Shown piece by piece: positions 1-64,000 of a stretch of DNA of 64,000 nucleotides (position 1 is its first letter; the number at the start of each line of letters is the position of its first letter). Under the pieces are notes generated by a model. It saw only the letters and a list, made by a program, of their open reading frames with translations. It was not told the origin of the DNA and made no database searches. The stretch comes from Polaromonas sp. JS666 (GTDB lineage: Bacteria > Pseudomonadota > Gammaproteobacteria > Burkholderiales > Burkholderiaceae_C). Location: NCBI RefSeq assembly GCF_000013865.1, contig NC_007948.1:2604001-2668000 (forward strand), given 5' to 3'. The position numbers and the translations under genes were made by a program.

Positions 1-2
1 TG

Positions 3-1418
3 ACCATCAGCCCCGGCGGCGAACCCACCGTCAAGCGCACGACGGCCAAGGAAATCCCGGCGTCGGCCGTTGCGCTGCACACGACGATCGGCAACCGAGT
101 CGCGCCGCGCAACCTGCTGGACATCCTGCTCAACATCAACCACTGGACCGATTTCACGCGACATTTCGGGCCGCTGTCGGGCGACGACGCACGGCTGCGC
201 AACGCGCGTGCGCGTTACCTGCTCACCACCTTCTCCCTGGGCACAGGCCTGGGCGTCAACCAGGCGGCGCGGCATCTGGCCAACCAGGTGTCGCCTCACC
301 AGCTGTCGTATGCCAACCGGCACCACATGGGCCTGGAGCAGTTGGACGCCGCGCACCGGGACATGACGGAGCTGTACCTGCGGCTGCAGTTGCCCAAGAA
401 GTGGGGTGATGGCACCAAGGTCGCGGCGGACGGCACGCAGTACGATTTCTACGACCAGAACCTGCTGGTGGGCATGCATTTTCGTTACAAGAAAATGGGG
501 GCGGTGGCCTACCGGCATGTGGCCGACAACTATATCGCGGTGTTCCATCACTTCATCCCGCCTGGCGTGCTGGAGGCGATCTACGTGATCGAGGGCCTGC
601 ACAAAGCCGGGCTGTCCGTCGAGGCCGACACGGTGTATTCCGACACGCATGGGCAGTCCGAGACGGTGTTCGCGTTCACGCATCTGCTGGGCATTCAGTT
701 GATGCCGCGCATTCGCAACTGGAAGGACCTCAAGTTTTACCGGCCGAACAAGGGCACACACTATAAGCACATCGACCGAATCTTCACCGACGTGGTGAAC
801 TGGCAGCTGATCCTCGATCACTGGAAGGACCTGATGCAAATTGCGATCTCGATCCAGGCCGGACGGATTGCCTCGCCCATGCTGCTGCGCAAGCTGAGCA
901 ATGAGAGCCGTCACAACCGGTTGTTCGCGGCGGCGCGTGAGTTGGGCCGGGTGCTGCGCACCGTGTACCTGCTGCGCTGGATCAACAGCAAGGAGATGCG
1001 TCAGGAGGTGACGGGCGAGACCAACAAGATCGAGTCATATCATGCGTTCACCAAGTGGCTGAACTTCGGCGGCGACGTGATCACCGAGAACGATCCGGTC
1101 GAGCAGCAAAAGCGCCTGCGCTACATCGACCTGGTGGCCTCGGCGGTGATCCTGCAGAACACTGTCGACATGATGCGGGTGATCGAGGATCTGCGCGCCG
1201 AGGGCGTGGAGGTGGACGAAGCTGACGAGGTCTTCCTGAGTCCCTACGGAACAAGCACCACCAAGCGCTTTGGTAGCTTCCATCTGGACTTGAAGAAGCC
1301 GCCCGAGCCGTGGCTGCGCGAATCGCAGTTCAGACAGGCCGCCAAACAGGCGCGCGCCGCCAGCGATAAGATGAAGGACAACACCACGCCCACAAAAGGA
1401 AAACGAGGCAAAAAATGA
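3..1418 (+). CDS. tnpA: Tn3-family transposase TnpA, C-terminal part (cut by window edge)
   Basis: This is the DDE transposase of a Tn3-family element, which binds the 38-bp terminal repeats and carries out replicative transposition. The reading frame is open from base 3, so the gene starts upstream of the window; the GTG at 288 is only an internal codon. The visible 471 residues include the three catalytic acidic residues in their usual contexts: D in AADGTQY, D in YSDTHGQ and E in TNKIESYHAF. The family's C-terminal signature SPYGTSTTKRFG is also present. The stop codon overlaps the next gene's start (ATGA). Only moderately similar by eye to the full-length TnpA at 22039-25008. Confidence 0.9.
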   Translation, partial: TISPGGEPTVKRTTAKEIPASAVALHTTIGNRVAPRNLLDILLNINHWTDFTRHFGPLSGDDARLRNARARYLLTTFSLGTGLGVNQAARHLANQVSPHQLSYANRHHMGLEQLDAAHRDMTELYLRLQLPKKWGDGTKVAADGTQYDFYDQNLLVGMHFRYKKMGAVAYRHVADNYIAVFHHFIPPGVLEAIYVIEGLHKAGLSVEADTVYSDTHGQSETVFAFTHLLGIQLMPRIRNWKDLKFYRPNKGTHYKHIDRIFTDVVNWQLILDHWKDLMQIAISIQAGRIASPMLLRKLSNESRHNRLFAAARELGRVLRTVYLLRWINSKEMRQEVTGETNKIESYHAFTKWLNFGGDVITENDPVEQQKRLRYIDLVASAVILQNTVDMMRVIEDLRAEGVEVDEADEVFLSPYGTSTTKRFGSFHLDLKKPPEPWLRESQFRQAAKQARAASDKMKDNTTPTKGKRGKK

Positions 1419-1762
1419 GTGACTCACAGCCATTCATCAATACCGTCTATGGTTGCCTGGATCGGGTAGCCTTGGAGAAGTTGCGCGACAGCTACGACAC
1501 GACGACCTTGCTGCGAGTGGTCGATGAGCTCGCCGAACTGTTGGGTGATGTGATCGGCGAGGAAGGGTGGCGTGACCGGATGCTGCGTCTACATGGCATG
1601 GCGCACACCGTTATCAACGACGCTGGTTTTGCCGGGGCGGCCGATGAGACCTTGCCGGAACTGGCATCGGAGATCACCGGACAAATGCGCGAAGCGATTG
1701 CGCGGCTCGAAACTTGGATTCAGCGCATTGAGCCGCTTGAGGAACTGGCGGCGCGGGACTGA
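1415..1762 (+). CDS. Small conserved protein coupled to Tn3 tnpA
   Basis: A 115-residue acidic, probably all-helical protein whose ATG overlaps the tnpA stop codon, which implies translational coupling. It lies between tnpA and the terminal inverted repeat, so it belongs to the transposition module and is not cargo. I see no signal peptide, membrane segment or metal-binding motif. No function is assigned; an accessory or regulatory role for the transposase is only inferred from position. Confidence 0.7.
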   Translation: MSDSQPFINTVYGCLDRVALEKLRDSYDTTTLLRVVDELAELLGDVIGEEGWRDRMLRLHGMAHTVINDAGFAGAADETLPELASEITGQMREAIARLETWIQRIEPLEELAARD

Positions 1763-1818
1763 CGGCGCCGTAGATGCAAACAAATCGCATAAGAAGTGAG
1801 TTCTTAAGTTGTTTTTGG

Positions 1819-1856
1819 CTTAAGTATCATTTTGACCCGTATCCCGGCACGACCCC
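1819..1856 (-). repeat. 38-bp terminal inverted repeat of the left Tn3 element
   Basis: Read on the minus strand this begins GGGGTCGTGCC and ends GATACTTAAG. That matches the length and the end signatures of Tn3-family terminal repeats (GGGG outside, TAAG inside). It sits 57 bp after the last gene of the tnpA operon, where the right end of such an element is expected. The outer five bases at 1857-1861 (TAGTA) would be the target duplication, but the other copy lies outside the window. Confidence 0.75.
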
Positions 1857-2291
1857 TAGTACGCCTGGTCAGGTTTTGAAATCGCAGCTGTAACTATGGT
1901 CACCTAGCGATCGCGCAGTGACGGTGACCATCAAACCGATGGAGATGGTCAAAGTTACTGCAGTCGGCCATGAATTTACGTAATCTTTCTATCAGACCGT
2001 CTAAACGTCGAGCTGACGATATTTAAAGGGGCGTCGACACTGCCGTCAGACACTGGCGTTGGCATTTTTACTTCCAAAAATGACGTCCAAATACGGCGGA
2101 AAAGGCGGCTTTCGGAAAACGGCGGATTCCTTAAAACAGTCTGCAGACCGCATGGGTAGTGGACTTGGCCCAGCTTGTTGTCACTTTTACTTCCAAAGTG
2201 TAGGCACTTTTATTTCGCCGGACGAGTTTCAACTTGCTCCAACGGTTGGCTGCCGGATTATTTGATTTAACATAATATACATCGTGGAATA
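1857..2291. other. Gene-free stretch with repeated TTTTACTTCCAAA motifs
   Basis: No convincing gene; the short open frames here have no recognisable features. The 13-mer TTTTACTTCCAAA occurs at 2066-2078 and again at 2185-2197, and a related GCACTTTTATTT follows at about 2205. Such repeated motifs resemble the multiple terminal repeats of IS21-family elements, so a decayed IS end is possible but unproven. The stretch separates the left Tn3 end from the stranded zeta-toxin tail. Confidence 0.35.
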
Positions 2292-2357
2292 TCAAACGCG
2301 CAGCTGGCCGTACTCCGGCAGCTCGATGGCGGCTTGCATGATCGGCCGTGCCCATTC
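2292..2357 (-). pseudogene. Stranded 3' end of the zeta-toxin gene (other part at 25066-25673)
   Basis: Read on the minus strand from the target-duplication copy, this encodes EW followed by 19 residues (ARPIMQAAIE then LPEYGQLRV) and a TGA stop at 2292-2294. Removing the transposon at 2358-25065 and one CATTC copy joins this in frame to the zeta-toxin frame ending LTPEW near 25066-25070. That would give a toxin of about 222 residues. This reconstruction is the strongest evidence that the 22.7-kb transposon inserted here. Confidence 0.85.
2353..2357. repeat. 5-bp target-site duplication CATTC, left copy
   Basis: CATTC directly abuts the left terminal repeat, and the same five bases abut the right terminal repeat at 25066-25070 in direct orientation. 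Five base pairs is the standard Tn3-family duplication length. Confidence 0.85.
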
Positions 2358-2390
2358 GAGGGTCGGCCGTGATTCCTGAAAATTTCGCAG
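2358..2390 (+). repeat. Left terminal inverted repeat of the 22.7-kb transposon
   Basis: A 33-bp sequence starting GAGGGTCGGCCGTGATTCC and ending TTTCGCAG. Its exact reverse complement is at 25033-25065. A TTAAG typical of the inner end of Tn3 repeats follows at 2399-2403 and overlaps the stop codon of the tnpT-like gene. Confidence 0.9.
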
Positions 2391-2398
2391 AAACGCAC

Positions 2399-3496
2399 TT
2401 AAGTCCTTGTCCCCGTTGGCTTTTTCGATTCCCTCTTCGCTGGTCGAACGGCCCCTTCAGCCGGGCTCACAACCACATCAGGCCCAGGCGCCGGCACACT
2501 GAAACGCTCCAGCATGCTGGCCACGACCTGCTCCTGAGCCGTGACGGATGACCTAGCCGTCGCCAGCGCCAGTTCCACCTGCTGCTTCGCGGTGAGCAGC
2601 TCGTCGACCTTGGCTTGCAACTGCTCGTTCGAGGTGCTGAGCTGCTGGACGGCACTGTCCTGCTCGACCAGGCGCCGGCCCAGCTCCTCGGTGCGCCGTT
2701 GCGCAAACCCCAGCTCCTCCTTGAGCGGCCGCAGGCCCCGCACCTCTTCCTGGGCCTGGTGCAGATCGCCCTGGGCGCGCGACAAATCGCCCAGCAAACG
2801 CGCGTTGTCCTGAAGGGTGTGGACCGCTTCCTGCTGCTTGGTGGCCAAGGTCTCGTTCACGGTGCGCAATTCGGCCTGCAGGTACTGCACCTGCTGCTCG
2901 TGCTTGCGCTGGTCCTGCTCGCGCTGCTCCTTGCTGGATTGCCGGAAATGCTCCAGCGCCTGGCGCGCATGCTGGTGCTTTTCTTCCAGGGATTGGCGAT
3001 GGCGTTCTTCGGCCGCGATGCGCTCCTGCAGGTCGGCCACCTGCTGGGCGAGCTGCGTGCATTCAAGGGTCTTGCCGTTCAGCGCTTCGCTGGTTTTGCC
3101 GTGAGCGGTCTTTTCCTCGGCCAAGATCCGCTGGGTTTGCTCCAGCTGCTGGCGCGTGGACTGGGCCTCGGTTTTCAGGGCCGCAGCGGCTTGCTGGTGC
3201 TGGGTCAGCTGCTCGACGTGCCTGGCCTGCGCCGTGGTGACCCGCTCCTCCGCTTCCTCGTTGACCCGGGCCGCCAGGCGGCCCACCAGATCCTGGATCG
3301 CCTCGCTGACGGCCACCCGGCTGCCGGTGGCCGGCCCTTCCTCTTCCTCGATCTCCTTCAGGTAGCGATGGATCGTGGTTTTGGAGCCGCTGCCCAGCTC
3401 TTCGCGCACGGCGTCGATGGACGGATTGCGCCCCGTGGCCAGCAATTTATCGCGGGCGCGCAGCACTTCAGACTTGTAAATCCCGGCTCTGGCCAT
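2399..3496 (-). CDS. tnpT: TnpT-like cointegrate resolution protein (KfrA-type N-terminus, long coiled coil)
   Basis: A 365-residue protein. Residues 1-110 resemble the KfrA N-terminal DNA-binding domain (GSGSKTTIHRYLKEIE region). Residues 110-330 are rich in Q, E, A and L with heptad character, a long coiled coil. This layout fits TnpT of Tn4651-type transposons, which binds beside the recombination core and helps the tyrosine recombinase TnpS resolve cointegrates. The start is supported by AGAGGTGG upstream of the ATG. The stop codon lies in the inner part of the left terminal repeat, and the palindromic recombination site lies just upstream. A plasmid-type KfrA regulator is the alternative, but the position favours TnpT. 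Confidence 0.75.
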   Translation of the reverse strand: MARAGIYKSEVLRARDKLLATGRNPSIDAVREELGSGSKTTIHRYLKEIEEEEGPATGSRVAVSEAIQDLVGRLAARVNEEAEERVTTAQARHVEQLTQHQQAAAALKTEAQSTRQQLEQTQRILAEEKTAHGKTSEALNGKTLECTQLAQQVADLQERIAAEERHRQSLEEKHQHARQALEHFRQSSKEQREQDQRKHEQQVQYLQAELRTVNETLATKQQEAVHTLQDNARLLGDLSRAQGDLHQAQEEVRGLRPLKEELGFAQRRTEELGRRLVEQDSAVQQLSTSNEQLQAKVDELLTAKQQVELALATARSSVTAQEQVVASMLERFSVPAPGPDVVVSPAEGAVRPAKRESKKPTGTRT

Positions 3497-3519
3497 GGCC
3501 CACCTCTTTATTTCGTACT

Positions 3520-3548
3520 ATAGTATGTACCATGATATTACATACTAT
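3520..3548. promoter_or_regulatory. Palindrome ATAGTATGTA-9-TACATACTAT upstream of tnpT (probable TnpT binding site)
   Basis: Two perfect 10-bp arms at 3520-3529 and 3539-3548 are separated by 9 bp. The palindrome begins 23 bp upstream of the tnpT start and is AT-rich compared with its surroundings. In Tn4651-type systems TnpT binds an accessory inverted repeat next to the resolution core; this is the obvious candidate and could also autoregulate tnpT. That role is inferred. Confidence 0.6.
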
Positions 3549-3585
3549 TTATGAGGTCAAGGAGTTGGATATTTCGATAAATCTA

Positions 3586-3614
3586 ACATTGGGTAATAGT
3601 GGATTATCCAATGT
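3586..3614. promoter_or_regulatory. Candidate resolution core site (12-5-12 inverted repeat)
   Basis: ACATTGGGTAAT (3586-3597) and ATTATCCAATGT (3603-3614) form an inverted repeat with one mismatch around the spacer AGTGG. Arm length and a short central spacer are typical of tyrosine-recombinase core sites. With the adjacent palindrome at 3520-3548 it forms a bipartite rst-like region. Unusually, the recombinase gene is not next to it but 17 kb away beside tnpA. Confidence 0.6.
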
Positions 3615-3731
3615 GATGCCGATTTTGGGCTGATTCAGGCGCGGCGTTGGTATGCGTGGACAGACCTGGCCACGGCTGCCATTCGGAAGGTCGGCCGCCA
3701 GTCGCACATTCAAGTTGACTGAGGTCAAGGT

Positions 3732-4982
3732 TCAGCCGGTTTTGGCTGGATGCTCTGCGCCGGGAAGCTCCTCGGGCGGTTGCACACGGCTGAACATGGT
3801 CAGCAGCAGGATGTCGTAGACGATCTTCAGGGCTCCACCCACGATCAGCGGCCATCCGAATGCAGACATGCCCAGGAGATAGCCTGCCAACGCGGGACTG
3901 GCGGCAGCAGCCAGGCTGCGCGGCACGGATGTCACGCTGGCTGCCGCGGCGCGCTCCTGCGGTGTCACGATGGCCATGACATAAGAGCTTCGCGTAGGCA
4001 CGTCCATCTGTGACAGCGCGCTCCTGACCAGCAGCAGAATGACCGCGTAAGTCAGGTCGGCACAAAACGGAATCGCGATCAGGCACAGGCTGGACGGCAG
4101 ATGGGTATAGACCATGGTCTTCACCAAACCAATGCGGCTCGCGATATGAGCCGCCGCCAAGTAGGAAAACGCGGTCAGCAGGCCGGCCCAGAAAAAGATC
4201 GAGCCGGCCACTTCGATCGAGAGGCCAAAGCGCTGGTACAGCCACAGGGCCACCAGCGACTGAACCACAAATCCCCCGCCGAAAGCGTCCAGGCTGAACA
4301 GCGTCGCCAGCAGGTAGACCCGCTTTTTGGAAGGACCCAGCGCCGAAACCGGTTCGGCGGCTTGCTCGGCAGGCCGTGACGGCAAACCGCGATACAGTCC
4401 GGCCATCACCAGAGCCAGCAAGGCATACAGGATGAACATCCCCTGGATGGCGGTCTGCGTCGTAATGCCCGCCACCGGAGCCGCCAATGCGGGCAAGGCC
4501 GCGGCCAGGGACCCAAAGGCCGCAAACAGGGTTCCCGTCAGGCTGTAGCGCGCAAAGACAGCCGTGCGGCTCGGGCCTTGGGCATGGCCGGCCAGCATCG
4601 CATGCTCCACCGGCATAAAAATGCTCACATCGCCGCCCGATGGATTCAGCGTGCCCACCAGCGCCACCAGCATCAGCGGCCAAAAGCTGTCCAGCGACGC
4701 GAAGCCCAGGCCCGTGAGCGCCATCAATGCCGAGGCCGCCAGCAGCAAGGGCCGGTGGTCGAAGCGCGACGCATGGAGGCCAATGAGGAGCGTCAGCACG
4801 CCGGACCCCAGCAAGGTCGTGGTCGCGATGAGGCCGACCTGAAAGGCCGACAGCCCAAGATTGAGCAGGTAGACCGGCAGCAGCAGGCTGACAAAGCCGT
4901 CGCCAAACCCCCTCATCGCCTTGGCGACCATCAGCCGGTTGAGAGGGGTGAGCCGAAAAACAGGCACGGCCGTTGAGTTCAA
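3732..4982 (-). CDS. Major facilitator superfamily transporter
   Basis: A 416-residue integral membrane protein with about 12 hydrophobic segments in two halves, joined by a polar loop near residues 200-225 (PSRPAEQAAEPVSALGPSKK). The cytoplasmic 2-3 loop LHASRFDHRP is MFS-like. It would move a small solute or metal complex across the inner membrane by proton coupling; the substrate cannot be told from sequence. The ATG overlaps the stop of the upstream lipoprotein gene, so the two form an operon. Its place at the left edge of a metal-resistance cargo suggests export, but no metal-binding tail is present. Confidence 0.85.
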   Translation of the reverse strand: MNSTAVPVFRLTPLNRLMVAKAMRGFGDGFVSLLLPVYLLNLGLSAFQVGLIATTTLLGSGVLTLLIGLHASRFDHRPLLLAASALMALTGLGFASLDSFWPLMLVALVGTLNPSGGDVSIFMPVEHAMLAGHAQGPSRTAVFARYSLTGTLFAAFGSLAAALPALAAPVAGITTQTAIQGMFILYALLALVMAGLYRGLPSRPAEQAAEPVSALGPSKKRVYLLATLFSLDAFGGGFVVQSLVALWLYQRFGLSIEVAGSIFFWAGLLTAFSYLAAAHIASRIGLVKTMVYTHLPSSLCLIAIPFCADLTYAVILLLVRSALSQMDVPTRSSYVMAIVTPQERAAAASVTSVPRSLAAAASPALAGYLLGMSAFGWPLIVGGALKIVYDILLLTMFSRVQPPEELPGAEHPAKTG

Positions 4983-5506
4983 GGGGATATCCGGCGCCAG
5001 GTAATCGTCGACTCCAGCTGCGCCGGTCCCTCAAGCGGCACGCCATACGGGGCCAGGCTGGTCTGCGCATAGGTGCTCAGGACCAGGTTGGCGCCGGCGT
5101 CAACATGGAACACGTAAGTGACGGTTTTGATTTGATCGATCAGCGGCGGCAAGTGGATGCGCGAGGACTCCTGACGGGTCAGGGTGATGCGCCCGGCGCC
5201 GCTGCAGTTGAAATCCTTGCCGGCGGCCAATGTGCCCGCTGTGGAGCCCGATGAAATTCGCAGGCCTTCCGCACTCACGTCGATCTGCACCCTGCGGCCT
5301 TTTGATGGCGGCTTGCCCAACAGGAAATGGACGAGCGAATCGCCATTGGGCGCGCCCGCATCGCGGTAAAGGCCGCCCAGACCTCGGCAGTCGGCCGCCG
5401 CACTATCAACCGCGCGCGCCGCGGTCAGCGGGCCAGGGCCGGCGCAACCCTGCAGCAGCAGGGCCGCCAGCAGGCCATACAGGTCAAAATGCTTGCAGGA
5501 CAACAT
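4979..5506 (-). CDS. Putative lipoprotein upstream of the MFS gene
   Basis: Starting at the internal ATG near 5506 gives a 175-residue protein with a short hydrophobic leader and a lipobox (LLLQGC), so it is probably attached to an envelope membrane. A longer frame to 5620 lacks a sensible leader. The mature part has two more cysteines and no domain I recognise. It overlaps the MFS start by 4 bp (ATGA), so the two products are probably made together. Function unknown. Confidence 0.65.
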   Translation of the reverse strand: MLSCKHFDLYGLLAALLLQGCAGPGPLTAARAVDSAAADCRGLGGLYRDAGAPNGDSLVHFLLGKPPSKGRRVQIDVSAEGLRISSGSTAGTLAAGKDFNCSGAGRITLTRQESSRIHLPPLIDQIKTVTYVFHVDAGANLVLSTYAQTSLAPYGVPLEGPAQLESTITWRRISP

Positions 5507-5687
5507 GAATCGGTGTGATTTCAAGGCATGGAAACCGGCAAATCCTTCCACCATCAAGCCGCAAGCACCACATAGGGACCGTCGCAGCGGCGATAGCCGC
5601 TGCCCTCGGCCTCTTGGCATGTTCCGGCTGCGGCTTGCTGATTCGTTACCTCACCCTCGACTAGGAAGCGGCCAGCGACACGGCCGA

Positions 5688-5966
5688 CTACAAATACTTC
5701 GTGATGTCCTTGAACTCGGCAATCGAAGAGCGCACGCTGGCCGGCCCAGCGCTCACCACATCCTCCAGACAGTGATCCAGGTGATCATGGATCACCAGCT
5801 TCTTGGCGGCGCTGATGGCTTTTTCCACCGCGTGGAGCTGCTGGGCAATGTCCACGCAGGGACGTTGGTCCTCAATCATGGCAATCACGTTTTGCAGGTG
5901 GCCACTGGCGCGCTTCAGGCGCTTGACGACGTCGGGATGGGCGGTGTGCAGGTGAGTTTCGGGCAT
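5688..5966 (-). CDS. nreA: CsoR/RcnR-family metal-sensing repressor (NreA-like)
   Basis: A 92-residue all-helical DUF156 repressor of the kind that binds operators as a tetramer and releases on metal binding. Visible candidate ligands are C37, H62 and C66, the C-H-C pattern of CsoR and of the nickel sensor InrS, not the C-H-H pattern of E. coli RcnR. H5, H7 and H10 near the N-terminus could add ligands, as in nickel sensors. It is divergent from the NreB-like exporter, and the shared 95-bp gap holds a C-tract palindrome. Nickel (or cobalt) as the inducer is inferred from neighbours; copper is the alternative. Confidence 0.85.
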   Translation of the reverse strand: MPETHLHTAHPDVVKRLKRASGHLQNVIAMIEDQRPCVDIAQQLHAVEKAISAAKKLVIHDHLDHCLEDVVSAGPASVRSSIAEFKDITKYL

Positions 5967-5975
5967 TGCATATCC

Positions 5976-5989
5976 TATCCCCCAGGATA
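5976..5989. promoter_or_regulatory. Candidate operator TATCCCCCAGGATA for the CsoR/RcnR-type repressor
   Basis: A G/C tract flanked by TATCC and GGATA half-sites, the form used by CsoR/RcnR-family repressors. It lies 9 bp upstream of the repressor start and about 70 bp upstream of the NreB-like exporter, so one site could control both. A closely related sequence recurs at 7437-7455 before the NicO gene. Confidence 0.7.
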
Positions 5990-6060
5990 AGCTACAGTCA
6001 AGTCACCATACCGTTCCCCCTGCGGGCGGGTTTTGAATAGCAGCCGTCGGAGTTACCCCC

Positions 6061-7377
6061 ATGCTCGAAGTCCTCGCCAACCGCACCTATCGGCACCTGT
6101 TTCTGGCGCAGGTGATTGCCCTCCTGGGAACCGGGCTGGCCACCGTCGCGCTGAGCCTGCTGGCCTTTGACCTGGCCGGCGCCAATGCCGGCGCCGTCCT
6201 GGGCACGGCGCTGGCCATCAAAATGCTGGCCTACATTGGCGTCGCGCCGGTGGCCTCGGCCCTGGCCGAACGCCTGCCGCGGCGCGCCGTGCTGGTCGCG
6301 CTGGACCTGGTCCGCGCCGGCGTTGCGCTGCTTTTGCCGTTCGTGACGCAGATCTGGCATGTCTATGTGCTGATTTTTGTGCTGCAGTCGGCGTCCGCGG
6401 CCTTCACGCCGACCTTTCAGGCGACCATTCCCGATGTGTTGCCGCAGGAAGAGGCCTATACCAAGGCTCTGTCCCTGTCGCGGCTGGCCTATGACCTGGA
6501 AAGCCTGGTCAGCCCGATGCTGGCGGCGCTCCTCCTGACCGTGGTGAGCTACCACAGCCTGTTCGGCGGCACCGTGGTCGGGTTTCTGGCATCGGCGGCG
6601 CTCGTGGTCTCGGCCATCCTGCCGCGCGCCAAGATGCCGCCCAAGCGCAGCATTTACGAGCGCACCACACGCGGACTGCGGATCTACCTGGCCACACCTC
6701 GCCTGCGCGGCCTGCTGGCGCTCAACCTGGCGATCGCTTCAGGCAGCGCCATGGTCATCGTCAACACCGTGGTGCTGGTGCAGTCCGGCTTTGGCATGAC
6801 GCAGACCGCCACCGCCATCGCGCTGGCCTGTTTCGGTGCCGGCTCCATGCTGGTGGCGCTGGCCTTGCCCAAATTGCTCGACCGGGTGCCGGAACGCCGC
6901 GCGATGCTGGCCGGGGCCGGCTTGATCGCGCTGGGCCTTCTGGCCGGCTGGGGTCTGGCTGTTCACTACGCCGTCCTGTTGCCGCTGTGGTTTGTGCTGG
7001 GCCTGGGTTACTCCCTGGCGCAAACCCCCTCCGGGCGCCTGCTGCGCCGGTCGTCCGGCGACGCCGACAGGCCGGCGCTTTTTGCGGCGCAATTTGCCCT
7101 GTCCCACGCCTGCTGGCTCATCACTTACCCCCTGGCCGGCTGGCTGGGCGCCAAGTTCGGCCTGGCCGCCAGCTTTGCCACCCTGGGCTTGGTGGCCAGC
7201 GCCGCCGTGCTGCTCTCGGCCCGTCTGTGGCCTGCCGAAGACCCCATCGAACTCTTGCACCGACATGATGATTTGGCGCAGGACCACCCCCACCTGGTGC
7301 AGGACGATGCGGCCGCGTCAACCCGGCATTCGCATGCCTTTGTCATTGACGACGAGCACCAGCGCTGGCCGACCTGA
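6061..7377 (+). CDS. nreB: NreB-like nickel resistance exporter (MFS)
   Basis: A 438-residue MFS permease with about 12 membrane helices. The motif-A loop between helices 2 and 3 is AERLPRRAV. The C-terminal tail after about residue 395 is hydrophilic and His-rich (LLHRHDD, QDHPHL, TRHSHAF, DEHQRW), the hallmark of NreB, which exports Ni2+ and binds it with this tail. It is divergent from the CsoR/RcnR-type repressor and has GGAG just upstream of the ATG. The family assignment is clear; the nickel specificity comes from the tail and the neighbours. Confidence 0.85.
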   Translation: MLEVLANRTYRHLFLAQVIALLGTGLATVALSLLAFDLAGANAGAVLGTALAIKMLAYIGVAPVASALAERLPRRAVLVALDLVRAGVALLLPFVTQIWHVYVLIFVLQSASAAFTPTFQATIPDVLPQEEAYTKALSLSRLAYDLESLVSPMLAALLLTVVSYHSLFGGTVVGFLASAALVVSAILPRAKMPPKRSIYERTTRGLRIYLATPRLRGLLALNLAIASGSAMVIVNTVVLVQSGFGMTQTATAIALACFGAGSMLVALALPKLLDRVPERRAMLAGAGLIALGLLAGWGLAVHYAVLLPLWFVLGLGYSLAQTPSGRLLRRSSGDADRPALFAAQFALSHACWLITYPLAGWLGAKFGLAASFATLGLVASAAVLLSARLWPAEDPIELLHRHDDLAQDHPHLVQDDAAASTRHSHAFVIDDEHQRWPT

Positions 7378-7394
7378 GGCGGCTCGGGACGGCT

Positions 7395-7426
7395 GGGATG
7401 CCGGGATGCCGGGATGCCGGGATGCC
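7395..7426 (+). repeat. Four tandem copies of GGGATGCC
   Basis: Four perfect 8-bp units lie just after the nreB stop and immediately before the operator-like sequence upstream of the NicO gene. Slippage at such a repeat would change the spacing between nreB and the next promoter. No other role is evident. Confidence 0.8.
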
Positions 7427-7436
7427 GAGGCTGATT

Positions 7437-7455
7437 TATCCCCACCCCCAGGATA
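7437..7455. promoter_or_regulatory. Second C-tract operator TATCCCCACCCCCAGGATA upstream of NicO
   Basis: It shares the TATCC...CCCCCAGGATA layout with the site at 5976-5989, with five extra bases in the left half. It lies 81 bp upstream of the NicO gene. The simplest reading is that the same CsoR/RcnR-type repressor controls nreA, nreB and the NicO-ZIP pair. Confidence 0.65.
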
Positions 7456-7536
7456 GGTAGGTACAATTCAGGGTTTTAATCCGGGGCGGCGCCGAGCCCA
7501 AACTTTCGGCCAGCCCATTTCCGCCGGAGCGCCCGA

Positions 7537-8658
7537 ATGACCGATTTCTCGACCCTGATCCAGCAAGGAAGTGCCAGCGCCTGGCTGTTCATCCCCAGCG
7601 CCATCCTGCTAGGAGCCCTGCACGGGCTGGAGCCCGGCCACTCCAAGACCATGATGGCGGCCTTTATCGTAGCCATCCGCGGCACGGTCGGCCAGGCCGT
7701 CCTGCTGGGCCTGTCGGCCACGATTTCGCACACGGCGGTCGTCTGGGTGGTGGCCATGCTGGGCCTGTACTTTGGCCAGAAGTGGAGCGCCGAGGCCACC
7801 GAGCCTTATTTGCAGCTGGCGTCGGCCGTGCTGATCATCGGCGTGGCCCTCTGGATGATGGGGCGCACGTGGCGGGAAGAACGCCAGCGCCGCCAGGAGC
7901 ATCAGCACCCCCATGGCCACCATGACGAAGTCCGGCACATCGACACCGGCCACGGCGTCGTCCGGCTGGAGATTTTTGAAGAAGGCGTTCCGCCGCGGTT
8001 CCGGCTTCGTGCCGGCGCCGCAGGCAGCCACCGCTGGGCGGCATCGCAGGTCAAGGTGCAGACCAAACGTCAGGACGGCAAGGTGCAGGTTTTCAGCTTC
8101 ACCGACAAAGTTGGCTTCCTGGAGTCACGGCAGGAGATACCAGAGCCACACGAGTTTGCTGCCCAGCTTCAGCTGGGCCACGGCGATCACACGCACAACT
8201 ATGACGTCCAGTACACGGAAGCGGACCACGGCCACAAGCACGAAGGCGTTGGCCTGGACGTCGCCTCCCCGGGCTTTCAGGACGCCCACGAGCGCGCCCA
8301 TGCAGACCAGATCAGGAGCCGCTTCGCCAGCCAGCAGGTCACAACCGGGCAGATCATCGTGTTCGGGCTGACCGGAGGCCTGATTCCGTGCCCGGCGGCA
8401 ATTACCGTGCTGTTGTTGTGCCTGCAGCTCAAGGAGGTCACCCTGGGTGCAGCCCTGGTTCTGTGCTTCAGCATCGGCCTGGCCCTGACGCTGGTGCTTT
8501 CCGGCGCGGTTGCAGCCATCGGCGCGCGGCATGCCGCGAAGAAATGGAGCGGTTTTGGCGAGATCGCGCGCCGCGCGCCCTATGTTTCCGGCGGGCTCAT
8601 CCTGCTGGTCGGCCTGTATGTCGGATACCACGGCTACATCGGCCTGGCCGGAGGCTAA
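7537..8658 (+). CDS. NicO-family nickel/cobalt efflux protein with large His-rich insert
   Basis: A 373-residue inner-membrane transporter. The N-terminal half has the NicO signature HGLEPGHSK (residues 29-37) and three membrane helices. The C-terminal half has the second signature GLTGGLIPCPAAI and three more. Between them, about residues 115-265 form a soluble region with many histidines (HQHPHGHHDE, HGDHTHN, ADHGHKHEG) and a predicted beta-rich core. E. coli RcnA is only about 274 residues, so this insert is unusually long. The preceding operator-like palindrome and the ZIP gene 3 bp downstream indicate a metal-induced operon. Confidence 0.88.
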   Translation: MTDFSTLIQQGSASAWLFIPSAILLGALHGLEPGHSKTMMAAFIVAIRGTVGQAVLLGLSATISHTAVVWVVAMLGLYFGQKWSAEATEPYLQLASAVLIIGVALWMMGRTWREERQRRQEHQHPHGHHDEVRHIDTGHGVVRLEIFEEGVPPRFRLRAGAAGSHRWAASQVKVQTKRQDGKVQVFSFTDKVGFLESRQEIPEPHEFAAQLQLGHGDHTHNYDVQYTEADHGHKHEGVGLDVASPGFQDAHERAHADQIRSRFASQQVTTGQIIVFGLTGGLIPCPAAITVLLLCLQLKEVTLGAALVLCFSIGLALTLVLSGAVAAIGARHAAKKWSGFGEIARRAPYVSGGLILLVGLYVGYHGYIGLAGG

Positions 8659-8661
8659 GCC

Positions 8662-9453
8662 ATGCTGCTCGCTTCCATCGTAATGGCCTGCTTGCTGGGC
8701 GGCGTCCTGAGTGTGGTCGTTGCAGGTTTCCTGCTGAAGGGTTTGCCGCAGCACTGGCTGCCGCGCATGGTCGGCTTCTCGGCGGGCTTGCTGCTGGGCG
8801 CCGCAATGCTCTCGGTCCTGCCCGAGGCCTTTGAATCGGGGGCCGATGCCCATACGCTGTTTGTCGTGCTGCTGGCAGGGTTCGTCGGCTTTTATGCGCT
8901 GCAGCGCACGGCGCTCTGGCGCCATAGCCACAGCACGCCGGATGAGGCCGGCCAATCGACCCAGACGCACACCCATCACACGCACGCCCACGCCCCTGGC
9001 CTGGGGCGGGAAACCGTGCTGACCGTGTTGATCGGCGACGGTTTTCATAATTTTGTCGACGGCGTCCTGATTGCGGCCGCTTTTCTGACGGACCCTGCGC
9101 TCGGCTGGGCGACCGCGATCGCCGTCATCGCCCATGAGATCCCGCAGGAGGCCGGGGATTTTGTGCTGCTGCTGGCCTCTGGCTTGGGCTTTCGCCGGGC
9201 GCTGGCGCTCAATGCGCTGTCCGGACTGGCGTCGGTGCTGGGTGGCCTGGTCGGGTATTGGGGCCTTTCGCATGCGCAGGCTTTTTTGCCTTATGCGCTG
9301 GTGTTGGCGGCCGCCAGCTTTATCTACATCGCCATTGCGGATTTGCTGCCGTACCTGCGCCGCGAGCCTGCTGGCGCGCAGATCGCCTGGCAGACCGTGG
9401 CGCTGACGGCCGGTCTGGTGGCTGCTGCGTGGCTATCTGCGTCTCACGGATGA
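8662..9453 (+). CDS. ZIP-family metal transporter
   Basis: A 263-residue polytopic protein with the two ZIP metal-site helices: GDGFHNFVDG (H129, N130, D133) and HEIPQEAGDF (H158, E159, E163). A cytoplasmic His-rich loop (THTHHTHAHA) precedes them at about residues 102-111. ZIP proteins usually bring divalent metals into the cytoplasm, though some bacterial members work in both directions. It starts 3 bp after the NicO stop, so the two are cotranscribed. Pairing an importer family with an exporter suggests balancing essential zinc or iron under nickel stress, or export by this member. Confidence 0.88.
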   Translation: MLLASIVMACLLGGVLSVVVAGFLLKGLPQHWLPRMVGFSAGLLLGAAMLSVLPEAFESGADAHTLFVVLLAGFVGFYALQRTALWRHSHSTPDEAGQSTQTHTHHTHAHAPGLGRETVLTVLIGDGFHNFVDGVLIAAAFLTDPALGWATAIAVIAHEIPQEAGDFVLLLASGLGFRRALALNALSGLASVLGGLVGYWGLSHAQAFLPYALVLAAASFIYIAIADLLPYLRREPAGAQIAWQTVALTAGLVAAAWLSASHG

Positions 9454-9513
9454 CTCGCACAGGCTGAACCGCGCAGGCTCCATGGGCTACCATCTCCCAA
9501 AAAGGAGACAAGG

Positions 9514-10029
9514 ATGAACATTCAACCAGCGCGGACCACTTGCATGCAAATGACCGTGTTCCTGTTGGCGCTGGCGACATCGCAGGCATTCGCCCAGCAA
9601 GCCATCTACCCATCCCCGTCACTGACACCGGACGCCGCCCTGAAGGCAGCGCGGGCAGCACTGGAGGCCTGCCGCAAGAATGGCCACCAGGCGGCCGTCT
9701 CAGTCAATGACCGCGCCGGCAACGCCCTGGTGATGCTGCGCGACCGGTTTGCCGGCCCACACACCGTCGACACGGCCATCAACAAGGCCTATACCGCCGT
9801 CACCTTCAAGCTCGACACCACGAGCTTTGCGCGTTCGACCCAGGCCGGCGAAGCGGCGTCGGGCGTGCGACACCTTCCCCGCATCGTGGCCATAGGGGGC
9901 GGCATCCCCATCGAATCGGCCGGTTCCATCGTGGGCGCTATCGGGGTTTCGGGCGCGCCAGGCGGCGATGCCGACGAGGTCTGCGCCAAAGCCGGTGTTG
10001 CCGCAATCCGAGACGAACTCGACTTCTGA
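9514..10029 (+). CDS. Secreted GlcG/HbpS-family protein
   Basis: A 171-residue protein with a cleavable signal peptide (hydrophobic stretch ending SQAFAQQ) followed by a GlcG/HbpS fold. This is shown by the block HQAAVSVNDRAGNALVMLRD and the glycine-rich GGGIPIESAGSIVGAIGVSG. Family members bind haem, cobalamin or small organic ligands. A strong AAGGAG precedes the ATG, so it is well translated even if separate from the ZIP gene. Export to the periplasm and location in a metal island suggest metal or haem scavenging, but the ligand is unknown. Confidence 0.82.
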   Translation: MNIQPARTTCMQMTVFLLALATSQAFAQQAIYPSPSLTPDAALKAARAALEACRKNGHQAAVSVNDRAGNALVMLRDRFAGPHTVDTAINKAYTAVTFKLDTTSFARSTQAGEAASGVRHLPRIVAIGGGIPIESAGSIVGAIGVSGAPGGDADEVCAKAGVAAIRDELDF

Positions 10030-10058
10030 CTAGGTCGCCAAGCAGCGTTGTCGCAAAT

Positions 10059-10406
10059 TCATCGCGCGAACATCGCGATCAGCGCGTCAATATCGTCCGC
10101 TGCGGCGGCACGTGACCGGCTCTCAATGGAACGGTAACGTTTGATGATTTCCTGTCCTACCGGCGTCAAGGCTGCGCCGCCGCCGCGCGCCCCGCCCGCC
10201 GTCGTGTTGACCGCAGGCAAGCTGAGCGCCCGATTCACCTCATCGATCAGCAACCAGGCGCGGCGGTAGGACATGCCGAGTTGCCTGGCCGCCGCGGAAA
10301 TCGAGCCGGCCTCGGCAACGGCTTCAAGCAGCGCGACCTTGCCCGGGCCGATGGCGATGCTGTCGTCCCGGTAGATGCGCAGGCGGAACTGCACGCTGTA
10401 TTTCAT
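10059..10406 (-). CDS. Short ModE-like molybdate-responsive regulator (DNA-binding domain only)
   Basis: A 115-residue protein matching the winged-helix N-terminus of ModE: SISAAARQLGMSYRRAWLLI is the helix-turn-helix and RGGGAALTPVGQEII the wing. The C-terminal molybdate-binding Mop domains of full ModE (about 260 residues) are absent, so ligand sensing may need a partner or be lost. It is divergent from the ABC transporter genes, and a ModE-like palindrome lies in the shared gap at 10484-10507. Confidence 0.85.
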   Translation of the reverse strand: MKYSVQFRLRIYRDDSIAIGPGKVALLEAVAEAGSISAAARQLGMSYRRAWLLIDEVNRALSLPAVNTTAGGARGGGAALTPVGQEIIKRYRSIESRSRAAAADDIDALIAMFAR

Positions 10407-10483
10407 TCCCTGATTGTTGCAGGGTTGGCCATGGATTTAATTGGGAACTGCAGACACCTCTCGCCGCGTCTCTCTTATACTTT

Positions 10484-10507
10484 CGCTATATTCCATTAAA
10501 TATAGCG
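10484..10507. promoter_or_regulatory. ModE-like box CGCTATATT-6-AATATAGCG
   Basis: Perfect 9-bp arms with a 6-bp spacer lie between the ModE-like gene and the binding-protein gene, ending 22 bp before the latter's start. This closely resembles the known ModE consensus (CGNTATATA, 6-7 bp, TATATNNCG), so repression of the transporter when molybdate is plentiful is likely. Confidence 0.8.
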
Positions 10508-10529
10508 AACCTGTGAAGGCTGTTGTCCC

Positions 10530-11474
10530 ATGAACAACTCATCTTGCTGCCTTGCGCGCATTACAAAAGGGGTCGGCGTGATGCTGATCGGTGCCGCTGC
10601 TGTTGCGGCGCCGGCGGCACACGCTGCCGATGTCCTGCGTGTCGCCTATGCGGGTTCCATGGGGGTGGTGATGGACCGGTTTATCGGCCCGGCATTCGCC
10701 AAAGCCAATGGCGTGGAGTACCAAGGGGTCGGCCAAGGTTCTTTGGGCTTGGCCCGGCAGCTGGAGGGCCGGCTGATACAGGCGGATGTGTTCCTGCCCA
10801 TCACACCGGGACCCATCGACATTCTGAAGAAGGCCGGCATGATAGGCCCGGCTGTCCCGGTGGCGAGTACTCAGATGGTGATTGCTTACAGCCCGAAGAG
10901 CAAGTTTGCCCCCGACTTTGAAGCGGCGGCCCAAGGCAAAAAAACCTGGTACGAAGTCATGAAGATGCCCGGCCTGCGCTTTGGGCGGACCGATCCCGCC
11001 ACCGATCCACAGGGCCAGAACATCATTTTTACGATGCTGCTGGCGCAGAACTTTTACAAGCAACCCGGCCTGGCCGAGCGGATCCTGGGCGGCTACCAGA
11101 ACCCGCAACAGATTTTCACGGAAACCTCCATGCTGTCGCGCCTGGAAGGCGGACAGATCGACGCGTCTTCAGGCTATCTGAGTGCGGTGAGCTCGCACCA
11201 CCTGCCATTCGTCTACCTGCCGGACGAAATCAATCTGAGCAACCCCAATATGGATGCCAAGTGGTACAAAACCGTGCAATTCAGCATCACGCTGACCAGC
11301 GGCAAGGAAGCCACGCTGAACACCCAGCCGCTGGTGTTCTACGCCGCAGTGCTCAAAGACAGCAAACAGCCGGCGCTGGCTGAAAAGTTTGTGCAATTCC
11401 TGCAAAGCGCCGAAGGCCAGAAGTTATTCAAAGACAACGGCTACAGCCCACCCAAGGGCGGCCCGATTCAATAG
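10530..11474 (+). CDS. Molybdate/tungstate-type ABC transporter, periplasmic binding protein
   Basis: A 314-residue protein with a signal peptide ending AAHAADV. The mature part starts with LRVAYAGSMGVVMDRFIGPA and continues with GQGSLGLARQLEGRLIQADV, the pattern of ModA/WtpA oxyanion-binding proteins. It would capture molybdate or tungstate in the periplasm for the permease encoded next. The ModE-like box directly upstream supports Mo/W over sulphate. An alternative start at residue 18 (MLIGAA) would also leave a working leader. Confidence 0.85.
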   Translation: MNNSSCCLARITKGVGVMLIGAAAVAAPAAHAADVLRVAYAGSMGVVMDRFIGPAFAKANGVEYQGVGQGSLGLARQLEGRLIQADVFLPITPGPIDILKKAGMIGPAVPVASTQMVIAYSPKSKFAPDFEAAAQGKKTWYEVMKMPGLRFGRTDPATDPQGQNIIFTMLLAQNFYKQPGLAERILGGYQNPQQIFTETSMLSRLEGGQIDASSGYLSAVSSHHLPFVYLPDEINLSNPNMDAKWYKTVQFSITLTSGKEATLNTQPLVFYAAVLKDSKQPALAEKFVQFLQSAEGQKLFKDNGYSPPKGGPIQ

Positions 11475-11536
11475 CCAGCTGAACGCCGTGAACTCTCTAT
11501 TCGACGCTGTGGGCCCAACCTCGACATCGCATAAGC

Positions 11537-12328
11537 ATGCCGGGTGACATCTACGCGGCTGACGGCTTGCGGCACTCGCGCACACCGGCGCTGATAGGTG
11601 CGCTGACCTTAGCGCTTATCGCCGGGCCGTTCATCGGTTTGGCATTTGCCACGCAGTGGGGAAAATTTCACTTCGCGCCGGGCGACATGGGATCTATTGG
11701 GGTATCGCTGGGTTACAGCCTGATCGCGCTGGTCCTGATCATTGCCCTCGGTACGCCGCTGGCATGGTGGCTGGCGCGGCAATCGTTCCGCGGCAAGTGG
11801 GTGCTGGAGGCCATCATTCTGCTGGCCTTGCTCACCCCGCCGCTGGCAATGGGCATTTTGCTCACCACGCTGTTCGGTCCTTATGGTCCGATAGGCAATC
11901 TGGCTGCCCGCGCGGGCGTGGAGTTCACCAACTCGGCCCTGGCCTTTGTGCTCGCGCAGTTCTACGGGGCCTTGCCTTACTACGTGCTGGCGGCCCGTGC
12001 CGCGTTTGAAGGTGTGCCGCGCGAGCTGGAACACATCGCGCTGACCCTGGGCAAATCGCCGTGGCAGACATTCCTGCAGGTCAGCATGCCGCTGGCGCGA
12101 CTGGGTTTGGCGGCCGGCATTGCTTTGGCCTGGGTGCGGGCGCTGGGCGAGTTCGGCATCGTGCTGATCCTGGCTTATTACCCGCAGGGCATACCGGTCA
12201 AGCTCTGGGTCAATCTGCAGGATATCGGGCTGTCTTCCGTGTACCCGCTGCTGTGGGCATTTTTTCTGGTGGCGATGCCTTTGCCCTTGATCCTTGGCTT
12301 GCTTTCGCGCCGCCAAGGCCTGTTCTGA
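11537..12328 (+). CDS. Molybdate/tungstate-type ABC transporter permease
   Basis: A 263-residue inner-membrane protein with about six helices and the cytoplasmic EAA-type loop (EHIALTLGKSPWQTFLQVSM) that docks the ATPase. It follows the binding-protein gene by 62 bp and precedes the ATPase gene by 4 bp. The region ALGEFGIVLIL is typical of ModB/CysT/WtpB-type permeases. Substrate assignment rests on the operon and the ModE-like box. Confidence 0.87.
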   Translation: MPGDIYAADGLRHSRTPALIGALTLALIAGPFIGLAFATQWGKFHFAPGDMGSIGVSLGYSLIALVLIIALGTPLAWWLARQSFRGKWVLEAIILLALLTPPLAMGILLTTLFGPYGPIGNLAARAGVEFTNSALAFVLAQFYGALPYYVLAARAAFEGVPRELEHIALTLGKSPWQTFLQVSMPLARLGLAAGIALAWVRALGEFGIVLILAYYPQGIPVKLWVNLQDIGLSSVYPLLWAFFLVAMPLPLILGLLSRRQGLF

Positions 12329-12332
12329 GTTC

Positions 12333-13367
12333 ATGCGCATCGACTATCAGATCGATCATCCGATACGGCTGCAGGCCAGCCTGGAGGTCGAGGGCTTTAC
12401 CGTCCTGCTCGGGCAAAGCGGCGAAGGCAAGACCACGCTGCTGCGCGCCATCGCCGGCCTGCTGCCGGCCCAGGGCCAGCCTTTTGGTGGTTTACCACCG
12501 CAGCATCGGGCCGTCGGCTATTTGCCGCAAGGCTATGCGCTTTTCCCCCATCTGCGCGCCTGGGAAAACGTCGCGTTCGCGCTGCCACGCGGCCCGCAAC
12601 GACGCGCGCAGGCGCAGGAACTCCTGGAGCGTGTGCGGCTGCTGGAGGTGGCCGACCATTACCCATCAGCGCTGTCGGGGGGACAGCAACAGCGGGTCGC
12701 GTTGGCACGGGCACTGGCGCGCAAGCCGCAGCTGTTGCTGCTGGATGAACCGACCTCGGCGCTCGACGCCGCCACACGCGACGAGGTCATGGCCGAGCTG
12801 ATTTCCGAGGTGCATGAATTCGGGTTGCCCGCCCTTGCGGTCAGCCACGATCCGCATCTCGCGGCATTGGCTGACAGCGTGGCGATCATGAGCGGGCGGC
12901 GCATCGTGCAGCAGGGCGATCCTTCGGGGGTGCTGTCGCGGCCCGCCAGCATGGAAGTGGCGCGGCTGCTGGGGCATCGCAATCTGTTCAGCGCCCGTGT
13001 CGCCGGGCATGAATCCGGCGGCACCACGCTGCTGCACTGGGAGGCCGCCGGTGGCATCGTTTTGCGCCTTAAAAATCAGCCCGAACTGGCGGTGGGCCGG
13101 CGGGTGCAATGGATGATCACCCCGACGGAAGTGCGACTGCCGCCGCTCAAGCCCGAACTGCACCGCAGCGATAACCCTGTGACCGGCCGGGTGGAAAAGC
13201 GGCTTAATCTGGGCGCCTACTGCCAGGTCGCCTTGCGCTGCGGTACTGAGCGGCTGTGGCTGGCCGCGCAGCACAATCTGGTGCAGCACCACGGGCTGGA
13301 ACCCGGGCGCGAAATCACTGTCAATTTGCGCAGCAGCGGCTTGCAATGCTGGACGCACCCTGACTGA
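12333..13367 (+). CDS. Molybdate/tungstate-type ABC transporter ATPase
   Basis: A 344-residue ABC ATPase. Walker A is GQSGEGKTT, the signature is LSGGQQQRVALARALA, Walker B is LLLLDEPTSALD and the switch histidine is in AVSHDPH. After about residue 230 there is a TOBE/Mop-like C-terminal region, as in ModC. I chose the ATG at 12333; an in-frame upstream start at 12294 would overlap the permease by 35 bp. Energises uptake through the permease encoded just upstream. Confidence 0.9.
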   Translation: MRIDYQIDHPIRLQASLEVEGFTVLLGQSGEGKTTLLRAIAGLLPAQGQPFGGLPPQHRAVGYLPQGYALFPHLRAWENVAFALPRGPQRRAQAQELLERVRLLEVADHYPSALSGGQQQRVALARALARKPQLLLLDEPTSALDAATRDEVMAELISEVHEFGLPALAVSHDPHLAALADSVAIMSGRRIVQQGDPSGVLSRPASMEVARLLGHRNLFSARVAGHESGGTTLLHWEAAGGIVLRLKNQPELAVGRRVQWMITPTEVRLPPLKPELHRSDNPVTGRVEKRLNLGAYCQVALRCGTERLWLAAQHNLVQHHGLEPGREITVNLRSSGLQCWTHPD

Positions 13368-13410
13368 GCTCCATGCCCGTTTTCAGTTCCAGTCACCTAC
13401 GCAGCCGCCA

Positions 13411-13821
13411 TTATTGACGCCATTCCTTGACCACCACGTCCTGAAAGTCATTTCCGTTGATCTGAAAAACCAGAGCCTGGCCTTCACGCACCACGCCCCA
13501 GCAATGATCCGAGCCGGCCCCGGCCGTGATGTTGATACACAGTTCATTGCCACGGATAACCCAACGGCCCTTGCGTGAACGCCCCATCTCCGTAGCTTCG
13601 ATCGAGCCATCAGGTTTGAGGTAGTAACTCCAGTGGTAGCCGTCCGTGACCACCTTGCCCGCAAAGGTCTGCTGAATCTCGGCGGCCGTGAGCGTTTTGC
13701 GGGCCGGCGCCGCGGATGCGGCGCCCGGCAGCCACAGCAAGAACAGCCACGGCAACGCAAAGGCCACCATGCAGTGACGGCGCCGGCGAGCGGCGACGTC
13801 GTGTCTCTTTCGCATGCCCAT
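13411..13821 (-). CDS. Small secreted protein of unknown function
   Basis: A 136-residue protein with an Arg-rich N-terminus, a hydrophobic segment (FALPWLFLLWLPGAA) and an Ala-X-Ala cleavage site before APARKT. The mature part has KPDGSIEATEMGR then GRWVIRGNELCI and SDHCWGV, a pattern like small beta-barrel periplasmic proteins of the DUF995 type. Two cysteines could form a disulphide. It lies 9 bp downstream of the DUF1080-like gene on the same strand, so it is the last gene of a chr-linked operon. No function assigned. Confidence 0.75.
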   Translation of the reverse strand: MGMRKRHDVAARRRRHCMVAFALPWLFLLWLPGAASAAPARKTLTAAEIQQTFAGKVVTDGYHWSYYLKPDGSIEATEMGRSRKGRWVIRGNELCINITAGAGSDHCWGVVREGQALVFQINGNDFQDVVVKEWRQ

Positions 13822-13830
13822 CCTTTGCGC

Positions 13831-14445
13831 CTACGGGGTGCTTTTGGCCGCACCCGACTGGAAGGCGTCAAAAACCGTCACGCTGTCGGCCTTGGTCCAC
13901 ACGCCAACTTTACCGGCGGCCGCGATATGACCGTCGTCGGCCTCGATATAGCGCTTGCCGTCCAGAAACACCTTGATATGGGTGCCCTTGAACTCGGCCC
14001 GCAGCAGGTGCCAGGTGTTGGTCGCCACCGGTGCATCCACGTATTGAATGGTGGTGCGCCGGCCGCCGGTCGTGTAGTAAAGGGACACGTTGTTTTCGAG
14101 CGCGTTGGCCCGTGCGACATAGTAGTTGTCCCCATCCTGCCAACGCCAAACCACGCCGCCGGCCTGGTCCGCCTTGCCCGCCAGGGGTTTGAACCGGACC
14201 TCCACAAATCCATCGGCGATTTGTGTCTCCGGCTTCACGCACCAGGGGAAAGGAGCGCGGCCGGACTGCTTTAACACCGGCCGGCCGGACGGATCTGGCT
14301 CCAAAGTCCACTGGGGCGCACCGCCACCAGTGGAGCCACAATGCCAGCCGGCGGGAGAAGATGTCAGATTCTGTGCATTCATTTCGTCACTCCAGGTCAT
14401 GCCAATCACAGTTGCCGTCAATACTGCGGCAATGGTGCAATTCAT
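13831..14445 (-). CDS. Secreted DUF1080/LamG-like beta-sandwich protein
   Basis: A 204-residue protein with an N-terminal hydrophobic leader (IAAVLTATVIG). A beta-sandwich typical of DUF1080/concanavalin-like domains follows: AGGVVWRWQDGDNYYVARAN, then TNTWHLLRAEFKGTHIKVFL, then GKVGVWTKADSVTVFDAF. Such domains bind or hydrolyse carbohydrate; no catalytic residues can be assigned here. Its ATG overlaps the stop of the superoxide dismutase-rhodanese gene, which ties it to the chromate genes. A periplasmic role in oxyanion stress is possible. Confidence 0.8.
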   Translation of the reverse strand: MNCTIAAVLTATVIGMTWSDEMNAQNLTSSPAGWHCGSTGGGAPQWTLEPDPSGRPVLKQSGRAPFPWCVKPETQIADGFVEVRFKPLAGKADQAGGVVWRWQDGDNYYVARANALENNVSLYYTTGGRRTTIQYVDAPVATNTWHLLRAEFKGTHIKVFLDGKRYIEADDGHIAAAGKVGVWTKADSVTVFDAFQSGAAKSTP

Positions 14446-15359
14446 GCCGCAGCCTTTGGAACCAATGGCAGTTGTACGGCCCGCCAGGCTTCAATGCCGC
14501 CTTCCATAAACTGCGCGCTCACACCGCGCGCCCTGAGTGACAGGGCAGTGGACCGGCCAATGTCCAGGCCATGCAGGCAATACACGACAACCGGGCGCTC
14601 AGGGTCCAGCGTGCCAACCCAACCCGATACGTCCGCTGGATCTGCATAGCGTGCGCCCGTGATCATGTCGTTGGCGTCCGCGAAGGTCTCGGCGCGCCGC
14701 ACATCAATCAACTGCGCGGTCGCCTGATTGACGGCTGAAGGCTCAACGCCGAAGCTCAAGGCGCTGGCCTTGACCGCAGCGCCATAGCGCGGATAAACGG
14801 TGTTCCAGTTGATGTTGCGCATGAACGCATCGACATAGGCGGCCGCTTTGGCGCCGAAGTCCAGGTGGTAGGCGTGCTCATACATGTCGAGTGCCAGGAT
14901 TGGCGTGGCGCCGGCCAGCAGGTGCGTGTGGTCCGCCGCCCACTGGTTCACGAGCCGGCCTTCACGCGGCGACCAGTTGAGGATGGCCCAACCCGAGCCA
15001 CCGCCCATGGCCTTGGCCAGCGCGGTGAATTCGCTGCGCCAGCGCTCGACCGAGCCGAAATCGCGGGTGAGCGCAATCGACAGCCCGTTCGACGGAAGAA
15101 CACCGTCACCGCCCAGGTTCTCGAAATACAGCTCATGCAGGTAAACCGAATTGGCGGCGATCAACTCCTCGCGCTTGAGACCGTTGATGGTGAAAACCGG
15201 CGTTGTATCCCAAGCCAGTTGCGACAGTTGGCCGCGGATCGCATTCAGGCGCTTGGCTGCGCCGGTGTAGTTGTTGTCATAGTGGCTGCGCAGCAGCTGT
15301 TCAGACAGGCCATCGAGTTTTGCGGGGTCGAGAGAAAGGGGTTTGAGTTGAATGTCCAT
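14442..15359 (-). CDS. Fe/Mn superoxide dismutase-rhodanese fusion (ChrC-ChrE-like)
   Basis: A 305-residue two-domain protein without a signal peptide. Residues 1-205 form an iron/manganese superoxide dismutase with all four metal ligands in place (H26, H75, D158, H162). Residues 212-300 form a rhodanese domain with catalytic Cys261 in VVVYCLHGLDIGRS. In chromate operons ChrC (dismutase) and ChrE (rhodanese) are usually separate genes; here they are joined. The start is 8 bp downstream of the chrA stop on the same strand, so chrA and this gene form an operon. Likely role: detoxify superoxide and repair thiols during chromate reduction. Confidence 0.88.
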   Translation of the reverse strand: MDIQLKPLSLDPAKLDGLSEQLLRSHYDNNYTGAAKRLNAIRGQLSQLAWDTTPVFTINGLKREELIAANSVYLHELYFENLGGDGVLPSNGLSIALTRDFGSVERWRSEFTALAKAMGGGSGWAILNWSPREGRLVNQWAADHTHLLAGATPILALDMYEHAYHLDFGAKAAAYVDAFMRNINWNTVYPRYGAAVKASALSFGVEPSAVNQATAQLIDVRRAETFADANDMITGARYADPADVSGWVGTLDPERPVVVYCLHGLDIGRSTALSLRARGVSAQFMEGGIEAWRAVQLPLVPKAAA

Positions 15360-15367
15360 GGTATTTC

Positions 15368-16567
15368 CTATTTGTTCATCATGAGGGGATAGAGCGCCAG
15401 GCCGGCGAATGCGGCAACCAGCACGACAACGGGTTCGGGCAGTTTCTTGAAGCGCCAGAGAATGGCAGCGGTGCCCAAGGCAAGGGCCGCCGTCACCGCG
15501 TCGGTGATCGACCGCTGGCCCAGCACGATCACGGCGCCGGCGATCGCCCCGATGGCAGCAGCAGTTACACCATCAACGAAGGCAACGATGCCGGGGTGCT
15601 TGCCGTGCTTTTTGAAATAAGGTGCGGGGATCACGGTCAGCAGGTAGCAAGGCACGAAGGTTGCCAAAGCCGCCACCACCGCGCCCCAGAACCCGCTGGT
15701 CAGGTAACCGATAAAGCCCGTGGTGATAACGACCGGACCTGGGGTGATCATGGCCACCGCCACAGCGTCGACGAACTGGCGGTCCGTCAGCCAGGCATAT
15801 TCCTTCACGACCCCACCGTAGAGGAAGGGAACGATGGCCAGGCCGCTGCCGAAGACAAACGACCCTGCATAGGCGAAGAATTTGGCGATTTGCCCGAGCT
15901 TGTGCCAGTCGACGCTATCGCTGGCCAGGGAGCCAGCCAAAGGAACGGCCGCGAAGGCAATTCCATTCAGGCGCCCGCCAGCGCCCTTGAGCGGGCCGCG
16001 CGCGGCCCAGACCAGCACGCCGGCACCCAGGAACACCCAAATCACCTCGGAGTGCGTGATGATGGTGATGGCTGCGCTGACGAGATAGATAACCCAGAGC
16101 AATTTGTCCTTGCCAACGCTTTTGGTGGTGAGCTTGTACGAGCTCAGGGCGATGATGCCAATCACCGAGGCGCCGACCCCATAGAACACCGCCTGCATCC
16201 AGCCGATGCCGCCGTAAGCGGTGTAGGCCGCACCCAGCGCCACCACCATGAGGAAGGACGGCAGGACAAAAGCCAGGCCCACCAGCGTGGCGCCGACAAG
16301 GCTGTAATGCACGTAGCCCAGGTAGATGGCCAGCTGCGCCGCCAAAGGGCCAGGCATCAGCTGGGCCAGCGCGACGCCTTCCTTGTACTCCGCTTCGGAG
16401 ATCCAGTGGCGCTGTTCGACCAGGTCGCGGTACATGTAGCCAATCAAGGCGACGGGCCCACCAAAGCCTATGGTTCCCAGGCGCAGCATGTAGGCCACCA
16501 TTTGCCACAGGGTGTAGCCGGGCGCGGCAGTAGCTGCCACGTCAGGGGTTTCGAGAGCTGGGTTCAT
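15368..16567 (-). CDS. chrA: Chromate transporter ChrA (long form)
   Basis: A 399-residue membrane protein with two homologous CHR halves of about six helices each. Motifs include GTIGFGGPVALIGYMYRDLV and LAQLMPGPLAAQLAIYLGY in the first half and SFVFGSGLAIVPFLYGGVV with AVAMITPGPVVITTGFIGY in the second. ChrA exports chromate, lowering cytoplasmic Cr(VI). I chose the ATG at 16567 with GGAGGG upstream; an open frame to 16762 has no leader or start context. No chrB regulator is visible nearby, so control is unclear. Confidence 0.92.
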   Translation of the reverse strand: MNPALETPDVAATAAPGYTLWQMVAYMLRLGTIGFGGPVALIGYMYRDLVEQRHWISEAEYKEGVALAQLMPGPLAAQLAIYLGYVHYSLVGATLVGLAFVLPSFLMVVALGAAYTAYGGIGWMQAVFYGVGASVIGIIALSSYKLTTKSVGKDKLLWVIYLVSAAITIITHSEVIWVFLGAGVLVWAARGPLKGAGGRLNGIAFAAVPLAGSLASDSVDWHKLGQIAKFFAYAGSFVFGSGLAIVPFLYGGVVKEYAWLTDRQFVDAVAVAMITPGPVVITTGFIGYLTSGFWGAVVAALATFVPCYLLTVIPAPYFKKHGKHPGIVAFVDGVTAAAIGAIAGAVIVLGQRSITDAVTAALALGTAAILWRFKKLPEPVVVLVAAFAGLALYPLMMNK

Positions 16568-16858
16568 GGCCGAGCCCTCCGTGGAGAGCGGGCGTGCGAG
16601 CCCGCAAGCGCAGAGATACGCTTGTGCGCCAGATGCGCTGTGCAAAAAAGAAGGAAAAAGCAAAAGACCAAGTGAGGCTCCTAATTGGGCGTGGTAACCC
16701 ATCATCAGGAGCAGTACTTGGGGCACCGGACGGCACCCTTGGCAGACGGGGAGACCGCTCAAGTCCCCGTTGGTTGATATCTTACGTCATTTCAGATTCA
16801 AAGGAAGCAGAAATTTCATCCCCAGAGCGCTAACCCCGCAGCGTGATGAGCCGTTGAG
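16568..16858. other. Non-coding stretch upstream of chrA
   Basis: About 290 bp without a convincing gene. It must hold the promoter of the chrA operon. No clear palindromic operator was found. AT content is higher than in the surrounding cargo. Confidence 0.4.
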
Positions 16859-17233
16859 CTAACGAGCTTGCGTCAGGTTTTTCATTTCAGGGAAAAGCGT
16901 GCCGTCCTGCTTGACCCAAAAATGGCAGTTGTAGGAAGCGCGGCAGTATTTGACCGACACCTCGTTTTGCACGATGTTCACCGAGAAGTTTTTGCCTGCC
17001 AGATAAATATGGGGATCGCGCGTGATAAAGGCATATTCCCAGCCTTCCGGGTTTGCAGCGAGCCAGCGCCTCACGGCCTGAACAGAGGGGGCGGTGTTTT
17101 CGAATTCCCGTTCTTGAATAGAGCGCTTTCCCTCGTAGACAGACAAGTGGACTTTTTCATTCACGGGTGGCGTGAAATCCAGGCGGCAGCCCGCAACAAG
17201 CACTGGCAAGAGAAGAATCAGAAAGCGGTTCAT
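16859..17233 (-). CDS. Small putative lipoprotein
   Basis: A 124-residue protein beginning MNRFLILLLPVLVAGC, a lipoprotein signal peptide with lipobox LVAGC. The mature part includes YCRASYNCHFWV with two cysteines. The ATG at 17233 is preferred over an open frame to 17320, because only it gives the leader. Not recognised as a known family. It may be a periplasmic sensor or binding protein linked to the adjacent metal genes. Confidence 0.65.
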   Translation of the reverse strand: MNRFLILLLPVLVAGCRLDFTPPVNEKVHLSVYEGKRSIQEREFENTAPSVQAVRRWLAANPEGWEYAFITRDPHIYLAGKNFSVNIVQNEVSVKYCRASYNCHFWVKQDGTLFPEMKNLTQAR

Positions 17234-17426
17234 ATGCTCGGCATTCAATCCACGTCTCCTGCAAAAATAAAGCCGACGTATCTTGCGATGTCGGCCTGTA
17301 ACTGTCCTGAGACAGCCCACTGAGGGAGGGAAAAAAGTGGGAAGACCTTGCGGCCGTGGCGGAGTTTACTGCTGAATATGCTTTACGTCCAAAAAAACTA
17401 AAGCGCAATGCCACTAGAATTGCGCG

Positions 17427-17777
17427 ATGGCCCGCAAGGTGTTGTCTTTCCTGCTAATTCTGTCGCTGTTCTGGCAGTCGGCCGCTATCGCCGGCGTCTA
17501 CGCACTGACGGAGATCGAGGAAACAGGCCATGTGGTCTTGCATTGGCAGGACTCGGAGCACCATCACCATGATGACGGCGCTCTGCATGCCGACGACTCG
17601 GGCGGCACCGTCCAGCACATGCATGCGGACAGCGCGAGCAACTCCCCGGGCTTGCTGACCGCGGGCTGGGACACGCTGCCGGCGCTGCATTCCGGTAGAC
17701 CGGCCATCCTGGCCGAACCACCATTTCCCTCTGCGTTCCCGCAGGGCCTTTTGCGGCCCCCGAGAACGCCCATCTGA
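17427..17777 (+). CDS. Small His-rich secreted protein (CzcI-like)
   Basis: A 116-residue protein with a signal peptide (MARKVLSFLLILSLFWQSAAI). A histidine cluster (DSEHHHHDDGALHAD) and a further VQHMHAD follow. The proline-rich tail (FPQGLLRPPR) resembles the ends of CzcI-type periplasmic proteins found with cobalt-zinc-cadmium and nickel efflux genes. Likely a periplasmic metal-binding or sensing protein; the family assignment is by pattern only. Confidence 0.65.
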   Translation: MARKVLSFLLILSLFWQSAAIAGVYALTEIEETGHVVLHWQDSEHHHHDDGALHADDSGGTVQHMHADSASNSPGLLTAGWDTLPALHSGRPAILAEPPFPSAFPQGLLRPPRTPI

Positions 17778-17816
17778 CCCACGGTGCGGCTGTGTCAGCC
17801 GTGGGCCTCGTCATGC

Positions 17817-17945
17817 TCAGTCGAGCGTGACGAGGCTGATCCCAATTTCCACCGCTCCCCAAACAACTGCGCCAATGGCGAGGGCCAAGGCTATGCGCCA
17901 CGCAAGGCTGTTGCGTCTGCGCTGGTTTGTCCAAGGTCGTGTCAT
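17817..17945 (-). CDS. Possible 42-residue single-span membrane protein
   Basis: A short open frame starting ATG at 17945, with a basic N-terminus (TNQRRRN) followed by one hydrophobic helix (IALALAIGAVVWGAVEIGI). It fills the gap between the His-rich gene and the HupE/UreJ-like gene. Composition is that of a real small membrane protein, but there is no clear ribosome binding site, and it could be chance. Confidence 0.35.
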   Translation of the reverse strand: MTRPWTNQRRRNSLAWRIALALAIGAVVWGAVEIGISLVTLD

Positions 17946-18001
17946 GGCTGTCTGCGGAGCGGGCATCCAACTCCCTGTTAATCGAAAGTTGAAATGATTC
18001 C

Positions 18002-18793
18002 ATGCAAATAATAAAAACCCATGTCCTGCGCGTATTGATGGCGCTGGCGCTCTGCGCGCCACTGCTGGCGGCCGCTCACGGCATTTCCCTGGCCGACCAG
18101 GAGCGCATGCTCAGCGGCGGCTACGGGCTGTATGTCGTGCTCGGCGCCACCCATATGCTCACGGGTTATGACCACCTGCTGTTTCTCTTCGGCGTGGTGT
18201 TCTTCCTCACGGGCTTTCGGGATATCGCCAAGTTTGTGACCGCATTCACGCTCGGTCACTGCATCACCTTGATCGTCGCCACCTACCTCAAGATCACCTG
18301 GAATTTCTACCTGGTGGACGCGATCATCGCGCTCAGCGTGATCTACAAGGGCTTCGACAACAACGGCGGCTTCCAGAAGCATTTCGGCATGAAATCGCCC
18401 AATCTGCTGGCTGCGGTTTTCGCCTTCGGCTTGCTGCACGGCTTCGGGCTGTCCACCCGCCTGCAGCAGCTGCCGCTGGGTGACGACAAACTGGCCATGC
18501 TGGGCCGCATCCTGAGCTTCAACGTCGGCGTCGAGGCCGGACAGATCCTGGCGCTCTGCGCCATGGTCGGGCTGTTGGCGCTATGGCGCCGGCGGCAGTC
18601 CTTCCAGCGTTTCGCGTTCGCGGCCAATGCCGGCTTGATCTATGCCGGTGGCCTGCTGCTGCTCATGCAGCTGCATGGCTACCTGCACGACTCGGACCCG
18701 AACAGCTTCAGGTTCCCGGCGGACGAGCACCGCCATATTCACCAGGACCTGGATATCGAGAAAAGCGCGGACCCCAGCCGCGACGACCTCTAA
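18002..18793 (+). CDS. HupE/UreJ-like membrane protein
   Basis: A 263-residue protein with a signal-like first helix ending LLAAAHG. About six membrane segments follow, with conserved THMLTGYDHLLFLFGVVFFL, FTLGHCITLIVA and FGLLHGFGLSTRL. These His/Asp-containing helices are the mark of the second HupE/UreJ family, linked to nickel or cobalt permeation in hydrogenase and urease loci. The C-terminus is again histidine-containing (DEHRHIHQD). A metal channel or transporter role fits the surrounding nickel genes, but direction is not known. Confidence 0.82.
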   Translation: MQIIKTHVLRVLMALALCAPLLAAAHGISLADQERMLSGGYGLYVVLGATHMLTGYDHLLFLFGVVFFLTGFRDIAKFVTAFTLGHCITLIVATYLKITWNFYLVDAIIALSVIYKGFDNNGGFQKHFGMKSPNLLAAVFAFGLLHGFGLSTRLQQLPLGDDKLAMLGRILSFNVGVEAGQILALCAMVGLLALWRRRQSFQRFAFAANAGLIYAGGLLLLMQLHGYLHDSDPNSFRFPADEHRHIHQDLDIEKSADPSRDDL

Positions 18794-18830
18794 CCCTCTC
18801 GTTTTATTTCACTCAACTCAAGGAAATCTC

Positions 18831-19181
18831 ATGAAAAACCTCCTCATCGCTCTCGCATCCGTCGCCGCTGTTGGCCTGTCAACTCCGGTACTGGCCTCCG
18901 AAGGCGGCGGCTGCCACTTCCACGGCAACACCCCGGCCAAAGAGGCCACCGTGGTGGGCTGCGCGGTGCAGCGCAAGGACACGCTGGCGACCAGCGGCAA
19001 AATCGATCCTTCATGGAAAGCCCTGAAGCATGACAAGGTCGAGCAGGTCGACGGCAAAAAGGGCAAGGAGTGGAAAGTGACCTTCAAGGACCCGGCAGTC
19101 AAGGACAAAGCCAAGGAGACCCTGTACGTGTTTTTCACCTTGCCGGGTAACTTCATTGCGGCTAATTTCACCGGTCAGTAA
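18831..19181 (+). CDS. Small secreted protein following the HupE/UreJ-like gene (DUF6488-like)
   Basis: A 116-residue protein with a signal peptide (MKNLLIALASVAAVGLS, cleavage near VLASEG) and AAGGAAA before the ATG. The mature part is Lys-rich with two cysteines (GGGCHFHG, VVGCAVQRKD) and a short His pair near its N-terminus. It is 37 bp downstream of the HupE/UreJ-like gene and probably cotranscribed. I associate it tentatively with DUF6488. A periplasmic metal-binding partner of the membrane protein is plausible. Confidence 0.72.
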   Translation: MKNLLIALASVAAVGLSTPVLASEGGGCHFHGNTPAKEATVVGCAVQRKDTLATSGKIDPSWKALKHDKVEQVDGKKGKEWKVTFKDPAVKDKAKETLYVFFTLPGNFIAANFTGQ

Positions 19182-19322
19182 CGCGAGCAATTTTCAGCAC
19201 TCACTTGAGGGTGTTGTAGTCCCCTAAACTCGCAAGCAGGTGGTGCCGCAGGTGCGCACCATCTGCCCACCTCAATCGATGGTTCTGAACCAGAACGCAG
19301 GATATCTTGCAAGGAGAATTCG

Positions 19323-19637
19323 ATGCAACTCAAAGCCATTGAAACCGTAAGCGTGGTGCAACAAATCAGATGTGACCGGTGCGGCAAAGAAGTTGAGCGT
19401 GGCGAAGCTGGCTTCGGGGACATGATCTCGATCGGCTTCGACGCGGGATATGACTCGATTTTTGGCGATGGAAATCGGGTCGAGGTCGATGTATGCGAAC
19501 CCTGTCTGCGCGACACTCTGGGCGCCTGGCTTCGGGTTGAGGCGCCGGCCGACACGTCATTGGCAAAAAAGTTTGCGGCGTTCAAGCCCGAGATTCATGG
19601 AGGAGAGTTTCCCTCACCTGAATCCCCAGGGTCTTGA
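19323..19637 (+). CDS. Small zinc-ribbon-like protein
   Basis: A 104-residue protein with two CxxC pairs (CDRCGKEV and CEPCLRDT) about 44 residues apart, suggesting one zinc ribbon. It is acidic, without a leader, and has AAGGAG just before the ATG. It lies at the right edge of the cargo, 130 bp before the toxin-antitoxin pair, so it could belong to either. Not recognised as a named family. Confidence 0.6.
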   Translation: MQLKAIETVSVVQQIRCDRCGKEVERGEAGFGDMISIGFDAGYDSIFGDGNRVEVDVCEPCLRDTLGAWLRVEAPADTSLAKKFAAFKPEIHGGEFPSPESPGS

Positions 19638-19769
19638 GGCCGCCGCTCTGGCTTCCAGTCGCAAGGGGCCTTCACGCGCATGCCGGCGCGTCCCCGCAGA
19701 AAATCCGCCGTCGCCATTTGGCCTTCAGAGAATTGACGGCGATATGTCTAAACGGGCATAATTGAGGTG

Positions 19770-20153
19770 ATGTTGAAGCAAGCGCGCAAACCCATCAAAT
19801 GGGTCGGTTCCACCAAGCGCGATCTGGATGCGATGCCGGAGGATGTCAAAGATGTCTTCGGTCATGCCATCGACCTGGCACAAGCCGGCGGCAAGCACCA
19901 GGATGCCAAGGTGATGACCGGCTTCGGCTCGGCCGGCGTGCTGGAGGTGGTCGAGGATCATCAGGGTGACACTTTTCGGGCCGTTTACACCGTCAAGTTC
20001 GCCGGGTGGGTTTATGTCCTGCACTGCTTCCAGAAGAAGTCCAAAAGCGGCATCGCCACGCCGAAGCCGGACATGGACGTGATCAATATCCGCCTGAAAG
20101 CCGCGAAGCAGGATTTCGAAGCATGGCAGGCACAGCAAGGAGCACGCAAATGA
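19770..20153 (+). CDS. Gp49/HigB-family toxin of a type II toxin-antitoxin pair
   Basis: A 127-residue protein of the phage-derived Gp49-like (RelE/HigB) family, shown by FRAVYTVKFAGWVYVLHCFQ and KKSKSGIATPKPDMDVI. These toxins cleave mRNA at the ribosome. The start is uncertain: GTG 19767, ATG 19770 or TTG 19773 follow a GAGG. The antitoxin ATG overlaps the stop codon. Gp49-HTH pairs are known to sit inside the transposition modules of Tn3-family elements, as here, where they can select against loss of the element. Confidence 0.85.
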   Translation: MLKQARKPIKWVGSTKRDLDAMPEDVKDVFGHAIDLAQAGGKHQDAKVMTGFGSAGVLEVVEDHQGDTFRAVYTVKFAGWVYVLHCFQKKSKSGIATPKPDMDVINIRLKAAKQDFEAWQAQQGARK

Positions 20154-20479
20154 ATGGGCACAACGAAATCACGATCGAAGAAGGCGGCGCCAATGTCTAT
20201 GCCGACCTGGGTTATACCGACGCTGCGGAAATGCAGCGAAAATCCCAGCTCGCCGGCGAGATCGCCCGCGCGATCAAGGCGCGTCGCCTGACGCAAGAAG
20301 ATGCGGCGACGCTGCTGGGCATTGATCAATCCAAGGTCTCGCGCATCACGCGCGGCCAATTCCGCGGCGTCAGCGAAGCCAAGCTACTGGAGCTGGTGGC
20401 CAGGCTGGGGCACGATGTAAAGATCGTGGTCGGCCCGGTGCGGCGGCGCGCCGGCAAGATCGAGCTGCAGTTTGCCTGA
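20150..20479 (+). CDS. XRE/HTH_37-family antitoxin
   Basis: A 109-residue helix-turn-helix protein. The HTH is RRLTQEDAATLLGIDQSKVS followed by RITRGQFRGVSEAKLLELV. It is the partner of the Gp49-like toxin encoded just upstream (4-bp overlap) and should neutralise it and repress the operon. Toxin-first order is usual for HigBA-type pairs. Confidence 0.87.
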   Translation: MNGHNEITIEEGGANVYADLGYTDAAEMQRKSQLAGEIARAIKARRLTQEDAATLLGIDQSKVSRITRGQFRGVSEAKLLELVARLGHDVKIVVGPVRRRAGKIELQFA

Positions 20480-20545
20480 ACTCGCCCTGCAGCGCCAGGC
20501 GCAACCAAACTTGCGGCACTCTCGCCTGTCAGCTGTCGCTCGCAT

Positions 20546-21892
20546 ATGGACCAGCGGGCGCCTGACGACAGTGACATGACGCGTCTTGCCCAATACATCG
20601 AGGCCTCCGAGCGCGACAACACGCGTCGGAGCTACGCTTCTGCCATACGCCATTTTGAAATAGAGTGGAAAGGCCTGCTGCCTTCTACCGCCGATGCCAT
20701 CGCCCGCTACCTGGCCGACCACGCGCCCACCTTGGCCATCAACACACTGCGCCAGCGCCTGGCGGCGCTGTCCCGCTGGCATAGCGACCAAGGTTTTCCT
20801 GATCCCACCAAGTCACCCCTGGTGCGCCAGGTCCTCAAAGGCATTCGCTCGATTCACGCTGTGCCAGAAAAGCGCGCACGCCCCCTGGAACTGGCGGTAC
20901 TCCAGCAGATCGATCAGTGGCTCGATGCCGCCATTAGCAACGCTCAGCGGATCGGCGACCGGCCGGCTTTGCTGCGCCACACGCGCGACCGCAGCCTGAT
21001 GCTGCTGGGATTTTGGCGCGGCTTTCGCTCCGACGAACTGGTCAACCTGCACGTTGAAAACACCGAAGTCACCCCCGGCCAGGGCATGGCCTGCTACCTG
21101 GGCCGCAGCAAAGGCGACAGGCAGCTGCAGGGCCGAACCTTCCAATGCCCGGCTTTGTCCCGCCTGTGCGCTGTGGACGCCTTTAGTGCCTGGGTCAGCC
21201 TGGCCGGTTTGACCGAGGGTCCGGTGTTCCGCAAGATCGACCGCTGGGGGAATGTGGCCGACGAAAGTCTGCATGCCAACAGCCTGATCCCCTTGCTGCG
21301 CAGCCTGTTCGCCGAGGCCGGCGTCGAGGCACCCGAGGAATACAGCAGCCATTCCATGCGCCGCGGCTTTGCCGGCTGGGCCCGCGCCAGCGGCTGGGAT
21401 ATCAAGGAGCTGATGGAATACGTCGGCTGGAAGGACGTCAAATCGGCCATGCGCTACCTGGATGCGTCGGATTCCAGTCTGCAAGCCCGCTTCGAGCAGG
21501 GATTGCCTGCTCTGGCGCCGGCAGTTCCGCAGCCACCACCACCTTTGCTGTTGCTGACCGAACAGGCCGAAGTTCCCCGCCCGCTGGCCGAGGGAGCGAC
21601 GCCCGTGGCGGTCCTGCGCGTCACGATGGTGCTGGCCCGCTTCAGCAAGCAGTCACGCGGCCTGGCCCGCGGCCACCGGCTGATCGAGCAGACCTGCTTC
21701 GAGCGTTTTGCCATGCAACGCCTGAACACCGAGGGCACGCTCTACGAGCTGGCGATTCCCTACCTGTCCCGCGACTTGCTGGACGAGGTGATCGCCACGC
21801 TGCTGGATGACATGTACCGCATCGCCGAGGACAACCAGTGCCTGCTGGAAACCTCGTTTCACGAGCCCGCCACTGATTCACACTGGGATTGA
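20546..21892 (+). CDS. tnpS: Tyrosine recombinase of the transposon (TnpS-like)
   Basis: A 448-residue integrase-family recombinase. The N-terminal SAM-like core-binding domain spans about residues 10-110. Catalytic residues are R in FWRGFRSDEL (about 159), K in GRSKGDRQ, HSMRR (about 269-272), W in VGWKD and Y in MRYLDA (about 303). A further 140-residue tail is longer than in most relatives. It lies 66 bp after the antitoxin and 146 bp before tnpA, same strand, so it most likely resolves cointegrates. Known TnpS genes sit divergently next to tnpT; here tnpT and the candidate core site are at the other end. Confidence 0.85.
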   Translation: MDQRAPDDSDMTRLAQYIEASERDNTRRSYASAIRHFEIEWKGLLPSTADAIARYLADHAPTLAINTLRQRLAALSRWHSDQGFPDPTKSPLVRQVLKGIRSIHAVPEKRARPLELAVLQQIDQWLDAAISNAQRIGDRPALLRHTRDRSLMLLGFWRGFRSDELVNLHVENTEVTPGQGMACYLGRSKGDRQLQGRTFQCPALSRLCAVDAFSAWVSLAGLTEGPVFRKIDRWGNVADESLHANSLIPLLRSLFAEAGVEAPEEYSSHSMRRGFAGWARASGWDIKELMEYVGWKDVKSAMRYLDASDSSLQARFEQGLPALAPAVPQPPPPLLLLTEQAEVPRPLAEGATPVAVLRVTMVLARFSKQSRGLARGHRLIEQTCFERFAMQRLNTEGTLYELAIPYLSRDLLDEVIATLLDDMYRIAEDNQCLLETSFHEPATDSHWD

Positions 21893-22038
21893 GGCCATGG
21901 GCAGCCAGGTGGGGTTGCATGAGCCGGCCTATCCCTGCTTGAAGCCCGATCCCAGAGTGCCCGGCCGCCTCGCCCGAAACTCCAGTAGAGTTCGAATCTG
22001 GTTCGCACCGTCCAAGCCCAATCGAGCGACTGCCCACT

Positions 22039-25008
22039 ATGAGTGGTATCAACGACACCGCCTATCCGCAACTCAGGACCGAGATCAGTGACCAGGATCT
22101 GATCTCGGTGTTCACGCCGAGCGCGGCGGAGCGCCGCTTCATCGCGAATGCGTACAGTCGGGCCACGACCCAGGCCTTGATCGCGGTTCAGCTGAAGATG
22201 CTGCAGCGGCTGGGCTACTTCGTCACCCTGGACGACGTGCCCGGCACGATCATCAAACACATCTGCAAGCGTTACCAGGTCCAGCCGTTCTCTGCGGCGA
22301 CGCTGCAGCGCTACGACCAGTCCGGTAGCAAGTCGCTGCACCAGCGGCGGCTGCGTGAGTTCGTCGGCCTGCGGCTCCTGGATACCGCCGCACAGGACTG
22401 GCTGGAGGCCGAGGCGGTGAAAGCCGCCCAAACCAAGCAGGAACTGCCCGACATCATCAACATCCTGCTGGAAGAACTGGTTCACCATCGCTACTTGCTG
22501 CCTGGATTCGCCACGCTGTCGCGCATTGCAAGCCGGGCGCGGGTAAAGGTCAACGACGATCTCTACAAACACATTGCCACGGCCTTGACCGAAGCGCAGC
22601 GGGCCGGGATTGACCAGATGTTTCGCACCCGCAAGGGCCGCAGCCAATGGGACCAGCTCAAGCGCGAGCCCAAGCAGCCCAGCGTGCGCGAGGTGGCCAG
22701 CTTCCTGACGCACATTCAGGCACTGCGCGAGCTGGCTGAAGGATTGCCGGTAATCGACGGCGTCTCGGTCCCCAAGCGCACTCAGTTCGTGCTCGAAGCC
22801 CGCGCGCTCAATGTGCGCGAGATGCAGGCACTCAAGCCAATCAAGCGCTTCGCCCTGGCCGTGCTGCTGATCCAGGCGCAGTTGCAAAAGGCCGTCGACG
22901 ACATTGCCGACATCTTCATCCGGTCTGTGCGCAACATGCACAATGTCGCACGCGATCGCCTGAAGCAGTACCAGCTGGAGCATGTGGCACAGGGCGAAGC
23001 GCTGATCACCCAGTTCCGTGATGTGCTAACAGCCTTCGAAGACGACGGTACGGAGGCGCAGCGGGTTGGCAGGATGCGCAAGATGCTGGGCGACGATCCG
23101 GCCGCCTGGATCGAACGCTGCGATGAGCACATCGCCTATGCAGGCAACAATTACTACCCGTTCATGCTCCAGCCCTACCGCGCCAGGCGGTCGCTGCTGT
23201 TTCAGTGCCTCGATGCGATGGCACTCAAGTCCTCGTCGCCGGATGACTCTTTGCTGCGCGCCGTGAGCTGGAGCGCCCAGTTCCGATCCAGCCACAAGGA
23301 GTATGTTCCCGCCGACAGCGGCGCCAGCCCGCTAGATTTGGCTTGGCTGGCCGACAGGAAATGGCACACGCTGATTCAGGGTCAAGGCGAGGAAGCTGCC
23401 CCAGGCCTCGTCCATCGCAAGTACCTGGAACTGTGCATTCTTTCGCATGTGATGGACGAGTTGAAGTCCGGCGACCTGTATGTGCAGAACAGCGACCAGT
23501 ACGACGACTACCGCGACCACCTGGTGAGCTGGGAAGAGTTTGATGCCGAGATCAGCCAGTACAGCGCCATGGTCGGCCTGCCGGCCGACGCTGACGACTT
23601 TGTCATGCAGCACAAGCAGCAGTTGACCAACCTGGCGCGCCAGGTCGACGCCCGTTTCCCGGACAACGAGCATGTGGCGATGACCGAGTCCGGCCTGCTG
23701 CTGCGGCGCAGCGAGCGGGCGCCGCCACCGGAAGGGCTGCCGGAGGTCGATCAGGCCATCACCGATTCGATGGCGACGGCCAGCATCCTGGACGTGCTGA
23801 CCGAAACCGAACGCTGGCTGGACCTGCACAAACTGTTCGGTCCCTTGTCTGGCTTCGAGAGCAAGGTCGACGATCCGCGCAAACGCTTCCTAACGACGCT
23901 GTTCTGCTACGGCTGCAACTTGGGGCCGACCCAGACCGCGCTGTCGGTCAAGGGCCTGTCGCGCAAGCAGGTGGCATGGCTCAACCTGCACCATGTCACA
24001 GAAGAGCGTCTGGACAAGGCGATCTTCAAGGTGGTCAACGCCTACAACCGGTTCTCCCTGCCGCAATTCTGGGGCACCGGCAAAAGCGCGTCGGCGGACG
24101 GCACGAAGTGGAACGTCTACGAGCAAAACTTGCTGTCCGAGTATCACCTGCGCTATGGGGGTTACGGCGGCATCGGGTACTACCACGTGTCGGACATGTA
24201 CATCGCGTTGTTCAGCCACTTCATTCCTTGCGGTGTGTACGAGGCCGTCTACATCCTCGATGGGCTGGTCAAGAACGAGTCCGACATCCAGCCTGACACG
24301 CTGCATGGCGACACACAGGCTCAGAGCGCGCCGGTTTTTGGGCTGTCGCACCTGCTTGGGATCAAGCTAATGCCGCGCATGCGCAACATCAAGGACCTGG
24401 TGTTCTTCAAGGCGGAATCAGGGGCGCAGTACAAGCACATCCAGAGCCTGTTTCGTGGGACGATCGATTGGGATCTGATTAAGCTGCACTACCGCGACAT
24501 GCTGCGCGTGGCGGTTTCCATCAAGCTTGGCCGGATCACGCCGTCAATGATCCTCAGGCGGCTTGGGACTTTCAGCCACAAGAACAAGCTCTACTTTGCG
24601 TTCCGCGAGCTCGGTCGGGTGATCCGAACCCTGTTCCTGCTCGACTACATCAGCGACTTGGAGCTGCGCCGGTCGATCCATGCCGCGACCAACAAGAGCG
24701 AGGAATTCAACAATTTCGTCAAGTGGCTGTTTTTCGGTGGGGAAGGGGTGATCGCCGAAAACTTGCGCCACGAGCAACGCAAGGTCATCAAGTACAGCCA
24801 GCTCGTGGCCAATATGGTGATCCTGCACAACGTGCAGTGGATGTCGCGCAAGCTCAAGGAGCTGCAGAGCCAGGGATATCCGGTGGGCGAGCCGGTGCTC
24901 AAGGCCTTGTCGCCTTACCGGACCACCCATATCAACCGATTCGGGGACTACACACTGGATCTGGGGCGGGCCGTCGAACCCATCGATTACAAGATCAAAT
25001 TTTCCTGA
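22039..25008 (+). CDS. tnpA: Tn3-family transposase TnpA, full length
   Basis: A 989-residue transposase, the normal length for the family (950-1020). The N-terminal DNA-binding region (DUF4158-like, residues 1-170) is followed by the DDE domain: D in SADGTKW (about 687), D in HGDTQAQ (about 757) and E in TNKSEEFNNF (about 886). The C-terminal SPYRTTHINRFGDY is typical. No frameshift is seen. It ends 24 bp before the right terminal repeat. Catalyses replicative transposition of the whole 22.7-kb unit. Confidence 0.93.
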   Translation: MSGINDTAYPQLRTEISDQDLISVFTPSAAERRFIANAYSRATTQALIAVQLKMLQRLGYFVTLDDVPGTIIKHICKRYQVQPFSAATLQRYDQSGSKSLHQRRLREFVGLRLLDTAAQDWLEAEAVKAAQTKQELPDIINILLEELVHHRYLLPGFATLSRIASRARVKVNDDLYKHIATALTEAQRAGIDQMFRTRKGRSQWDQLKREPKQPSVREVASFLTHIQALRELAEGLPVIDGVSVPKRTQFVLEARALNVREMQALKPIKRFALAVLLIQAQLQKAVDDIADIFIRSVRNMHNVARDRLKQYQLEHVAQGEALITQFRDVLTAFEDDGTEAQRVGRMRKMLGDDPAAWIERCDEHIAYAGNNYYPFMLQPYRARRSLLFQCLDAMALKSSSPDDSLLRAVSWSAQFRSSHKEYVPADSGASPLDLAWLADRKWHTLIQGQGEEAAPGLVHRKYLELCILSHVMDELKSGDLYVQNSDQYDDYRDHLVSWEEFDAEISQYSAMVGLPADADDFVMQHKQQLTNLARQVDARFPDNEHVAMTESGLLLRRSERAPPPEGLPEVDQAITDSMATASILDVLTETERWLDLHKLFGPLSGFESKVDDPRKRFLTTLFCYGCNLGPTQTALSVKGLSRKQVAWLNLHHVTEERLDKAIFKVVNAYNRFSLPQFWGTGKSASADGTKWNVYEQNLLSEYHLRYGGYGGIGYYHVSDMYIALFSHFIPCGVYEAVYILDGLVKNESDIQPDTLHGDTQAQSAPVFGLSHLLGIKLMPRMRNIKDLVFFKAESGAQYKHIQSLFRGTIDWDLIKLHYRDMLRVAVSIKLGRITPSMILRRLGTFSHKNKLYFAFRELGRVIRTLFLLDYISDLELRRSIHAATNKSEEFNNFVKWLFFGGEGVIAENLRHEQRKVIKYSQLVANMVILHNVQWMSRKLKELQSQGYPVGEPVLKALSPYRTTHINRFGDYTLDLGRAVEPIDYKIKFS

Positions 25009-25032
25009 AATATCAATGAGTTAGCTTAGATC

Positions 25033-25065
25033 CTGCGAAATTTTCAGGAATCACGGCCGACCCTC
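25033..25065 (-). repeat. Right terminal inverted repeat of the 22.7-kb transposon
   Basis: Exact reverse complement of 2358-2390 over 33 bp, ending ...CGGCCGACCCTC at the outer boundary. It lies 24 bp after the tnpA stop. Its outer end also supplies the last codons and stop of the truncated zeta toxin. Confidence 0.9.
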
Positions 25066-25673
25066 CATTCGGGTGTCAGGTTCAAGGCCGCGGCATCCTC
25101 CCGCTCGGGAAATACCATTTGGCCGACTATTACCTCCAGCACCAGTATCGGGTCAGGAATGTCCTGCCCTGGTGTCGCTTCAGCGCTGTTGTCGAACACC
25201 TGCAAGCGGGCCAGCAGCGGTAACAGCTTGATCAGGTTCGCGCGTGACGCGACCCAGCGCTCGCGAATCTTGTTTTCCGGGATGTCGTGACCGCCTTGAA
25301 CGACGCGAAATCGCACCCGCCCGATATGTTGCTCTGGCGACAAGAGACCACAAAAAAGCATCACGACGTCATGGCTGCGGCTTGCCTTGGCCAGCAACTC
25401 AGGGATGGTCCTGGCACCCAAGGTGGTCTCGAAGGCGTAATTCGTCCCGTCTGCAATGGCGGCCTCGAGTCGGGAACGGCCATGCTCCCACGCGAGACCA
25501 TTCGCCTGGCCTTGTTCCAGGCCCAGTTGGGACATCAACTCACGCGCATAAGTATCCGGATTGAACCAAGTCAGGCCGTGTTCGGTCAGCATGGCGCCCC
25601 CCACCGAGCTTTTGCCGGCGCCGTTGACGCCGGCCAGCACAAAAATAAAAGGGCGCGCGGCCGCTTCGGGCAT
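25044..25673 (-). pseudogene. Zeta-toxin family kinase, 3' end replaced by the transposon
   Basis: A 209-residue protein with the zeta-toxin P-loop GVNGAGKSS near residues 14-22, NPDTYARE, and FETTLGARTIPELL. It would phosphorylate UDP-N-acetylglucosamine or a similar substrate. The Tn3 insertion removed the last 19 natural residues, now stranded at 2292-2357, and added RVGRDS from the terminal repeat before a stop. The core kinase is intact, so the chimera may still be active. The antitoxin stop overlaps its ATG by one base (TGATG). Confidence 0.85.
25066..25070. repeat. 5-bp target-site duplication CATTC, right copy
   Basis: Direct repeat of 2353-2357, immediately outside the right terminal repeat. 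Confidence 0.85.
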
Positions 25674-26020
25674 CAGAACGAAGCGCCTGCCTTGGGCCGC
25701 CGGGCGAGCTTGCCCTTGGCCTCGAACAGCGCCGTCACTTGCCCGGCCGCATCGGGTTGCTGGAGTACGGCCAGTCGCGCGTTGAAACGTTGGGCCAGCT
25801 CATCCAGTACCGACTGCTCACGGGCCTTGAACGCCTGGACATCATGGGCCAGCTGTTGGTACGTGGAGGCGTCCAGCAGGACCATCTCCACCGCTGCGTG
25901 ATTGGTGATGGCCACGCTGCCCGACTGGCGGACCTGACGTACAACGTCGCCCCACTTGTTCTTTACATGGGAAGCATTCTGCCGAGGCAGTTCATCGAGA
26001 CTGGGCAGTTCAGTGATCAT
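25673..26020 (-). CDS. Phd/YefM-like antitoxin of the zeta toxin
   Basis: A 115-residue protein whose N-terminal half (ASHVKNKWGDVVRQVRQSGS then VAITNHAAVEMVLLDASTY) is the Phd/YefM antitoxin fold that binds operator DNA. The C-terminal half is helical and charged and should bind the toxin. The ATG at 26020 has GGGAG at ideal spacing; an in-frame TTG four codons upstream is less likely. Antitoxin precedes toxin, as is usual for zeta systems. Confidence 0.82.
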   Translation of the reverse strand: MITELPSLDELPRQNASHVKNKWGDVVRQVRQSGSVAITNHAAVEMVLLDASTYQQLAHDVQAFKAREQSVLDELAQRFNARLAVLQQPDAAGQVTALFEAKGKLARRPKAGASF

Positions 26021-26053
26021 GGGCACTCCCAACGGTTAGCGGATAGGTACATT

Positions 26054-26098
26054 ATGGCAATAATATCCAGACTTCTCAAATCTGGCTATTTTTGCCAA
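26054..26098. promoter_or_regulatory. Imperfect 18-bp inverted repeat upstream of the antitoxin
   Basis: ATGGCAATAATATCCAGA (26054-26071) and TCTGGCTATTTTTGCCAA (26081-26098) match at 15 of 18 positions around a 9-bp loop. The repeat is AT-rich and lies 33 bp upstream of the antitoxin start. It is probably the operator through which the antitoxin-toxin complex represses its own promoter. An old recombination site is an alternative. Confidence 0.5.
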
Positions 26099-26260
26099 TA
26101 CCGGGACGTTTTTACTGGAAACGCATCCGGTTCAGCCATACAAGAATTACCTTAGCTTCTTCGGGAGCCGCCTGGGAGTCGTGGACAGCTGGCATTTCCA
26201 GCCAGAGGCAAGCTGCTCACGCCGGAGCGCTGCACCATAGCCTGGCCGGAAACTCAGATT

Positions 26261-26932
26261 TCACCATTGGCCGGCAGGCCGCTTGCCACGTATGGCAGCT
26301 GCGATGGCATCGGCTGAATCCACCCGGTTGCCGCGTTGGGCGAACTGCAGTGCGGTCAGGCCTTGCTGGTTTTTGAGTTGCGGGTCGGCACCTTCCTGCA
26401 GCAACAGCTTGACGGCCGCGGGCGTCCCGTACATGGCGGCCATCATCAGGGGCGTGCTGCCGTTGGGTGATTCGGCGTCAATGTAGGCGCTGTTCTCAAG
26501 CAGCAGGCTGATGATGGCCAGGTGCCCGCTGCTGGCGGCGTAATGCAGGGGTGTCCAGCCGGTCTTGTTGATGTCGGCGCCCTTTTTGATCATCTTGGCA
26601 GCCAGATCCTGTTGGCCTTTGAGCGCTGCCATCATGAGTGGACTTTCGTCCTTGGCATTCAGGACGTTGACGTTGGTTTTGGGCCAGTCGATCAATACCT
26701 GCGCGGCTTTGGGCGAAGGCTCGCGAAGCGCGAGGTACAGGCCGTGCTGTCCTTTGGGGTCAATGGTATTGGCGTCAAAACCGCGCGCCAGGAGCTCCTT
26801 GATTTTGCCGGAGTCATCTTGTTTGATGGCAACGAAAAAATCATCGTACGATCCGGCAAATGCGACATTAAATCCAATAAAAACAATTAGGTATATTGTT
26901 TTTTTAATGTAATTCATGAAGTATTTTTTCAT
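26261..26932 (-). CDS. Secreted ankyrin-repeat protein
   Basis: A 223-residue protein with a signal peptide (hydrophobic IYLIVFIGFNVAFA) followed by about five ankyrin repeats, e.g. GWTPLHYAASSGHLAIISLL and GSTPLMMAAMYGTPAAVKLL. Ankyrin repeats bind proteins; in the periplasm such proteins are often paired with catalases or other enzymes. The ATG overlaps the tatD stop by 4 bp (ATGA), so it is the last gene of the mltG-tmk-holB-pilZ-tatD run. Confidence 0.85.
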   Translation of the reverse strand: MKKYFMNYIKKTIYLIVFIGFNVAFAGSYDDFFVAIKQDDSGKIKELLARGFDANTIDPKGQHGLYLALREPSPKAAQVLIDWPKTNVNVLNAKDESPLMMAALKGQQDLAAKMIKKGADINKTGWTPLHYAASSGHLAIISLLLENSAYIDAESPNGSTPLMMAAMYGTPAAVKLLLQEGADPQLKNQQGLTALQFAQRGNRVDSADAIAAAIRGKRPAGQW

Positions 26933-27726
26933 GCAACCACCCCGGTAAAGAGTTGCTCGAAGTTATGACTGGTGGCTTCGGCAATGGCCTGTACTGACTG
27001 CTGCTTCAGCTCGGCAATCTGCTGCGCCACAAACGGAACATAAGACGGATTGTTTGTTTTTCCCCGGTAAGGCACCGGCGCCAGGTAGGGGCTGTCGGTC
27101 TCGATCAGCAGGCGGTCCAGCGGAACAAACTCGGCAACTTCGCGCAAATCGCCGGCATTCTTGAAGGTCAGGATCCCGGAGAACGAGATGTAGAACCCCA
27201 GATCAAGCGCCGCACGCGCCACCGCCCGGGTTTCCGTGAAGCAATGAAAAACGCCCTTGGCGCACCCTGCCTGCCCGGCCTGGCCTCCCTCTTCTTTCAG
27301 GATGGCTATCGTGTCGTCCGAGGCGCTGCGGGTATGAATGACCAGCGGTTTGCCGGTCTGCCGCGCCGCCCGGATGTGCACCCGGAAACGCTCGCGCTGC
27401 CATTCCATGTCGGCCACGGTGCGGTCCCCCAGCCGGTAATAGTCGAGGCCGGTTTCACCAATGCCCACCACCTTGGGCAGGGCCGCACGCTGCAGCAGGT
27501 CATCAAGGCTGGGTTCACGCACATCCTCGTTGTCGGGGTGCACGCCCACGGTGGCCCAGAAATTGTCATAGCCGGTGGCGAGCCCATGGACGGTTTCAAA
27601 CTCTTCCAGCGTGGTGCAAATGCACAGCGCCCGGTCGACCTGGGCGTCCCGCATGGCCTGGCGAATCTGTGGCAACTGTGCCTGTAGCTCCGGAAAGCTC
27701 AAGTGGCAATGAGAATCTGTGAACAT
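26929..27726 (-). CDS. tatD: TatD-family metal-dependent deoxyribonuclease
   Basis: A 265-residue TIM-barrel hydrolase. Metal ligands are in place: HCH near the start (DSHCHLSF), E in GIGETGLDYY, H in LVIHTR, H in VFHCF and D in ETDSPYLAPV. TatD enzymes are 3'-5' exonucleases acting on DNA ends and in D-Tyr/D-amino acid or DNA-repair contexts. Standard length for the family. Confidence 0.93.
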   Translation of the reverse strand: MFTDSHCHLSFPELQAQLPQIRQAMRDAQVDRALCICTTLEEFETVHGLATGYDNFWATVGVHPDNEDVREPSLDDLLQRAALPKVVGIGETGLDYYRLGDRTVADMEWQRERFRVHIRAARQTGKPLVIHTRSASDDTIAILKEEGGQAGQAGCAKGVFHCFTETRAVARAALDLGFYISFSGILTFKNAGDLREVAEFVPLDRLLIETDSPYLAPVPYRGKTNNPSYVPFVAQQIAELKQQSVQAIAEATSHNFEQLFTGVVA

Positions 27727-27854
27727 TCAAAAAAACCGGTTTATGGAAAAACCACCTGAAGCGCGAAACAATCGGCGCAGGCAGCTATTAAAAATATAGC
27801 AGGCAGCAAAGACCCCTGCTCGCTTCGAGGTTGAAAACCCCGAACGGCAGGCGT

Positions 27855-28235
27855 TTATATAGTCTGTGTCGGCCGGTCCGAGGCCAGATGGGCGCCCAGG
27901 ATTTCTTCAATCTTGATCTTGAGCAGGCGCGATTTCTCGTCCGAGGGAAACCGCACGCCCACGCCTTGGGTGCGGTTGCCCGCCGCGCGCGCCGGCGTGA
28001 CCCAGGCCACCTTGCCGGCCACCGGATAGCGCTGGATATCTTCAGGAAGCGTCAGCAACACATAGACATCATCACCCAGCTTGTACTCGCGTGCCGTGGG
28101 AATGAACACGCCACCTTCCTTGAACAGCGGAATGTACGCGGCATAAAGTGCCGCCTTTTCCTTGATGGCCAATTGAACGACGCTGGGTCGGGCGGTGGCT
28201 GCTGCGTGGGAACTGGCAGAAGGCGTAGTACTCAT
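27855..28235 (-). CDS. PilZ domain protein
   Basis: A 126-residue protein consisting almost entirely of one PilZ domain: LFKEGGVFIPTAREYKLGDD, then VAGKVAWVTPARAAGNRTQG and VGVRFPSDE. The classical c-di-GMP motif RxxxR is not obvious, as in the P. aeruginosa PilZ type that works in type IV pilus biogenesis. The ATG at 28235 gives the normal length; a longer frame to 28307 is unlikely. Location between holB and tatD is conserved in Burkholderiales and Pseudomonas. Confidence 0.88.
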   Translation of the reverse strand: MSTTPSASSHAAATARPSVVQLAIKEKAALYAAYIPLFKEGGVFIPTAREYKLGDDVYVLLTLPEDIQRYPVAGKVAWVTPARAAGNRTQGVGVRFPSDEKSRLLKIKIEEILGAHLASDRPTQTI

Positions 28236-28352
28236 GGCGTTAGTGTAGTGTTGCACGCTGGCAGGCACAAATAAAACCGGTGAACTGTTGTTCAAGGTCC
28301 CTATCAATCAGGCTTGAACAGGAGTCTGCCTGCAATTGCCGCCCTGAGGGAC

Positions 28353-29492
28353 CTATTTCGAGCTGAGCGCCAGTTGGGCGCGGCTCGCCAGGGACTCCAG
28401 CATCAGTCCCGGGTTGTAGGGATGCTCCACAGTGCGGGCGGTGACGGCCAGTTCCCGGGACCAGCTGGCAAGCGCATAAAGACCCGGCACGCGCGCGGGG
28501 GGGCTACCAGGTTTGCCGGCCACCGGCTCCGGCAGATCTTTGGCGTTGAAAAAACGCGGAGACGCGCCCATCCTGACAGCCAGAACGTCATGGCAAAGCT
28601 TCTGCAAGGCATCAACGACCTGGGCCGGCGACCAATCGGCCAGCACACTGGCGTCACCGCGGGCCATCGCCTTGGGCAAGCCCTGCCAATGGCGGGCCGC
28701 CTCACCAGGGGCGCTGTTTTGCGCCCAGGCCAGGGCATCGGCAGGACGCCCCCCTGCCGCCACCAGCAGTGTCTGTAGATCTGCGGCCTCCGGAGGTACA
28801 GCCGCAGGCCCTCCCTTCTTTGGGTTGCTTTCGCCCTCGCCCGGGCTGGCGGCCTCCTGCTGGAGCCAGGCAGAAGCCTGCGCAAAATCGGGCCAGAGCA
28901 TGGTGTGGCCAAGGCAGCGGCTGCGGATGGTGGGGAGCAGCTGGTGGGCCGCATCGGTCGCAAGAATGAATTTGACGGGCCCGGGCGGCTCCTCCAGCGT
29001 TTTGAGCAGGGTGTTGGCCGTGATGTGGTTCATGCGCTCGGCCGGAAACACCAGCACGACTTTGGTCGTGCCTCGCGAGCGCGTGAACTGCGTGAAAGAC
29101 ACGGCCTCGCGTGCCGCATCCACCTTGATCTCCTTGCTGGGCTTGCGTTTCTTGCTGTCCAACTCGTCCTGGGTTTTTTCGTCCAGCGGCCAGCCCAGGG
29201 CGAGCGACAGGGTTTCAGGCACCAGCAGGCAGAGGTCGGCGTGGGTATGCACGTCGACCGCGTGGCAACTGCCGCAGTGACCGCAAGCGCCCTGTGGGGT
29301 GGGCTGCTCGCACAACCAGGCGCGGGCCAGTGCCTGCGCCAGGTCAAACTGGCCCAGCCCCGACGGGCCGCTGAGCAGCCAGGCGTGGCCGCGCTGGGCC
29401 AGCAGGCTCTCCAGCTGGGTTTGCAGCCAGGGCGCCAGAGGCGCTTTTTTGACCACAGTACTTGTACTTATCTCGCTGGCGGCCTCACTCAT
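28353..29492 (-). CDS. holB: DNA polymerase III subunit delta prime
   Basis: A 379-residue clamp-loader subunit. The P-loop is degenerate ([10 protein letters not shown], no Lys), as expected for delta prime, which does not hydrolyse ATP. A zinc-binding cysteine cluster (CGHCGSCH) and [19 protein letters not shown] follow. The ATG at 29492 overlaps the tmk stop (ATGA), typical of the tmk-holB pair. A Pro/Gly-rich insertion at about residues 218-240 is somewhat longer than in relatives. Confidence 0.93.
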
Positions 29493-30166
29493 GCCAGCCA
29501 CCCTTTGGCCACAAACACCTGCCGCACCGCCTGCCAGACCACATCGCGCGGTTGTGAGGCATTGATCCGGGCAAAGCGTTCCGGATGGCCTTGCTGGCGG
29601 TCGGAATAGCCTTTCGCCACGCGACGGAAAAACTCCAGCGGTTGGGCTTCAAACTTGTCGGGCACGCGCGCGCCTTGCAGTCGCAGGGCGGCTTCTTCGG
29701 GCGGCAGGTCAAACCAGACCGTGAGGTGCGGTTCGATGACTGTCTCGACTTCAGGCTTCATGGGAAAGTTGCCGGCCGGATCGCCCAGCAACCCTTCGTC
29801 GGACTGCACCCACTGCTCCAGCGTAGCCAGCACAGCCAGGTCAAAACCACGTCCGGCCCCCTGGTAGGCAAAGGTGGCGTCGGTGAAGCGGTCGCACAAC
29901 ACAACGTCGCCGCGCACCAGCGCCGGCGCGATCACGCGCACGAGGTGGTCGCGCCGGGCCGCAAAAATCAGCAGTGCCTCGGTCAGCGAATCCATGGCAT
30001 CGTTCAGTACCAGGTCGCGCAGCTTTTCGGCCAGCGGGGTCCCCCCGGGTTCGCGCGTCAAGGTCACGGCCCGGCCCTGTGCCCTGAAGGCGTCTGCCAG
30101 TCCTGCAATATGCGTGGACTTGCCCGCACCGTCTATGCCTTCAAAGCTGATGAACAGGCCGTGCAT
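29489..30166 (-). CDS. tmk: Thymidylate kinase
   Basis: A 225-residue kinase converting dTMP to dTDP. The P-loop is [11 protein letters not shown], the DRx motif is [16 protein letters not shown], and [14 protein letters not shown] is the substrate-binding loop. Two bases separate it from mltG upstream and it overlaps holB, so it sits in a tight operon. Confidence 0.95.
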
Positions 30167-30168
30167 GT

Positions 30169-31176
30169 TTATTGACCCCGGATATATTTATTGACGGCAC
30201 GGTTGTGCTCGTCCAGGCTGGCGCTGAAATGGCTGCTGCCGTCGCCCCGGGCAACAAAATAAATCGCCGGGGTCGCCGCCGGGTGCACTGCGGCCAGCAA
30301 GGCGGCTTTGCCAGGCATGGCGATGGGCGTGGGAGGCAAGCCAGCCCGGGTATAGGTGTTGTAAGGGCCATCCGTCAGCAGGTCGCGCTTGCGCAGGTTG
30401 CCGTCAAATTGCGGGCCCAGGCCATAAATCACGGTGGGATCGGTCTGCAGCATCATGCCCAGGCGCAGGCGATTGGTGAAGACGCCGCCGATCTGGGGAC
30501 GATCCGAAGGTTTCCCGGTTTCTTTCTCCACAATGCTTGCCAGGATCAGGGCCTCCGCCGGTGTTTTGAGTGGTGTGTCCGCGTTGCGTTGAGCCCAGGC
30601 GGCTTCCAGCCGCTTGTCCATCGCGCGGGCGGCGCGCTTGAGCACGGACAGGTCGCTGGCCCCCTTGGCGTAGGTATAGGTGTCCGGAAAAAACCGGCCT
30701 TCCGGGTGCAGGCCCGGCCGGCCCAGCTGTTCCATGATGGCTTCCGGGCCAACCCCGAGCGTATCGGGCGCCAGATTCTCTGCTTTTTGCAGCGCTGTAC
30801 GAACCTGGGCGAAAGTCCAGCCCTCAACCAGCGTGACGCTTTTGAGCGTTTCCTCGCCGCGCACCAGCATGCTCAGCAATCGGCGAGGTGTGGTACCCGG
30901 CACCAGCTCATAGCTGCCGGCCTTGATCTGCCGGGCCTGCCCCGAGAAACGGAACCACGCATGCAGCAGCACCACAGGCACCTGGGCGCCGCTGTCCACT
31001 ACCACCTGCGCAACACCACTGGCGGGTGTGCCCGGCTCGATTTCGAGGTCCAGCACCTGGGTGCCGGGGACAAGCCGCAACGGAATCGGTTCATGCAGCC
31101 ACCACAAAGCCGCACCAAACAACAGCAGGGCGCCGGCAAATACCAAAATCAGCAAACTTGTAAAGACACGACCCAC
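30169..31176 (-). CDS. mltG: Endolytic murein transglycosylase MltG
   Basis: A 335-residue protein with one N-terminal membrane anchor ([18 protein letters not shown]) and a periplasmic YceG domain. The catalytic glutamate is in [10 protein letters not shown], and [10 protein letters not shown] and [19 protein letters not shown] are conserved. It cuts nascent glycan strands and so terminates peptidoglycan polymerisation. First gene of the minus-strand run; divergent from ygfZ. Confidence 0.94.
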
Positions 31177-31261
31177 AACCCGGCTACCTTTTCGACACTG
31201 GAACCCAAGAACACAGGGCTATGATAATTCAGGCCATCCTTACAACTACTGCGAACCGACC

Positions 31262-32215
31262 ATGACCCTGTCCACAACTGACGCCGAAATTTCCGCCCCT
31301 GTCTCGGGCGTGGCCGAATTGGCTCACCTGGGCGTGATTCGTGTGGCGGGCGAAGATACCGTGAAGTTCCTGCAGGGCCAGCTGACGCAGGACGTGGCCC
31401 TGCTGAGCCTCTCAGAGGCCCGACTGGGCGCCTTTTGCAATGTGAAAGGCCGCATGCAGGCCAGCTTTGTGATTTTCAAGCGCAGCCCCGAGGAGGTTCT
31501 GCTGGTGTGCAGCCGCGACATTTTGCCGGCCACACTCAAGCGCCTGTCGATGTTCGTGCTGCGCGCCAAGGCCATGCTCAGCGATGCCAGCGCCGAGTTC
31601 GCCTTGTACGGCGTGGCGGGAAATGCCATTGAATTGATCGTTGGCGGCAACCGCCCTGTCTGGACAAAGTCCGACATTGGCGATGCAAGCCTGATGTTTT
31701 TACACCCCGGTGCCGGCCAGCCGCGCGCGCTCTGGTGCGCACCCGCCGGCTCGCCCCGCCCCGAGGGCCCGCTCCTGGACATTGCACGCTGGAACTGGCT
31801 GGAGGTGCGGTCCGGCATTGCCATGATCACCCAGCCGATCTTTGAGGCCTTTGTGCCGCAAATGCTCAATTACGAATCCGTGGGCGGCGTGAACTTCAAG
31901 AAGGGCTGCTACCCCGGGCAGGAGATCGTGGCACGCAGCCAGTTTCGCGGCACGCTGAAACGGCGGGCCTACCTGGCACATACCGCGGGCGTGCCGGCAG
32001 TGGGACAAGAGGTGTTTCATGCCTCCGACGCCGAGCAACCTTGCGGCCTGGTGGCCGCCGCCGCAGCCACCCCTTCGGGCGGTTTTGATGCCATTGTGTC
32101 GATGCAAACGTCGGCCGCCGCCGATGCGGGCGAGGGACGCCTCACCTTGGGAAGCGCCACGGGTACGCCGCTGGCATTGCTGCCACTGCCCTATCCCCTG
32201 CTTGAAGATATCTGA
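31262..32215 (+). CDS. ygfZ: YgfZ-type folate-dependent iron-sulphur cluster protein
   Basis: A 317-residue GcvT-like protein with the YgfZ signature KKGCYPGQEIVARSQFRG including the conserved cysteine. These proteins use tetrahydrofolate to maintain certain Fe-S enzymes. I chose the ATG at 31262 (MTLSTTDAE); a longer upstream frame overlaps the divergent mltG gene and is not coding. Confidence 0.93.
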   Translation: MTLSTTDAEISAPVSGVAELAHLGVIRVAGEDTVKFLQGQLTQDVALLSLSEARLGAFCNVKGRMQASFVIFKRSPEEVLLVCSRDILPATLKRLSMFVLRAKAMLSDASAEFALYGVAGNAIELIVGGNRPVWTKSDIGDASLMFLHPGAGQPRALWCAPAGSPRPEGPLLDIARWNWLEVRSGIAMITQPIFEAFVPQMLNYESVGGVNFKKGCYPGQEIVARSQFRGTLKRRAYLAHTAGVPAVGQEVFHASDAEQPCGLVAAAAATPSGGFDAIVSMQTSAAADAGEGRLTLGSATGTPLALLPLPYPLLEDI

Positions 32216-32256
32216 GCGAACGCCCAAAATCTGCAAGAAAGTCCGAAAGCTTTACC

Positions 32257-33144
32257 GTGTGCCTGATCGCATTTGCCATCAATGCCTCTGAACGTTGGCC
32301 GCTGGTGATTGCGGCCAACCGCGATGAGTATTTAAACCGCCCGAGCCTGCCGCTGGCCCGCTGGACAAGCGTTTCCGGCCGGGAAATCATTTCCGGCCGC
32401 GACCTGCGTGCCGGCGGAACCTGGCTGGGCATGACACCTGATGGGCGGGTGGCGTTTCTGACCAACGTGCGTGAAGGTTACCCGCAAGCAGCGGCGCCCC
32501 GCTCCCGGGGTGAACTGGTGATGCGCTGGCTGGAAGCGAACTGCGAGGCCGGCGACTTTATCAGGGTACTGGAAAAAGACGGCGCGGCCTACGGCGGATT
32601 CAATCTTGTGATGGGCGATTTTCAGCGGGATGCATGGACCTGGGTAACCAACAAGGCGGCTTTGGGCTGGCATGCCCAGCCGCTGGCGGCCGGAATTTAT
32701 GGGCTCTCTAACGCAGCGCTGGATACACCATGGCCAAAAACCGTAGAGCTGAAGCAGACTCTCGCCACGGCCTTGTCGACCACCCCCGCTGCACATCAGC
32801 CGGAAGTGCTGCAGGCGCCGCTGTGGACTGCCTTGGGCAACCGCCAGCGCGCTCCTCTTGCGAGCCTTCCTGACACCGGCGTGCCGCTGGTCATCGAGGC
32901 GGCTTTGTCCAGCGCCTTTGTGGACTTTCCTGAAAACGCCTATGGCACCCGCTCCAGCACGGTGTTGCTGGCAAGCGCCGCTGACCATGGCGACGGCGTG
33001 CGGCGCTGGGACCTGCAGCTGGAAGAACGAACGCATGTACGCGCAAAAGCGGACGCGCAAGCCGCGGCCAATGCACCCAGGCGCCCTGCCAGCCGTTCGC
33101 TGGCCAGCCGCTACCAGACGGCCTGGCTCCAAACGGGTGTTTAG
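32257..33144 (+). CDS. NRDE/TANGO2-family protein
   Basis: A 295-residue protein that starts at GTG followed directly by Cys (MCLIAFAIN). That makes Cys2 the N-terminal nucleophile expected for this Ntn-hydrolase-like family. The family signature NRDE is in AANRDEYLNRP, followed by GRDLRAGGTWLGMTPDGRVA and FLTNVREG. Animal TANGO2 is linked to haem or acyl-CoA handling; the bacterial reaction is unknown. The stop TAG lies inside the outer arm of the palindromic repeat downstream. Confidence 0.88.
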   Translation: MCLIAFAINASERWPLVIAANRDEYLNRPSLPLARWTSVSGREIISGRDLRAGGTWLGMTPDGRVAFLTNVREGYPQAAAPRSRGELVMRWLEANCEAGDFIRVLEKDGAAYGGFNLVMGDFQRDAWTWVTNKAALGWHAQPLAAGIYGLSNAALDTPWPKTVELKQTLATALSTTPAAHQPEVLQAPLWTALGNRQRAPLASLPDTGVPLVIEAALSSAFVDFPENAYGTRSSTVLLASAADHGDGVRRWDLQLEERTHVRAKADAQAAANAPRRPASRSLASRYQTAWLQTGV

Positions 33145-33412
33145 AGCCTGTTCACGATCTACAGGGGGTCGCGCAAGTGGATGTTCGGGATGGAATGCAA
33201 GGCGCAAAATCCAAGCCAAGGCTTGTGCCTTGGCTGATTTTGCAACGCCGCAGACCGCCCGAAAATCCACTTGCCCTACGGGTTGGGACGAAATCGGGCG
33301 ATTTGCCCACCCAATTGCTTGCATGGGCACAAGCCCATGCGGCGCAACGTGGGCGAGCAACTCATCCCGATTGCGTCCCAACGCGGCCCCCTGTAGATCG
33401 TGAACAGGCTCT
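33143..33412. repeat. 270-bp nested palindromic repeat between convergent genes
   Basis: Perfect 26-bp outer arms at 33143-33168 (AGAGCCTGTTCACG...) and 33387-33412. Inside are an arm pair around CAAGTGGATGTTCGGG/CCCGAAAATCCACTTG, a hairpin on GCAAAATC...GATTTTGC, and another pair on GTTGGGACGAAATCGGG/CCCGATTGCGTCCCAAC. Transcribed, it would fold into a multi-branched structure. TTAGAGCCTG recurs directly at both ends (33141 and 33412). It supplies the stop regions of both convergent genes and may act as a bidirectional terminator. It resembles a MITE or large REP element. Confidence 0.85.
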
Positions 33413-35628
33413 TAGAGCCTGGGCAGATAGGCCGCCGGGATTCTCTGCCGGACGGCGTCCCTCAGGTTGTGAGGTGCGGCCTTCAGGGCAGCCCGGTAGG
33501 ATGCCAGCGCCCTGGCATCATCCTTTTTCTGTGCCGCGAAGAGATCGCCCAGTTTGAGCAATCCATCGATCTCCTGGTCAGGCCAGCCCTTGTTGCGCAA
33601 CTTGATGGCCTCGATGGCCAGGTCAGGGTCGTTGTTCTGTGTGCCCAGCAGCCAAGCTGCGTTGAGCAGGTCGTAGTTGTAAGTACCGTCTTTCAGGTAC
33701 TGTTTTGCCAGCCGCGTGGCTTCAGCCTCGTTGCCAACGTGCCCCAGCAGGATCACCTCCAGCGCGCGCACGGAAACGGCCTGCGGTTGCAGCTTTTTGC
33801 AGCGAGCCAGGTAGGCAAACGCCTTGTCGTTGTCCCCCTGCTGGGCGTAGCCACGCGCAATGTTGACCATGATGCCCACAATGTAGGGACGGGATGCCAG
33901 CACGGACTCCCAGATCCAGGTGGCGTTTTTCCAGTCCCCCCAGCGCGCCAGTTCGTCTGCCACGATGGGCGTGATCTTGCGGTAATGGGGGTTGATGGCG
34001 ATGCCCTCCCCGATCAGGCGCAGCATGTGTTTTTTGGTTTGATTCCATTGCGGATGGCCGGGGTTGCCCGAGCCTGAAATCATGAGTGCCAATTTGACGG
34101 CGCCGATAATTTTCCGCTCACTTTCCGCCGCCTGCTGGCTGATGTACGTCGCCAGTGCCAGGCTCGCCGCCAGGGCCCACATGGCCGTGCGGGAAAGAAC
34201 TGGATGCCACGGCAAACGCGAACCACCGCTGAACCCCCGGTAGCCCAGCCGCGCATCGGATGCCGCAAGCAGGCCCAGCAATACGGCAAAAAGCGCGCCA
34301 GTGGAGGCCAGCCGCCAGGCGAACCCCGCATTGCTGACCATCAGCAATGCCAGCAGACAGGCGAGCGCCGCGGCACGCACAGGCCCCTCATCCATGGCCT
34401 CGGGCCGGCGGTCGCCAAGGGTGCGCCAGGCGGCGAGGCCAAGGTAGCCCAACAAGCCTGCCAGGGCGAGCCAACCCACCAGGCCATACTCCGCCAGCAA
34501 CTGCAAAGGTTCGTTGTGGGCGTAGTAATCGGTCTCAAGCTGCGAGCCGGCAGTCTGGTAAAGCGGCCCATTGACCTCCCAGGCTCCGGCGCCTACACCG
34601 CTCAATGGCCGGTCCTGGATCATCCTGCCAGTGGCCTTCCACATGGTCAACCGAACGGACAAGGAGCCCGTCCTGAATTCATCGCTGTCGGTAACGACAG
34701 AGACGGTGCGAAAGATGCCGCGCTCAAGCGCATTCCGTCCGTTGAGTTCTCCAGCAATCTTCGGGTTACCGGTATGGATCAAACCCAATCCAACGATGGT
34801 GACCAGCAGCAGGGCAATCACGGCCAGGCGCTGGGTGAGGTTCCACGCAAAACACGCCAGTTGCCTGCGATAGAAAAACCCGGCGAGCGGAAGAACAAGG
34901 AACAGCAGCACCCACAGGGTTGCCAGCGCCGAGCGGGTTCCCGTCATCAGCAAGGCCACGATGTTGAAAGCGGTCGTGAAGGTCAGCCATGCGATTTCTT
35001 GGGGCTTGCCCGCCCGCGCGATCAGCAGTGCCGAGAATGGAAGGGTGCAGACGACATATTCCGCAAAGAAATTGCGGTTGACAAAAGTGGAAGCCGGGTT
35101 GGGCCCCTGAGAAAAAAATCTGAAGTCGATCCAGAATTGCAAGGCCGTCCAGAGAGATGCCACCACGGCGCCCGCATGGATTCCCCAAAAGAGGGATGGT
35201 GACTTTTCCCGGGTGAAGGTGTTCAGGCCCAGCCACAGCAGCAGGCTGAAAATAAACCAGCGAATCGCCTCTACGCCTGCCAGGTAGGTGTGAGACCACA
35301 CCATGCTGCCCAGCGCGTAGGCCATGAGCGCCAGCGGGAAGCCCATCAGGGCATGCCAGTGGAAGTATTCGTGGCGCTGGCGCTGGCGCCAGAAAAACAG
35401 CAGGCCTGCGCCGAGCGCCGCAAATGAAACGACGATCGACTTCAGGGTGTCCTGCAGCATTTCCTCGTAGGGCGCCCCGATGGCGGCCACGAGAAACAGC
35501 ATGCAGGCAAAAATGATGACGGTCCAGTCATTCCGCGCGGCGGCGGCGGGTACCCCGGCTGGCCTTGCCAAGGGCGTGGCCTCGCCGGCAGTCGATGTGC
35601 CGGCTATCTTTCTTTTTTTCTTTGACAT
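33412..35628 (-). CDS. O-antigen ligase family protein with C-terminal TPR-like domain
   Basis: A 738-residue membrane protein with 12 or more helices. The Wzy_C/O-antigen ligase region centres on LTMWKATGRMIQDRPLSGVG and YYAHNEPLQLLAEYGLVGWL. The last 200 residues (from about 540) are soluble and helical-repeat-like (WIWESVLASRPYIVGIMVNI, DKAFAYLARCKKLQPQAVSV). Such proteins join glycans to lipid A or to pilin. Between convergent and divergent neighbours it is a single gene. Confidence 0.85.
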   Translation of the reverse strand: MSKKKRKIAGTSTAGEATPLARPAGVPAAAARNDWTVIIFACMLFLVAAIGAPYEEMLQDTLKSIVVSFAALGAGLLFFWRQRQRHEYFHWHALMGFPLALMAYALGSMVWSHTYLAGVEAIRWFIFSLLLWLGLNTFTREKSPSLFWGIHAGAVVASLWTALQFWIDFRFFSQGPNPASTFVNRNFFAEYVVCTLPFSALLIARAGKPQEIAWLTFTTAFNIVALLMTGTRSALATLWVLLFLVLPLAGFFYRRQLACFAWNLTQRLAVIALLLVTIVGLGLIHTGNPKIAGELNGRNALERGIFRTVSVVTDSDEFRTGSLSVRLTMWKATGRMIQDRPLSGVGAGAWEVNGPLYQTAGSQLETDYYAHNEPLQLLAEYGLVGWLALAGLLGYLGLAAWRTLGDRRPEAMDEGPVRAAALACLLALLMVSNAGFAWRLASTGALFAVLLGLLAASDARLGYRGFSGGSRLPWHPVLSRTAMWALAASLALATYISQQAAESERKIIGAVKLALMISGSGNPGHPQWNQTKKHMLRLIGEGIAINPHYRKITPIVADELARWGDWKNATWIWESVLASRPYIVGIMVNIARGYAQQGDNDKAFAYLARCKKLQPQAVSVRALEVILLGHVGNEAEATRLAKQYLKDGTYNYDLLNAAWLLGTQNNDPDLAIEAIKLRNKGWPDQEIDGLLKLGDLFAAQKKDDARALASYRAALKAAPHNLRDAVRQRIPAAYLPRL

Positions 35629-35670
35629 GAGAGACGGTGGTGATTCGCTGATGATTGACCAGGCCCTGAA

Positions 35671-36528
35671 TCAAAGCATCATGAACATTTCAAGGTGCGC
35701 AATGCCCACTTCTTCAAAAGGCTCCCCACGCGGCGCAAAACCCAGGCGCCGGTAAAAGCCCTCGGCACTGCGCTGGGCATGCAGCACAATTTCGGTATCT
35801 CCCCGGCTTTTGGCGGCGTCCATCAGTGCGCGAAGTATCTCCTGCCCGATGTGCGAACCCCGCAACACCCGGTGAACCGCCATGCGGCCTATCCTGCCTG
35901 CTCCGTTCGCATGCCTCACCAGCCGTCCCGTGGCAACGCCCTGCCCCATCCCGTTGTAGGCCACCGCATGCACGGCTGTGCCGTCGGCCTCGTCCCATTC
36001 CATTTCTGGCGCAATGCCCTGCTCCTGCACAAACACGGCGGTTCGCAGTTTGGCGGCGTCCGTGCCCAGAGCGGCCCAATCGCCCACGCGGACATCAATC
36101 ATGGCCTCGCCAGCCTCAAAGCGGCTCAGCAGGGTGCGAAGTACATCCGGTACCGGTTTGGATGTTTGCGATGCGGGGTCCGCAAACACATAAATCAGCT
36201 CGCTGGTGACGAGCAATTCGTCGCCCCGGAAAATCGCGCCCGTAAAAACCATGGACGAATTGCCAACGCGCGCGCATTTGAGCGCCACGTCCAGCATGTC
36301 GTCAAAACGCGCCGACCCGTGGTATTCGACGCTGGATTTTTTGACGTAGAGATCGCCGCCGAGCTGCTGCATTGCCTCTTCGTAAGGCAGGGCCAGCGCT
36401 CGCCAGTAGTCAGAAATCGCCGTATCGAAGTACATCAGGTAATGCGCGTTGAACACGATTTTCTGCATGTCCACTTCCACCCAGCGCACGCGCAGGCGGT
36501 GAAAAAAACGAAAGTCTTGACGTTTCAT
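35671..36528 (-). CDS. Acyl-CoA thioesterase (YbgC/FadM)-GNAT acetyltransferase fusion
   Basis: A 285-residue two-domain protein. Residues 1-135 form a hot-dog thioesterase: RVRWVEVDMQKIVFNAHYLM holds the catalytic Asp20, and SSVEYHGSARFDDMLDV follows. Residues 145-285 form a GNAT N-acetyltransferase: VFVQEQGIAPEMEWDEADGT, then RIGRMAVHRVLRGSHIGQEI (acetyl-CoA loop) and FYRRLGFAPRGEPFEEVGI. The reading frame is continuous. The coupling suggests that acyl-CoA hydrolysis and acyl transfer share a pathway, but substrates are unknown. Confidence 0.9.
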   Translation of the reverse strand: MKRQDFRFFHRLRVRWVEVDMQKIVFNAHYLMYFDTAISDYWRALALPYEEAMQQLGGDLYVKKSSVEYHGSARFDDMLDVALKCARVGNSSMVFTGAIFRGDELLVTSELIYVFADPASQTSKPVPDVLRTLLSRFEAGEAMIDVRVGDWAALGTDAAKLRTAVFVQEQGIAPEMEWDEADGTAVHAVAYNGMGQGVATGRLVRHANGAGRIGRMAVHRVLRGSHIGQEILRALMDAAKSRGDTEIVLHAQRSAEGFYRRLGFAPRGEPFEEVGIAHLEMFMML

Positions 36529-36554
36529 GCTCGTTTCATGCCCAGAAATTCCGC

Positions 36555-37517
36555 CTAAGGAGCCGATCCAAACGCACGCTGAATGGCCTGCGCGGCATCG
36601 GCGTGAGCTCGCCGGGCCTCGGGGATGACCCGGCCCATCTTGATGAACTCATGCGTAACGCCGCGGTAGATTTCCAGATCCACGGGCACACCGGCAGTAC
36701 GCAGCTTGTCGGCATACATCACGCCTTCATCGACCAGCGGGTCGCATTCAGCCAAACCTACCCAGGCTGAGGCCACCCCGTCCACGTCAGGGGTGTGCAG
36801 CGGCGCAAAGCGCCAGTCCTCGCGGTCAGCCGGGCTGCGGACATATTGGCTGAAAAGCCAGCTGATATGAGTTTCTTCGAGCACAAAGCCCGTGGCAAAT
36901 TTCTGGTGCGACGGTGTGTTCTGGTGGGCGGCACAGCCGGGGTAAAACAGCAGTTGCAAGGCCAGCGGCAGCCCCGCATCCCGCGCAAGCACCGCGCACG
37001 TCGCGGCCAGGGTACCGCCGGCGCTGTCCCCTCCCACGGCGATACGGGTGTTGTCAATGCCTTGGCTGGCGCCGTGGGTGGCGACCCAGTGCAACGCATC
37101 CCATGCGTCATGGCCAGCAACCGGAAATTTGTGCTCCGGCGCCAGGCGGTAATCGACCGAAATCACAGCGCAACCGGCAAGGTGGCTGAGCTGGCGACAC
37201 AGCACGTCGTGCGTGTCAATGCCGCCTATGGTGAAGCCCCCGCCGTGAAAGTACACCAGTACCGGCAAGTGATCGCTGGACGGCGCATACAGCCTCGCTG
37301 CAATCGCGTGGCCATCTCGGGCAGGCAGCGCGAAATCCTCCACCCGGGCCAGCCGGGGTGAAGGTATCTCCAGCACATCGGCACCCGCAGCATAGGCCGC
37401 CCTCGCCTGCTGGGGCGTTAGCGTGTGCATTGGCGGACGGCCGGCCTTGGCCATGCGGCGCAGCACGTCCCGCATGGCGGGGGTCAGCAGCTTGTGGGGG
37501 TCAGCCGAATGCCGCAT
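36555..37517 (-). CDS. Alpha/beta hydrolase (hormone-sensitive lipase family)
   Basis: A 320-residue esterase with the oxyanion motif YFHGGGFTIGG, nucleophile motif VGGDSAGGTLA, Asp in AECDPLVDEG and His in RGVTHEFIKM. These cleave short-chain esters. I chose the ATG at 37517; the listed GTG two codons earlier is also possible. It lies just downstream, on the same strand, of what looks like an MFS-gene remnant. Confidence 0.9.
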   Translation of the reverse strand: MRHSADPHKLLTPAMRDVLRRMAKAGRPPMHTLTPQQARAAYAAGADVLEIPSPRLARVEDFALPARDGHAIAARLYAPSSDHLPVLVYFHGGGFTIGGIDTHDVLCRQLSHLAGCAVISVDYRLAPEHKFPVAGHDAWDALHWVATHGASQGIDNTRIAVGGDSAGGTLAATCAVLARDAGLPLALQLLFYPGCAAHQNTPSHQKFATGFVLEETHISWLFSQYVRSPADREDWRFAPLHTPDVDGVASAWVGLAECDPLVDEGVMYADKLRTAGVPVDLEIYRGVTHEFIKMGRVIPEARRAHADAAQAIQRAFGSAP

Positions 37518-37604
37518 GATCACTATTTGAGGCAGTCAAACACACCACCACCAGGGCGGCCAAGATCAGGGTTTGCTTGCGGCCCATGCGCGCGTCCAGC
37601 CAGT
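37518..37604 (-). pseudogene. Possible remnant of an MFS transporter gene
   Basis: On the minus strand this short stretch reads WLDARMGRKQTLILAALVVV then CLTAS. It contains the MFS motif-A-like DARMGRKQTL followed by a hydrophobic helix. No start and no further helices follow. It looks like a leftover of a deleted transporter gene between the esterase and alcohol dehydrogenase genes. The evidence is the motif only. Confidence 0.4.
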
Positions 37605-37669
37605 AAAGTAAAGTCAATCCGTTTCGATAGATCACACCCGCATCGTACAACGCAGAAAGACAGCAAATC

Positions 37670-38806
37670 ATGGCCTTCATTTACTACGTGACCCAGATCC
37701 AGTTTGAATTTGGCGCGGTCAAACTGCTCAAGCAGGAGTGCGAGCGTGTGGGCATCACCCGGCCCCTGATCGTGACTGATCCGGGTGTCAAGGCGGCAGG
37801 TATTTTGCAAAAAGCGCTCGATGCCCTGCCCGGCATCGCCGTCACGGTATTCGACCAGACGCCCTCCAATCCCACCGAAGCGGCGGTGCGCGCGGCAGCC
37901 GCGCTCTACAAGGCCGGCGGCTGCGATGGCCTGATCGCCGTGGGCGGCGGCTCGGCCATTGACTGCGCCAAGGGCGTGGCCATTGCGGCCACACACGAGG
38001 GCCCCCTGACCACTTACGCCACCATTGAAGGCGGTTCCCCAAAGATTTCGGATCGCGTCGCTCCGCTGATCGCCGTGCCCACCACCAGCGGCACCGGCAG
38101 CGAGGTGGCACGCGGCGCGATCATCATCGTCGACGATCACCGCAAGCTCGGTTTTCATTCCTGGCACCTGGTGCCCAAGACAGCCATTTGCGATCCCGAA
38201 CTCACGCTGGGCCTGCCCGCCATGCTGACCGCCGCCACCGGCATGGACGCGATTGCGCACTGCATGGAAACCTTCATGTCGCCGGCCTTCAATCCGCCGG
38301 CCGACGGCATCGGGCTGGACGGCCTGGAACGGGGCTGGTCGCATATTGAGCGTGCCACGCGCGACGGCAGCGACCGCGAGGCGCGCCTGAACCTGATGAG
38401 CGCCTCCATGCAGGGTGCGATGGCTTTTCAGAAAGGCCTGGGCTGCGTCCATTCCCTCAGCCACAGCCTGGGCGGCGTCGATCCCCGGCTGCACCATGGC
38501 ACGCTCAATGCCATGTTCCTGCCGGCGGTGGTGCGTTTCAATGCCAGCGCCGAGTCAGTTCAAAAAGAGCGCCGACTAGACCGCATGGCCCGCGCCATGG
38601 GCTTGCGTTCGGGCAGTGACATTCCAGATGCCATCAAGGACATGAATGCCCGCCTCGGCCTGCCTACGGGCCTGGCCGCCATGGGCGTGCAGCGCGACTG
38701 GTTTGACCGCATCATCGTGGGTGCGCTGGCCGATCACTGTCACAAGACAAATCCGCGCCTGGCAAGTCCCGAGGAATACCGGGAGATGCTGGAAACCTCG
38801 CTCTAA
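37670..38806 (+). CDS. Iron-containing alcohol dehydrogenase
   Basis: A 378-residue group III alcohol dehydrogenase. The NAD(P)-binding glycines are in AVGGGSAIDCAKG. Metal ligands are in GMDAIAHCME, GCVHSLSHSLGG and RLHHGTLNAM. PTTSGTGSEVARGAII is the family motif. It interconverts an alcohol and an aldehyde or ketone; the substrate is unknown. Its stop overlaps the convergent argE-like gene by 4 bp. Confidence 0.92.
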   Translation: MAFIYYVTQIQFEFGAVKLLKQECERVGITRPLIVTDPGVKAAGILQKALDALPGIAVTVFDQTPSNPTEAAVRAAAALYKAGGCDGLIAVGGGSAIDCAKGVAIAATHEGPLTTYATIEGGSPKISDRVAPLIAVPTTSGTGSEVARGAIIIVDDHRKLGFHSWHLVPKTAICDPELTLGLPAMLTAATGMDAIAHCMETFMSPAFNPPADGIGLDGLERGWSHIERATRDGSDREARLNLMSASMQGAMAFQKGLGCVHSLSHSLGGVDPRLHHGTLNAMFLPAVVRFNASAESVQKERRLDRMARAMGLRSGSDIPDAIKDMNARLGLPTGLAAMGVQRDWFDRIIVGALADHCHKTNPRLASPEEYREMLETSL

Positions 38807-40014
38807 TGCCGCCGCTCAGGGGGCGTTGCAGCCTCCGATTCAATCAGGCGCAGCATGAAGGCTTCACATTGCGCAATTTGTTCGAGGGTGGCGAATTCAT
38901 TCGGGCGATGCGCCTGCTCGATATTGCCGGGGCCGCATATCACCGTGGGTATGCCGGCCTGCTGAAACAGGCCGCCCTCGGTGCCGTACGACACCGCCCC
39001 GTTCGGCTTGTTGCGTGACAGGGAGGCCGCCAGCTTCACGATGGCATCGCTTTCTTCCATGCTCATGCCGGGCGCAGAGGCCAGCATTTCGAACTGGATG
39101 GCGGCATTCGGCTCGACCCGTTTCATTTCCGGCAGCAGGGTTGCCGCAAAATCCTGGATTTCCTGGTACAGCCGGTCGGAGGACGCGCCCGGCATGGTGC
39201 GCGCCTCGAACTGGAACTCGCAGTCCCGGGGCACGATATTCGACGCCAGCCCGCCCTTGATGGTGCCGGTCTGCAGCGTGGTGAACGGTACCGTGAACGC
39301 ATAATCGCGACTCTCGAGCTGGGCCAGCCGGTCCGCCATCTGGCGGATGTAGACAATGATGCGGGCGGCATATTCAATCGAGTTGACGCCTTGCGTGGTG
39401 TAGCTGGAGTGCGCTTCGCGGCCCGTGATGCAGCAGCGAAAACGGTGCGTTCCCTTGTGCGCAATGATCGGTTGCATCAGTGTCGGTTCTCCAACAATGC
39501 AGCCCGCGGTTTTCAGGCCGATCTCGGTCAAATCCTTGATCAGGCCGCGCACCCCGATGCAGCCGACCTCCTCGTCATAGGACAAGGCCAGATGCAGCGG
39601 TGCATCTGCCTTGGCAGCCAGAAATTTGGGGGCCATGACCAGCGCCGTGGCGATGTAGCTTTTCATGTCGGCGACGCCGCGGCCGAACAGCTTGTCGCCC
39701 ACCACGGTCGCCTTGAAGGGATCGGTATCCCAGGCCTGCCCGTCCACCGGCACCACGTCGGTATGCCCCGACAGCACCAGACCCGGCCTGCGGCCCTCCC
39801 CCAGGGTAGCAAACAGGTTCGCCTTTTTGCCGGTCGAATCGTAGGTCAGCCGTGACTTGACACCCATCTGCGCCAAATAGTCGCGGGTCCACTCAATCAG
39901 CCCAAGATTGGAATCGCGCGACACGGTCGGAAATGCGATCAGGCGCTCGATCATGGCCATCAGTTCGGCCGAGGGCCGTTTCTCGTTGCTCGCCGTATCG
40001 AATGGGGTGCTCAT
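38803..40014 (-). CDS. argE: Acetylornithine deacetylase (ArgE-like M20 peptidase)
   Basis: A 403-residue di-zinc M20 hydrolase with LSGHTDVVPVDGQ (His, Asp), GRGVADMKS (bridging Asp), SYDEEVGCIG (catalytic Glu pair) and GPGNIEQAHRPNE (His). It removes the acetyl group from N2-acetylornithine or a related N-acyl amino acid. It follows the dipeptide transporter genes on the same strand by 22 bp, so in this context it may process imported N-acyl amino acids. Confidence 0.9.
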   Translation of the reverse strand: MSTPFDTASNEKRPSAELMAMIERLIAFPTVSRDSNLGLIEWTRDYLAQMGVKSRLTYDSTGKKANLFATLGEGRRPGLVLSGHTDVVPVDGQAWDTDPFKATVVGDKLFGRGVADMKSYIATALVMAPKFLAAKADAPLHLALSYDEEVGCIGVRGLIKDLTEIGLKTAGCIVGEPTLMQPIIAHKGTHRFRCCITGREAHSSYTTQGVNSIEYAARIIVYIRQMADRLAQLESRDYAFTVPFTTLQTGTIKGGLASNIVPRDCEFQFEARTMPGASSDRLYQEIQDFAATLLPEMKRVEPNAAIQFEMLASAPGMSMEESDAIVKLAASLSRNKPNGAVSYGTEGGLFQQAGIPTVICGPGNIEQAHRPNEFATLEQIAQCEAFMLRLIESEAATPPERRH

Positions 40015-40036
40015 GATGAATGGCCTTCAAAAAGGT

Positions 40037-41044
40037 TCAGTGTTGATCGTTCAGGTGACAGGCCGAAAAATGTGTCGGTGCCACCTCTTTCAGGGCAGGC
40101 TTTTCAGCACTGCAGCGCGGCATGGCATGCGGACAGCGCGGGTGGAAATGGCAGCCAGGCGGCGGATTCAGGGGCGACGGGATCTCGCCCTTGACCGCGA
40201 AAAATTCTGTTTTACGCGCTTCCAGCTTCGGCGCCGATGCCAGCAGCGCCTGCGTGTAGGGATGATTCGGGTGGGCAAACACGGCATCGGCGGGCGCCGA
40301 CTCCACCACCCTGCCAAGGTACATGATAACCACGCGGTCTGAAAGATGCCGGACCACGCCGAGGTCGTGGCTGATGAACAGATAGGTCAGGTTCAATTCA
40401 TCGCGCAGGCGAATGAACAGGTTCAGCACCTGCGCCTGGATGGAGACATCGAGCGCCGCAACGGCTTCATCGCACACCAGAAATTCCGGCTGCACCGCCA
40501 ACGCCCGCGCAATGCCGACGCGGGCCCGCTGGCCGCCTGAAAACTGGTGTGGAAAGCGGCGCAGGACGGCAGGGTCCAGGCCGACCCGCTGCAGCAGCGC
40601 TTCCACATAGCCGGACTGCTCGCTTGCGGTGATCAGCTTATGTGCGACCGGTGCCTCACCGACGATATCGAGCACGCGCATGCGCGGGTTCAGCGACGCG
40701 TACGGATCCTGAAAGATCATCTGGATGCCGAGCTGCTTCTTGCGCCGCTGCGCCGGCTCCAGCCGGTCGATGTCCTCGCCTTTCCAGCGGCGCGTCCCGG
40801 ACGACAGGCCATGCAAGCCAACTGCCATCCGGCCCAGCGTGGATTTTCCGCAACCGGATTCGCCCACCAGGCCAACAACTTCGCCGCGTTCAATGGTGAG
40901 GTCGACCTCGTCAACGGCATGGACGATTTCCTCTTTGGCGCTGGCACCCAGCAGGTTCGCAATGCGGGCGGCGGTATCGAGCGATTTGACGAAGCGCTTG
41001 CTGACATTGCGCAATTCCAGCAGGGATTCCCTTGAGTTTTCCAT
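40037..41044 (-). CDS. dppF: Dipeptide/oligopeptide ABC transporter ATPase (DppF-like)
   Basis: A 335-residue ABC ATPase: Walker A GESGCGKST, signature FSGGQRARVGIARALA, Walker B EFLVCDEAVAALDVS. The C-terminal oligopeptide-transporter region has a PGCHFHPRCPHAMPRC cysteine cluster. It pairs with the DppD-like ATPase, whose stop overlaps its start. Confidence 0.93.
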   Translation of the reverse strand: MENSRESLLELRNVSKRFVKSLDTAARIANLLGASAKEEIVHAVDEVDLTIERGEVVGLVGESGCGKSTLGRMAVGLHGLSSGTRRWKGEDIDRLEPAQRRKKQLGIQMIFQDPYASLNPRMRVLDIVGEAPVAHKLITASEQSGYVEALLQRVGLDPAVLRRFPHQFSGGQRARVGIARALAVQPEFLVCDEAVAALDVSIQAQVLNLFIRLRDELNLTYLFISHDLGVVRHLSDRVVIMYLGRVVESAPADAVFAHPNHPYTQALLASAPKLEARKTEFFAVKGEIPSPLNPPPGCHFHPRCPHAMPRCSAEKPALKEVAPTHFSACHLNDQH

Positions 41045-42078
41045 CAGGCAGCCTCCACCGGTATGGCCACCGCTTCGGTGACCGGATGAAAGCAGCGCAA
41101 GGCGCGGCCATCGAAAATCTCCAATGCCGGCTGAATGGTGCAGGCGGCGCTCGCCCGGTCGCAGCGTTCGCGAAAAGCACAGCCGGTCGGCAAATTCAGC
41201 AGCGACGGCGTCATGCCGGGAATCTGCCGCAAGGGCTGGCCGCGCGGATTGCGCGAAGGCGCCGACGCGATCAGGCCGTGGGTGTAGGGGTGGCGCGGCC
41301 GGTCAAGCACCTGCTCCACGGTACCGCTTTCCACGATTTTTCCGACATACATCACGCACACCGTATCCGCCAGTCCGGCCACCACCGACAGGTCATGCGT
41401 GATCCAGATCAGCGCGGTACCCGATTCACGGCAAAGCTTTTGCATCTCGTACAGGATCTGGCCCTGAATCGTGACATCGAGTGCGGTGGTCGGCTCATCG
41501 CAAATGATCAGGTCGGGCTTGTTGAGCAAGGCGATGGCAATAGCCACGCGCTGACGCATGCCGCCGGAGAACTGGTGCGGATACGCCAGCAGCCGTTCGT
41601 CCGGCGACGAAATCCCGACCCGCGCCAGCGCGTCGCGGGCCATCGCGCGGGCAGTGTCCTTGCTGACCGCATGATGGGCGAGCACCGCCTCCATCATCTG
41701 GGTGTCGATGCGCAGCACCGGATTCAAGGTCATCATCGGATCCTGGAAAATCATCGCGATGCGGTCGCCGCGCACCTGGCGCATCTCTTCGGGCGGCAAG
41801 CCGCGCAGCTCGCGGCCCTGCAGCAGGATGCTGCCCTCAACGACCCGGCCCGGGCTGTCGATCAGGCCCATGATCGAGTAACCGGTCATCGACTTGCCGG
41901 AACCGGACTCGCCGACCAGCCCCATGATCTGGCCGGGTAGGACCGAGAAAGACACATCATCGACCGCCTTGACAATGCCGGCGCGGGTGCTGAACTGCGT
42001 TTTCAGATGGGCGACGCTGAGCGTCGGTATCTGGGTCGGTATCTGGGGCGGTATCCGGGCTTGGGTTGAAGTCGTCAT
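41044..42078 (-). CDS. dppD: Dipeptide/oligopeptide ABC transporter ATPase (DppD-like)
   Basis: A 344-residue ABC ATPase with Walker A GESGSGKSM, signature FSGGMRQRVAIAIALL and Walker B LIICDEPTTALDVT. The C-terminal oligopeptide domain ends with a TGCAFRERCDRASAAC cluster. The N-terminus contains repeated IPPQIPTQIPTL, an unusual low-complexity stretch. Confidence 0.93.
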   Translation of the reverse strand: MTTSTQARIPPQIPTQIPTLSVAHLKTQFSTRAGIVKAVDDVSFSVLPGQIMGLVGESGSGKSMTGYSIMGLIDSPGRVVEGSILLQGRELRGLPPEEMRQVRGDRIAMIFQDPMMTLNPVLRIDTQMMEAVLAHHAVSKDTARAMARDALARVGISSPDERLLAYPHQFSGGMRQRVAIAIALLNKPDLIICDEPTTALDVTIQGQILYEMQKLCRESGTALIWITHDLSVVAGLADTVCVMYVGKIVESGTVEQVLDRPRHPYTHGLIASAPSRNPRGQPLRQIPGMTPSLLNLPTGCAFRERCDRASAACTIQPALEIFDGRALRCFHPVTEAVAIPVEAA

Positions 42079-42097
42079 GGCGGTTTCCAGGCGGTTT

Positions 42098-43018
42098 TTA
42101 TTGCGTCTGCAGCCGCGGGTTCAGCACATCGCGCAGCTGGTCCGCCACCAGGTTGATCGCCACCACCGTCAGCAGCAAGGCAATGCCGGGGAAGAAACTG
42201 ATCCAGTACTTGCCGGACAGCAGGTACTGAAAGCCGTTGGCAATCAGTAATCCCAGCGATGGCTCGGTCACCGGCAGGCCGAGGCCGAGGAAAGACAAGG
42301 TGGCTTCGAGCGAGATCGCCGAAGCCACCTGCAGGGCGGCAATGACGATCAGCGGCGGCAGGCAGTTCGGCAGCAAATGCCGCAGCATGATGCGGGCCGG
42401 CGACAGGCCGAGAGCTGTGGCCGCTTCAATGTATTCTTTCTTGCGCTCCACCAGTGCCGCACTGCGCGCCGTGCGCGCATAGTAAGCCCATTGCACGGCG
42501 ACCAGGGCAATGATGATTTTGCCGACACCCTGCCCCGTCAACGCCAGCAAAATCAGCGCGATCAGGATGGGCGGGAATGACAGCTGGATATCGGCGATCC
42601 GCATGATGAAGGCCTCCAGGCGCCCGCCCGAATAGCCGGCCAGCAACCCCAGCGTCAACCCGAGCAGCAAGGCGATCACGGTGCTCGAGACGCCGACCAT
42701 CACCGAAATCCGGATGCCATAAAGAATGGCCGACAGCATGTCGCGGCCCTGCTCGTCGGTCCCGAGCAAAAACGTGAGCTGGCCGTCGACCGATGCCTTG
42801 CCCGGCTCCAGCCGGGAATCCATCACGTCCAGGCGCGACAGGTCATACGGATCCTGTGGCGACAGCCACGGTGCAAAGCTGGCGGCCAGCACGATCAGCA
42901 CCAGCAGGACGAAACCAGCCGTGGCGATTTTGCTGCTGAAGAAGTTGCGTGCGAAACGCCGAAAAGGCGTTTCCACAAATGGTGTTTCGACAGCGGCGCG
43001 CTGCGGTAGGTCTTCCAT
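42098..43018 (-). CDS. dppC: Dipeptide-type ABC transporter permease (DppC-like)
   Basis: A 306-residue inner-membrane permease with about six helices and the EAA-type loop EAATALGLSPARIMLRHLLP. The N-terminal OppC-type segment (ARNFFSSKIATAGFVLLVLI) is present. The start is 2 bp after the DppB stop. Confidence 0.93.
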   Translation of the reverse strand: MEDLPQRAAVETPFVETPFRRFARNFFSSKIATAGFVLLVLIVLAASFAPWLSPQDPYDLSRLDVMDSRLEPGKASVDGQLTFLLGTDEQGRDMLSAILYGIRISVMVGVSSTVIALLLGLTLGLLAGYSGGRLEAFIMRIADIQLSFPPILIALILLALTGQGVGKIIIALVAVQWAYYARTARSAALVERKKEYIEAATALGLSPARIMLRHLLPNCLPPLIVIAALQVASAISLEATLSFLGLGLPVTEPSLGLLIANGFQYLLSGKYWISFFPGIALLLTVVAINLVADQLRDVLNPRLQTQ

Positions 43019-43020
43019 GC

Positions 43021-43998
43021 TCAGCCTTTGCTATCGGACAAACGTACACGCGGATCGAGCAGTGAGTAGACCACGTCGACCACCAGATTGATGGCAATGA
43101 AAATCACCACGATGAGCATCAGGTAAGCCACGATCACCGGGCGATCCAGGAAGCGGATCGAGTCAATGATCAGCTTGCCCATGCCGGGCCAGGCGAACAC
43201 CGACTCCGTGACGATGGCAAAGGCGATGATCGAGCCGAACTGCAGCGCGATCACGGTCACGATCGGGATCAGGATGTTTTTCAGCACATGCACGCCAATG
43301 ATGCGGCGATTGCCCAGACCCTTGGCGCGGGCGAACTTGACGTAGTCCTGCAGTAGCGCCTCCTGGGCGCCGGCGCGCGTCAGCCGGATCACCAGCGCAA
43401 TATTGAAGAGCGCCAGATTGAACGCCGGCATCAGCAGGTGCTTGAGCCCATCGAACGACAGAAAGCTGACGGGCACACCCAGCAGCAATTCGGTCGGGCC
43501 GCGTCCGCTGGACGGCAGCCAGCCCAGCTGAACAGCGAACACCATGATCAGCATCAGGCCGACCCAGAAAGTCGGCAGCGAAAAGCCCAGAATGGAAACA
43601 GCCATGATGGTCTTGCCGGCGATGCCATTGGGCCGCAGCCCCGCCCACAGGCCGAGCGGAATACCGAGAACGATGGACAGCACGATGGCAAACACCGCCA
43701 GCTCCATGGTCGCCGGCATGCGCTCGACGATCAGCGTCAGCGCCGGCGCAGAGAAGGCGAATGAGCGCCCCATGTCACCGGCCAGCGCGTTCTTCACGAA
43801 CAGAAAATACTGCTGCCACAGCGGCTTGTCGAGGCCGAAGGCCGCAATGGTGCGGGCCCGGTCCAGCTGGTCGGCATCGGGACTGATCAGCATGTCGATG
43901 GGATTGCCGATCGCATACACGCCGACAAACACCAGCAGCGACATGACCAGCAGCACGACGACGCTTTGCAGCAGCCGCCGAATGATGAATACGAGCAT
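43021..43998 (-). CDS. dppB: Dipeptide-type ABC transporter permease (DppB-like)
   Basis: A 325-residue permease with about six helices, the N-terminal FIIRRLLQSVVVLLVMSLLV, and the coupling loop FARAKGLGNRRIIGVHVLKN. It follows the binding-protein gene after an intergenic hairpin that may reduce read-through. Confidence 0.93.
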   Translation of the reverse strand: MLVFIIRRLLQSVVVLLVMSLLVFVGVYAIGNPIDMLISPDADQLDRARTIAAFGLDKPLWQQYFLFVKNALAGDMGRSFAFSAPALTLIVERMPATMELAVFAIVLSIVLGIPLGLWAGLRPNGIAGKTIMAVSILGFSLPTFWVGLMLIMVFAVQLGWLPSSGRGPTELLLGVPVSFLSFDGLKHLLMPAFNLALFNIALVIRLTRAGAQEALLQDYVKFARAKGLGNRRIIGVHVLKNILIPIVTVIALQFGSIIAFAIVTESVFAWPGMGKLIIDSIRFLDRPVIVAYLMLIVVIFIAINLVVDVVYSLLDPRVRLSDSKG

Positions 43999-44032
43999 CG
44001 AATAACCTGAATAACTGGGCTACGGGAAGCTG

Positions 44033-44061
44033 AAAAATCCGCCCGGTGTTTGCGGGCGGAT
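44033..44061 (-). terminator. Rho-independent terminator between the binding protein and permease genes
   Basis: ATCCGCCCG (44037-44045) and CGGGCGGAT (44053-44061) form a perfect 9-bp stem around a 7-base loop. On the minus strand the stem is followed by a TTTTT run. It lies between the binding-protein stop and the DppB start. Partial termination here would give more binding protein than membrane components, which is common in such operons. Confidence 0.85.
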
Positions 44062-44074
44062 GGTGGTCAGTCGT

Positions 44075-45682
44075 TTATTGCTGGATGAACCCGTAGGCGT
44101 GCGTACGCTCATCCGTGCGCGGAATGTAGGCAATTCCTTTTTTGGTCGCCCAGGTCGTGACCTGCTGATGAATCGGAATGAGGCCGCCATCGTTGATGGC
44201 AATGGCGCTGGCATCCTGCAGCAGCGCCAGTCGCGCCTTGTCGTCAACCGTGTTCAGGGCTTTTTGCAGCAGCTCATCCATCTTCGGGCTGCAGTATTTG
44301 AGCCAGTTGAAACCGCCCAGGCCTTTGGCCGGGTTGTCACAGGCCAGCAGGGCACGCAGCGGCGAGGAGACTTCGCCGGTTTGTGCGCCCCAACCCAGCA
44401 AACCCATGGAGTATTCACTTTTGGCACCGCGGGCTGAATACACCGACATCGGCAAGCCTTCAACCTTGGTGGCCACGCCAATGCGCGAGAACATCTGCGC
44501 AATGGTCTGTGCGATTTTTTCATCGTTCACATAGCGGTTGTTCGGTGTGTGCAGCGTCAGCCCGAATCCGTTCGGATAACCGGCCGTCGCCAGCAGCTTT
44601 TTGGCACCGTCCGGGTCGTACTTGACGGACTTCAAGGCCGGGTTGTGGCCGAACAGCGTTTTGGGCACCAGGTTGTTGGTGGGCTCCGACAGCCCTTCCA
44701 TCACGCGGTCACGAATCGCCTCGCGGTTGATCGCCATCGACAGCGCGGCGCGCACGCGCTGGTCCTGCAGCGGGTTCTTGTCGAGGGCCTTGCCGTCCTT
44801 GTCGGTCACAAACGGAGACTTGTCGCGCTTGGTGTCGGGGTACAGATAGATCAGGCGGTGCGAGACTTTGGAGTACAGCGCAATGCTGGCATCGGAACGC
44901 ACCTTCGCCAGGTCAGGCGTTGGCACGTTTTCAATTGCCTGCACATCGCCGGCCAGCAACGCCGCCAGGCGCGTTGCACCATTCGGAATGAAGCGCATGG
45001 TCACTTTGGACCAGGCCGCCTTTTTGCCCCAGTAACTGTCGTTGCGATCAAGCTCGATCCGGTCATCCCTCTGGTACCTGACAAACTTGAAGGGGCCGGT
45101 ACCCACCATGCCCTTGCCGCTGGAAAAATCATCGCTCGTAATGCCCGTGGTGGCCTTTTTGGACACGATGTAAACGGAGGTCAAGTCGGCCAGCATGAGC
45201 GGGTAAGGCTCCTTGGTGGTGAAGCGGATGGTGTAGGGGTCGATGATTTTCTTGTTGATGATGGCCTTGGTGTAGACATCGAACTTGCCGGGGCTGCCAA
45301 CGATGGTCGAGGGCCTGTCCATCGACCAGGCAATGTCTTCGGCGGTCATCTCGCTGCCATCGTGAAACTTGACGCCTTTGCGCAGCTTGAATTCCCAGGT
45401 CAGGTTATTGACCAGCGTCCAGGACTCGGCCAGACCGGGAATCACCCGGCTGTCGGCATCCATGGTAACCAGGGTTTCAAACACATGATCGGAAACATTC
45501 AGGTTCGGAAACAGGTTGTAGAAATGCGGATCCAGCGAGGTCGGCGGCGAGCTCATCGCCAGCTTGAATTCCTGCGCAGAGGCCATGGGCGCGGTGACCG
45601 CAAACAGTGCGGCGAGCACCAGCCCGAGCAAACCATTTTTCCCCGATTTCGATGCTGACGACAGACGCATAAAGGTCTCCAT
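44075..45682 (-). CDS. dppA: Dipeptide-type ABC transporter substrate-binding protein
   Basis: A 535-residue family-5 binding protein with a signal peptide (LLGLVLAALFAVTAPMASAQ). The mature part opens with LAMSSPPTSLDPHFYNLFPN and continues with WEFKLRKGVKFHDGSEMTAEDIAWSM interrupted only by normal variation. It captures peptides or similar amide compounds in the periplasm. It is the first gene of the operon and is divergent from an M20 amidohydrolase. Confidence 0.92.
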   Translation of the reverse strand: METFMRLSSASKSGKNGLLGLVLAALFAVTAPMASAQEFKLAMSSPPTSLDPHFYNLFPNLNVSDHVFETLVTMDADSRVIPGLAESWTLVNNLTWEFKLRKGVKFHDGSEMTAEDIAWSMDRPSTIVGSPGKFDVYTKAIINKKIIDPYTIRFTTKEPYPLMLADLTSVYIVSKKATTGITSDDFSSGKGMVGTGPFKFVRYQRDDRIELDRNDSYWGKKAAWSKVTMRFIPNGATRLAALLAGDVQAIENVPTPDLAKVRSDASIALYSKVSHRLIYLYPDTKRDKSPFVTDKDGKALDKNPLQDQRVRAALSMAINREAIRDRVMEGLSEPTNNLVPKTLFGHNPALKSVKYDPDGAKKLLATAGYPNGFGLTLHTPNNRYVNDEKIAQTIAQMFSRIGVATKVEGLPMSVYSARGAKSEYSMGLLGWGAQTGEVSSPLRALLACDNPAKGLGGFNWLKYCSPKMDELLQKALNTVDDKARLALLQDASAIAINDGGLIPIHQQVTTWATKKGIAYIPRTDERTHAYGFIQQ

Positions 45683-45712
45683 GAAGTTAAAAACACCCTG
45701 GAAGGTGTAGGC

Positions 45713-45745
45713 GTAATATACACATCTTGTATACCAAATCTGCTG
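45713..45745. promoter_or_regulatory. Divergent promoter region with palindromic TTGTATAC core
   Basis: In the gap between the binding-protein gene and the M20 gene the sequence ATACACATCTTGTATACC contains the palindrome-like TTGTATAC(C)A. This form is bound by many GntR/FadR-type repressors. No regulator gene is adjacent, so control is inferred only from the site. Confidence 0.4.
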
Positions 45746-45821
45746 GTAGAAGCCCTGCCTTTGCGCAAAAACCCAGCAGCAAAATCGGCAAACCCACTTT
45801 TAGTCATTCACAGGAATAGCC

Positions 45822-47015
45822 ATGAAATTGATTGATCCCATCGTTGAATTCCATTCCGAACTGCAGGCCATACGACGCAATATCCATGCCCACCCGGAAC
45901 TTTGCTATGAAGAGCAGCGCACCGCCGATATCGTCGCCCAAAAACTCACCGACTGGGGCATTCCTGTCCTGCGCGGCATGGGCGTAACCGGTGTTGTCGG
46001 CGTCATCAAGCGCGGCACCGGCACGGCGGCCATCGGCTTGCGCGCCGACATGGATGCGCTGCCCATGCAGGAATTCAATACCTTTCCCCATGCCTCCAGG
46101 CACGACGGCAAAATGCACGCCTGCGGCCATGACGGCCATACCGCGATGCTGCTGGGCGCGGCGCATCACCTGGCAAAGTACGGCAACTTCGACGGCACGG
46201 TTTACCTGATTTTTCAGCCCGCCGAAGAAGGCGGTGCCGGTGCCAAACGGATGATGGACGACGGCCTCTTCGAGCGCTGCCCGATGCAGGCGGTCTACGG
46301 CATGCACAACTGGCCGGGCGCGCCGGTCGGCACCTTTGGCGTGACGCCGGGGCCGATGATGGCATCGTCCAATGAATTTGAAGTCATCGTTCGCGGCAAG
46401 GGGGCGCACGCCGCGCAACCTCACAAAGGGACGGACCCCATCATGGTGGCGGTGCAGATTGCACAGAGCTGGCAAACCATCGTCTCGCGCAACAAGAACC
46501 CGATCGATGCGGGTGTGCTTTCCATCACGCAGATCCATGCGGGCAGCGCGACCAATGTCATTCCCGATGATGCAACGCTGATTGGAACGGTGCGCACCTT
46601 CACCATCGAGGTGCTTGATCTGCTGGAGCAACGCATGCGCGAGGTTGCCACCCACACGGCCGCCGCCTTTGGCGCCGGGGTTGAATTCAACTTCAAGCGC
46701 AATTACCCGCCGCTGATCAACCACCCCCAGCAAACCGCTTTTGCCGTTGGCGTGCTGCAACAGATTGTCGGCATCGACCAGGTCAATGCGCAGGTCGAAC
46801 CAACCATGGGCTCAGAAGATTTTGCCTTCATGCTGCAGGCCAAACCGGGCTGCTATGTATTCATTGGCAATGGCGAGGGCGATCACCGCGACATGGGGCA
46901 CGGCCTGGGCCCGTGCAATCTGCATAACCCGAGTTACGACTTCAATGACGACCTGCTGCCAATTGGGGCGACTTACTGGGTTCGCCTGGCTGAGGCCGCG
47001 CTGCCGGCGGCTTGA
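45822..47015 (+). CDS. M20-family amidohydrolase (hippurate hydrolase/N-acyl amino acid hydrolase type)
   Basis: A 397-residue metalloenzyme with CGHDGHTAMLLGAAHHL, PAEEGGAGAK and QPTMGSEDFAF-like ligand motifs (VEPTMGSEDFAF). It hydrolyses N-acyl amino acids or related amides. It is divergent from the dipeptide transporter; another M20 enzyme ends that operon, so the cluster looks like uptake and deacylation of N-acylated amino acids or peptides. Confidence 0.9.
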   Translation: MKLIDPIVEFHSELQAIRRNIHAHPELCYEEQRTADIVAQKLTDWGIPVLRGMGVTGVVGVIKRGTGTAAIGLRADMDALPMQEFNTFPHASRHDGKMHACGHDGHTAMLLGAAHHLAKYGNFDGTVYLIFQPAEEGGAGAKRMMDDGLFERCPMQAVYGMHNWPGAPVGTFGVTPGPMMASSNEFEVIVRGKGAHAAQPHKGTDPIMVAVQIAQSWQTIVSRNKNPIDAGVLSITQIHAGSATNVIPDDATLIGTVRTFTIEVLDLLEQRMREVATHTAAAFGAGVEFNFKRNYPPLINHPQQTAFAVGVLQQIVGIDQVNAQVEPTMGSEDFAFMLQAKPGCYVFIGNGEGDHRDMGHGLGPCNLHNPSYDFNDDLLPIGATYWVRLAEAALPAA

Positions 47016-47024
47016 GCAGCCCTG

Positions 47025-48152
47025 TCAAAGACGGCCGACCAGCGCCATGTCCGGCCGCGCCAACCAGGCCTGCCACTCATGCGCCAACTGCTGACTCGCT
47101 GCAGCCGCCCTGCTCCACGCGCTCATCCGCGCCTGCAGATCGGCGCCATAGCGCATGAAGTCCGTCCGGTCGGGCAGTTTTCCGTTAGGCAGCATCTTGA
47201 CCCACTGGGGGTCAGGCGCGAGCAGCACCATGTTGTCAAGAAAATGCGTGGCCTTGTGCCGCCATTTGAGGCCCTTGTCGAGCCAGCCCGGCACCACGGC
47301 TTTCTGGAAGTGGGGGTACAGCACCAGGCCGGTTTTTGCTGAGGGCTCAGGGCAGTCTTTTCCTTTGGACCGCGTCGCATCTTCACCGCCCGCTATCAAG
47401 TCAGAAGCGTAGTTCAGGTGCAGGTGGTAGTCCGTGATGCCGCCGTCCCAGTAGGCGCCAGGCGGTGCGCCGGGAACGTTGTGCACCGACTTGAGCATGA
47501 AGGGGATGGAGCAGCTGGCCTGCAGCGCCGGATTGAAGTTCGCTTCTTTGAGCGCCACCTGGCGTGTCCGGTAGTCGCTGGTGGAAAATGGCAAGGGCGC
47601 ACCCTGGCTGGAAAACACCACCCGCTCCAGCCACGCGCCCATGGCCTTGCGGTGCACGGTGTTGGTCACGAAGGCGCCCAGATAACCGAGCGGGGTGCGC
47701 AAGCGGTGCTCTCGCCTGAGCAGGTGGCGGCCGCGCGACGTCACGATGTGCAGCTTGTAGCGCGGGTGTTGCAGCACCTCCTGCAATCGGCCACCATAGA
47801 AGTCCTGGAGGCTCTGACCAACTGCGCGCTGGGCCGCTTCTGGCCCGGCTGCACGTCAAAGTGCTGGCGGATGTAGTCGTTCTCCAGACGCTGGAAAGCT
47901 TGCGCCGGATCATTCAGACACGCAGTCGCCATGCGCCACGCGCCACGCGCCTATCGAGGCACCCACCAGATGCACCGGCTGCGAGCTGGAGGCCAGCCAG
48001 TCACCAAAAATAAAGCGGTCCAGCGGCCCGAGCACCAGGCCCTTCGGCCCGCCTGCCGCGGCAGGCACCACCCGCACATCCTGCGGACGCAGGCCATGTT
48101 GCTCGATGTGCCGGCGTGCCTGCGGACCGGCGTAAAGGCGAAGGGCTCTCAT
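47025..48152 (-). pseudogene. Patatin-like phospholipase, broken by two frameshifts
   Basis: Three consecutive minus-strand frames together give one patatin-like protein. The first (from 48152) runs to the nucleophile motif GASIGAW; a 7-bp tandem duplication (GCGCCAC twice at 47933-47946) then shifts the frame. The second (ATACLNDPAQAFQRLENDYI) ends near 47816-47820, where one base is missing in the TTGGTCAGAG region. The third continues QSLQDFYGG to the catalytic Asp in WDGGITDYH. Net change +6 bp. Probably inactive, unless these are assembly errors. Confidence 0.8.
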
Positions 48153-48339
48153 GGGATGTCTGTGGCGGGTGTCAGCGTTTTGTCGCGTCGCCGACAGTGT
48201 GAGATATGAATGCTTGCTGTGCAATTAATAGCGAATAGCGGCCCCAAGAAACTGATGGCTCGTATGACTTATTTGAGCACTTTTAGAGCCGCTAGCCTGT
48301 CATTGGCAAGACACCCCCAGGGGTGCTCCTTTGCCGTAC

Positions 48340-50637
48340 TCATTGCTTATCCCAAAAATAACGCCACTCGGTGCCCATGTTGTCGTCCGTCACGAGGGTC
48401 TGGCCGGCGGTGCGTGCCAACACCTGCGCGCAGGGCTCAATCCAGTCGCCCGGGGCGTCCGGCACGCTCCGGGCGTGCACCGCATCTGGCTGCGTTTGGC
48501 CTTCGAGCGCCATCAGCCGCTCCAGGCCCTGGGCGTGCTCGGGGCGTGAGAGGTCGAGCATGGGCCGGCCATCGATGCGGTAGGCTTCAAGCGTGCGCCG
48601 CCACCGTATGAAGTCCCAGTCTATAGGTGTAGACGACAGCAGCAGGTGGTTGGTAAACCGCGCTCCGTGATTGAAACTCATACAGCCTGTGCGCTGAACC
48701 CGGCTGGAGTTGGTGGTGTTGTAGAACACGACGCCCCTCGGGTTCAGATGCTCCTTCAGGATCGCGTGGAAGTCGGCCGACAGCAAGTTCGTCGCGTTGG
48801 CGCGGAAGTGAAATGTGGTGTTTATAACGATCGCGTCGAAGCGCCGATGTGCATTCATCCTCAACCAGCGGCGGCCGTCATCCGTTACCAGCCGTACCTT
48901 GGGATGGGTCAGCACCGAAGCGACGCTGGTGTTGCCGGCTATGAGGCCCACATAGCCTGGATTGATCTCGACGATCGTGAGCAAAGTCACCTCGGGGTTG
49001 TTGGCCAGAACCTGAGCCCATGAGCCGGACGCGAGCCCGATCATCAGCACCTCGCGCGGCGCCGCATGGAACAGGCTGAGCGCATACGGGCGCACGATGC
49101 CGTTCACATCCCGGATCAAATCGACGTTGAAGTGACCGTCGTACGCCCCATTGCCATAGACAGTGCCCGAGCGATCGACCGTGACGATACCGCTGCGGTT
49201 TTCCACGACTTGTGCGAAGGCGACCTTGGCCTCGGGTCCGCCTTTCCATTGAAGCGCCTCCAGCACTTTGTCGCTGGCCCAAGGCAGGGTCAGCACGGCC
49301 AGCCCACCGGCCAGCGCAATAGAGCCCGCACGTCCGAGGTTGGCGCGGCGCGACGTCGGGATCGCCAGGCCCAGGATAAGCGCGCACCCCAGCCCCGCAA
49401 CGACGAGCAACTGACCGACTTCCACCAAGCTCAGGTGGTCCATCAGCACAAAGCCCGTCAGCACCGAACCCGACGCGGCACCAAGGATGTTTGCAAGGTA
49501 CAGCAGCCCGGTTCGCATGCCGGCCTGCGCGTCGGCGGCAACGCCGAGGTGCGCCAGGCATGGCAACACCAGACCCCATTGGCGCGCCAGCAGGTACACG
49601 AGCAGCAGGCCCACGCCGAGAATCCCGCCATTCAGCCACGCCAGGTGCGTGAGTACGGGCAGGAACGCGAACCCCACCAGGCTGGCGATGAGCAAGCCGC
49701 GCAGCATTCGGCGCATCAACACCTCGCCGCCCGGCCCCGCGCAGGCTTCGCCACCCAGCCGGGCACCGGAAGCCAGACCGATCAGAAAGGCCCCCAGCGT
49801 CGTCGCGAACGCGAACGAACTGCTTCCGCTGGCGTAGGACATAGCGCGAAAAAAGAAAATCTCGTACGACAGCGAAACAAGGCCCCCAGCGCCCGCCATC
49901 GCCAGCACAACCCCGAACGGCAGGCTGGTGCGAGGTGCTAGAGTTGCTGGCGACGGCTCGGGTTGCGCGACCGCGCGACGTACACGGCGACGATCAACCT
50001 CATGCGCCGAGACAGCCCCCAACGCAACCGCTGCGTTGAAGGCCACGGCAATCAGTACCGAGCTTTGCATGCCAAGCAACGGGAACAGCAGCACCGCACA
50101 CACCAGGCAGGCAGCACCTGCGCCCAGGGTGTTGACATAGTAGAGTTGCCCAACCGCACTTCCGACGTTGCCGGAGCGCCGCACCAGGTGACCCACCAGC
50201 AGCGGCAGCGTCGCGCCCATCAGCAGCGTCGGCACCACCACCAGGGACAACGTTACCAGCGCCGTCAGCGGCAATGGTGCACCAAGGACCAGGTCGCCGA
50301 CACGCTCGAAAATGGACAGTGAGAACAGCCCGAACGCGCCAGTGAGCGTCTCGATGGCAGCAAGCAGCAGCAGGAGCGGAAGGCCCTGGCGCTTCGACAG
50401 CCAGCCGCCCGCCAGCCCGCCGAGGCCCAGGCCGAGCATGAATGCGGTCACTACAATCGTCACCGATTCAATGTTGACGCCGAGGATGCGGAACAAGGCG
50501 CGCTGCCAGACCAACTGGTAGATCAGCGCCGGGAAACCCGAGAAAAAAAAGAGCACGCACAGTACGCGAACTTGCTGGCCCGGCGCTGCTTCACGGTGCG
50601 GCGGATCGCCGGACAACGCGACTGCGGGACGGTTCAT
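48340..50637 (-). CDS. Membrane-anchored spermidine-synthase-like protein (fused MFS/aminopropyltransferase type)
   Basis: A 765-residue protein. The first 440 residues form about 12-14 helices of MFS-like type, starting FFFSGFPALIYQLVWQRALF. The rest is a spermidine-synthase-like Rossmann domain with VLMIGLASGSWAQVLANNPE (SAM-site glycines) and LTIVEINPGY, followed by DDGRRWLR. It probably uses a SAM-derived or other nucleotide ligand at the membrane; the true reaction is unknown. Its start overlaps the upstream PAP2 gene by 4 bp. Confidence 0.87.
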   Translation of the reverse strand: MNRPAVALSGDPPHREAAPGQQVRVLCVLFFFSGFPALIYQLVWQRALFRILGVNIESVTIVVTAFMLGLGLGGLAGGWLSKRQGLPLLLLLAAIETLTGAFGLFSLSIFERVGDLVLGAPLPLTALVTLSLVVVPTLLMGATLPLLVGHLVRRSGNVGSAVGQLYYVNTLGAGAACLVCAVLLFPLLGMQSSVLIAVAFNAAVALGAVSAHEVDRRRVRRAVAQPEPSPATLAPRTSLPFGVVLAMAGAGGLVSLSYEIFFFRAMSYASGSSSFAFATTLGAFLIGLASGARLGGEACAGPGGEVLMRRMLRGLLIASLVGFAFLPVLTHLAWLNGGILGVGLLLVYLLARQWGLVLPCLAHLGVAADAQAGMRTGLLYLANILGAASGSVLTGFVLMDHLSLVEVGQLLVVAGLGCALILGLAIPTSRRANLGRAGSIALAGGLAVLTLPWASDKVLEALQWKGGPEAKVAFAQVVENRSGIVTVDRSGTVYGNGAYDGHFNVDLIRDVNGIVRPYALSLFHAAPREVLMIGLASGSWAQVLANNPEVTLLTIVEINPGYVGLIAGNTSVASVLTHPKVRLVTDDGRRWLRMNAHRRFDAIVINTTFHFRANATNLLSADFHAILKEHLNPRGVVFYNTTNSSRVQRTGCMSFNHGARFTNHLLLSSTPIDWDFIRWRRTLEAYRIDGRPMLDLSRPEHAQGLERLMALEGQTQPDAVHARSVPDAPGDWIEPCAQVLARTAGQTLVTDDNMGTEWRYFWDKQ

Positions 50638-51593
50638 CGGCGCAGGGTTCCCAACCCGCTCGCCGGCAGGGCCTTCACGGCCATCGCGGGGCGCGCGCCG
50701 CGCCGACGGTCAAGCTCGATCAGTCCGATGGCCAGCACGACACCAGCCAGCACGTCGACGAAATAGTGGCTTCCGTCGATCGGCGTCGATGCCAGCATTG
50801 CGGCGTTGAGGACGACAAATGCCGGCAAGAGGCGAGTTCCACGCATGGAATGGACTAGCAGCACTGCCATCGCTGAGTGCAGCGATGGGATCGAGATCAG
50901 GCCTTGCATGTTGCCCAGCGGAATGTCGCGCAAGTGGCCATCGCGCAATAGTTCGAAGTGGGACAAGGACGACAGGTTGAAAGGACCTGGCAGAGCATAA
51001 TATTTCCAGGCCCCGGCCGCGGGAAACGGGCCCGACAAGATAATGGTCAGCAGCGTCGCGACGATGAACAAACGCATGAACTGATCGAGCCGTTCAGCCC
51101 GTGCAGTGAAACCGAGGAACAGAATCACAAATACCAGTTGAATCAGTCCACTCTGATAGGCAAAGCGAAGCGTCGCTTGTGCAGTCGGGTGGCTCTGGAG
51201 CCAGGATTGCAGCGCCAGCCAGTCGAAGCCCAGCGCACGATCCCACGCCGCCAGCGGCGCATCAATCAGCGCGGCGTTCGTGCTGATGACCAAGTAGCTT
51301 AACGTCGCACCAGCAGCCTGGAAGACGATCAACAATGCAGCAACCCGCACTGTGGTGTGGATACGGAGGTCGCGGCGATATCGGCTGATCGCCAGAGGTG
51401 CAAGGAAAGCTGCCGCCGCCAACGCGATCGCGGCAACGCCGCGCCCGGATATCGACCACCCCCCAAGCAGCAACCAGACGGCGTCGATGAAAAGCACGAT
51501 CCAGGTAAGCGTCCACGCCATACCTAGCTGCCTCGCGACCCTAAGTCCGGGCTCAAGGAGTCCCGCGCTCGGTGTACTGCGCATATTTGCCAT
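50634..51593 (-). CDS. PAP2-family membrane phosphatase
   Basis: About 319 residues with six or more helices and the PAP2 motifs ISIPSLHSAMAVLLVHSMR and STPIDGSHYFVDVLAG; the first phosphatase motif is degenerate, as in inositol-phosphoceramide-synthase-like PAP2_3 members. I chose the ATG at 51593 (MANMRST); MRST at 51584 or an upstream frame to 51686 are possible. Likely a lipid phosphatase or head-group transferase acting with the coupled spermidine-synthase-like gene. Confidence 0.82.
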   Translation of the reverse strand: MANMRSTPSAGLLEPGLRVARQLGMAWTLTWIVLFIDAVWLLLGGWSISGRGVAAIALAAAAFLAPLAISRYRRDLRIHTTVRVAALLIVFQAAGATLSYLVISTNAALIDAPLAAWDRALGFDWLALQSWLQSHPTAQATLRFAYQSGLIQLVFVILFLGFTARAERLDQFMRLFIVATLLTIILSGPFPAAGAWKYYALPGPFNLSSLSHFELLRDGHLRDIPLGNMQGLISIPSLHSAMAVLLVHSMRGTRLLPAFVVLNAAMLASTPIDGSHYFVDVLAGVVLAIGLIELDRRRGARPAMAVKALPASGLGTLRR

Positions 51594-51911
51594 TAAGGCC
51601 GCCCATAACGGGTGTCGGACCCGCCAGCGGTACCCAAAAACAAAAACCGCGCCGAAGACTCTGGCAAGATACCCGGACCCGGACATGGCTTCCCTGCCTG
51701 CGGCTTCGCTGGTTCCGGGACCGAAATTGCCTGGAGATTGAGGGGCACGTCGCTACATCCTGTTTGAAAAGTTACAGTTCGGCCGTTGCGGTTTATTTTG
51801 TGGTGTTTTCCGATTCAGTGCAACTTTTCAGTGATTCGACTGCAGATTGAACCTGAAGTCGGCTGAATGGGGGTAGTTCCCAAGTTCCCATCCTTGCCGG
51901 TCGATTCTTGC
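51594..51911. other. Non-coding region upstream of the PAP2 gene
   Basis: About 320 bp between the PAP2 start and the tex stop, both on the minus strand, so it should carry the PAP2 promoter and the tex terminator. No strong hairpin or palindrome was recognised. If the PAP2 start is at 51686 the gap is shorter. Confidence 0.35.
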
Positions 51912-54323
51912 CTACTTCTTGAGCGCCGCCAGCTTGCTGAACGCAGACTCCATCGCGGTTGCCGCCGAGGGCTGAGGTGCATTAGGTCGCGCGCCGTAGC
52001 TGCCGCCTCCACGGCTCTGCGACCCTGGCCGTGCGCTCTCAAAACGGTTATCCCGTGGACCATCACGCCTTGGGGGTGCGTCGCCCAGCTTCATGGTCAG
52101 GCCAATGCGCTTGCGCGCCACGTCCACCTCGGTCACGCGCACCTTGACGATGTCGCCGGTTTTCACCACCTCACGCGCATCGTTTACAAACTTGTTGGCC
52201 AGCTGGCTCACATGGACCAGGCCGTCTTGGTGCACGCCAATGTCCACAAAGGCGCCAAACGCAGCCACATTGCTGACCGTGCCCTCCAGCGTCATGCCCT
52301 CCTTTAAATCCCTGATGTCTTCCACGCCCTCATTGAAGCGCGCAACCTTGAAGTCGGGGCGTGGGTCGCGGCCCGGTTTTTCCAGCTCGGCAATGATGTC
52401 CCTGACGGTAATCACGCCAAATTTTTCGTTGGCAAACAGCTCGGGTTTGAGCGTCTTGAGCATTTCGGCGCGGCCCATGAGCTCAGCCACCGGCTTGCCG
52501 GTGTGCGCCATGATTTTTTCAACCACGGGGTAGGTTTCAGGGTGCACGCCTGTCATGTCGAGCGGGTTGCTGCCTGGACCCTGGGTACGCAGGCGCAAAA
52601 ACCCGGCGCTCTGCTCAAAAGTCTTGGCGCCCAGCCCTGTCACTTTCAGCAAGTCGGCACGGCTGGCGAACGCGCCATTGGCATCGCGCCAGCGCACCAC
52701 GGACTTCGCCACGGTCTGGCTCAGGCCAGAGACGCGCGCCAGCAGCGGCACGCTGGCCGTGTTCAGGTCCACGCCCACGCTGTTCACGCAGTCTTCGACC
52801 ACCGTGTCCAGGCTGCGCGCCAGATCGCTCTGGTTCACGTCATGCTGGTACTGGCCGACGCCAATCGATTTCGGGTCAATCTTGACAAGTTCGGCCAGCG
52901 GGTCCTGCAGGCGGCGCGCAATGCTCGCCGCGCCGCGCAGGCTCACGTCCACGTCAGGCATCTCCTGCGAGGCAAATTCGCTGGCGGAATAGACCGAGGC
53001 GCCGGCTTCACTGACCACAACCTTTTCAATTGCCTGCTCGACCTTGGCCATCAGCTTGATCAGGTCGGCCGCCAGCTTGTCGGTCTCCCGGCTGGCCGTA
53101 CCGTTGCCAATGGCGATCAGGTTCACGCCGTGTTTTTCGCAGAGCTTGGCCAGGGCATGGAGTGAGCCGTCCCAGTCCTTGCGCGGCTCGTGCGGGTAGA
53201 CCGTGGCGGTTTCCACCAGCTTGCCGGTCGCATCGACCACCGCCACCTTCACGCCAGTGCGAATGCCCGGATCCAGGCCCATCACCACGCGCGGGCCAGC
53301 AGGGGCCGCCAGCAACAGGTCACGCAGGTTGTCGGCAAACACCTTGATGGCGACCTTTTCGGCTTCTTCGCGCAGGCGGGTAAACAGGTCGCGTTCCAGC
53401 GAGAGGCTGAGCTTGACGCGCCAGGTCCAGGCCACGCATTTGCGGATCAGGTCGTCAGCCGCGCGCATCTTGTGGCTCCAGCCCAGGTGCAGCGCAATCT
53501 TGCCTTCGGCCAAAGACACCGTAGGGGTCGCCTTCGCTCCCGTGGGTTTGCCGGACTCGGGTGGCTCCGGCAGCACTAGCTTGGCATCCAGAATCTCCAG
53601 CCCGCGGCCGCGAAACACAGCCAGAGCGCGGTGCGACGGCACGCGGCCGATGGGTTCGTCGTAGTCAAAGTAGTCGCGGAACTTCGCGTTGTCGGGGTGG
53701 TTCTCGTCCTTGCCCGTCACCATCTTGGATGAAAACAGGCCCTCATTCCACAGCCAGTTGCGCAGTGACTGCACCAGCGCAGCGTCCTCGGCCCAGCGCT
53801 CGCTCAAGATATCGCGCACGCCGTCAAGCACAGCCTGCACCGTGGTGAAATCGCTAACGTTGTGAGTGTCGCTTTCGTTCTTCTCAGTCTTCACAAAGGC
53901 CACGGCCTCTTCCGCCGGATTCAGCGAGGGATCTGCAAACAGCTTGTCGGCCAGGGGCTCAATACCCGCTTCGCGCGCAATTTGCCCCTTGGTGCGGCGT
54001 TTGGGTTTGTAGGGCAGGTACAGGTCTTCCAGATCCTGCTTGGTGGCCGCCAGCTCAATGGCCGCGCGCAGTTCAGGGGTGAGTTTGCCCTGCTCTTCAA
54101 TGCTTTTGAGGACCGCTTCACGGCGCTCTTCGAGTTCGCGCAGGTAGCCCAGCCGGTATTCCAGTTCGCGCAGCTGGATATCGTCGAGCCCGCCAGTGGC
54201 TTCCTTGCGGTAACGCGCCACAAAGGGTACGGTGGCGCCGCCGTCCAGCAGTTCCACAGCTGCCTTGACCTGGTGCTCCTGGACTTTGATTTCTGTAGCG
54301 ATCTGGCGGATGATTTTTTGCAT
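51912..54323 (-). CDS. tex: Transcription accessory protein Tex
   Basis: An 803-residue RNA-binding protein in standard Tex order. The N-terminal Tex domain (GGATVPFVARYRKEATGGLD) is followed by a YqgF-like nuclease fold (RVVMGLDPGIRTGVKVAVVD) and helix-hairpin-helix segments (GLGAKTFEQSAGFLR). A C-terminal S1 domain (GTVSNVAAFGAFVDIGVHQD) precedes a basic Gly/Arg/Ser-rich tail. I start at the ATG at 54323; an open frame to 54482 is not part of the family. Confidence 0.95.
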   Translation of the reverse strand: MQKIIRQIATEIKVQEHQVKAAVELLDGGATVPFVARYRKEATGGLDDIQLRELEYRLGYLRELEERREAVLKSIEEQGKLTPELRAAIELAATKQDLEDLYLPYKPKRRTKGQIAREAGIEPLADKLFADPSLNPAEEAVAFVKTEKNESDTHNVSDFTTVQAVLDGVRDILSERWAEDAALVQSLRNWLWNEGLFSSKMVTGKDENHPDNAKFRDYFDYDEPIGRVPSHRALAVFRGRGLEILDAKLVLPEPPESGKPTGAKATPTVSLAEGKIALHLGWSHKMRAADDLIRKCVAWTWRVKLSLSLERDLFTRLREEAEKVAIKVFADNLRDLLLAAPAGPRVVMGLDPGIRTGVKVAVVDATGKLVETATVYPHEPRKDWDGSLHALAKLCEKHGVNLIAIGNGTASRETDKLAADLIKLMAKVEQAIEKVVVSEAGASVYSASEFASQEMPDVDVSLRGAASIARRLQDPLAELVKIDPKSIGVGQYQHDVNQSDLARSLDTVVEDCVNSVGVDLNTASVPLLARVSGLSQTVAKSVVRWRDANGAFASRADLLKVTGLGAKTFEQSAGFLRLRTQGPGSNPLDMTGVHPETYPVVEKIMAHTGKPVAELMGRAEMLKTLKPELFANEKFGVITVRDIIAELEKPGRDPRPDFKVARFNEGVEDIRDLKEGMTLEGTVSNVAAFGAFVDIGVHQDGLVHVSQLANKFVNDAREVVKTGDIVKVRVTEVDVARKRIGLTMKLGDAPPRRDGPRDNRFESARPGSQSRGGGSYGARPNAPQPSAATAMESAFSKLAALKK

Positions 54324-54524
54324 GTTGAGAAAGAGAATTGGGGGCTGGAGCCATGAATGCGGGCTGGCATGGGGCCACCCCGCCACAGGGCGGGCCAGCG
54401 TCCGCAAACTGACGCTGAGGGTCGGCATTGTCCCACAGCCAAAAACCATCGGGACATTCATACTCACCAGTGACCTGGACACAAAATTTCACAACTGTTT
54501 TTGCAACCACTCCGGGAGACACGC

Positions 54525-55046
54525 ATGCGTTTACGCACCCTTCTTTTAGTTCTGGCCATTATCCTGCTGGCAGCATTTGCTGCGTTGAATGTAGATGAGT
54601 TCACGCGCGTCAGCATGCTGAGCCTGGGCTTTACCACCATCCAGGTTCCGCTGGGCCTTGTCATGCTGTTGCTGCTTGTGGTCGCTACGGTCGTTTTTCT
54701 CGCCAGCACGCTTTACATGCAAAGCACCAACCTGCTTGAAACCCGGCGATATGCCCGTGAGTTGAACACCCAGCGCGAGTTGGCCGACCGGGCCGAAGCC
54801 TCGCGCTTTACCGAACTGCGCAATTACCTCGAGGTACAGGCCATCGCCGCCCAGCAGCGCGAGTCAGCTACCGGCACCGTACTGGCAGAGCGCTTTGCGC
54901 AACAACAGCAGGCCTTGCTGGATCGCATCGAGCAGTCAGACAACACGCTGGCCGCTTATATGGGCCAGCTGGAAGATCGCCTGGAGCGGCGCGCCGGCGG
55001 GTACAACAGCCGCGCGGACGACAGCGTCAACACCCCCCTGGTTTGA
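54525..55046 (+). CDS. LapA-domain inner-membrane protein
   Basis: A 173-residue protein with two membrane helices (LLLVLAIILLAAFAALNVDE and VMLLLLVVATVVFLASTLY), the LapA/DUF1049 pattern. A charged, coiled-coil cytoplasmic tail follows (NTQRELADRAEASRFTELRN). Relatives act with LapB in controlling LPS synthesis, but this copy is not next to lapB and has a longer tail, so the role may differ. GGGAG precedes the ATG. Confidence 0.8.
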   Translation: MRLRTLLLVLAIILLAAFAALNVDEFTRVSMLSLGFTTIQVPLGLVMLLLLVVATVVFLASTLYMQSTNLLETRRYARELNTQRELADRAEASRFTELRNYLEVQAIAAQQRESATGTVLAERFAQQQQALLDRIEQSDNTLAAYMGQLEDRLERRAGGYNSRADDSVNTPLV

Positions 55047-55075
55047 CGCATTCACCCTCCGGGGGGAGCTTGGCC

Positions 55076-55098
55076 CGTCCTGAGCATGTCGAAGGAGG
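55076..55098. repeat. Short REP-like palindrome
   Basis: The sequence GTCCTGAGCATGTCGAAGGA has the imperfect TCCTGAGC...GAAGGA palindrome of a widespread intergenic repeat in beta-proteobacteria. It lies just after the LapA-domain gene. Confidence 0.45.
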
Positions 55099-55301
55099 AT
55101 GAAGCTGGCGAGGCAAGCATTTGTCAGCCAACACAGGACAGGCCGAAAGGCAGCACAAGCGCACCAGCTTTTGTCTGAAGGCTACGCTAAATAAAAACCG
55201 TCAAAGCGACCATTCGGGATGATTGCACCGTAGTTTCGTGCAAACGGTCCTGTTATGGCCCTCGGGCCTGTTGTATGAGGTTTTTCAGCCCTTTACCGCC
55301 C

Positions 55302-55417
55302 TCATGAACGAACCTGTGCCATCAGTCTTGATCGGCTAAGGTAAATATTGGCCAGCGCCAAGGCATTAAGCGCCCGGGGATCGTTCTTTTGCAGTCCACG
55401 GTAACGTCCCTTAAACG
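55302..55417 (-). pseudogene. Remnant of an IS5-type transposase, cut by the IS4-family element
   Basis: Removing the IS at 55418-56946 with one CCCTTAAACG copy joins 57017-56957 and 55417-55302 into one frame: ...EMYIKARAWRTFKG, then RYRGLQKNDPRAL and NALALANIYLSRSRLM, stop at 55302. The RYRGL-KN...ALALAN pattern is that of IS5-family transposase C-termini. Upstream the frame stops at 57018-57020, so only the 3' end survives. The family call is by pattern only. Confidence 0.5.
55408..55417. repeat. 10-bp target duplication CCCTTAAACG, left copy
   Basis: Direct repeat of 56947-56956, immediately outside the IS4-family element. The length fits IS4-family duplications (9-12 bp). Confidence 0.85.
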
Positions 55418-55426
55418 GAATGGCAC

Positions 55427-56803
55427 TTACTTTGGCTCCCAGTCGTGACCATGTATCTTGATTTTCCGGCGAGCATACGCACGCGGGACCTTTAGCCACG
55501 GGTAGGGTTTGGGTCGTCGCTTTCGCATTCGCGGCTCCATGCGTGCGGATCGATTGCCCACCCTGCACTGGGCGATCAATGTGAACAGCCGCCCGCCTTC
55601 CTTCGTGGCCGACAGACCGCGCGAGACCCACTCGGTCCACAGTTGTACGGTGTGCTTGAAGCTCAGCTCACGCGGGTCTATGCCGACATTGCGGGCGGCC
55701 TGCGCCATGAGCAACCGAATCACGTTGTAGGCCAGCAGATGAACCCATAGCTGTTTTTCGTTCATCTGCGGCGTCTGGCAGCTCAGCACATCCATGCCCG
55801 TGGTGGTCTTGAGGTTGCGCAGATCGAGTTCGACGTTCCAGCGACGCGCGTACAGCGCCGAGAGATCGTTCTTGCTGACCTTGCGATAGTCAAGCAGTGT
55901 GGTGACCAATACCTGGTGAGCTACTTTGACTTCGCGCACCGTTAGCTCATCGGGAAAGCCCGTGTACTGCTCAGGCGTCATCCACTCTGGGCGGGGCGGT
56001 TTAGGCCAGCGCACGATGTGATCGCGTGGTCCCAGCGACTGACCACGGCGAAAGTCGGTGATGCGCGATCCGTTTTGCTCGAACAACACATCCACGCCTG
56101 CGGCCATCAGGGAGGCGATCAAGAAATAGTTGCAGTACAGGGCATCGGCAAGCATCACATCACCTGGGCAGAAGCCTGCGAGCAGACGGCGCACAAGCCC
56201 GAGTTCGCCGCTGCCCTTGCCGCTGTGTGGCCCTACCGCCATATCCAGCGCCGCGCCGGTTGCCAGACAAATCACCATGACCAGTCGCGCCAGCGGAAAG
56301 CCTACTCCAGGCGCCTGGGTGCTGGGCTGGGGATAACGTTCCTGGTTCTCGGGAGTATCGGGCATCGAGATGCCGGTGCCGTCCACCAGCTTGACCGCGC
56401 GCCCACGCCATAGCCATTGCGCCAGCGCCTTCTCGTGGAGCAAGCGGCCTGTTTCGCGTGTCAGCGTACCGACCATCTCCAGCGGCAGGCGCTGGCGAGC
56501 CCGGCAGTACCCGCCGGTACGAACGCTGCATGGCCTCAAACCATCGGCCGCGCGTTGCGCGGCCCAGCCATTGACCGCCTTCTGGCACGAGCCATCAGCC
56601 TCCAGCACCTGGCGCATGAACATCGACAGTGCAACCGTGGGCGGATACAGCCGCTCGCGGTGCTCGGGCAGCAGCGCCTCGGTCGTCTCCAGCAACTCAG
56701 GACTCGTCAGTACGTTGAAGAACTCCACCGCATGCGTCGCCTTGGTCTGGCGTTTGATACGGACTTGACGTTGATGAAAAGCGTTTCGGGCGTTACGATC
56801 CAT
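55427..56803 (-). CDS. IS4-family transposase
   Basis: A 458-residue DDE transposase. The catalytic residues are D in KLVDGTGISM, D in VMLADALYCN and E in the perfect YREK signature YARRWNVELDLRNLK. The frame is uninterrupted, and the stop lies inside the left inverted repeat region. Carries out cut-and-paste movement of the element. Confidence 0.93.
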   Translation of the reverse strand: MDRNARNAFHQRQVRIKRQTKATHAVEFFNVLTSPELLETTEALLPEHRERLYPPTVALSMFMRQVLEADGSCQKAVNGWAAQRAADGLRPCSVRTGGYCRARQRLPLEMVGTLTRETGRLLHEKALAQWLWRGRAVKLVDGTGISMPDTPENQERYPQPSTQAPGVGFPLARLVMVICLATGAALDMAVGPHSGKGSGELGLVRRLLAGFCPGDVMLADALYCNYFLIASLMAAGVDVLFEQNGSRITDFRRGQSLGPRDHIVRWPKPPRPEWMTPEQYTGFPDELTVREVKVAHQVLVTTLLDYRKVSKNDLSALYARRWNVELDLRNLKTTTGMDVLSCQTPQMNEKQLWVHLLAYNVIRLLMAQAARNVGIDPRELSFKHTVQLWTEWVSRGLSATKEGGRLFTLIAQCRVGNRSARMEPRMRKRRPKPYPWLKVPRAYARRKIKIHGHDWEPK

Positions 56804-56892
56804 GGTGGTTGGCCTTCGGAAAGATGGTTTGGGTGCGTAGTAACAACCATCCTATCAATCCACGGGTCAGCCACCTCCTTTTGCATTCAAAT

Positions 56893-56912
56893 TCACGTGC
56901 TTACGCACGTGA
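56893..56912. other. Perfect 8-bp-stem hairpin inside the IS end
   Basis: TCACGTGC and GCACGTGA around the loop TTAC. It lies between the right end of the IS and the transposase start, where transcription entering from outside would meet it. Such hairpins in IS ends can hide the transposase ribosome binding site or stop read-through, protecting against unwanted activation; that role is inferred. Confidence 0.5.
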
Positions 56913-56946
56913 CTTCAACGTCATGCAGCTTATGTAAGTGCCATTC

Positions 56947-56956
56947 CCCTTAAACG
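56947..56956. repeat. 10-bp target duplication CCCTTAAACG, right copy
   Basis: Direct repeat of 55408-55417 next to the right end of the IS4-family element. Confidence 0.85.
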
Positions 56957-57182
56957 TTCGCCAAGCCCTTGCCTTGATATACATTTCGAGGAAAGGGTTC
57001 GATATGCTTTTCTTTAGTCATGTAAGCAAGCGCATCGCAAATTGTCATGCCTGTTCTTTTCATGCGTATCGTGCAGGTCTGGCGACCGCCGGGCTCGCCC
57101 TGAACACACGCATAGTTGACTTTCCACAGCCAGCAGAACAGGTGACGCTTCGCGTTGAGTCCTGAACCAAGGTGCCTGCTCC

Positions 57183-58715
57183 ATGAACTTAAAAACCACA
57201 ACTGTTGCCGATGCTGGAACCACGGCGCAGCGCGCCACCTGGCTTTTTTCCTGGCCGCTGATTGTTGGGATGCTGGTTTATTGTTTCCTTATTCTGCGCG
57301 GCTATGGGCTGCTCAGAGATGACGACACTTACCTGCATATTGCCACCGGTCAGTGGATATTTCAGCACCAGTCCATTCCCACGCATGATCCGTTTTCACA
57401 CACGATGCCCGACACACCATGGACGGCGCATGAGTGGTTGTCCCAAGTCCTCCTGGCCAGCGCCCATAACTTGGGGGGATGGGCGGGTGTCGTCGCCATC
57501 ACGGCTTTAGCGTTTGCGGCAGCCTTGGCGCTGCTGACCCGGACCTTGCTGAAGTCTCTGGAGCCAGTTCATGCCGTGATGTTTGCGGCCTTAGCTCTTT
57601 TCATGACGGCAAATCACCTGCACGCCCGACCACACATACTCGCTATGCCGTTGATGGTGCTTTGGGCCGCCGGTTTGGTGCATGCCAGTGAATCTGGCCG
57701 TGCGCCGCGCCTGTGGCTACTACCCGTGATGACACTGTGGGCAAACTTGCACGGCGGCTTCACATTGGGGCTCGCACTCGCTTTTGTTTTTGCGCTGGAA
57801 GCCCTACTTGCCTGCAAACACAGGCATTACTTTGTAAGTACAGCGAAGTCGTGGGCCCTGTTCATCGTCCTTGCAATAACCAGTGCCCTCATCACACCCC
57901 ATGGGATACAAGGCATTTCTTTAACCTGGCAACTCCTGTTTGAGCAACACTATGCCTTGGCGCGTATCAGTGAATGGCAGTCGCCGAATTTTCACATCTT
58001 CCAAGCGCTGGAAATTTGGTTGTTATGTGGATTGGCTCTGGTCATGCACAAGGGTTTTAAACTTCCGCCGATCAGGCTTTTGTTGCTTCTCGGCTTGCTG
58101 CATCTCGCCTTGAAACACGTTCGCTACATCGAGTTGCTTGGTTTGCTCGCCCCCCTCTTCTTTGCGACACCTTTTGCAGCCCAGTGGCGCCAGTCAATGC
58201 AAGGCCAGCAGAACGCAGAAACCGTAGACCGATTTTTCCGTAAACTGGCGACGCCCGCCGGTAAAGGGGCGCTCATGCTGGCCTTCGGCTTCTTGCTGTT
58301 ACTTACCCAATGGATTGCTCATGCCCGTCCACCGCAACCGCCAGACTCCAGCAGCCTGGCTACGGCGATCCGGACAGTTCGTGAAGCCGGTATCAAGGGG
58401 CCCTTGCTCAATTACAACGGCTGGGGCGGCTATCTAATTTATGCAGGTATTCCCCCCTTCATAGACGGTCGTTCCGACATGTACAAGGACGATTTTATTA
58501 AGGAGTATTTGGAAGCGCTCGCCCTGACGAAGTCGACAGGCCTGGAAGATCTACTGGCCAAGTACAAGATAGGGTGGACCCTGTTACTGCCTGGCAGTCC
58601 AGCTGTTGCCTTGCTTGATCACCTTCCCAATTGGCGCCGCCTTTATGCCGACGAAATGGCCGTGGTTCATGTCAGAACCCTTATCGACTCAGATATCGTG
58701 TCAAGGAAGGAGTAA
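57183..58715 (+). CDS. Polytopic membrane protein of unknown function
   Basis: A 510-residue protein with about 10 membrane helices. An early acidic pair after the first helix (RGYGLLRDDDTYLHIATGQW) resembles the DxD-like loop of GT-C glycosyltransferases. A C-terminal soluble part carries NYNGWGGYLIYAGIPPFIDG then RSDMYKDDF. A glycosyltransferase or lipid-linked sugar enzyme is plausible from that layout but not shown. Stands alone between the IS and a DUF1223 gene; lower GC than its neighbours. Confidence 0.75.
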   Translation: MNLKTTTVADAGTTAQRATWLFSWPLIVGMLVYCFLILRGYGLLRDDDTYLHIATGQWIFQHQSIPTHDPFSHTMPDTPWTAHEWLSQVLLASAHNLGGWAGVVAITALAFAAALALLTRTLLKSLEPVHAVMFAALALFMTANHLHARPHILAMPLMVLWAAGLVHASESGRAPRLWLLPVMTLWANLHGGFTLGLALAFVFALEALLACKHRHYFVSTAKSWALFIVLAITSALITPHGIQGISLTWQLLFEQHYALARISEWQSPNFHIFQALEIWLLCGLALVMHKGFKLPPIRLLLLLGLLHLALKHVRYIELLGLLAPLFFATPFAAQWRQSMQGQQNAETVDRFFRKLATPAGKGALMLAFGFLLLLTQWIAHARPPQPPDSSSLATAIRTVREAGIKGPLLNYNGWGGYLIYAGIPPFIDGRSDMYKDDFIKEYLEALALTKSTGLEDLLAKYKIGWTLLLPGSPAVALLDHLPNWRRLYADEMAVVHVRTLIDSDIVSRKE

Positions 58716-59057
58716 AAGCGGGCGATGTCATGAGTTACGAAAACATCCTTGGCGCCTGGCTTTCGGTATTTCGCAAAACCCGGAAACGACCAGTCGGCTT
58801 GTAAGAATCCCGCTTTGTGAGCGACCAATGGGGGCCACTGCCGCAGACCGCAAGCCTCTTCCGGGCCCTGCTTGGCGCAATACTGTTCAGTCAAGTTATT
58901 CACCCTGAATCGGAATGACCAAAAACCTTGACTTGTCATTGCGGGCTTGACCCGCAATCCATGGATCCCGGAGCAAGTCCAGGATGACAAACCAGGGCCA
59001 AGGGCTTAACTGAACCGTATTGCTGCTTGGCGCGTGGCTCAATCACGGAGATAACCC
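58716..59057. other. Intergenic region with a dispersed palindromic repeat
   Basis: About 340 bp without a gene. At 58935-58988 lies GTCATTGCGGGCTTGACCCG continuing to ...CCAGGATGAC, an imperfect palindrome of a very common beta-proteobacterial repeat (GCGGGCTTGACCCGC core). The rest has no recognised structure. Confidence 0.6.
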
Positions 59058-59837
59058 ATGCCGCAAATCGCTACAAAACTCATGGCTACCACAACCCTGT
59101 TGATGGTGGCTTCCAGTACTTTTTCAGCACAGCACCAATGCGCAGCAAGCTCCGGCGCCACTATCACGCCGGTGATTGAGCTCTATACGTCCGAAGGCTG
59201 CAGCTCCTGTCCACCGGCGGACAAATGGGCATCAAGCCTCAAAGGCAAAGACGTGGTGGTCCAGGCCTTTCACGTCGGCTACTGGGACTACCTGGGCTGG
59301 GTCGACCGCTTTGCCGCGCCGGCTTACACCCACCGGCAGCGCGAGCTTGCGGCCCGCAACAATCTGCGCAGCATCTACACACCCCAAGTCGTGTTCAATG
59401 GCCGCGACTGGCCCAATTGGTCCAATTGGTCCGCCGGGCTTGTGAATCAACCCAGCGCCAGGGCTCCGGCACGTGCCAGCATCACCGTGCAACAGCTGGG
59501 TACAGACCAGTTTGAAGCCAGCGTGACACCCGTTACAAACCTCCCCGGGCAGCAAGCGGCCACCAGTTGGTCTGCCTACTGGACCATTACCGAGCATGGC
59601 CATAACTCCAGGGTGCAAGCCGGTGAAAACGCCGGTGAATTCCTCAAGCATGATTTTGTGGTGCGCCAGTACACGCAGGCCGGCGACTACAAAACCGGCA
59701 GTGCGGCGGCGCCCCAAAAGCTCACCTTTCGCAGCATTGCGCCTACCCCAGGCCATGCACGCCAGGTGAACCTGGTGGTGTTCAACACGAAAACCGGAGG
59801 CACGATGCAGGCCGTCAGCCTGCAGTGTGCGGGCTGA
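59058..59837 (+). CDS. Secreted DUF1223 (thioredoxin-like) protein
   Basis: A 259-residue protein with a signal peptide (LMATTTLLMVASSTFSA). The DUF1223 signature VIELYTSEGCSSCPPADKW contains a CxxC, followed by FHVGYWDYLGWVDRFAAPAY and TPQVVFNGRDW. A periplasmic thiol-disulphide or copper-related role is suggested by the fold; not shown. Its end overlaps the convergent kinase gene by 23 bp. Confidence 0.88.
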   Translation: MPQIATKLMATTTLLMVASSTFSAQHQCAASSGATITPVIELYTSEGCSSCPPADKWASSLKGKDVVVQAFHVGYWDYLGWVDRFAAPAYTHRQRELAARNNLRSIYTPQVVFNGRDWPNWSNWSAGLVNQPSARAPARASITVQQLGTDQFEASVTPVTNLPGQQAATSWSAYWTITEHGHNSRVQAGENAGEFLKHDFVVRQYTQAGDYKTGSAAAPQKLTFRSIAPTPGHARQVNLVVFNTKTGGTMQAVSLQCAG

Positions 59838-61245
59838 GACTGTCCGCGGTCTTGTCTTCCGCCGTCTTGGCTGGTTGGAGTTCTCTCGAAGTGGTCGATG
59901 GCTGCGGCAATGCCTGGTTTCCAGCCAGCGGCAGGACAAGGCGCACACGGGTGCCCGTACCGGCTTTGCTTGAAATCACCAGTTCGGCGCCAATGCTTTG
60001 CGCGCGGCGGCGCATGCCTTCCAGGCCCTTGCCGGATGGGCGTCCTTCTTTGCTGCGGGCAATGCCCTCACCGTTGTCGCGCACTTCCAGCACCATTTGC
60101 TGTGTTTCCGGCACAAAGCGGCACACCACCTCGACTACCGAGGCATGGGCGTGGCGCATGACATTGGACAAACTCTCCTGGGCAATGCGGAGTGCCTGCT
60201 GGGCCGGCTCCCCCCGCACGGCTTCCAGCTCATCGCAGATCTCCACCTTCCAGATCATGCGAATGCCCAGCGTGTCCAGTGAGTGCTGCACCCGGTAGCG
60301 CAAACGGCCCAGCGCTACAAGCACGTTGTCGTTGGCGCTGTCGATGGCGTCTACCGTCATCTTCAGGTCGACCAGGCATTGCTCCAGCGCCAGCGCCACG
60401 GCCTGCTGCTGCGGTGCATGGCTGTCCAGCGAGGACAGGATATTCACGATTTGCGAGCCCACGCCATCGTGCAGATCCTGCGCAATGCGGCGGCGCTCCA
60501 GGGCCACCACGGCTGCATCGTGCGCTGGCCCAAAACCTGTGAGAGGTTCAAGGTCGGTGCTGTGCTGAAAATCATGCATCAAGGCCGAGCGCAATTCAGG
60601 TGGCCTTACGCGCTGCGTCACCAGGTGCCATATCACCATCAAAAAAGCCGCGTATAAGTCATCCGACATCGTTGCAAAGCGCCGAGCATTGTCAGCCAGC
60701 GTTATCTGGTCAATGCACAGGCCCAGGCCAATCACGCAGCCCGCCAGTGCCAGCCAGGCGGGGTAACTGCGGCTCAGGTACACACGCCAGGCTACCGCAG
60801 CGCTCAGCAGTATGGCAGACAGGAGGTTGATGGCAAGCCAGGCCTCGTAAGCGGGCGTTGGCTCGCCCCCGGTCCAATAAGGCCAGTGCAGCGCCACCAC
60901 GCCTGCCGCGCCCTGCACGACCAGCAGCAGGTACACCCGTGCACTGGTCACGCCAGCACTGGTTAGGAGAAAAAAACCAACGCTCACCATGAGGGCCTGA
61001 TAGCCCAGCCGCGCCACATAAATCGAGGGAACCTCGACAGAAGGAAAGTTGCTGGCCACGAAATCGAACGACGTGGTCGCCAGCAAATGCACCAGCCATA
61101 CACACGCCGCCACACTCATGGCCAGGTCAACAGGGTTGTGATGGTGGCGCCAGGTTTTACGCGAGCCCCTGAGTGCCAAAGACGCCAGTGGTATGCCGAC
61201 CGCGGCGGCGGCCAGCGCCAGACCCTGTTGCGCCGCGTTGAACAT
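59815..61245 (-). CDS. Sensor histidine kinase, NarX-like (HisKA_3)
   Basis: A 476-residue kinase with seven or eight N-terminal membrane helices (7TM-type sensor). The dimerisation motif RRRIAQDLHDGVGSQIVNIL has the phospho-accepting His near residue 258. The ATPase domain has EVRDNGEGIARS and GKGLEGMRRRAQSIGAELVI. I chose the ATG at 61245. It lies 8 bp after the response-regulator stop on the same strand, so the two form a two-component system. Confidence 0.9.
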   Translation of the reverse strand: MFNAAQQGLALAAAAVGIPLASLALRGSRKTWRHHHNPVDLAMSVAACVWLVHLLATTSFDFVASNFPSVEVPSIYVARLGYQALMVSVGFFLLTSAGVTSARVYLLLVVQGAAGVVALHWPYWTGGEPTPAYEAWLAINLLSAILLSAAVAWRVYLSRSYPAWLALAGCVIGLGLCIDQITLADNARRFATMSDDLYAAFLMVIWHLVTQRVRPPELRSALMHDFQHSTDLEPLTGFGPAHDAAVVALERRRIAQDLHDGVGSQIVNILSSLDSHAPQQQAVALALEQCLVDLKMTVDAIDSANDNVLVALGRLRYRVQHSLDTLGIRMIWKVEICDELEAVRGEPAQQALRIAQESLSNVMRHAHASVVEVVCRFVPETQQMVLEVRDNGEGIARSKEGRPSGKGLEGMRRRAQSIGAELVISSKAGTGTRVRLVLPLAGNQALPQPSTTSRELQPAKTAEDKTADSLSPHTAG

Positions 61246-61253
61246 GATGGGCT

Positions 61254-62039
61254 TTACAAAAGGCCGCGATGGGCCGCAAAGTTGACGGCCTGTGCCCGGC
61301 TGCGGACCTGCAGCTTGCGGTAGATGTTTTTGATGTGGGTGTTGACCGTCTGGCAACTGATCATCAGCCGCGAACCGATCTCACCGCTGGTGTAACCCGC
61401 CGCAACCGCCTTGAGCACTTCTTTTTCGCGGTCGGAGAGTTTGTCCCTTTTTTCAGCGGTGTGGGGGTGGGGCGCTTCCTGCGTGTGCTCCAGCCGGTGC
61501 AGCAGCCGGCGCGCAAGGTTGGGGGTGATGGACGCGCCGCCATTGACCACCTGCAACACGGCCTGGGGAAAGTTGCCAAACCAGGAGTTCTTGACCAGGT
61601 AGCCGGTGGCTCCCAGCTCAAATGCGCGCAGCGCGTGCTGCTCGTCTTCCATGGCCGAAATCACCACGGCTTCTGCCAGGGGGTGAACGGTTTTCATGTA
61701 ATCAATCAGGTCTAGGCCATTGCCGTCGCCCAGATTCAGGTCGACCAGCATGACGTCGAACTCGTGCTGCGAAATCAGCCGGCGGCCCTCGCGCATGCTG
61801 GCGGCCTGGGCCACCAGATCGGTGCGCAAATCACCCAACAGCTCATGAGAGATGACCTTGCGCATGTGCGCGTCATCGTCAATCAGCACAACACGTACCG
61901 GCTTGCCGGGCTGGCCTGCCAGGAAGGCGGGCCACAACGAGGGCACAGCCTCCTGCGATGAACGTGCAGCCTGGGAATGACCATAGGTGCCACCAGGCGT
62001 GGGCATTAGCGTGGAGCCGCCCCTGCTTGAGTTGTCCAT
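61254..62039 (-). CDS. NarL/FixJ-family response regulator
   Basis: A 261-residue protein. An extra 45-residue N-terminal tail (start MDNSSRGG, GAGAGA upstream) precedes a receiver domain (VVLIDDDAHMRKVISHELLG, phospho-acceptor Asp in VMLVDLNLGDGNGLD, Lys in GYLVKNS) and a LuxR-type HTH (LSDREKEVLKAVAAGYTSGE, VNTHIKNIYRKLQ). It is divergent from the flp pilus genes across 620 bp and may control them; that link is by position only. Confidence 0.9.
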   Translation of the reverse strand: MDNSSRGGSTLMPTPGGTYGHSQAARSSQEAVPSLWPAFLAGQPGKPVRVVLIDDDAHMRKVISHELLGDLRTDLVAQAASMREGRRLISQHEFDVMLVDLNLGDGNGLDLIDYMKTVHPLAEAVVISAMEDEQHALRAFELGATGYLVKNSWFGNFPQAVLQVVNGGASITPNLARRLLHRLEHTQEAPHPHTAEKRDKLSDREKEVLKAVAAGYTSGEIGSRLMISCQTVNTHIKNIYRKLQVRSRAQAVNFAAHRGLL

Positions 62040-62662
62040 ATGTCTCTCGCTTTCACCGTGTTGGCCCGACTGCTGAATCAAACAGCAAAGCCCATGCCGA
62101 AAACACTTTTAGTTACCAAAGTGACTATTTCACACAGCCATTTGACCTCAAAAGCACTTTTTATGAGTGTGATCTTTTCACGTTTATTCGAAGAATGAAA
62201 AAGATATCGTGATCTTCCGGATGAATTGTTGCTTTTTGGTTTATTTGATACGTTTTGTTACTACCGTTTTCATCCCCTTAACTACTCCCTAATTTGATAG
62301 CAACTCAAGCCCAGATAACCACAGCTTTTGGCTTCACACGGTTAAAAACTGATCTGGAGAAGCCCGATAACAGGGTACCCAATTAAAGCTATTGGCGCAA
62401 CTGCTTGTAACGCGCAGACTGATCTCAGACAACGCGGAAAGTGTGAAGCAAGCCCTACAAGGCGCGCTTCTTGCGCAAGCGGTGTCGCTCAGGGGGTTGT
62501 TTACGCCTCACTCCTCGCCTCGGCGATGGGACAGGGTGTAAGACATAGCGAGAAGTCTGCGAGGGTGTCGCCAGTAATGTCGCTCCTCCAGACCCGTCCA
62601 CTGAGGCGTGTTTGCAGCAAACCTTGGGAAACGTTAACTCTTTAATCTGAAAGGAAACCATC
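62040..62662. other. Long intergenic region between the response regulator and flp
   Basis: About 620 bp with no convincing gene. The part from about 62080 to 62300 is notably AT-rich compared with the rest of the window and probably holds the divergent promoters of the two-component system and the pilus genes. The flp start has AAAGGAAA upstream. Confidence 0.45.
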
Positions 62663-62866
62663 ATGAACTTCATATATGGCCTGATCATGAACTTCATCCA
62701 GAAATTCATGCGCAAGGAAGACGGCGTGACGGCCATTGAATATGGCCTGATTGCGGCGCTGATTGCTATCGTGATCATCGCCGCGGTCACTATCGTTGGT
62801 ACGCAGCTGTGCATCGTATTTAACTCGGTTGCTACAGCGTTGGGCGGTGCTGTGACTGTTTGCTGA
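62663..62866 (+). CDS. flp: Flp-family type IVb pilin
   Basis: A 67-residue prepilin. The leader (NFIQKFMRKEDG) ends in Gly before the conserved VTAIEYGLIAALIAIVIIAA, which holds the Glu+5 and Tyr+6 of Flp pilins. It is processed by the CpaA/TadV peptidase encoded nearby. A start at the second Met (residue 9) would give a shorter, more typical leader. Confidence 0.92.
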   Translation: MNFIYGLIMNFIQKFMRKEDGVTAIEYGLIAALIAIVIIAAVTIVGTQLCIVFNSVATALGGAVTVC

Positions 62867-62897
62867 GCTTAAGCAGATTCATTCTGCAAGCTGAAAT

Positions 62898-62933
62898 CGC
62901 TCCCCGGTGGGGATTGATGCCGGGAGCGTTTTT
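62898..62933 (+). terminator. Rho-independent terminator after the first flp gene
   Basis: CGCTCCCCGG (62898-62907) pairs with CCGGGAGCG (62920-62928) with one bulged C, followed by TTTTT (62929-62933). It lies 31 bp after the flp stop. Partial termination would give far more major pilin transcript than downstream tad genes, the normal pattern for pilin operons. Confidence 0.75.
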
Positions 62934-62955
62934 CAAAAATAAAGTGGCGCAAAAA

Positions 62956-63153
62956 ATGCAACACCATCCACTTGAAAACCTGCTGGCCGACGAAGCAGGC
63001 GTCACGGCGATTGAATATGCGCTGCTCAGTTCACTGATCGTAGTCGTGATTCTGGGGGCCGTCGGAGCAGTTGGGAGCAGCGTCTTGTCTTTATGGCGTT
63101 TGGTTTCGAACTGCGTGACTTTCGCGGCGACTGGTGCGGGTAGTTGTTCATAA
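62956..63153 (+). CDS. Second Flp-like pilin
   Basis: A 65-residue prepilin: leader LENLLADEAG then VTAIEYALLSSLIVVVILGA, with the Gly cleavage and Glu+5 conserved. The C-terminus differs from the first Flp (ends GAGSCS) and both carry a late Cys, so it is likely a minor or alternative pilin. The ATG at 62956 gives the usual size; it lacks a strong ribosome binding site. Confidence 0.85.
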   Translation: MQHHPLENLLADEAGVTAIEYALLSSLIVVVILGAVGAVGSSVLSLWRLVSNCVTFAATGAGSCS

Positions 63154-63189
63154 CTTTCTTACTAACCCATCCAAATAAGAAAGACGATC

Positions 63190-63768
63190 ATGACCCACGA
63201 CGGATTACTACACTTTGGTGGAATTCAAATCCACGTCATAGCCGCCGTATTGCTGGTATTGGTCGCTGTTGCGGCTGGGTTCGACCTCAAGTCACGGCGT
63301 ATTCCTAACTGGCTTGTGCTCATGGGGTTGATCACGAGCTTGGCCCTCCAAATTATTTTCAGCGGCATCGGCGGCTTCAAGGCCTGGGGCTTGGGGCTGC
63401 TGGTCGGATTCGGGGTGTTTCTGCCCCTGTATCTGTTGCGCGCCATGGGCGCGGGTGACGTGAAACTCATGGCCATGGTCGGTGCCTTTCTCGGGCCGGT
63501 CTCAGCCCTGGGTGCGGTGCTGACAACGCTCGTCGTCGGCGGGGCGCTTGCCATTGCCGTGGCGCTGCGGTGTGGCATTTTAAAAAATACCCTGAAAAAT
63601 ATTCGGTTCGCACTGACGCTGGCGCTGTACAAAGGCTTGTCCGGTGGTGGGATGCAGTTAGAGCAGCCGTCGACCTCAGCAGGCAACCTGCCCTATGCGG
63701 TGGCGATTGCTGTAGGCACCTTGGGTCATCTTCTTTTAGTGGGTAGTGGTCGTGCGGTGTTTGCTTGA
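63190..63768 (+). CDS. cpaA: Prepilin peptidase CpaA/TadV (A24 family)
   Basis: A 192-residue membrane aspartic protease with about six helices. The catalytic aspartates are in AAGFDLKSRRIPNWLV and RAMGAGDVKLMAMVG (GxGD motif). It cleaves and matures Flp pilins. It follows the pilin genes on the same strand. Confidence 0.92.
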   Translation: MTHDGLLHFGGIQIHVIAAVLLVLVAVAAGFDLKSRRIPNWLVLMGLITSLALQIIFSGIGGFKAWGLGLLVGFGVFLPLYLLRAMGAGDVKLMAMVGAFLGPVSALGAVLTTLVVGGALAIAVALRCGILKNTLKNIRFALTLALYKGLSGGGMQLEQPSTSAGNLPYAVAIAVGTLGHLLLVGSGRAVFA

Positions 63769-63820
63769 ATGGCCGCCAAAACAGCAAACCAGACCAGACC
63801 AGACCATAGGAGATTAAAAA

Positions 63821-64000
63821 ATGATTGCCGAAGCCAATACAGAACACACGGTGATTAGCCTCGACCCAGCCGTCGCCCCGCTACCCCGCGCACCGCGCAC
63901 ACCAGAAGAAACCGGCCTGCCTTTTTTGTTTCTGGTTGAACTTGTCGCCAAAATGCTTTTTGTGCGCGGGCAGGTACACCTGGTCGAGCTTTCTGCCCAC
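63821..64000 (+). CDS. Start of an uncharacterised gene in the Flp/Tad locus (cut by window edge)
   Basis: The frame is open from an ATG with AGGAGA upstream (63808-63813) to the window end. The 60 visible residues begin MIAEANTEHTV and include TPEETGLPFLFLVELVAKML. This resembles the N-terminus of ATPases found in some Burkholderiales tad loci, but no nucleotide-binding motif lies within the visible part. A short CCAGA repeat precedes the ribosome binding site. Confidence 0.6.
   Translation, partial: MIAEANTEHTVISLDPAVAPLPRAPRTPEETGLPFLFLVELVAKMLFVRGQVHLVELSAH

What the first reader, a model, noticed from the sequence alone, without database searches (positions are those of the whole stretch)
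2353..25070. Complete 22.7-kb Tn3-family metal/oxyanion transposon inside a zeta-toxin gene
Both ends, a CATTC target duplication and the restored reading frame across the junction can be read directly. The element carries nickel/cobalt, chromate and Mo/W genes as one mobile unit. A combination of NreA/NreB, NicO, ZIP, ModE-ModABC-like and ChrA with an SOD-rhodanese fusion in one Tn3 unit is not one I know from the described transposons.
Basis: partly seen in the sequence, partly recalled or inferred. Interest (0 to 1): 0.9.

Follow-up and report, generated by a model that had tools for sequence, protein, structure and literature searches.

The report
Metal transposon carrying molybdate uptake genes
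A complete 22.7-kb jumping gene of a known family sits in a toxin-like gene of a soil bacterium and carries nickel/cobalt and chromate efflux genes together with a molybdate/tungstate importer; its jumping machinery was already on a published list, and what looks new is its full extent, its split resolution machinery and the molybdenum cargo.

Summary
Window 2358-25065 (22,708 bp) has perfect 33-bp inverted repeats and a CATTC duplication, and interrupts a zeta-like kinase gene 21 codons before its end: an uninterrupted homologue matches both parts (194/201 and 21/21 residues). Replicon sizes fit Polaromonas sp. JS666, where the transposition module (Gp49 toxin, HTH_37 antitoxin, recombinase, tnpA) is already catalogued as TnPosp1, marked partial (Lima-Mendez 2020). 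In what I read I saw no account of its ends, target, tnpT, rst site or cargo.

Resolution is TnpS/TnpT-type but split: rst and tnpT lie at the left end, toxin-antitoxin-tnpS-tnpA at the right, 16 kb of cargo between. Two other elements are split too; 16 of 55 scanned loci have an adjacent pair.

Ni/Co genes are traditional cargo of this branch, chromate genes occur on a related element, and SOD-rhodanese fusions are common. Less ordinary is a ModE-WtpABC molybdate/tungstate importer. Molybdate importers also ride a Curvibacter sibling and a clostridial Tn3 element, and WtpABC sits beside chromate genes on a Cupriavidus plasmid. A joint role where chromate is high and Mo scarce is my inference.

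The parts
2353..2357 (.). left copy of target duplication CATTC
2358..2390 (+). left 33-bp terminal inverted repeat
2399..3496 (-). tnpT: KfrA_N-type helper, 44-47% to the pWW0 (Tn4651) TnpT over about 240-256 aa
3520..3614 (.). probable rst resolution site: palindromes ATAGTATGTA-9-TACATACTAT (3520-3548) and ACATTGGGTAAT-5-ATTATCCAATGT (3586-3614); the first shares its 9-bp arms with a palindrome between tnpT and tnpS on pWW0
   Evidence: both kinds also in RA8, Curvibacter C42, L043, L051 with changed but still paired arms in the last three; the second kind was not returned for pWW0
3732..4982 (-). MFS transporter gene (TTG start as listed)
   Evidence: PF07690, 91.4 bits
4979..5620 (-). ORF with lipoprotein-like signal by eye, no family; start uncertain
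5688..5966 (-). RcnR/CsoR-type metal sensor, 60% to MreA of pWW0
6061..7377 (+). NreB-like MFS exporter (name recalled; TIGR00900 287.5 bits, cut-off 319.6)
7537..8658 (+). NicO-family Ni/Co efflux protein, 64% to MrdH of pWW0
8662..9453 (+). ZIP-family metal transporter
9514..10029 (+). HbpS-like protein, 83% to one in the RA8 element
10059..10406 (-). ModE-like DNA-binding protein (only the HTH domain was found)
10530..11474 (+). WtpA-type tungstate/molybdate binding protein
11537..12328 (+). WtpB-type permease
12294..13367 (+). WtpC-type ATPase with TOBE domain
13411..13821 (-). small protein, secreted by eye; homologue in the Cupriavidus chr cluster
13831..14445 (-). LamG/DUF1080-like protein; homologue in the Cupriavidus chr cluster
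14442..15359 (-). Fe/Mn-SOD fused to rhodanese (separate SOD and ChrE genes in Cupriavidus)
15368..16762 (-). ChrA chromate efflux transporter
16859..17320 (-). ORF, no family
17427..17777 (+). His-rich small protein, no family
18002..18793 (+). HupE/UreJ-type permease
18831..19181 (+). DUF6488 protein (start taken at the domain)
19767..20153 (+). Gp49 (RelE/HigB-type) toxin of the transposon TA pair; the only match in the genome at E<=1e-10
20150..20479 (+). HTH_37 (HigA-type) antitoxin (start by analogy with the annotated RA8 gene)
20546..21892 (+). tnpS: tyrosine recombinase, 56% to the pWW0 (Tn4651) TnpS over 300 aa
22039..25008 (+). tnpA: Tn3-family transposase, complete DDE domain
25033..25065 (-). 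right 33-bp terminal inverted repeat
25066..25070 (.). right copy of target duplication CATTC
25071..25673 (-). target: first 201 codons of the zeta-like AAA_33 kinase gene (its last codons lie in the left flank, up to 2357)

Best explanation
It is a complete Tn3-family, Tn4651-related transposon whose transposition module was catalogued as TnPosp1. TnpA acts on the 33-bp ends and inserts replicatively with a 5-bp duplication (ends, duplication and target shown; chemistry inferred from the family). TnpS with helper TnpT resolves cointegrates at the rst site beside tnpT, although tnpS lies 17 kb away (genes and probable site shown; activity inferred). The Gp49/HTH_37 pair probably stabilises the element (inferred). 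The cargo lies between rst and the TA-tnpS-tnpA block and arms the host in metal-contaminated sites: Ni/Co sensing and export (RcnR-like, NreB-like, NicO), chromate export and oxidative-stress help (ChrA, SOD-rhodanese), and ModE-controlled WtpABC import of molybdate/tungstate, which likely offsets Mo scarcity or chromate competition for oxyanion uptake (inferred).
For: Perfect ends and duplication; contiguous target gene in a homologue; open tnpA, tnpS, tnpT and TA; tnpT and tnpS homologous to those on pWW0, with the same rst arm sequence. Of 300 mononucleotide shuffles, 1 reached the best and 0 the second-best palindrome score. Single Gp49 toxin match in the genome, with replicon sizes 5,200,264/360,405/338,007 fitting JS666 (PMC6015842 passages). 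A sister element with another cargo and a 5-bp duplication in G149 (AGCTC, 25,792 bp). WtpABC followed by chrB-chrA-SOD-chrE and homologues of the LamG-like and small proteins in Cupriavidus Ni-2. WtpA aligns with archaeal Mo/W-binding proteins of solved structure; residues D159 and E198 align with what I recall as the two carboxylate ligands of the A. fulgidus protein.
Against: Only sequence evidence: no transposition or resolution was observed, and the element occurs once in this genome. TnpA is only 35% identical to the pWW0 Tn4651 TnpA. The second (core-like) palindrome was not returned for pWW0, and TnHdN1, L027 and L039 gave neither palindrome in this form. The G+C content of the element does not stand out from its flanks. 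No molybdoenzyme family was found among the element's ORFs scanned. The RCH2 study explains Cr sensitivity of molybdate-transport mutants by loss of nitrate reductase, not by oxyanion competition (PMC5554334). No ChrB was found in the chr block. The Mo-chromate link is seen in few contexts.
Confidence: 0.85

Rival explanations
1. The 22.7 kb is not one transposing unit but a stack of separate insertions that happen to lie between two related ends.
For: The cargo is modular, with alternating strands and different best relatives for different blocks; Curvibacter C42 shows a hybrid with two different ends.
Against: Both ends are identical over 33 bp, the duplication is exact, only these two copies exist in the genome, Pfam found no second transposase among the cargo ORFs scanned, and no internal copy of the ends with up to 9 mismatches was found.
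Confidence: 0.05
2. The molybdate/tungstate genes are chance passengers without a link to chromate or nickel; transposons capture any metal-related gene.
For: Tn3 elements carry varied cargo. Of 8 other plasmid contexts with Mo/W importer genes that I opened (two near-identical ones counted once), only 2 had chromate-annotated genes in the stretch. L079, L082, L083 and L084 have close WtpABC relatives but no ChrA or SOD match in the stretch held.
Against: The WtpABC-chr neighbourhood recurs in Cupriavidus with shared accessory genes although the block is inverted; ModABC-TauE lies near ChrB in Cereibacter; related Tn3 elements took up ModABC separately.
Confidence: 0.45
3. The element is immobile: with tnpS separated from rst/tnpT, resolution fails and the unit is fixed.
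For: 16 of 55 loci have tnpT and tnpS adjacent and divergent; only three elements are split. A single copy in this genome.
Against: All mobility genes are open and TnpA is 96-97% identical in Curvibacter elements. Recombinase and helper are diffusible (general knowledge) and the probable site is present.
Confidence: 0.1

Closest known systems
TnPosp1 / TnPosp1_p (CP000316.1, Polaromonas sp. JS666; Lima-Mendez et al. 2020, PMC7157771)
   Same: Almost certainly the same element: same accession by genome identity, Gp49 toxin plus HTH_37 antitoxin in the order T>A>resolvase>tnpA, Tn4651 subgroup; the genome has one such toxin match.
   Different: Called TnPosp1_p in places and given resolvase type R in Table 1 (S+T in the text); in the abstract, passages and one section I read, no ends, tnpT, rst, cargo or target are described. 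I could not consult TnCentral or the supplement.
Tn4651/Tn4652 (pWW0; P. putida KT2440)
   Same: TnpS 56%, TnpT 44-47%, one rst palindrome with identical arms; an RcnR-like/NicO pair (mreA/mrdH, 60-64% identical) lies between tnpT/tnpS and tnpC-tnpA. PMC3056050 passages: mrdH is involved in Ni, Cd and Zn resistance and Tn4652 and IS1246 flank mrdH/mreA in KT2440. That the pWW0 genes are Tn4651 is recalled; the record does not name it, and I did not locate its ends.
   Different: TnpA 35% identical; tnpT and tnpS adjacent and divergent (181 bp); no Mo/W or chromate gene annotated in the pWW0 stretches opened (1-98,000).
TnHdN1 (FP929140.1)
   Same: TnpA 45%, TnpS 58%, TnpT 44%; TA pair inside the transposition module.
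   Different: PIN_3/RHH_6 TA; tnpT-tnpS adjacent (183 bp apart).
Variovorax sp. RA8 plasmid element (L001)
   Same: tnpT 89%, tnpS 90%, antitoxin 83%, HbpS 83%; chromate cargo; split tnpT/tnpS.
   Different: Different ends and TnpA (51%); ChrA 30%; cargo between TA and tnpS; no matching 5-bp flanks; toxin gene matches in two pieces.
Curvibacter delicatus C42 element (L074/L075)
   Same: TnpA 97%, tnpS 91%, TA 90-93%; ModE plus molybdate importer cargo; split tnpT/tnpS.
   Different: ModABC rather than WtpABC; left end RA8-type, right end of the present type; no matching flanks.

Membership tests
Tn3 family | Tn3-type DDE transposase of about 1000 aa | tested here: met
   989 aa, PF01526 over the full profile 1-389/389, plus DUF4158
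Tn3 family | Terminal inverted repeats of about 30-50 bp (range recalled) | tested here: met
   33 bp perfect; 85% over 52 bp
Tn3 family | 5-bp target duplication | tested here: met
   CATTC on both sides; target gene contiguous in an uninterrupted homologue
Tn3 family | Replicative transposition through a cointegrate | not testable with these tools
   needs an experiment
Tn4651 subgroup | TnpA clusters with Tn4651 and not with Tn21/Tn3 types | tested here: met
   FastTree branch separating Tn1000, Tn4653 and four other transposases from the rest has support 1.000; identity 35% to Tn4651, 45% to TnHdN1, 25% to Tn4653. Labels Tn1000 (F) and Tn4651/Tn4653 (pWW0) are recalled. Tn163, IS1071, Tn4430 and IS3000 types were not included by name, so the subgroup is not fully tested.
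Tn4651 subgroup | TnpS + TnpT resolution proteins | tested here: met
Canonical TnpS/TnpT cassette | tnpS and tnpT divergent, with rst between them | tested here: not met
   probable rst lies beside tnpT, tnpS 17,050 bp away; hence filed as a variant
TnPosp1 | CP000316.1, Gp49/HTH_37, T>A>resolvase>tnpA | tested here: met
   order as stated; one Gp49 match in the genome; replicon sizes fit JS666
TnPosp1 | Resolvase type R as listed in Table 1 | tested here: not met
   the gene beside tnpA is a tyrosine recombinase (PF00589); the paper's text itself counts TnPosp1_p as tnpS+tnpT
WtpABC tungstate/molybdate importer | WtpA-type binding protein | tested here: inconclusive
   best NCBIfam hits are WtpA (125.5 and 110.8 bits) but below the curated cut-offs 355 and 242.75; best PDB relatives are archaeal Mo/W-binding proteins

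The most novel reading that the evidence does not exclude
Molybdate/tungstate import operons with their own regulator are a recurrent cargo of metal-resistance transposons: taken up separately by two members of this Tn3 branch (WtpABC here, ModABC in Curvibacter) and by a clostridial Tn3 element, and lying near chromate genes here, in Cupriavidus and in Cereibacter. They would be mobile oxyanion-homeostasis modules that keep molybdoenzymes supplied where chromate competes and Mo is scarce. In this branch, cargo enters close to the rst site, splitting the resolution genes.
Probability: 0.35. Interest if true: 0.6.

Novelty: new variant of a known kind. Interest (0 to 1): 0.4.

Why it matters
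It completes a catalogued but partial transposon and shows that the TnpS/TnpT resolution genes can sit at opposite ends with the site beside tnpT. That predicts resolution in trans over 17 kb and suggests the neighbourhood of rst as a cargo-entry point. If the molybdate cargo is selected together with chromate resistance, metal tolerance would travel as efflux plus rescue of a starved cofactor metal, which can be tested with deletions and growth assays.

Tried and rejected
The 488-aa ORF at 3604-5070 was first taken as a gene; it has no family, and the MFS frame at 3732-4982 does. A further case of Mo cargo in the Oxalobacteraceae MAG (L050) was dropped: its mod genes lie outside the end-like sequence at 3835. 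wtpC-only hits (L002, L017, L053, L067) were not counted: ABC ATPases without the other subunits. The Hydrogenophaga pair of ends (G114) was not counted as a complete element because its flanks CATAC/GCCAT differ. Presenting the SOD-rhodanese fusion as unusual was rejected. A cargo breakpoint exactly at the rst core was rejected: similarity continues about 40 bp beyond it (by eye). Inverted repeat I2 (2295-2328 against 25750-25783) was taken as chance.
Full report
Observation. The element proper is 2358-25065, 22,708 bp, with identical 33-bp repeats; the similarity of the two ends continues to 52 bp at 85%. In the 5.9-Mb genome the repeat occurs once in each orientation, at these ends only, at up to 3 mismatches. 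G+C content does not set the element apart from its flanks.

Target. The interrupted gene belongs to the AAA_33/zeta-like kinases (AAA_33 26.4 bits, just under the 27-bit cut-off; many listed homologues also carry PF06414, zeta toxin) and sits beside a Phd/YefM-like gene (26.9 bits against a 29.8 cut-off). Further right come an ankyrin-repeat gene, a TatD-type gene and a DNA polymerase III delta-type gene, so the locus looks chromosomal. The first 201 codons (right flank) and the 21-residue left-flank peptide were compared apart with 40 of the 120 listed homologues. P0132, 222 aa, matches 194/201 and 21/21; P0134 shares 11/21 of the tail, P0157 5/21, and the other 37 share 0-3/21, so the tail is variable in this family and the P0132 match is informative.

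Identity of the genome and prior record. The three contigs measure 5,200,264, 360,405 and 338,007 bp. A paper on Polaromonas plasmids gives 5.2 Mb, 360 kb and 338 kb for Polaromonas sp. JS666, GenBank CP000316-CP000318 (PMC6015842, passages). Lima-Mendez et al. 2020 (PMC7157771; abstract, passages and one section read) list TnPosp1 (CP000316.1): Gp49 toxin, HTH_37 antitoxin, order T>A>resolvase>tnpA, Tn4651 subgroup, called TnPosp1_p elsewhere in the paper; for TnHdN1.1 they explain that partial means ends not identified, and I take _p in that sense. The genome holds one Gp49 match at E<=1e-10, the one in this window. So the transposition module is already catalogued. Table 1 gives its resolvase as R whereas the text counts it with tnpS+tnpT; here it is a tyrosine recombinase. 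I saw no description of its ends, tnpT, rst or cargo in what I read; the supplement and TnCentral were not consulted. A search for TnPosp1 by name led to this paper only among the five listed (listing).

Mechanism of mobility. tnpA is open over 989 aa with the whole DDE domain. tnpS is 56% identical to the pWW0 TnpS over 300 aa and tnpT 44-47% to its TnpT; that these pWW0 genes are those of Tn4651 is recalled. Upstream of tnpT lie two palindromes at 3520-3548 and 3586-3614. Ten tnpT-upstream stretches were scanned. The window, RA8, Curvibacter C42, L043 and L051 give two palindromes of these kinds; in C42, L043 and L051 the arms differ yet remain self-complementary (one mismatch in some). pWW0 gives the first with the same 9-bp arms but not the second; L028 gives only a core-like second one; TnHdN1, L027 and L039 give neither in this form. 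Of 300 mononucleotide shuffles of the window stretch, 1 reached the best and none the second-best score. This is the rst site in all likelihood.

Split resolution genes. Scanned were 55 loci: the 51, RA8, a second stretch of the Curvibacter locus, pWW0 and the window; matches had to exceed 500 bp (tnpS) or 180 bp (tnpT). In 16, tnpT and tnpS are adjacent and divergent (in L045 the pair lies beyond the right end of the element that brought the locus in). In 4 loci, which are 3 elements (window 17,050 bp apart, RA8 7,824, Curvibacter 6,174; L019 and L075 are one locus), both are present but apart; 9 have tnpS only, 1 tnpT only, and 25 neither. In RA8 and Curvibacter the TA pair follows tnpT and the cargo lies between TA and tnpS; here the cargo lies between rst and TA. 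Cargo thus sits on either side of the TA pair, close to rst.

Mosaicism. RA8 shares tnpT (89%), antitoxin (83%) and tnpS (90%) with the window but has another TnpA (51%) and other ends. G149 shares TnpA (79-80%) and ends (3 mismatches of 33) but has other tnpT/tnpS-type genes, which the window's TnpS and TnpT did not match. Resolution and transposition modules therefore recombine, in line with the exchange near res proposed in PMC7157771. In the family, 5 of 299 genomes, own included, carry the end sequence at up to 3 mismatches.

Classification. On the TnpA tree the window groups with Curvibacter C41 and C42, Variovorax ISL-81 and G149, and the set including TnHdN1 and Tn4651 is split from Tn1000, Tn4653 and four other transposases with support 1.000. 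It is a Tn4651-related Tn3 element with a non-canonical arrangement of the resolution genes. Not every subgroup was represented.

Cargo. Ni/Co: RcnR/CsoR-type sensor, NreB-like exporter, NicO, HupE, His-rich protein; also ZIP and a second MFS protein. On pWW0, mreA/mrdH lie beside tnpC-tnpA and between them and tnpT/tnpS, 60% and 64% identical to the sensor and the NicO protein, so this part is traditional cargo. Chromate: ChrA and an SOD-rhodanese fusion. At least 110 of the 119 listed homologues other than the query carry both domains (8000 candidates scored, 120 listed), so the fusion is ordinary. Mo/W: ModE-like regulator and WtpABC. WtpA resembles archaeal Mo/W-binding proteins of solved structure, though its scores stay below the curated WtpA cut-offs.

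How unusual is the Mo/W cargo? WtpA relatives at E<=1e-30 occur in 7 of 399 genomes of the order (3 of them at 80% identity or more, own included) and at E<=1e-60 in 7 of 369 of the class, own included. Among the 51 loci of related tnpA genes, importer genes lie inside the element in Curvibacter (ModA and ModB above NCBIfam cut-offs, with ModE) and in two 11.08-kb copies in Pseudobacteroides cellulosolvens (regulator, ModA and ModB above cut-offs, ATPase, TauE, serine resolvase, tnpA). That is 3 of 51 loci and a lower bound, because flanks were at most 10 kb and the queries were the window's proteins. On a Cupriavidus metallidurans Ni-2 plasmid WtpABC is followed by chrB, chrA, SOD, chrE, a further chrB-domain gene, a LamG-like gene and a homologue of the small protein. 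The window has homologues of chrA, the SOD and rhodanese (fused), LamG and the small protein in the same neighbourhood, with the block inverted; I did not show that the Cupriavidus cluster lies inside a transposon. Of eight other plasmid contexts of Mo/W importers opened (two near-identical ones counted once), TauE/SafE is near the importer in five, a chromate-annotated gene is in the stretch in two, and a transposase gene is in the stretch in five (Tn3-type in two). These were chosen by eye, not sampled.

Interpretation. Published support for a Mo-chromate link: a molybdate ABC transporter mutant of P. stutzeri RCH2 loses further fitness under Cr(VI) (-1.2), which the authors explain by nitrate reductase loss (PMC5554334, passages and abstract). 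A Bacillus ModA binds chromate with KD 1.56 uM, and Mo is described as limiting nitrate reduction at the metal-contaminated Oak Ridge site (PMC7604516, passages). I infer that importing Mo/W while exporting chromate is useful in such sites; this is not shown for this element.

Print record. Paper searches for Tn3 family with molybdate, and for molybdate transporters with mobile elements, returned two papers each. Passages of one, PMC10488154, note one plasmid for 'Molybdate absorption' without naming a transposon; of the others, PMC3056050 was read only for mrdH and Tn4652 and the rest only seen in listings. Searches for nickel, chromate, tungstate or nreB, chrA with Tn3 gave 6 and 13 papers, seen as listings. 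The library holds open-licence papers only, so this does not show absence from print.

Verdict. The thing is a complete, catalogued-as-partial Tn4651-related transposon with a split resolution module and mostly traditional metal cargo plus a Mo/W importer. Moderate interest.

Noticed in passing
window 1-1762 and L085 2383-3999 (G000 C1 2602377-2605310): Immediately left of the element lies an open Tn4651-type tnpA (65% to the pWW0 Tn4651 TnpA in its C-terminal half, 45% in its N-terminal part) followed by a TnpC-like ORF (48% over 61 aa); the element may be nested in, or beside, another Tn4651-like transposon..
   Followed up: partly
L055 2000-13079 and L060 2000-13080 (Pseudobacteroides cellulosolvens): Two 99.97% identical copies of a molybdate-importer Tn3 element have exchanged flanking 5-mers (ATAAT/TATAA and TATAA/ATAAT), as expected if recombination between the copies rearranged the DNA between them..
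   Followed up: partly
L074/L075 (Curvibacter delicatus contig C42): Hybrid element: left end of the RA8 type, right end of the window type, no matching flanks..
   Followed up: partly
L001 9419-9788 (Variovorax RA8): The Gp49 toxin gene matches in two pieces and is not annotated, while the antitoxin is annotated; the toxin gene may be broken..
   Followed up: no
L068 1098-5716 / L003 11923-16541 (Hydrogenophaga PBL-H3): tnpA of a related element is interrupted by about 1.66 kb; its two parts are 70% and 89% identical to the window's TnpA..
   Followed up: no
L090 (Citrobacter sp. R56 plasmid pR56A): ModA-TauE-ModB-ModC with a LysR-type regulator gene directly follows tni genes and a recombinase next to a mer operon, suggesting a Mo importer in a Tn5053-like (label recalled) mercury transposon..
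   Followed up: no
L093 (Cereibacter azotoformans plasmid pORIO3): ModABC-TauE with a TOBE protein and a regulator lies near ChrB, fluoride exporters (CrcB) and a SulP transporter..
   Followed up: no
L088 (Hydrogenophaga BPS33 plasmid): A LysR-type regulator gene, ModAB, an ABC ATPase and TauE lie beside genes annotated as arsenate reductase (azurin), i.e. arsenite oxidase, a molybdoenzyme (recalled)..
   Followed up: no
L046, L047, L048, L059, L065, L066, L067 (marine-type gammaproteobacteria): Long TnpS directly upstream of tnpA with no tnpT match in the stretch held (some stretches are short); the split arrangement may be wider than the three elements counted..
   Followed up: no
window 7392-7423: Tandem 8-bp GCCGGGAT-type repeats between nreB and nicO..
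   Followed up: no
L070/L071 (G149) and L072/L073 (Curvibacter C41): Elements with the same type of ends and TnpA carry heavy-metal P-type ATPase, sensor-kinase and efflux (RND or HlyD) genes instead; the Curvibacter one also holds a second Tn3 transposase gene..
   Followed up: partly
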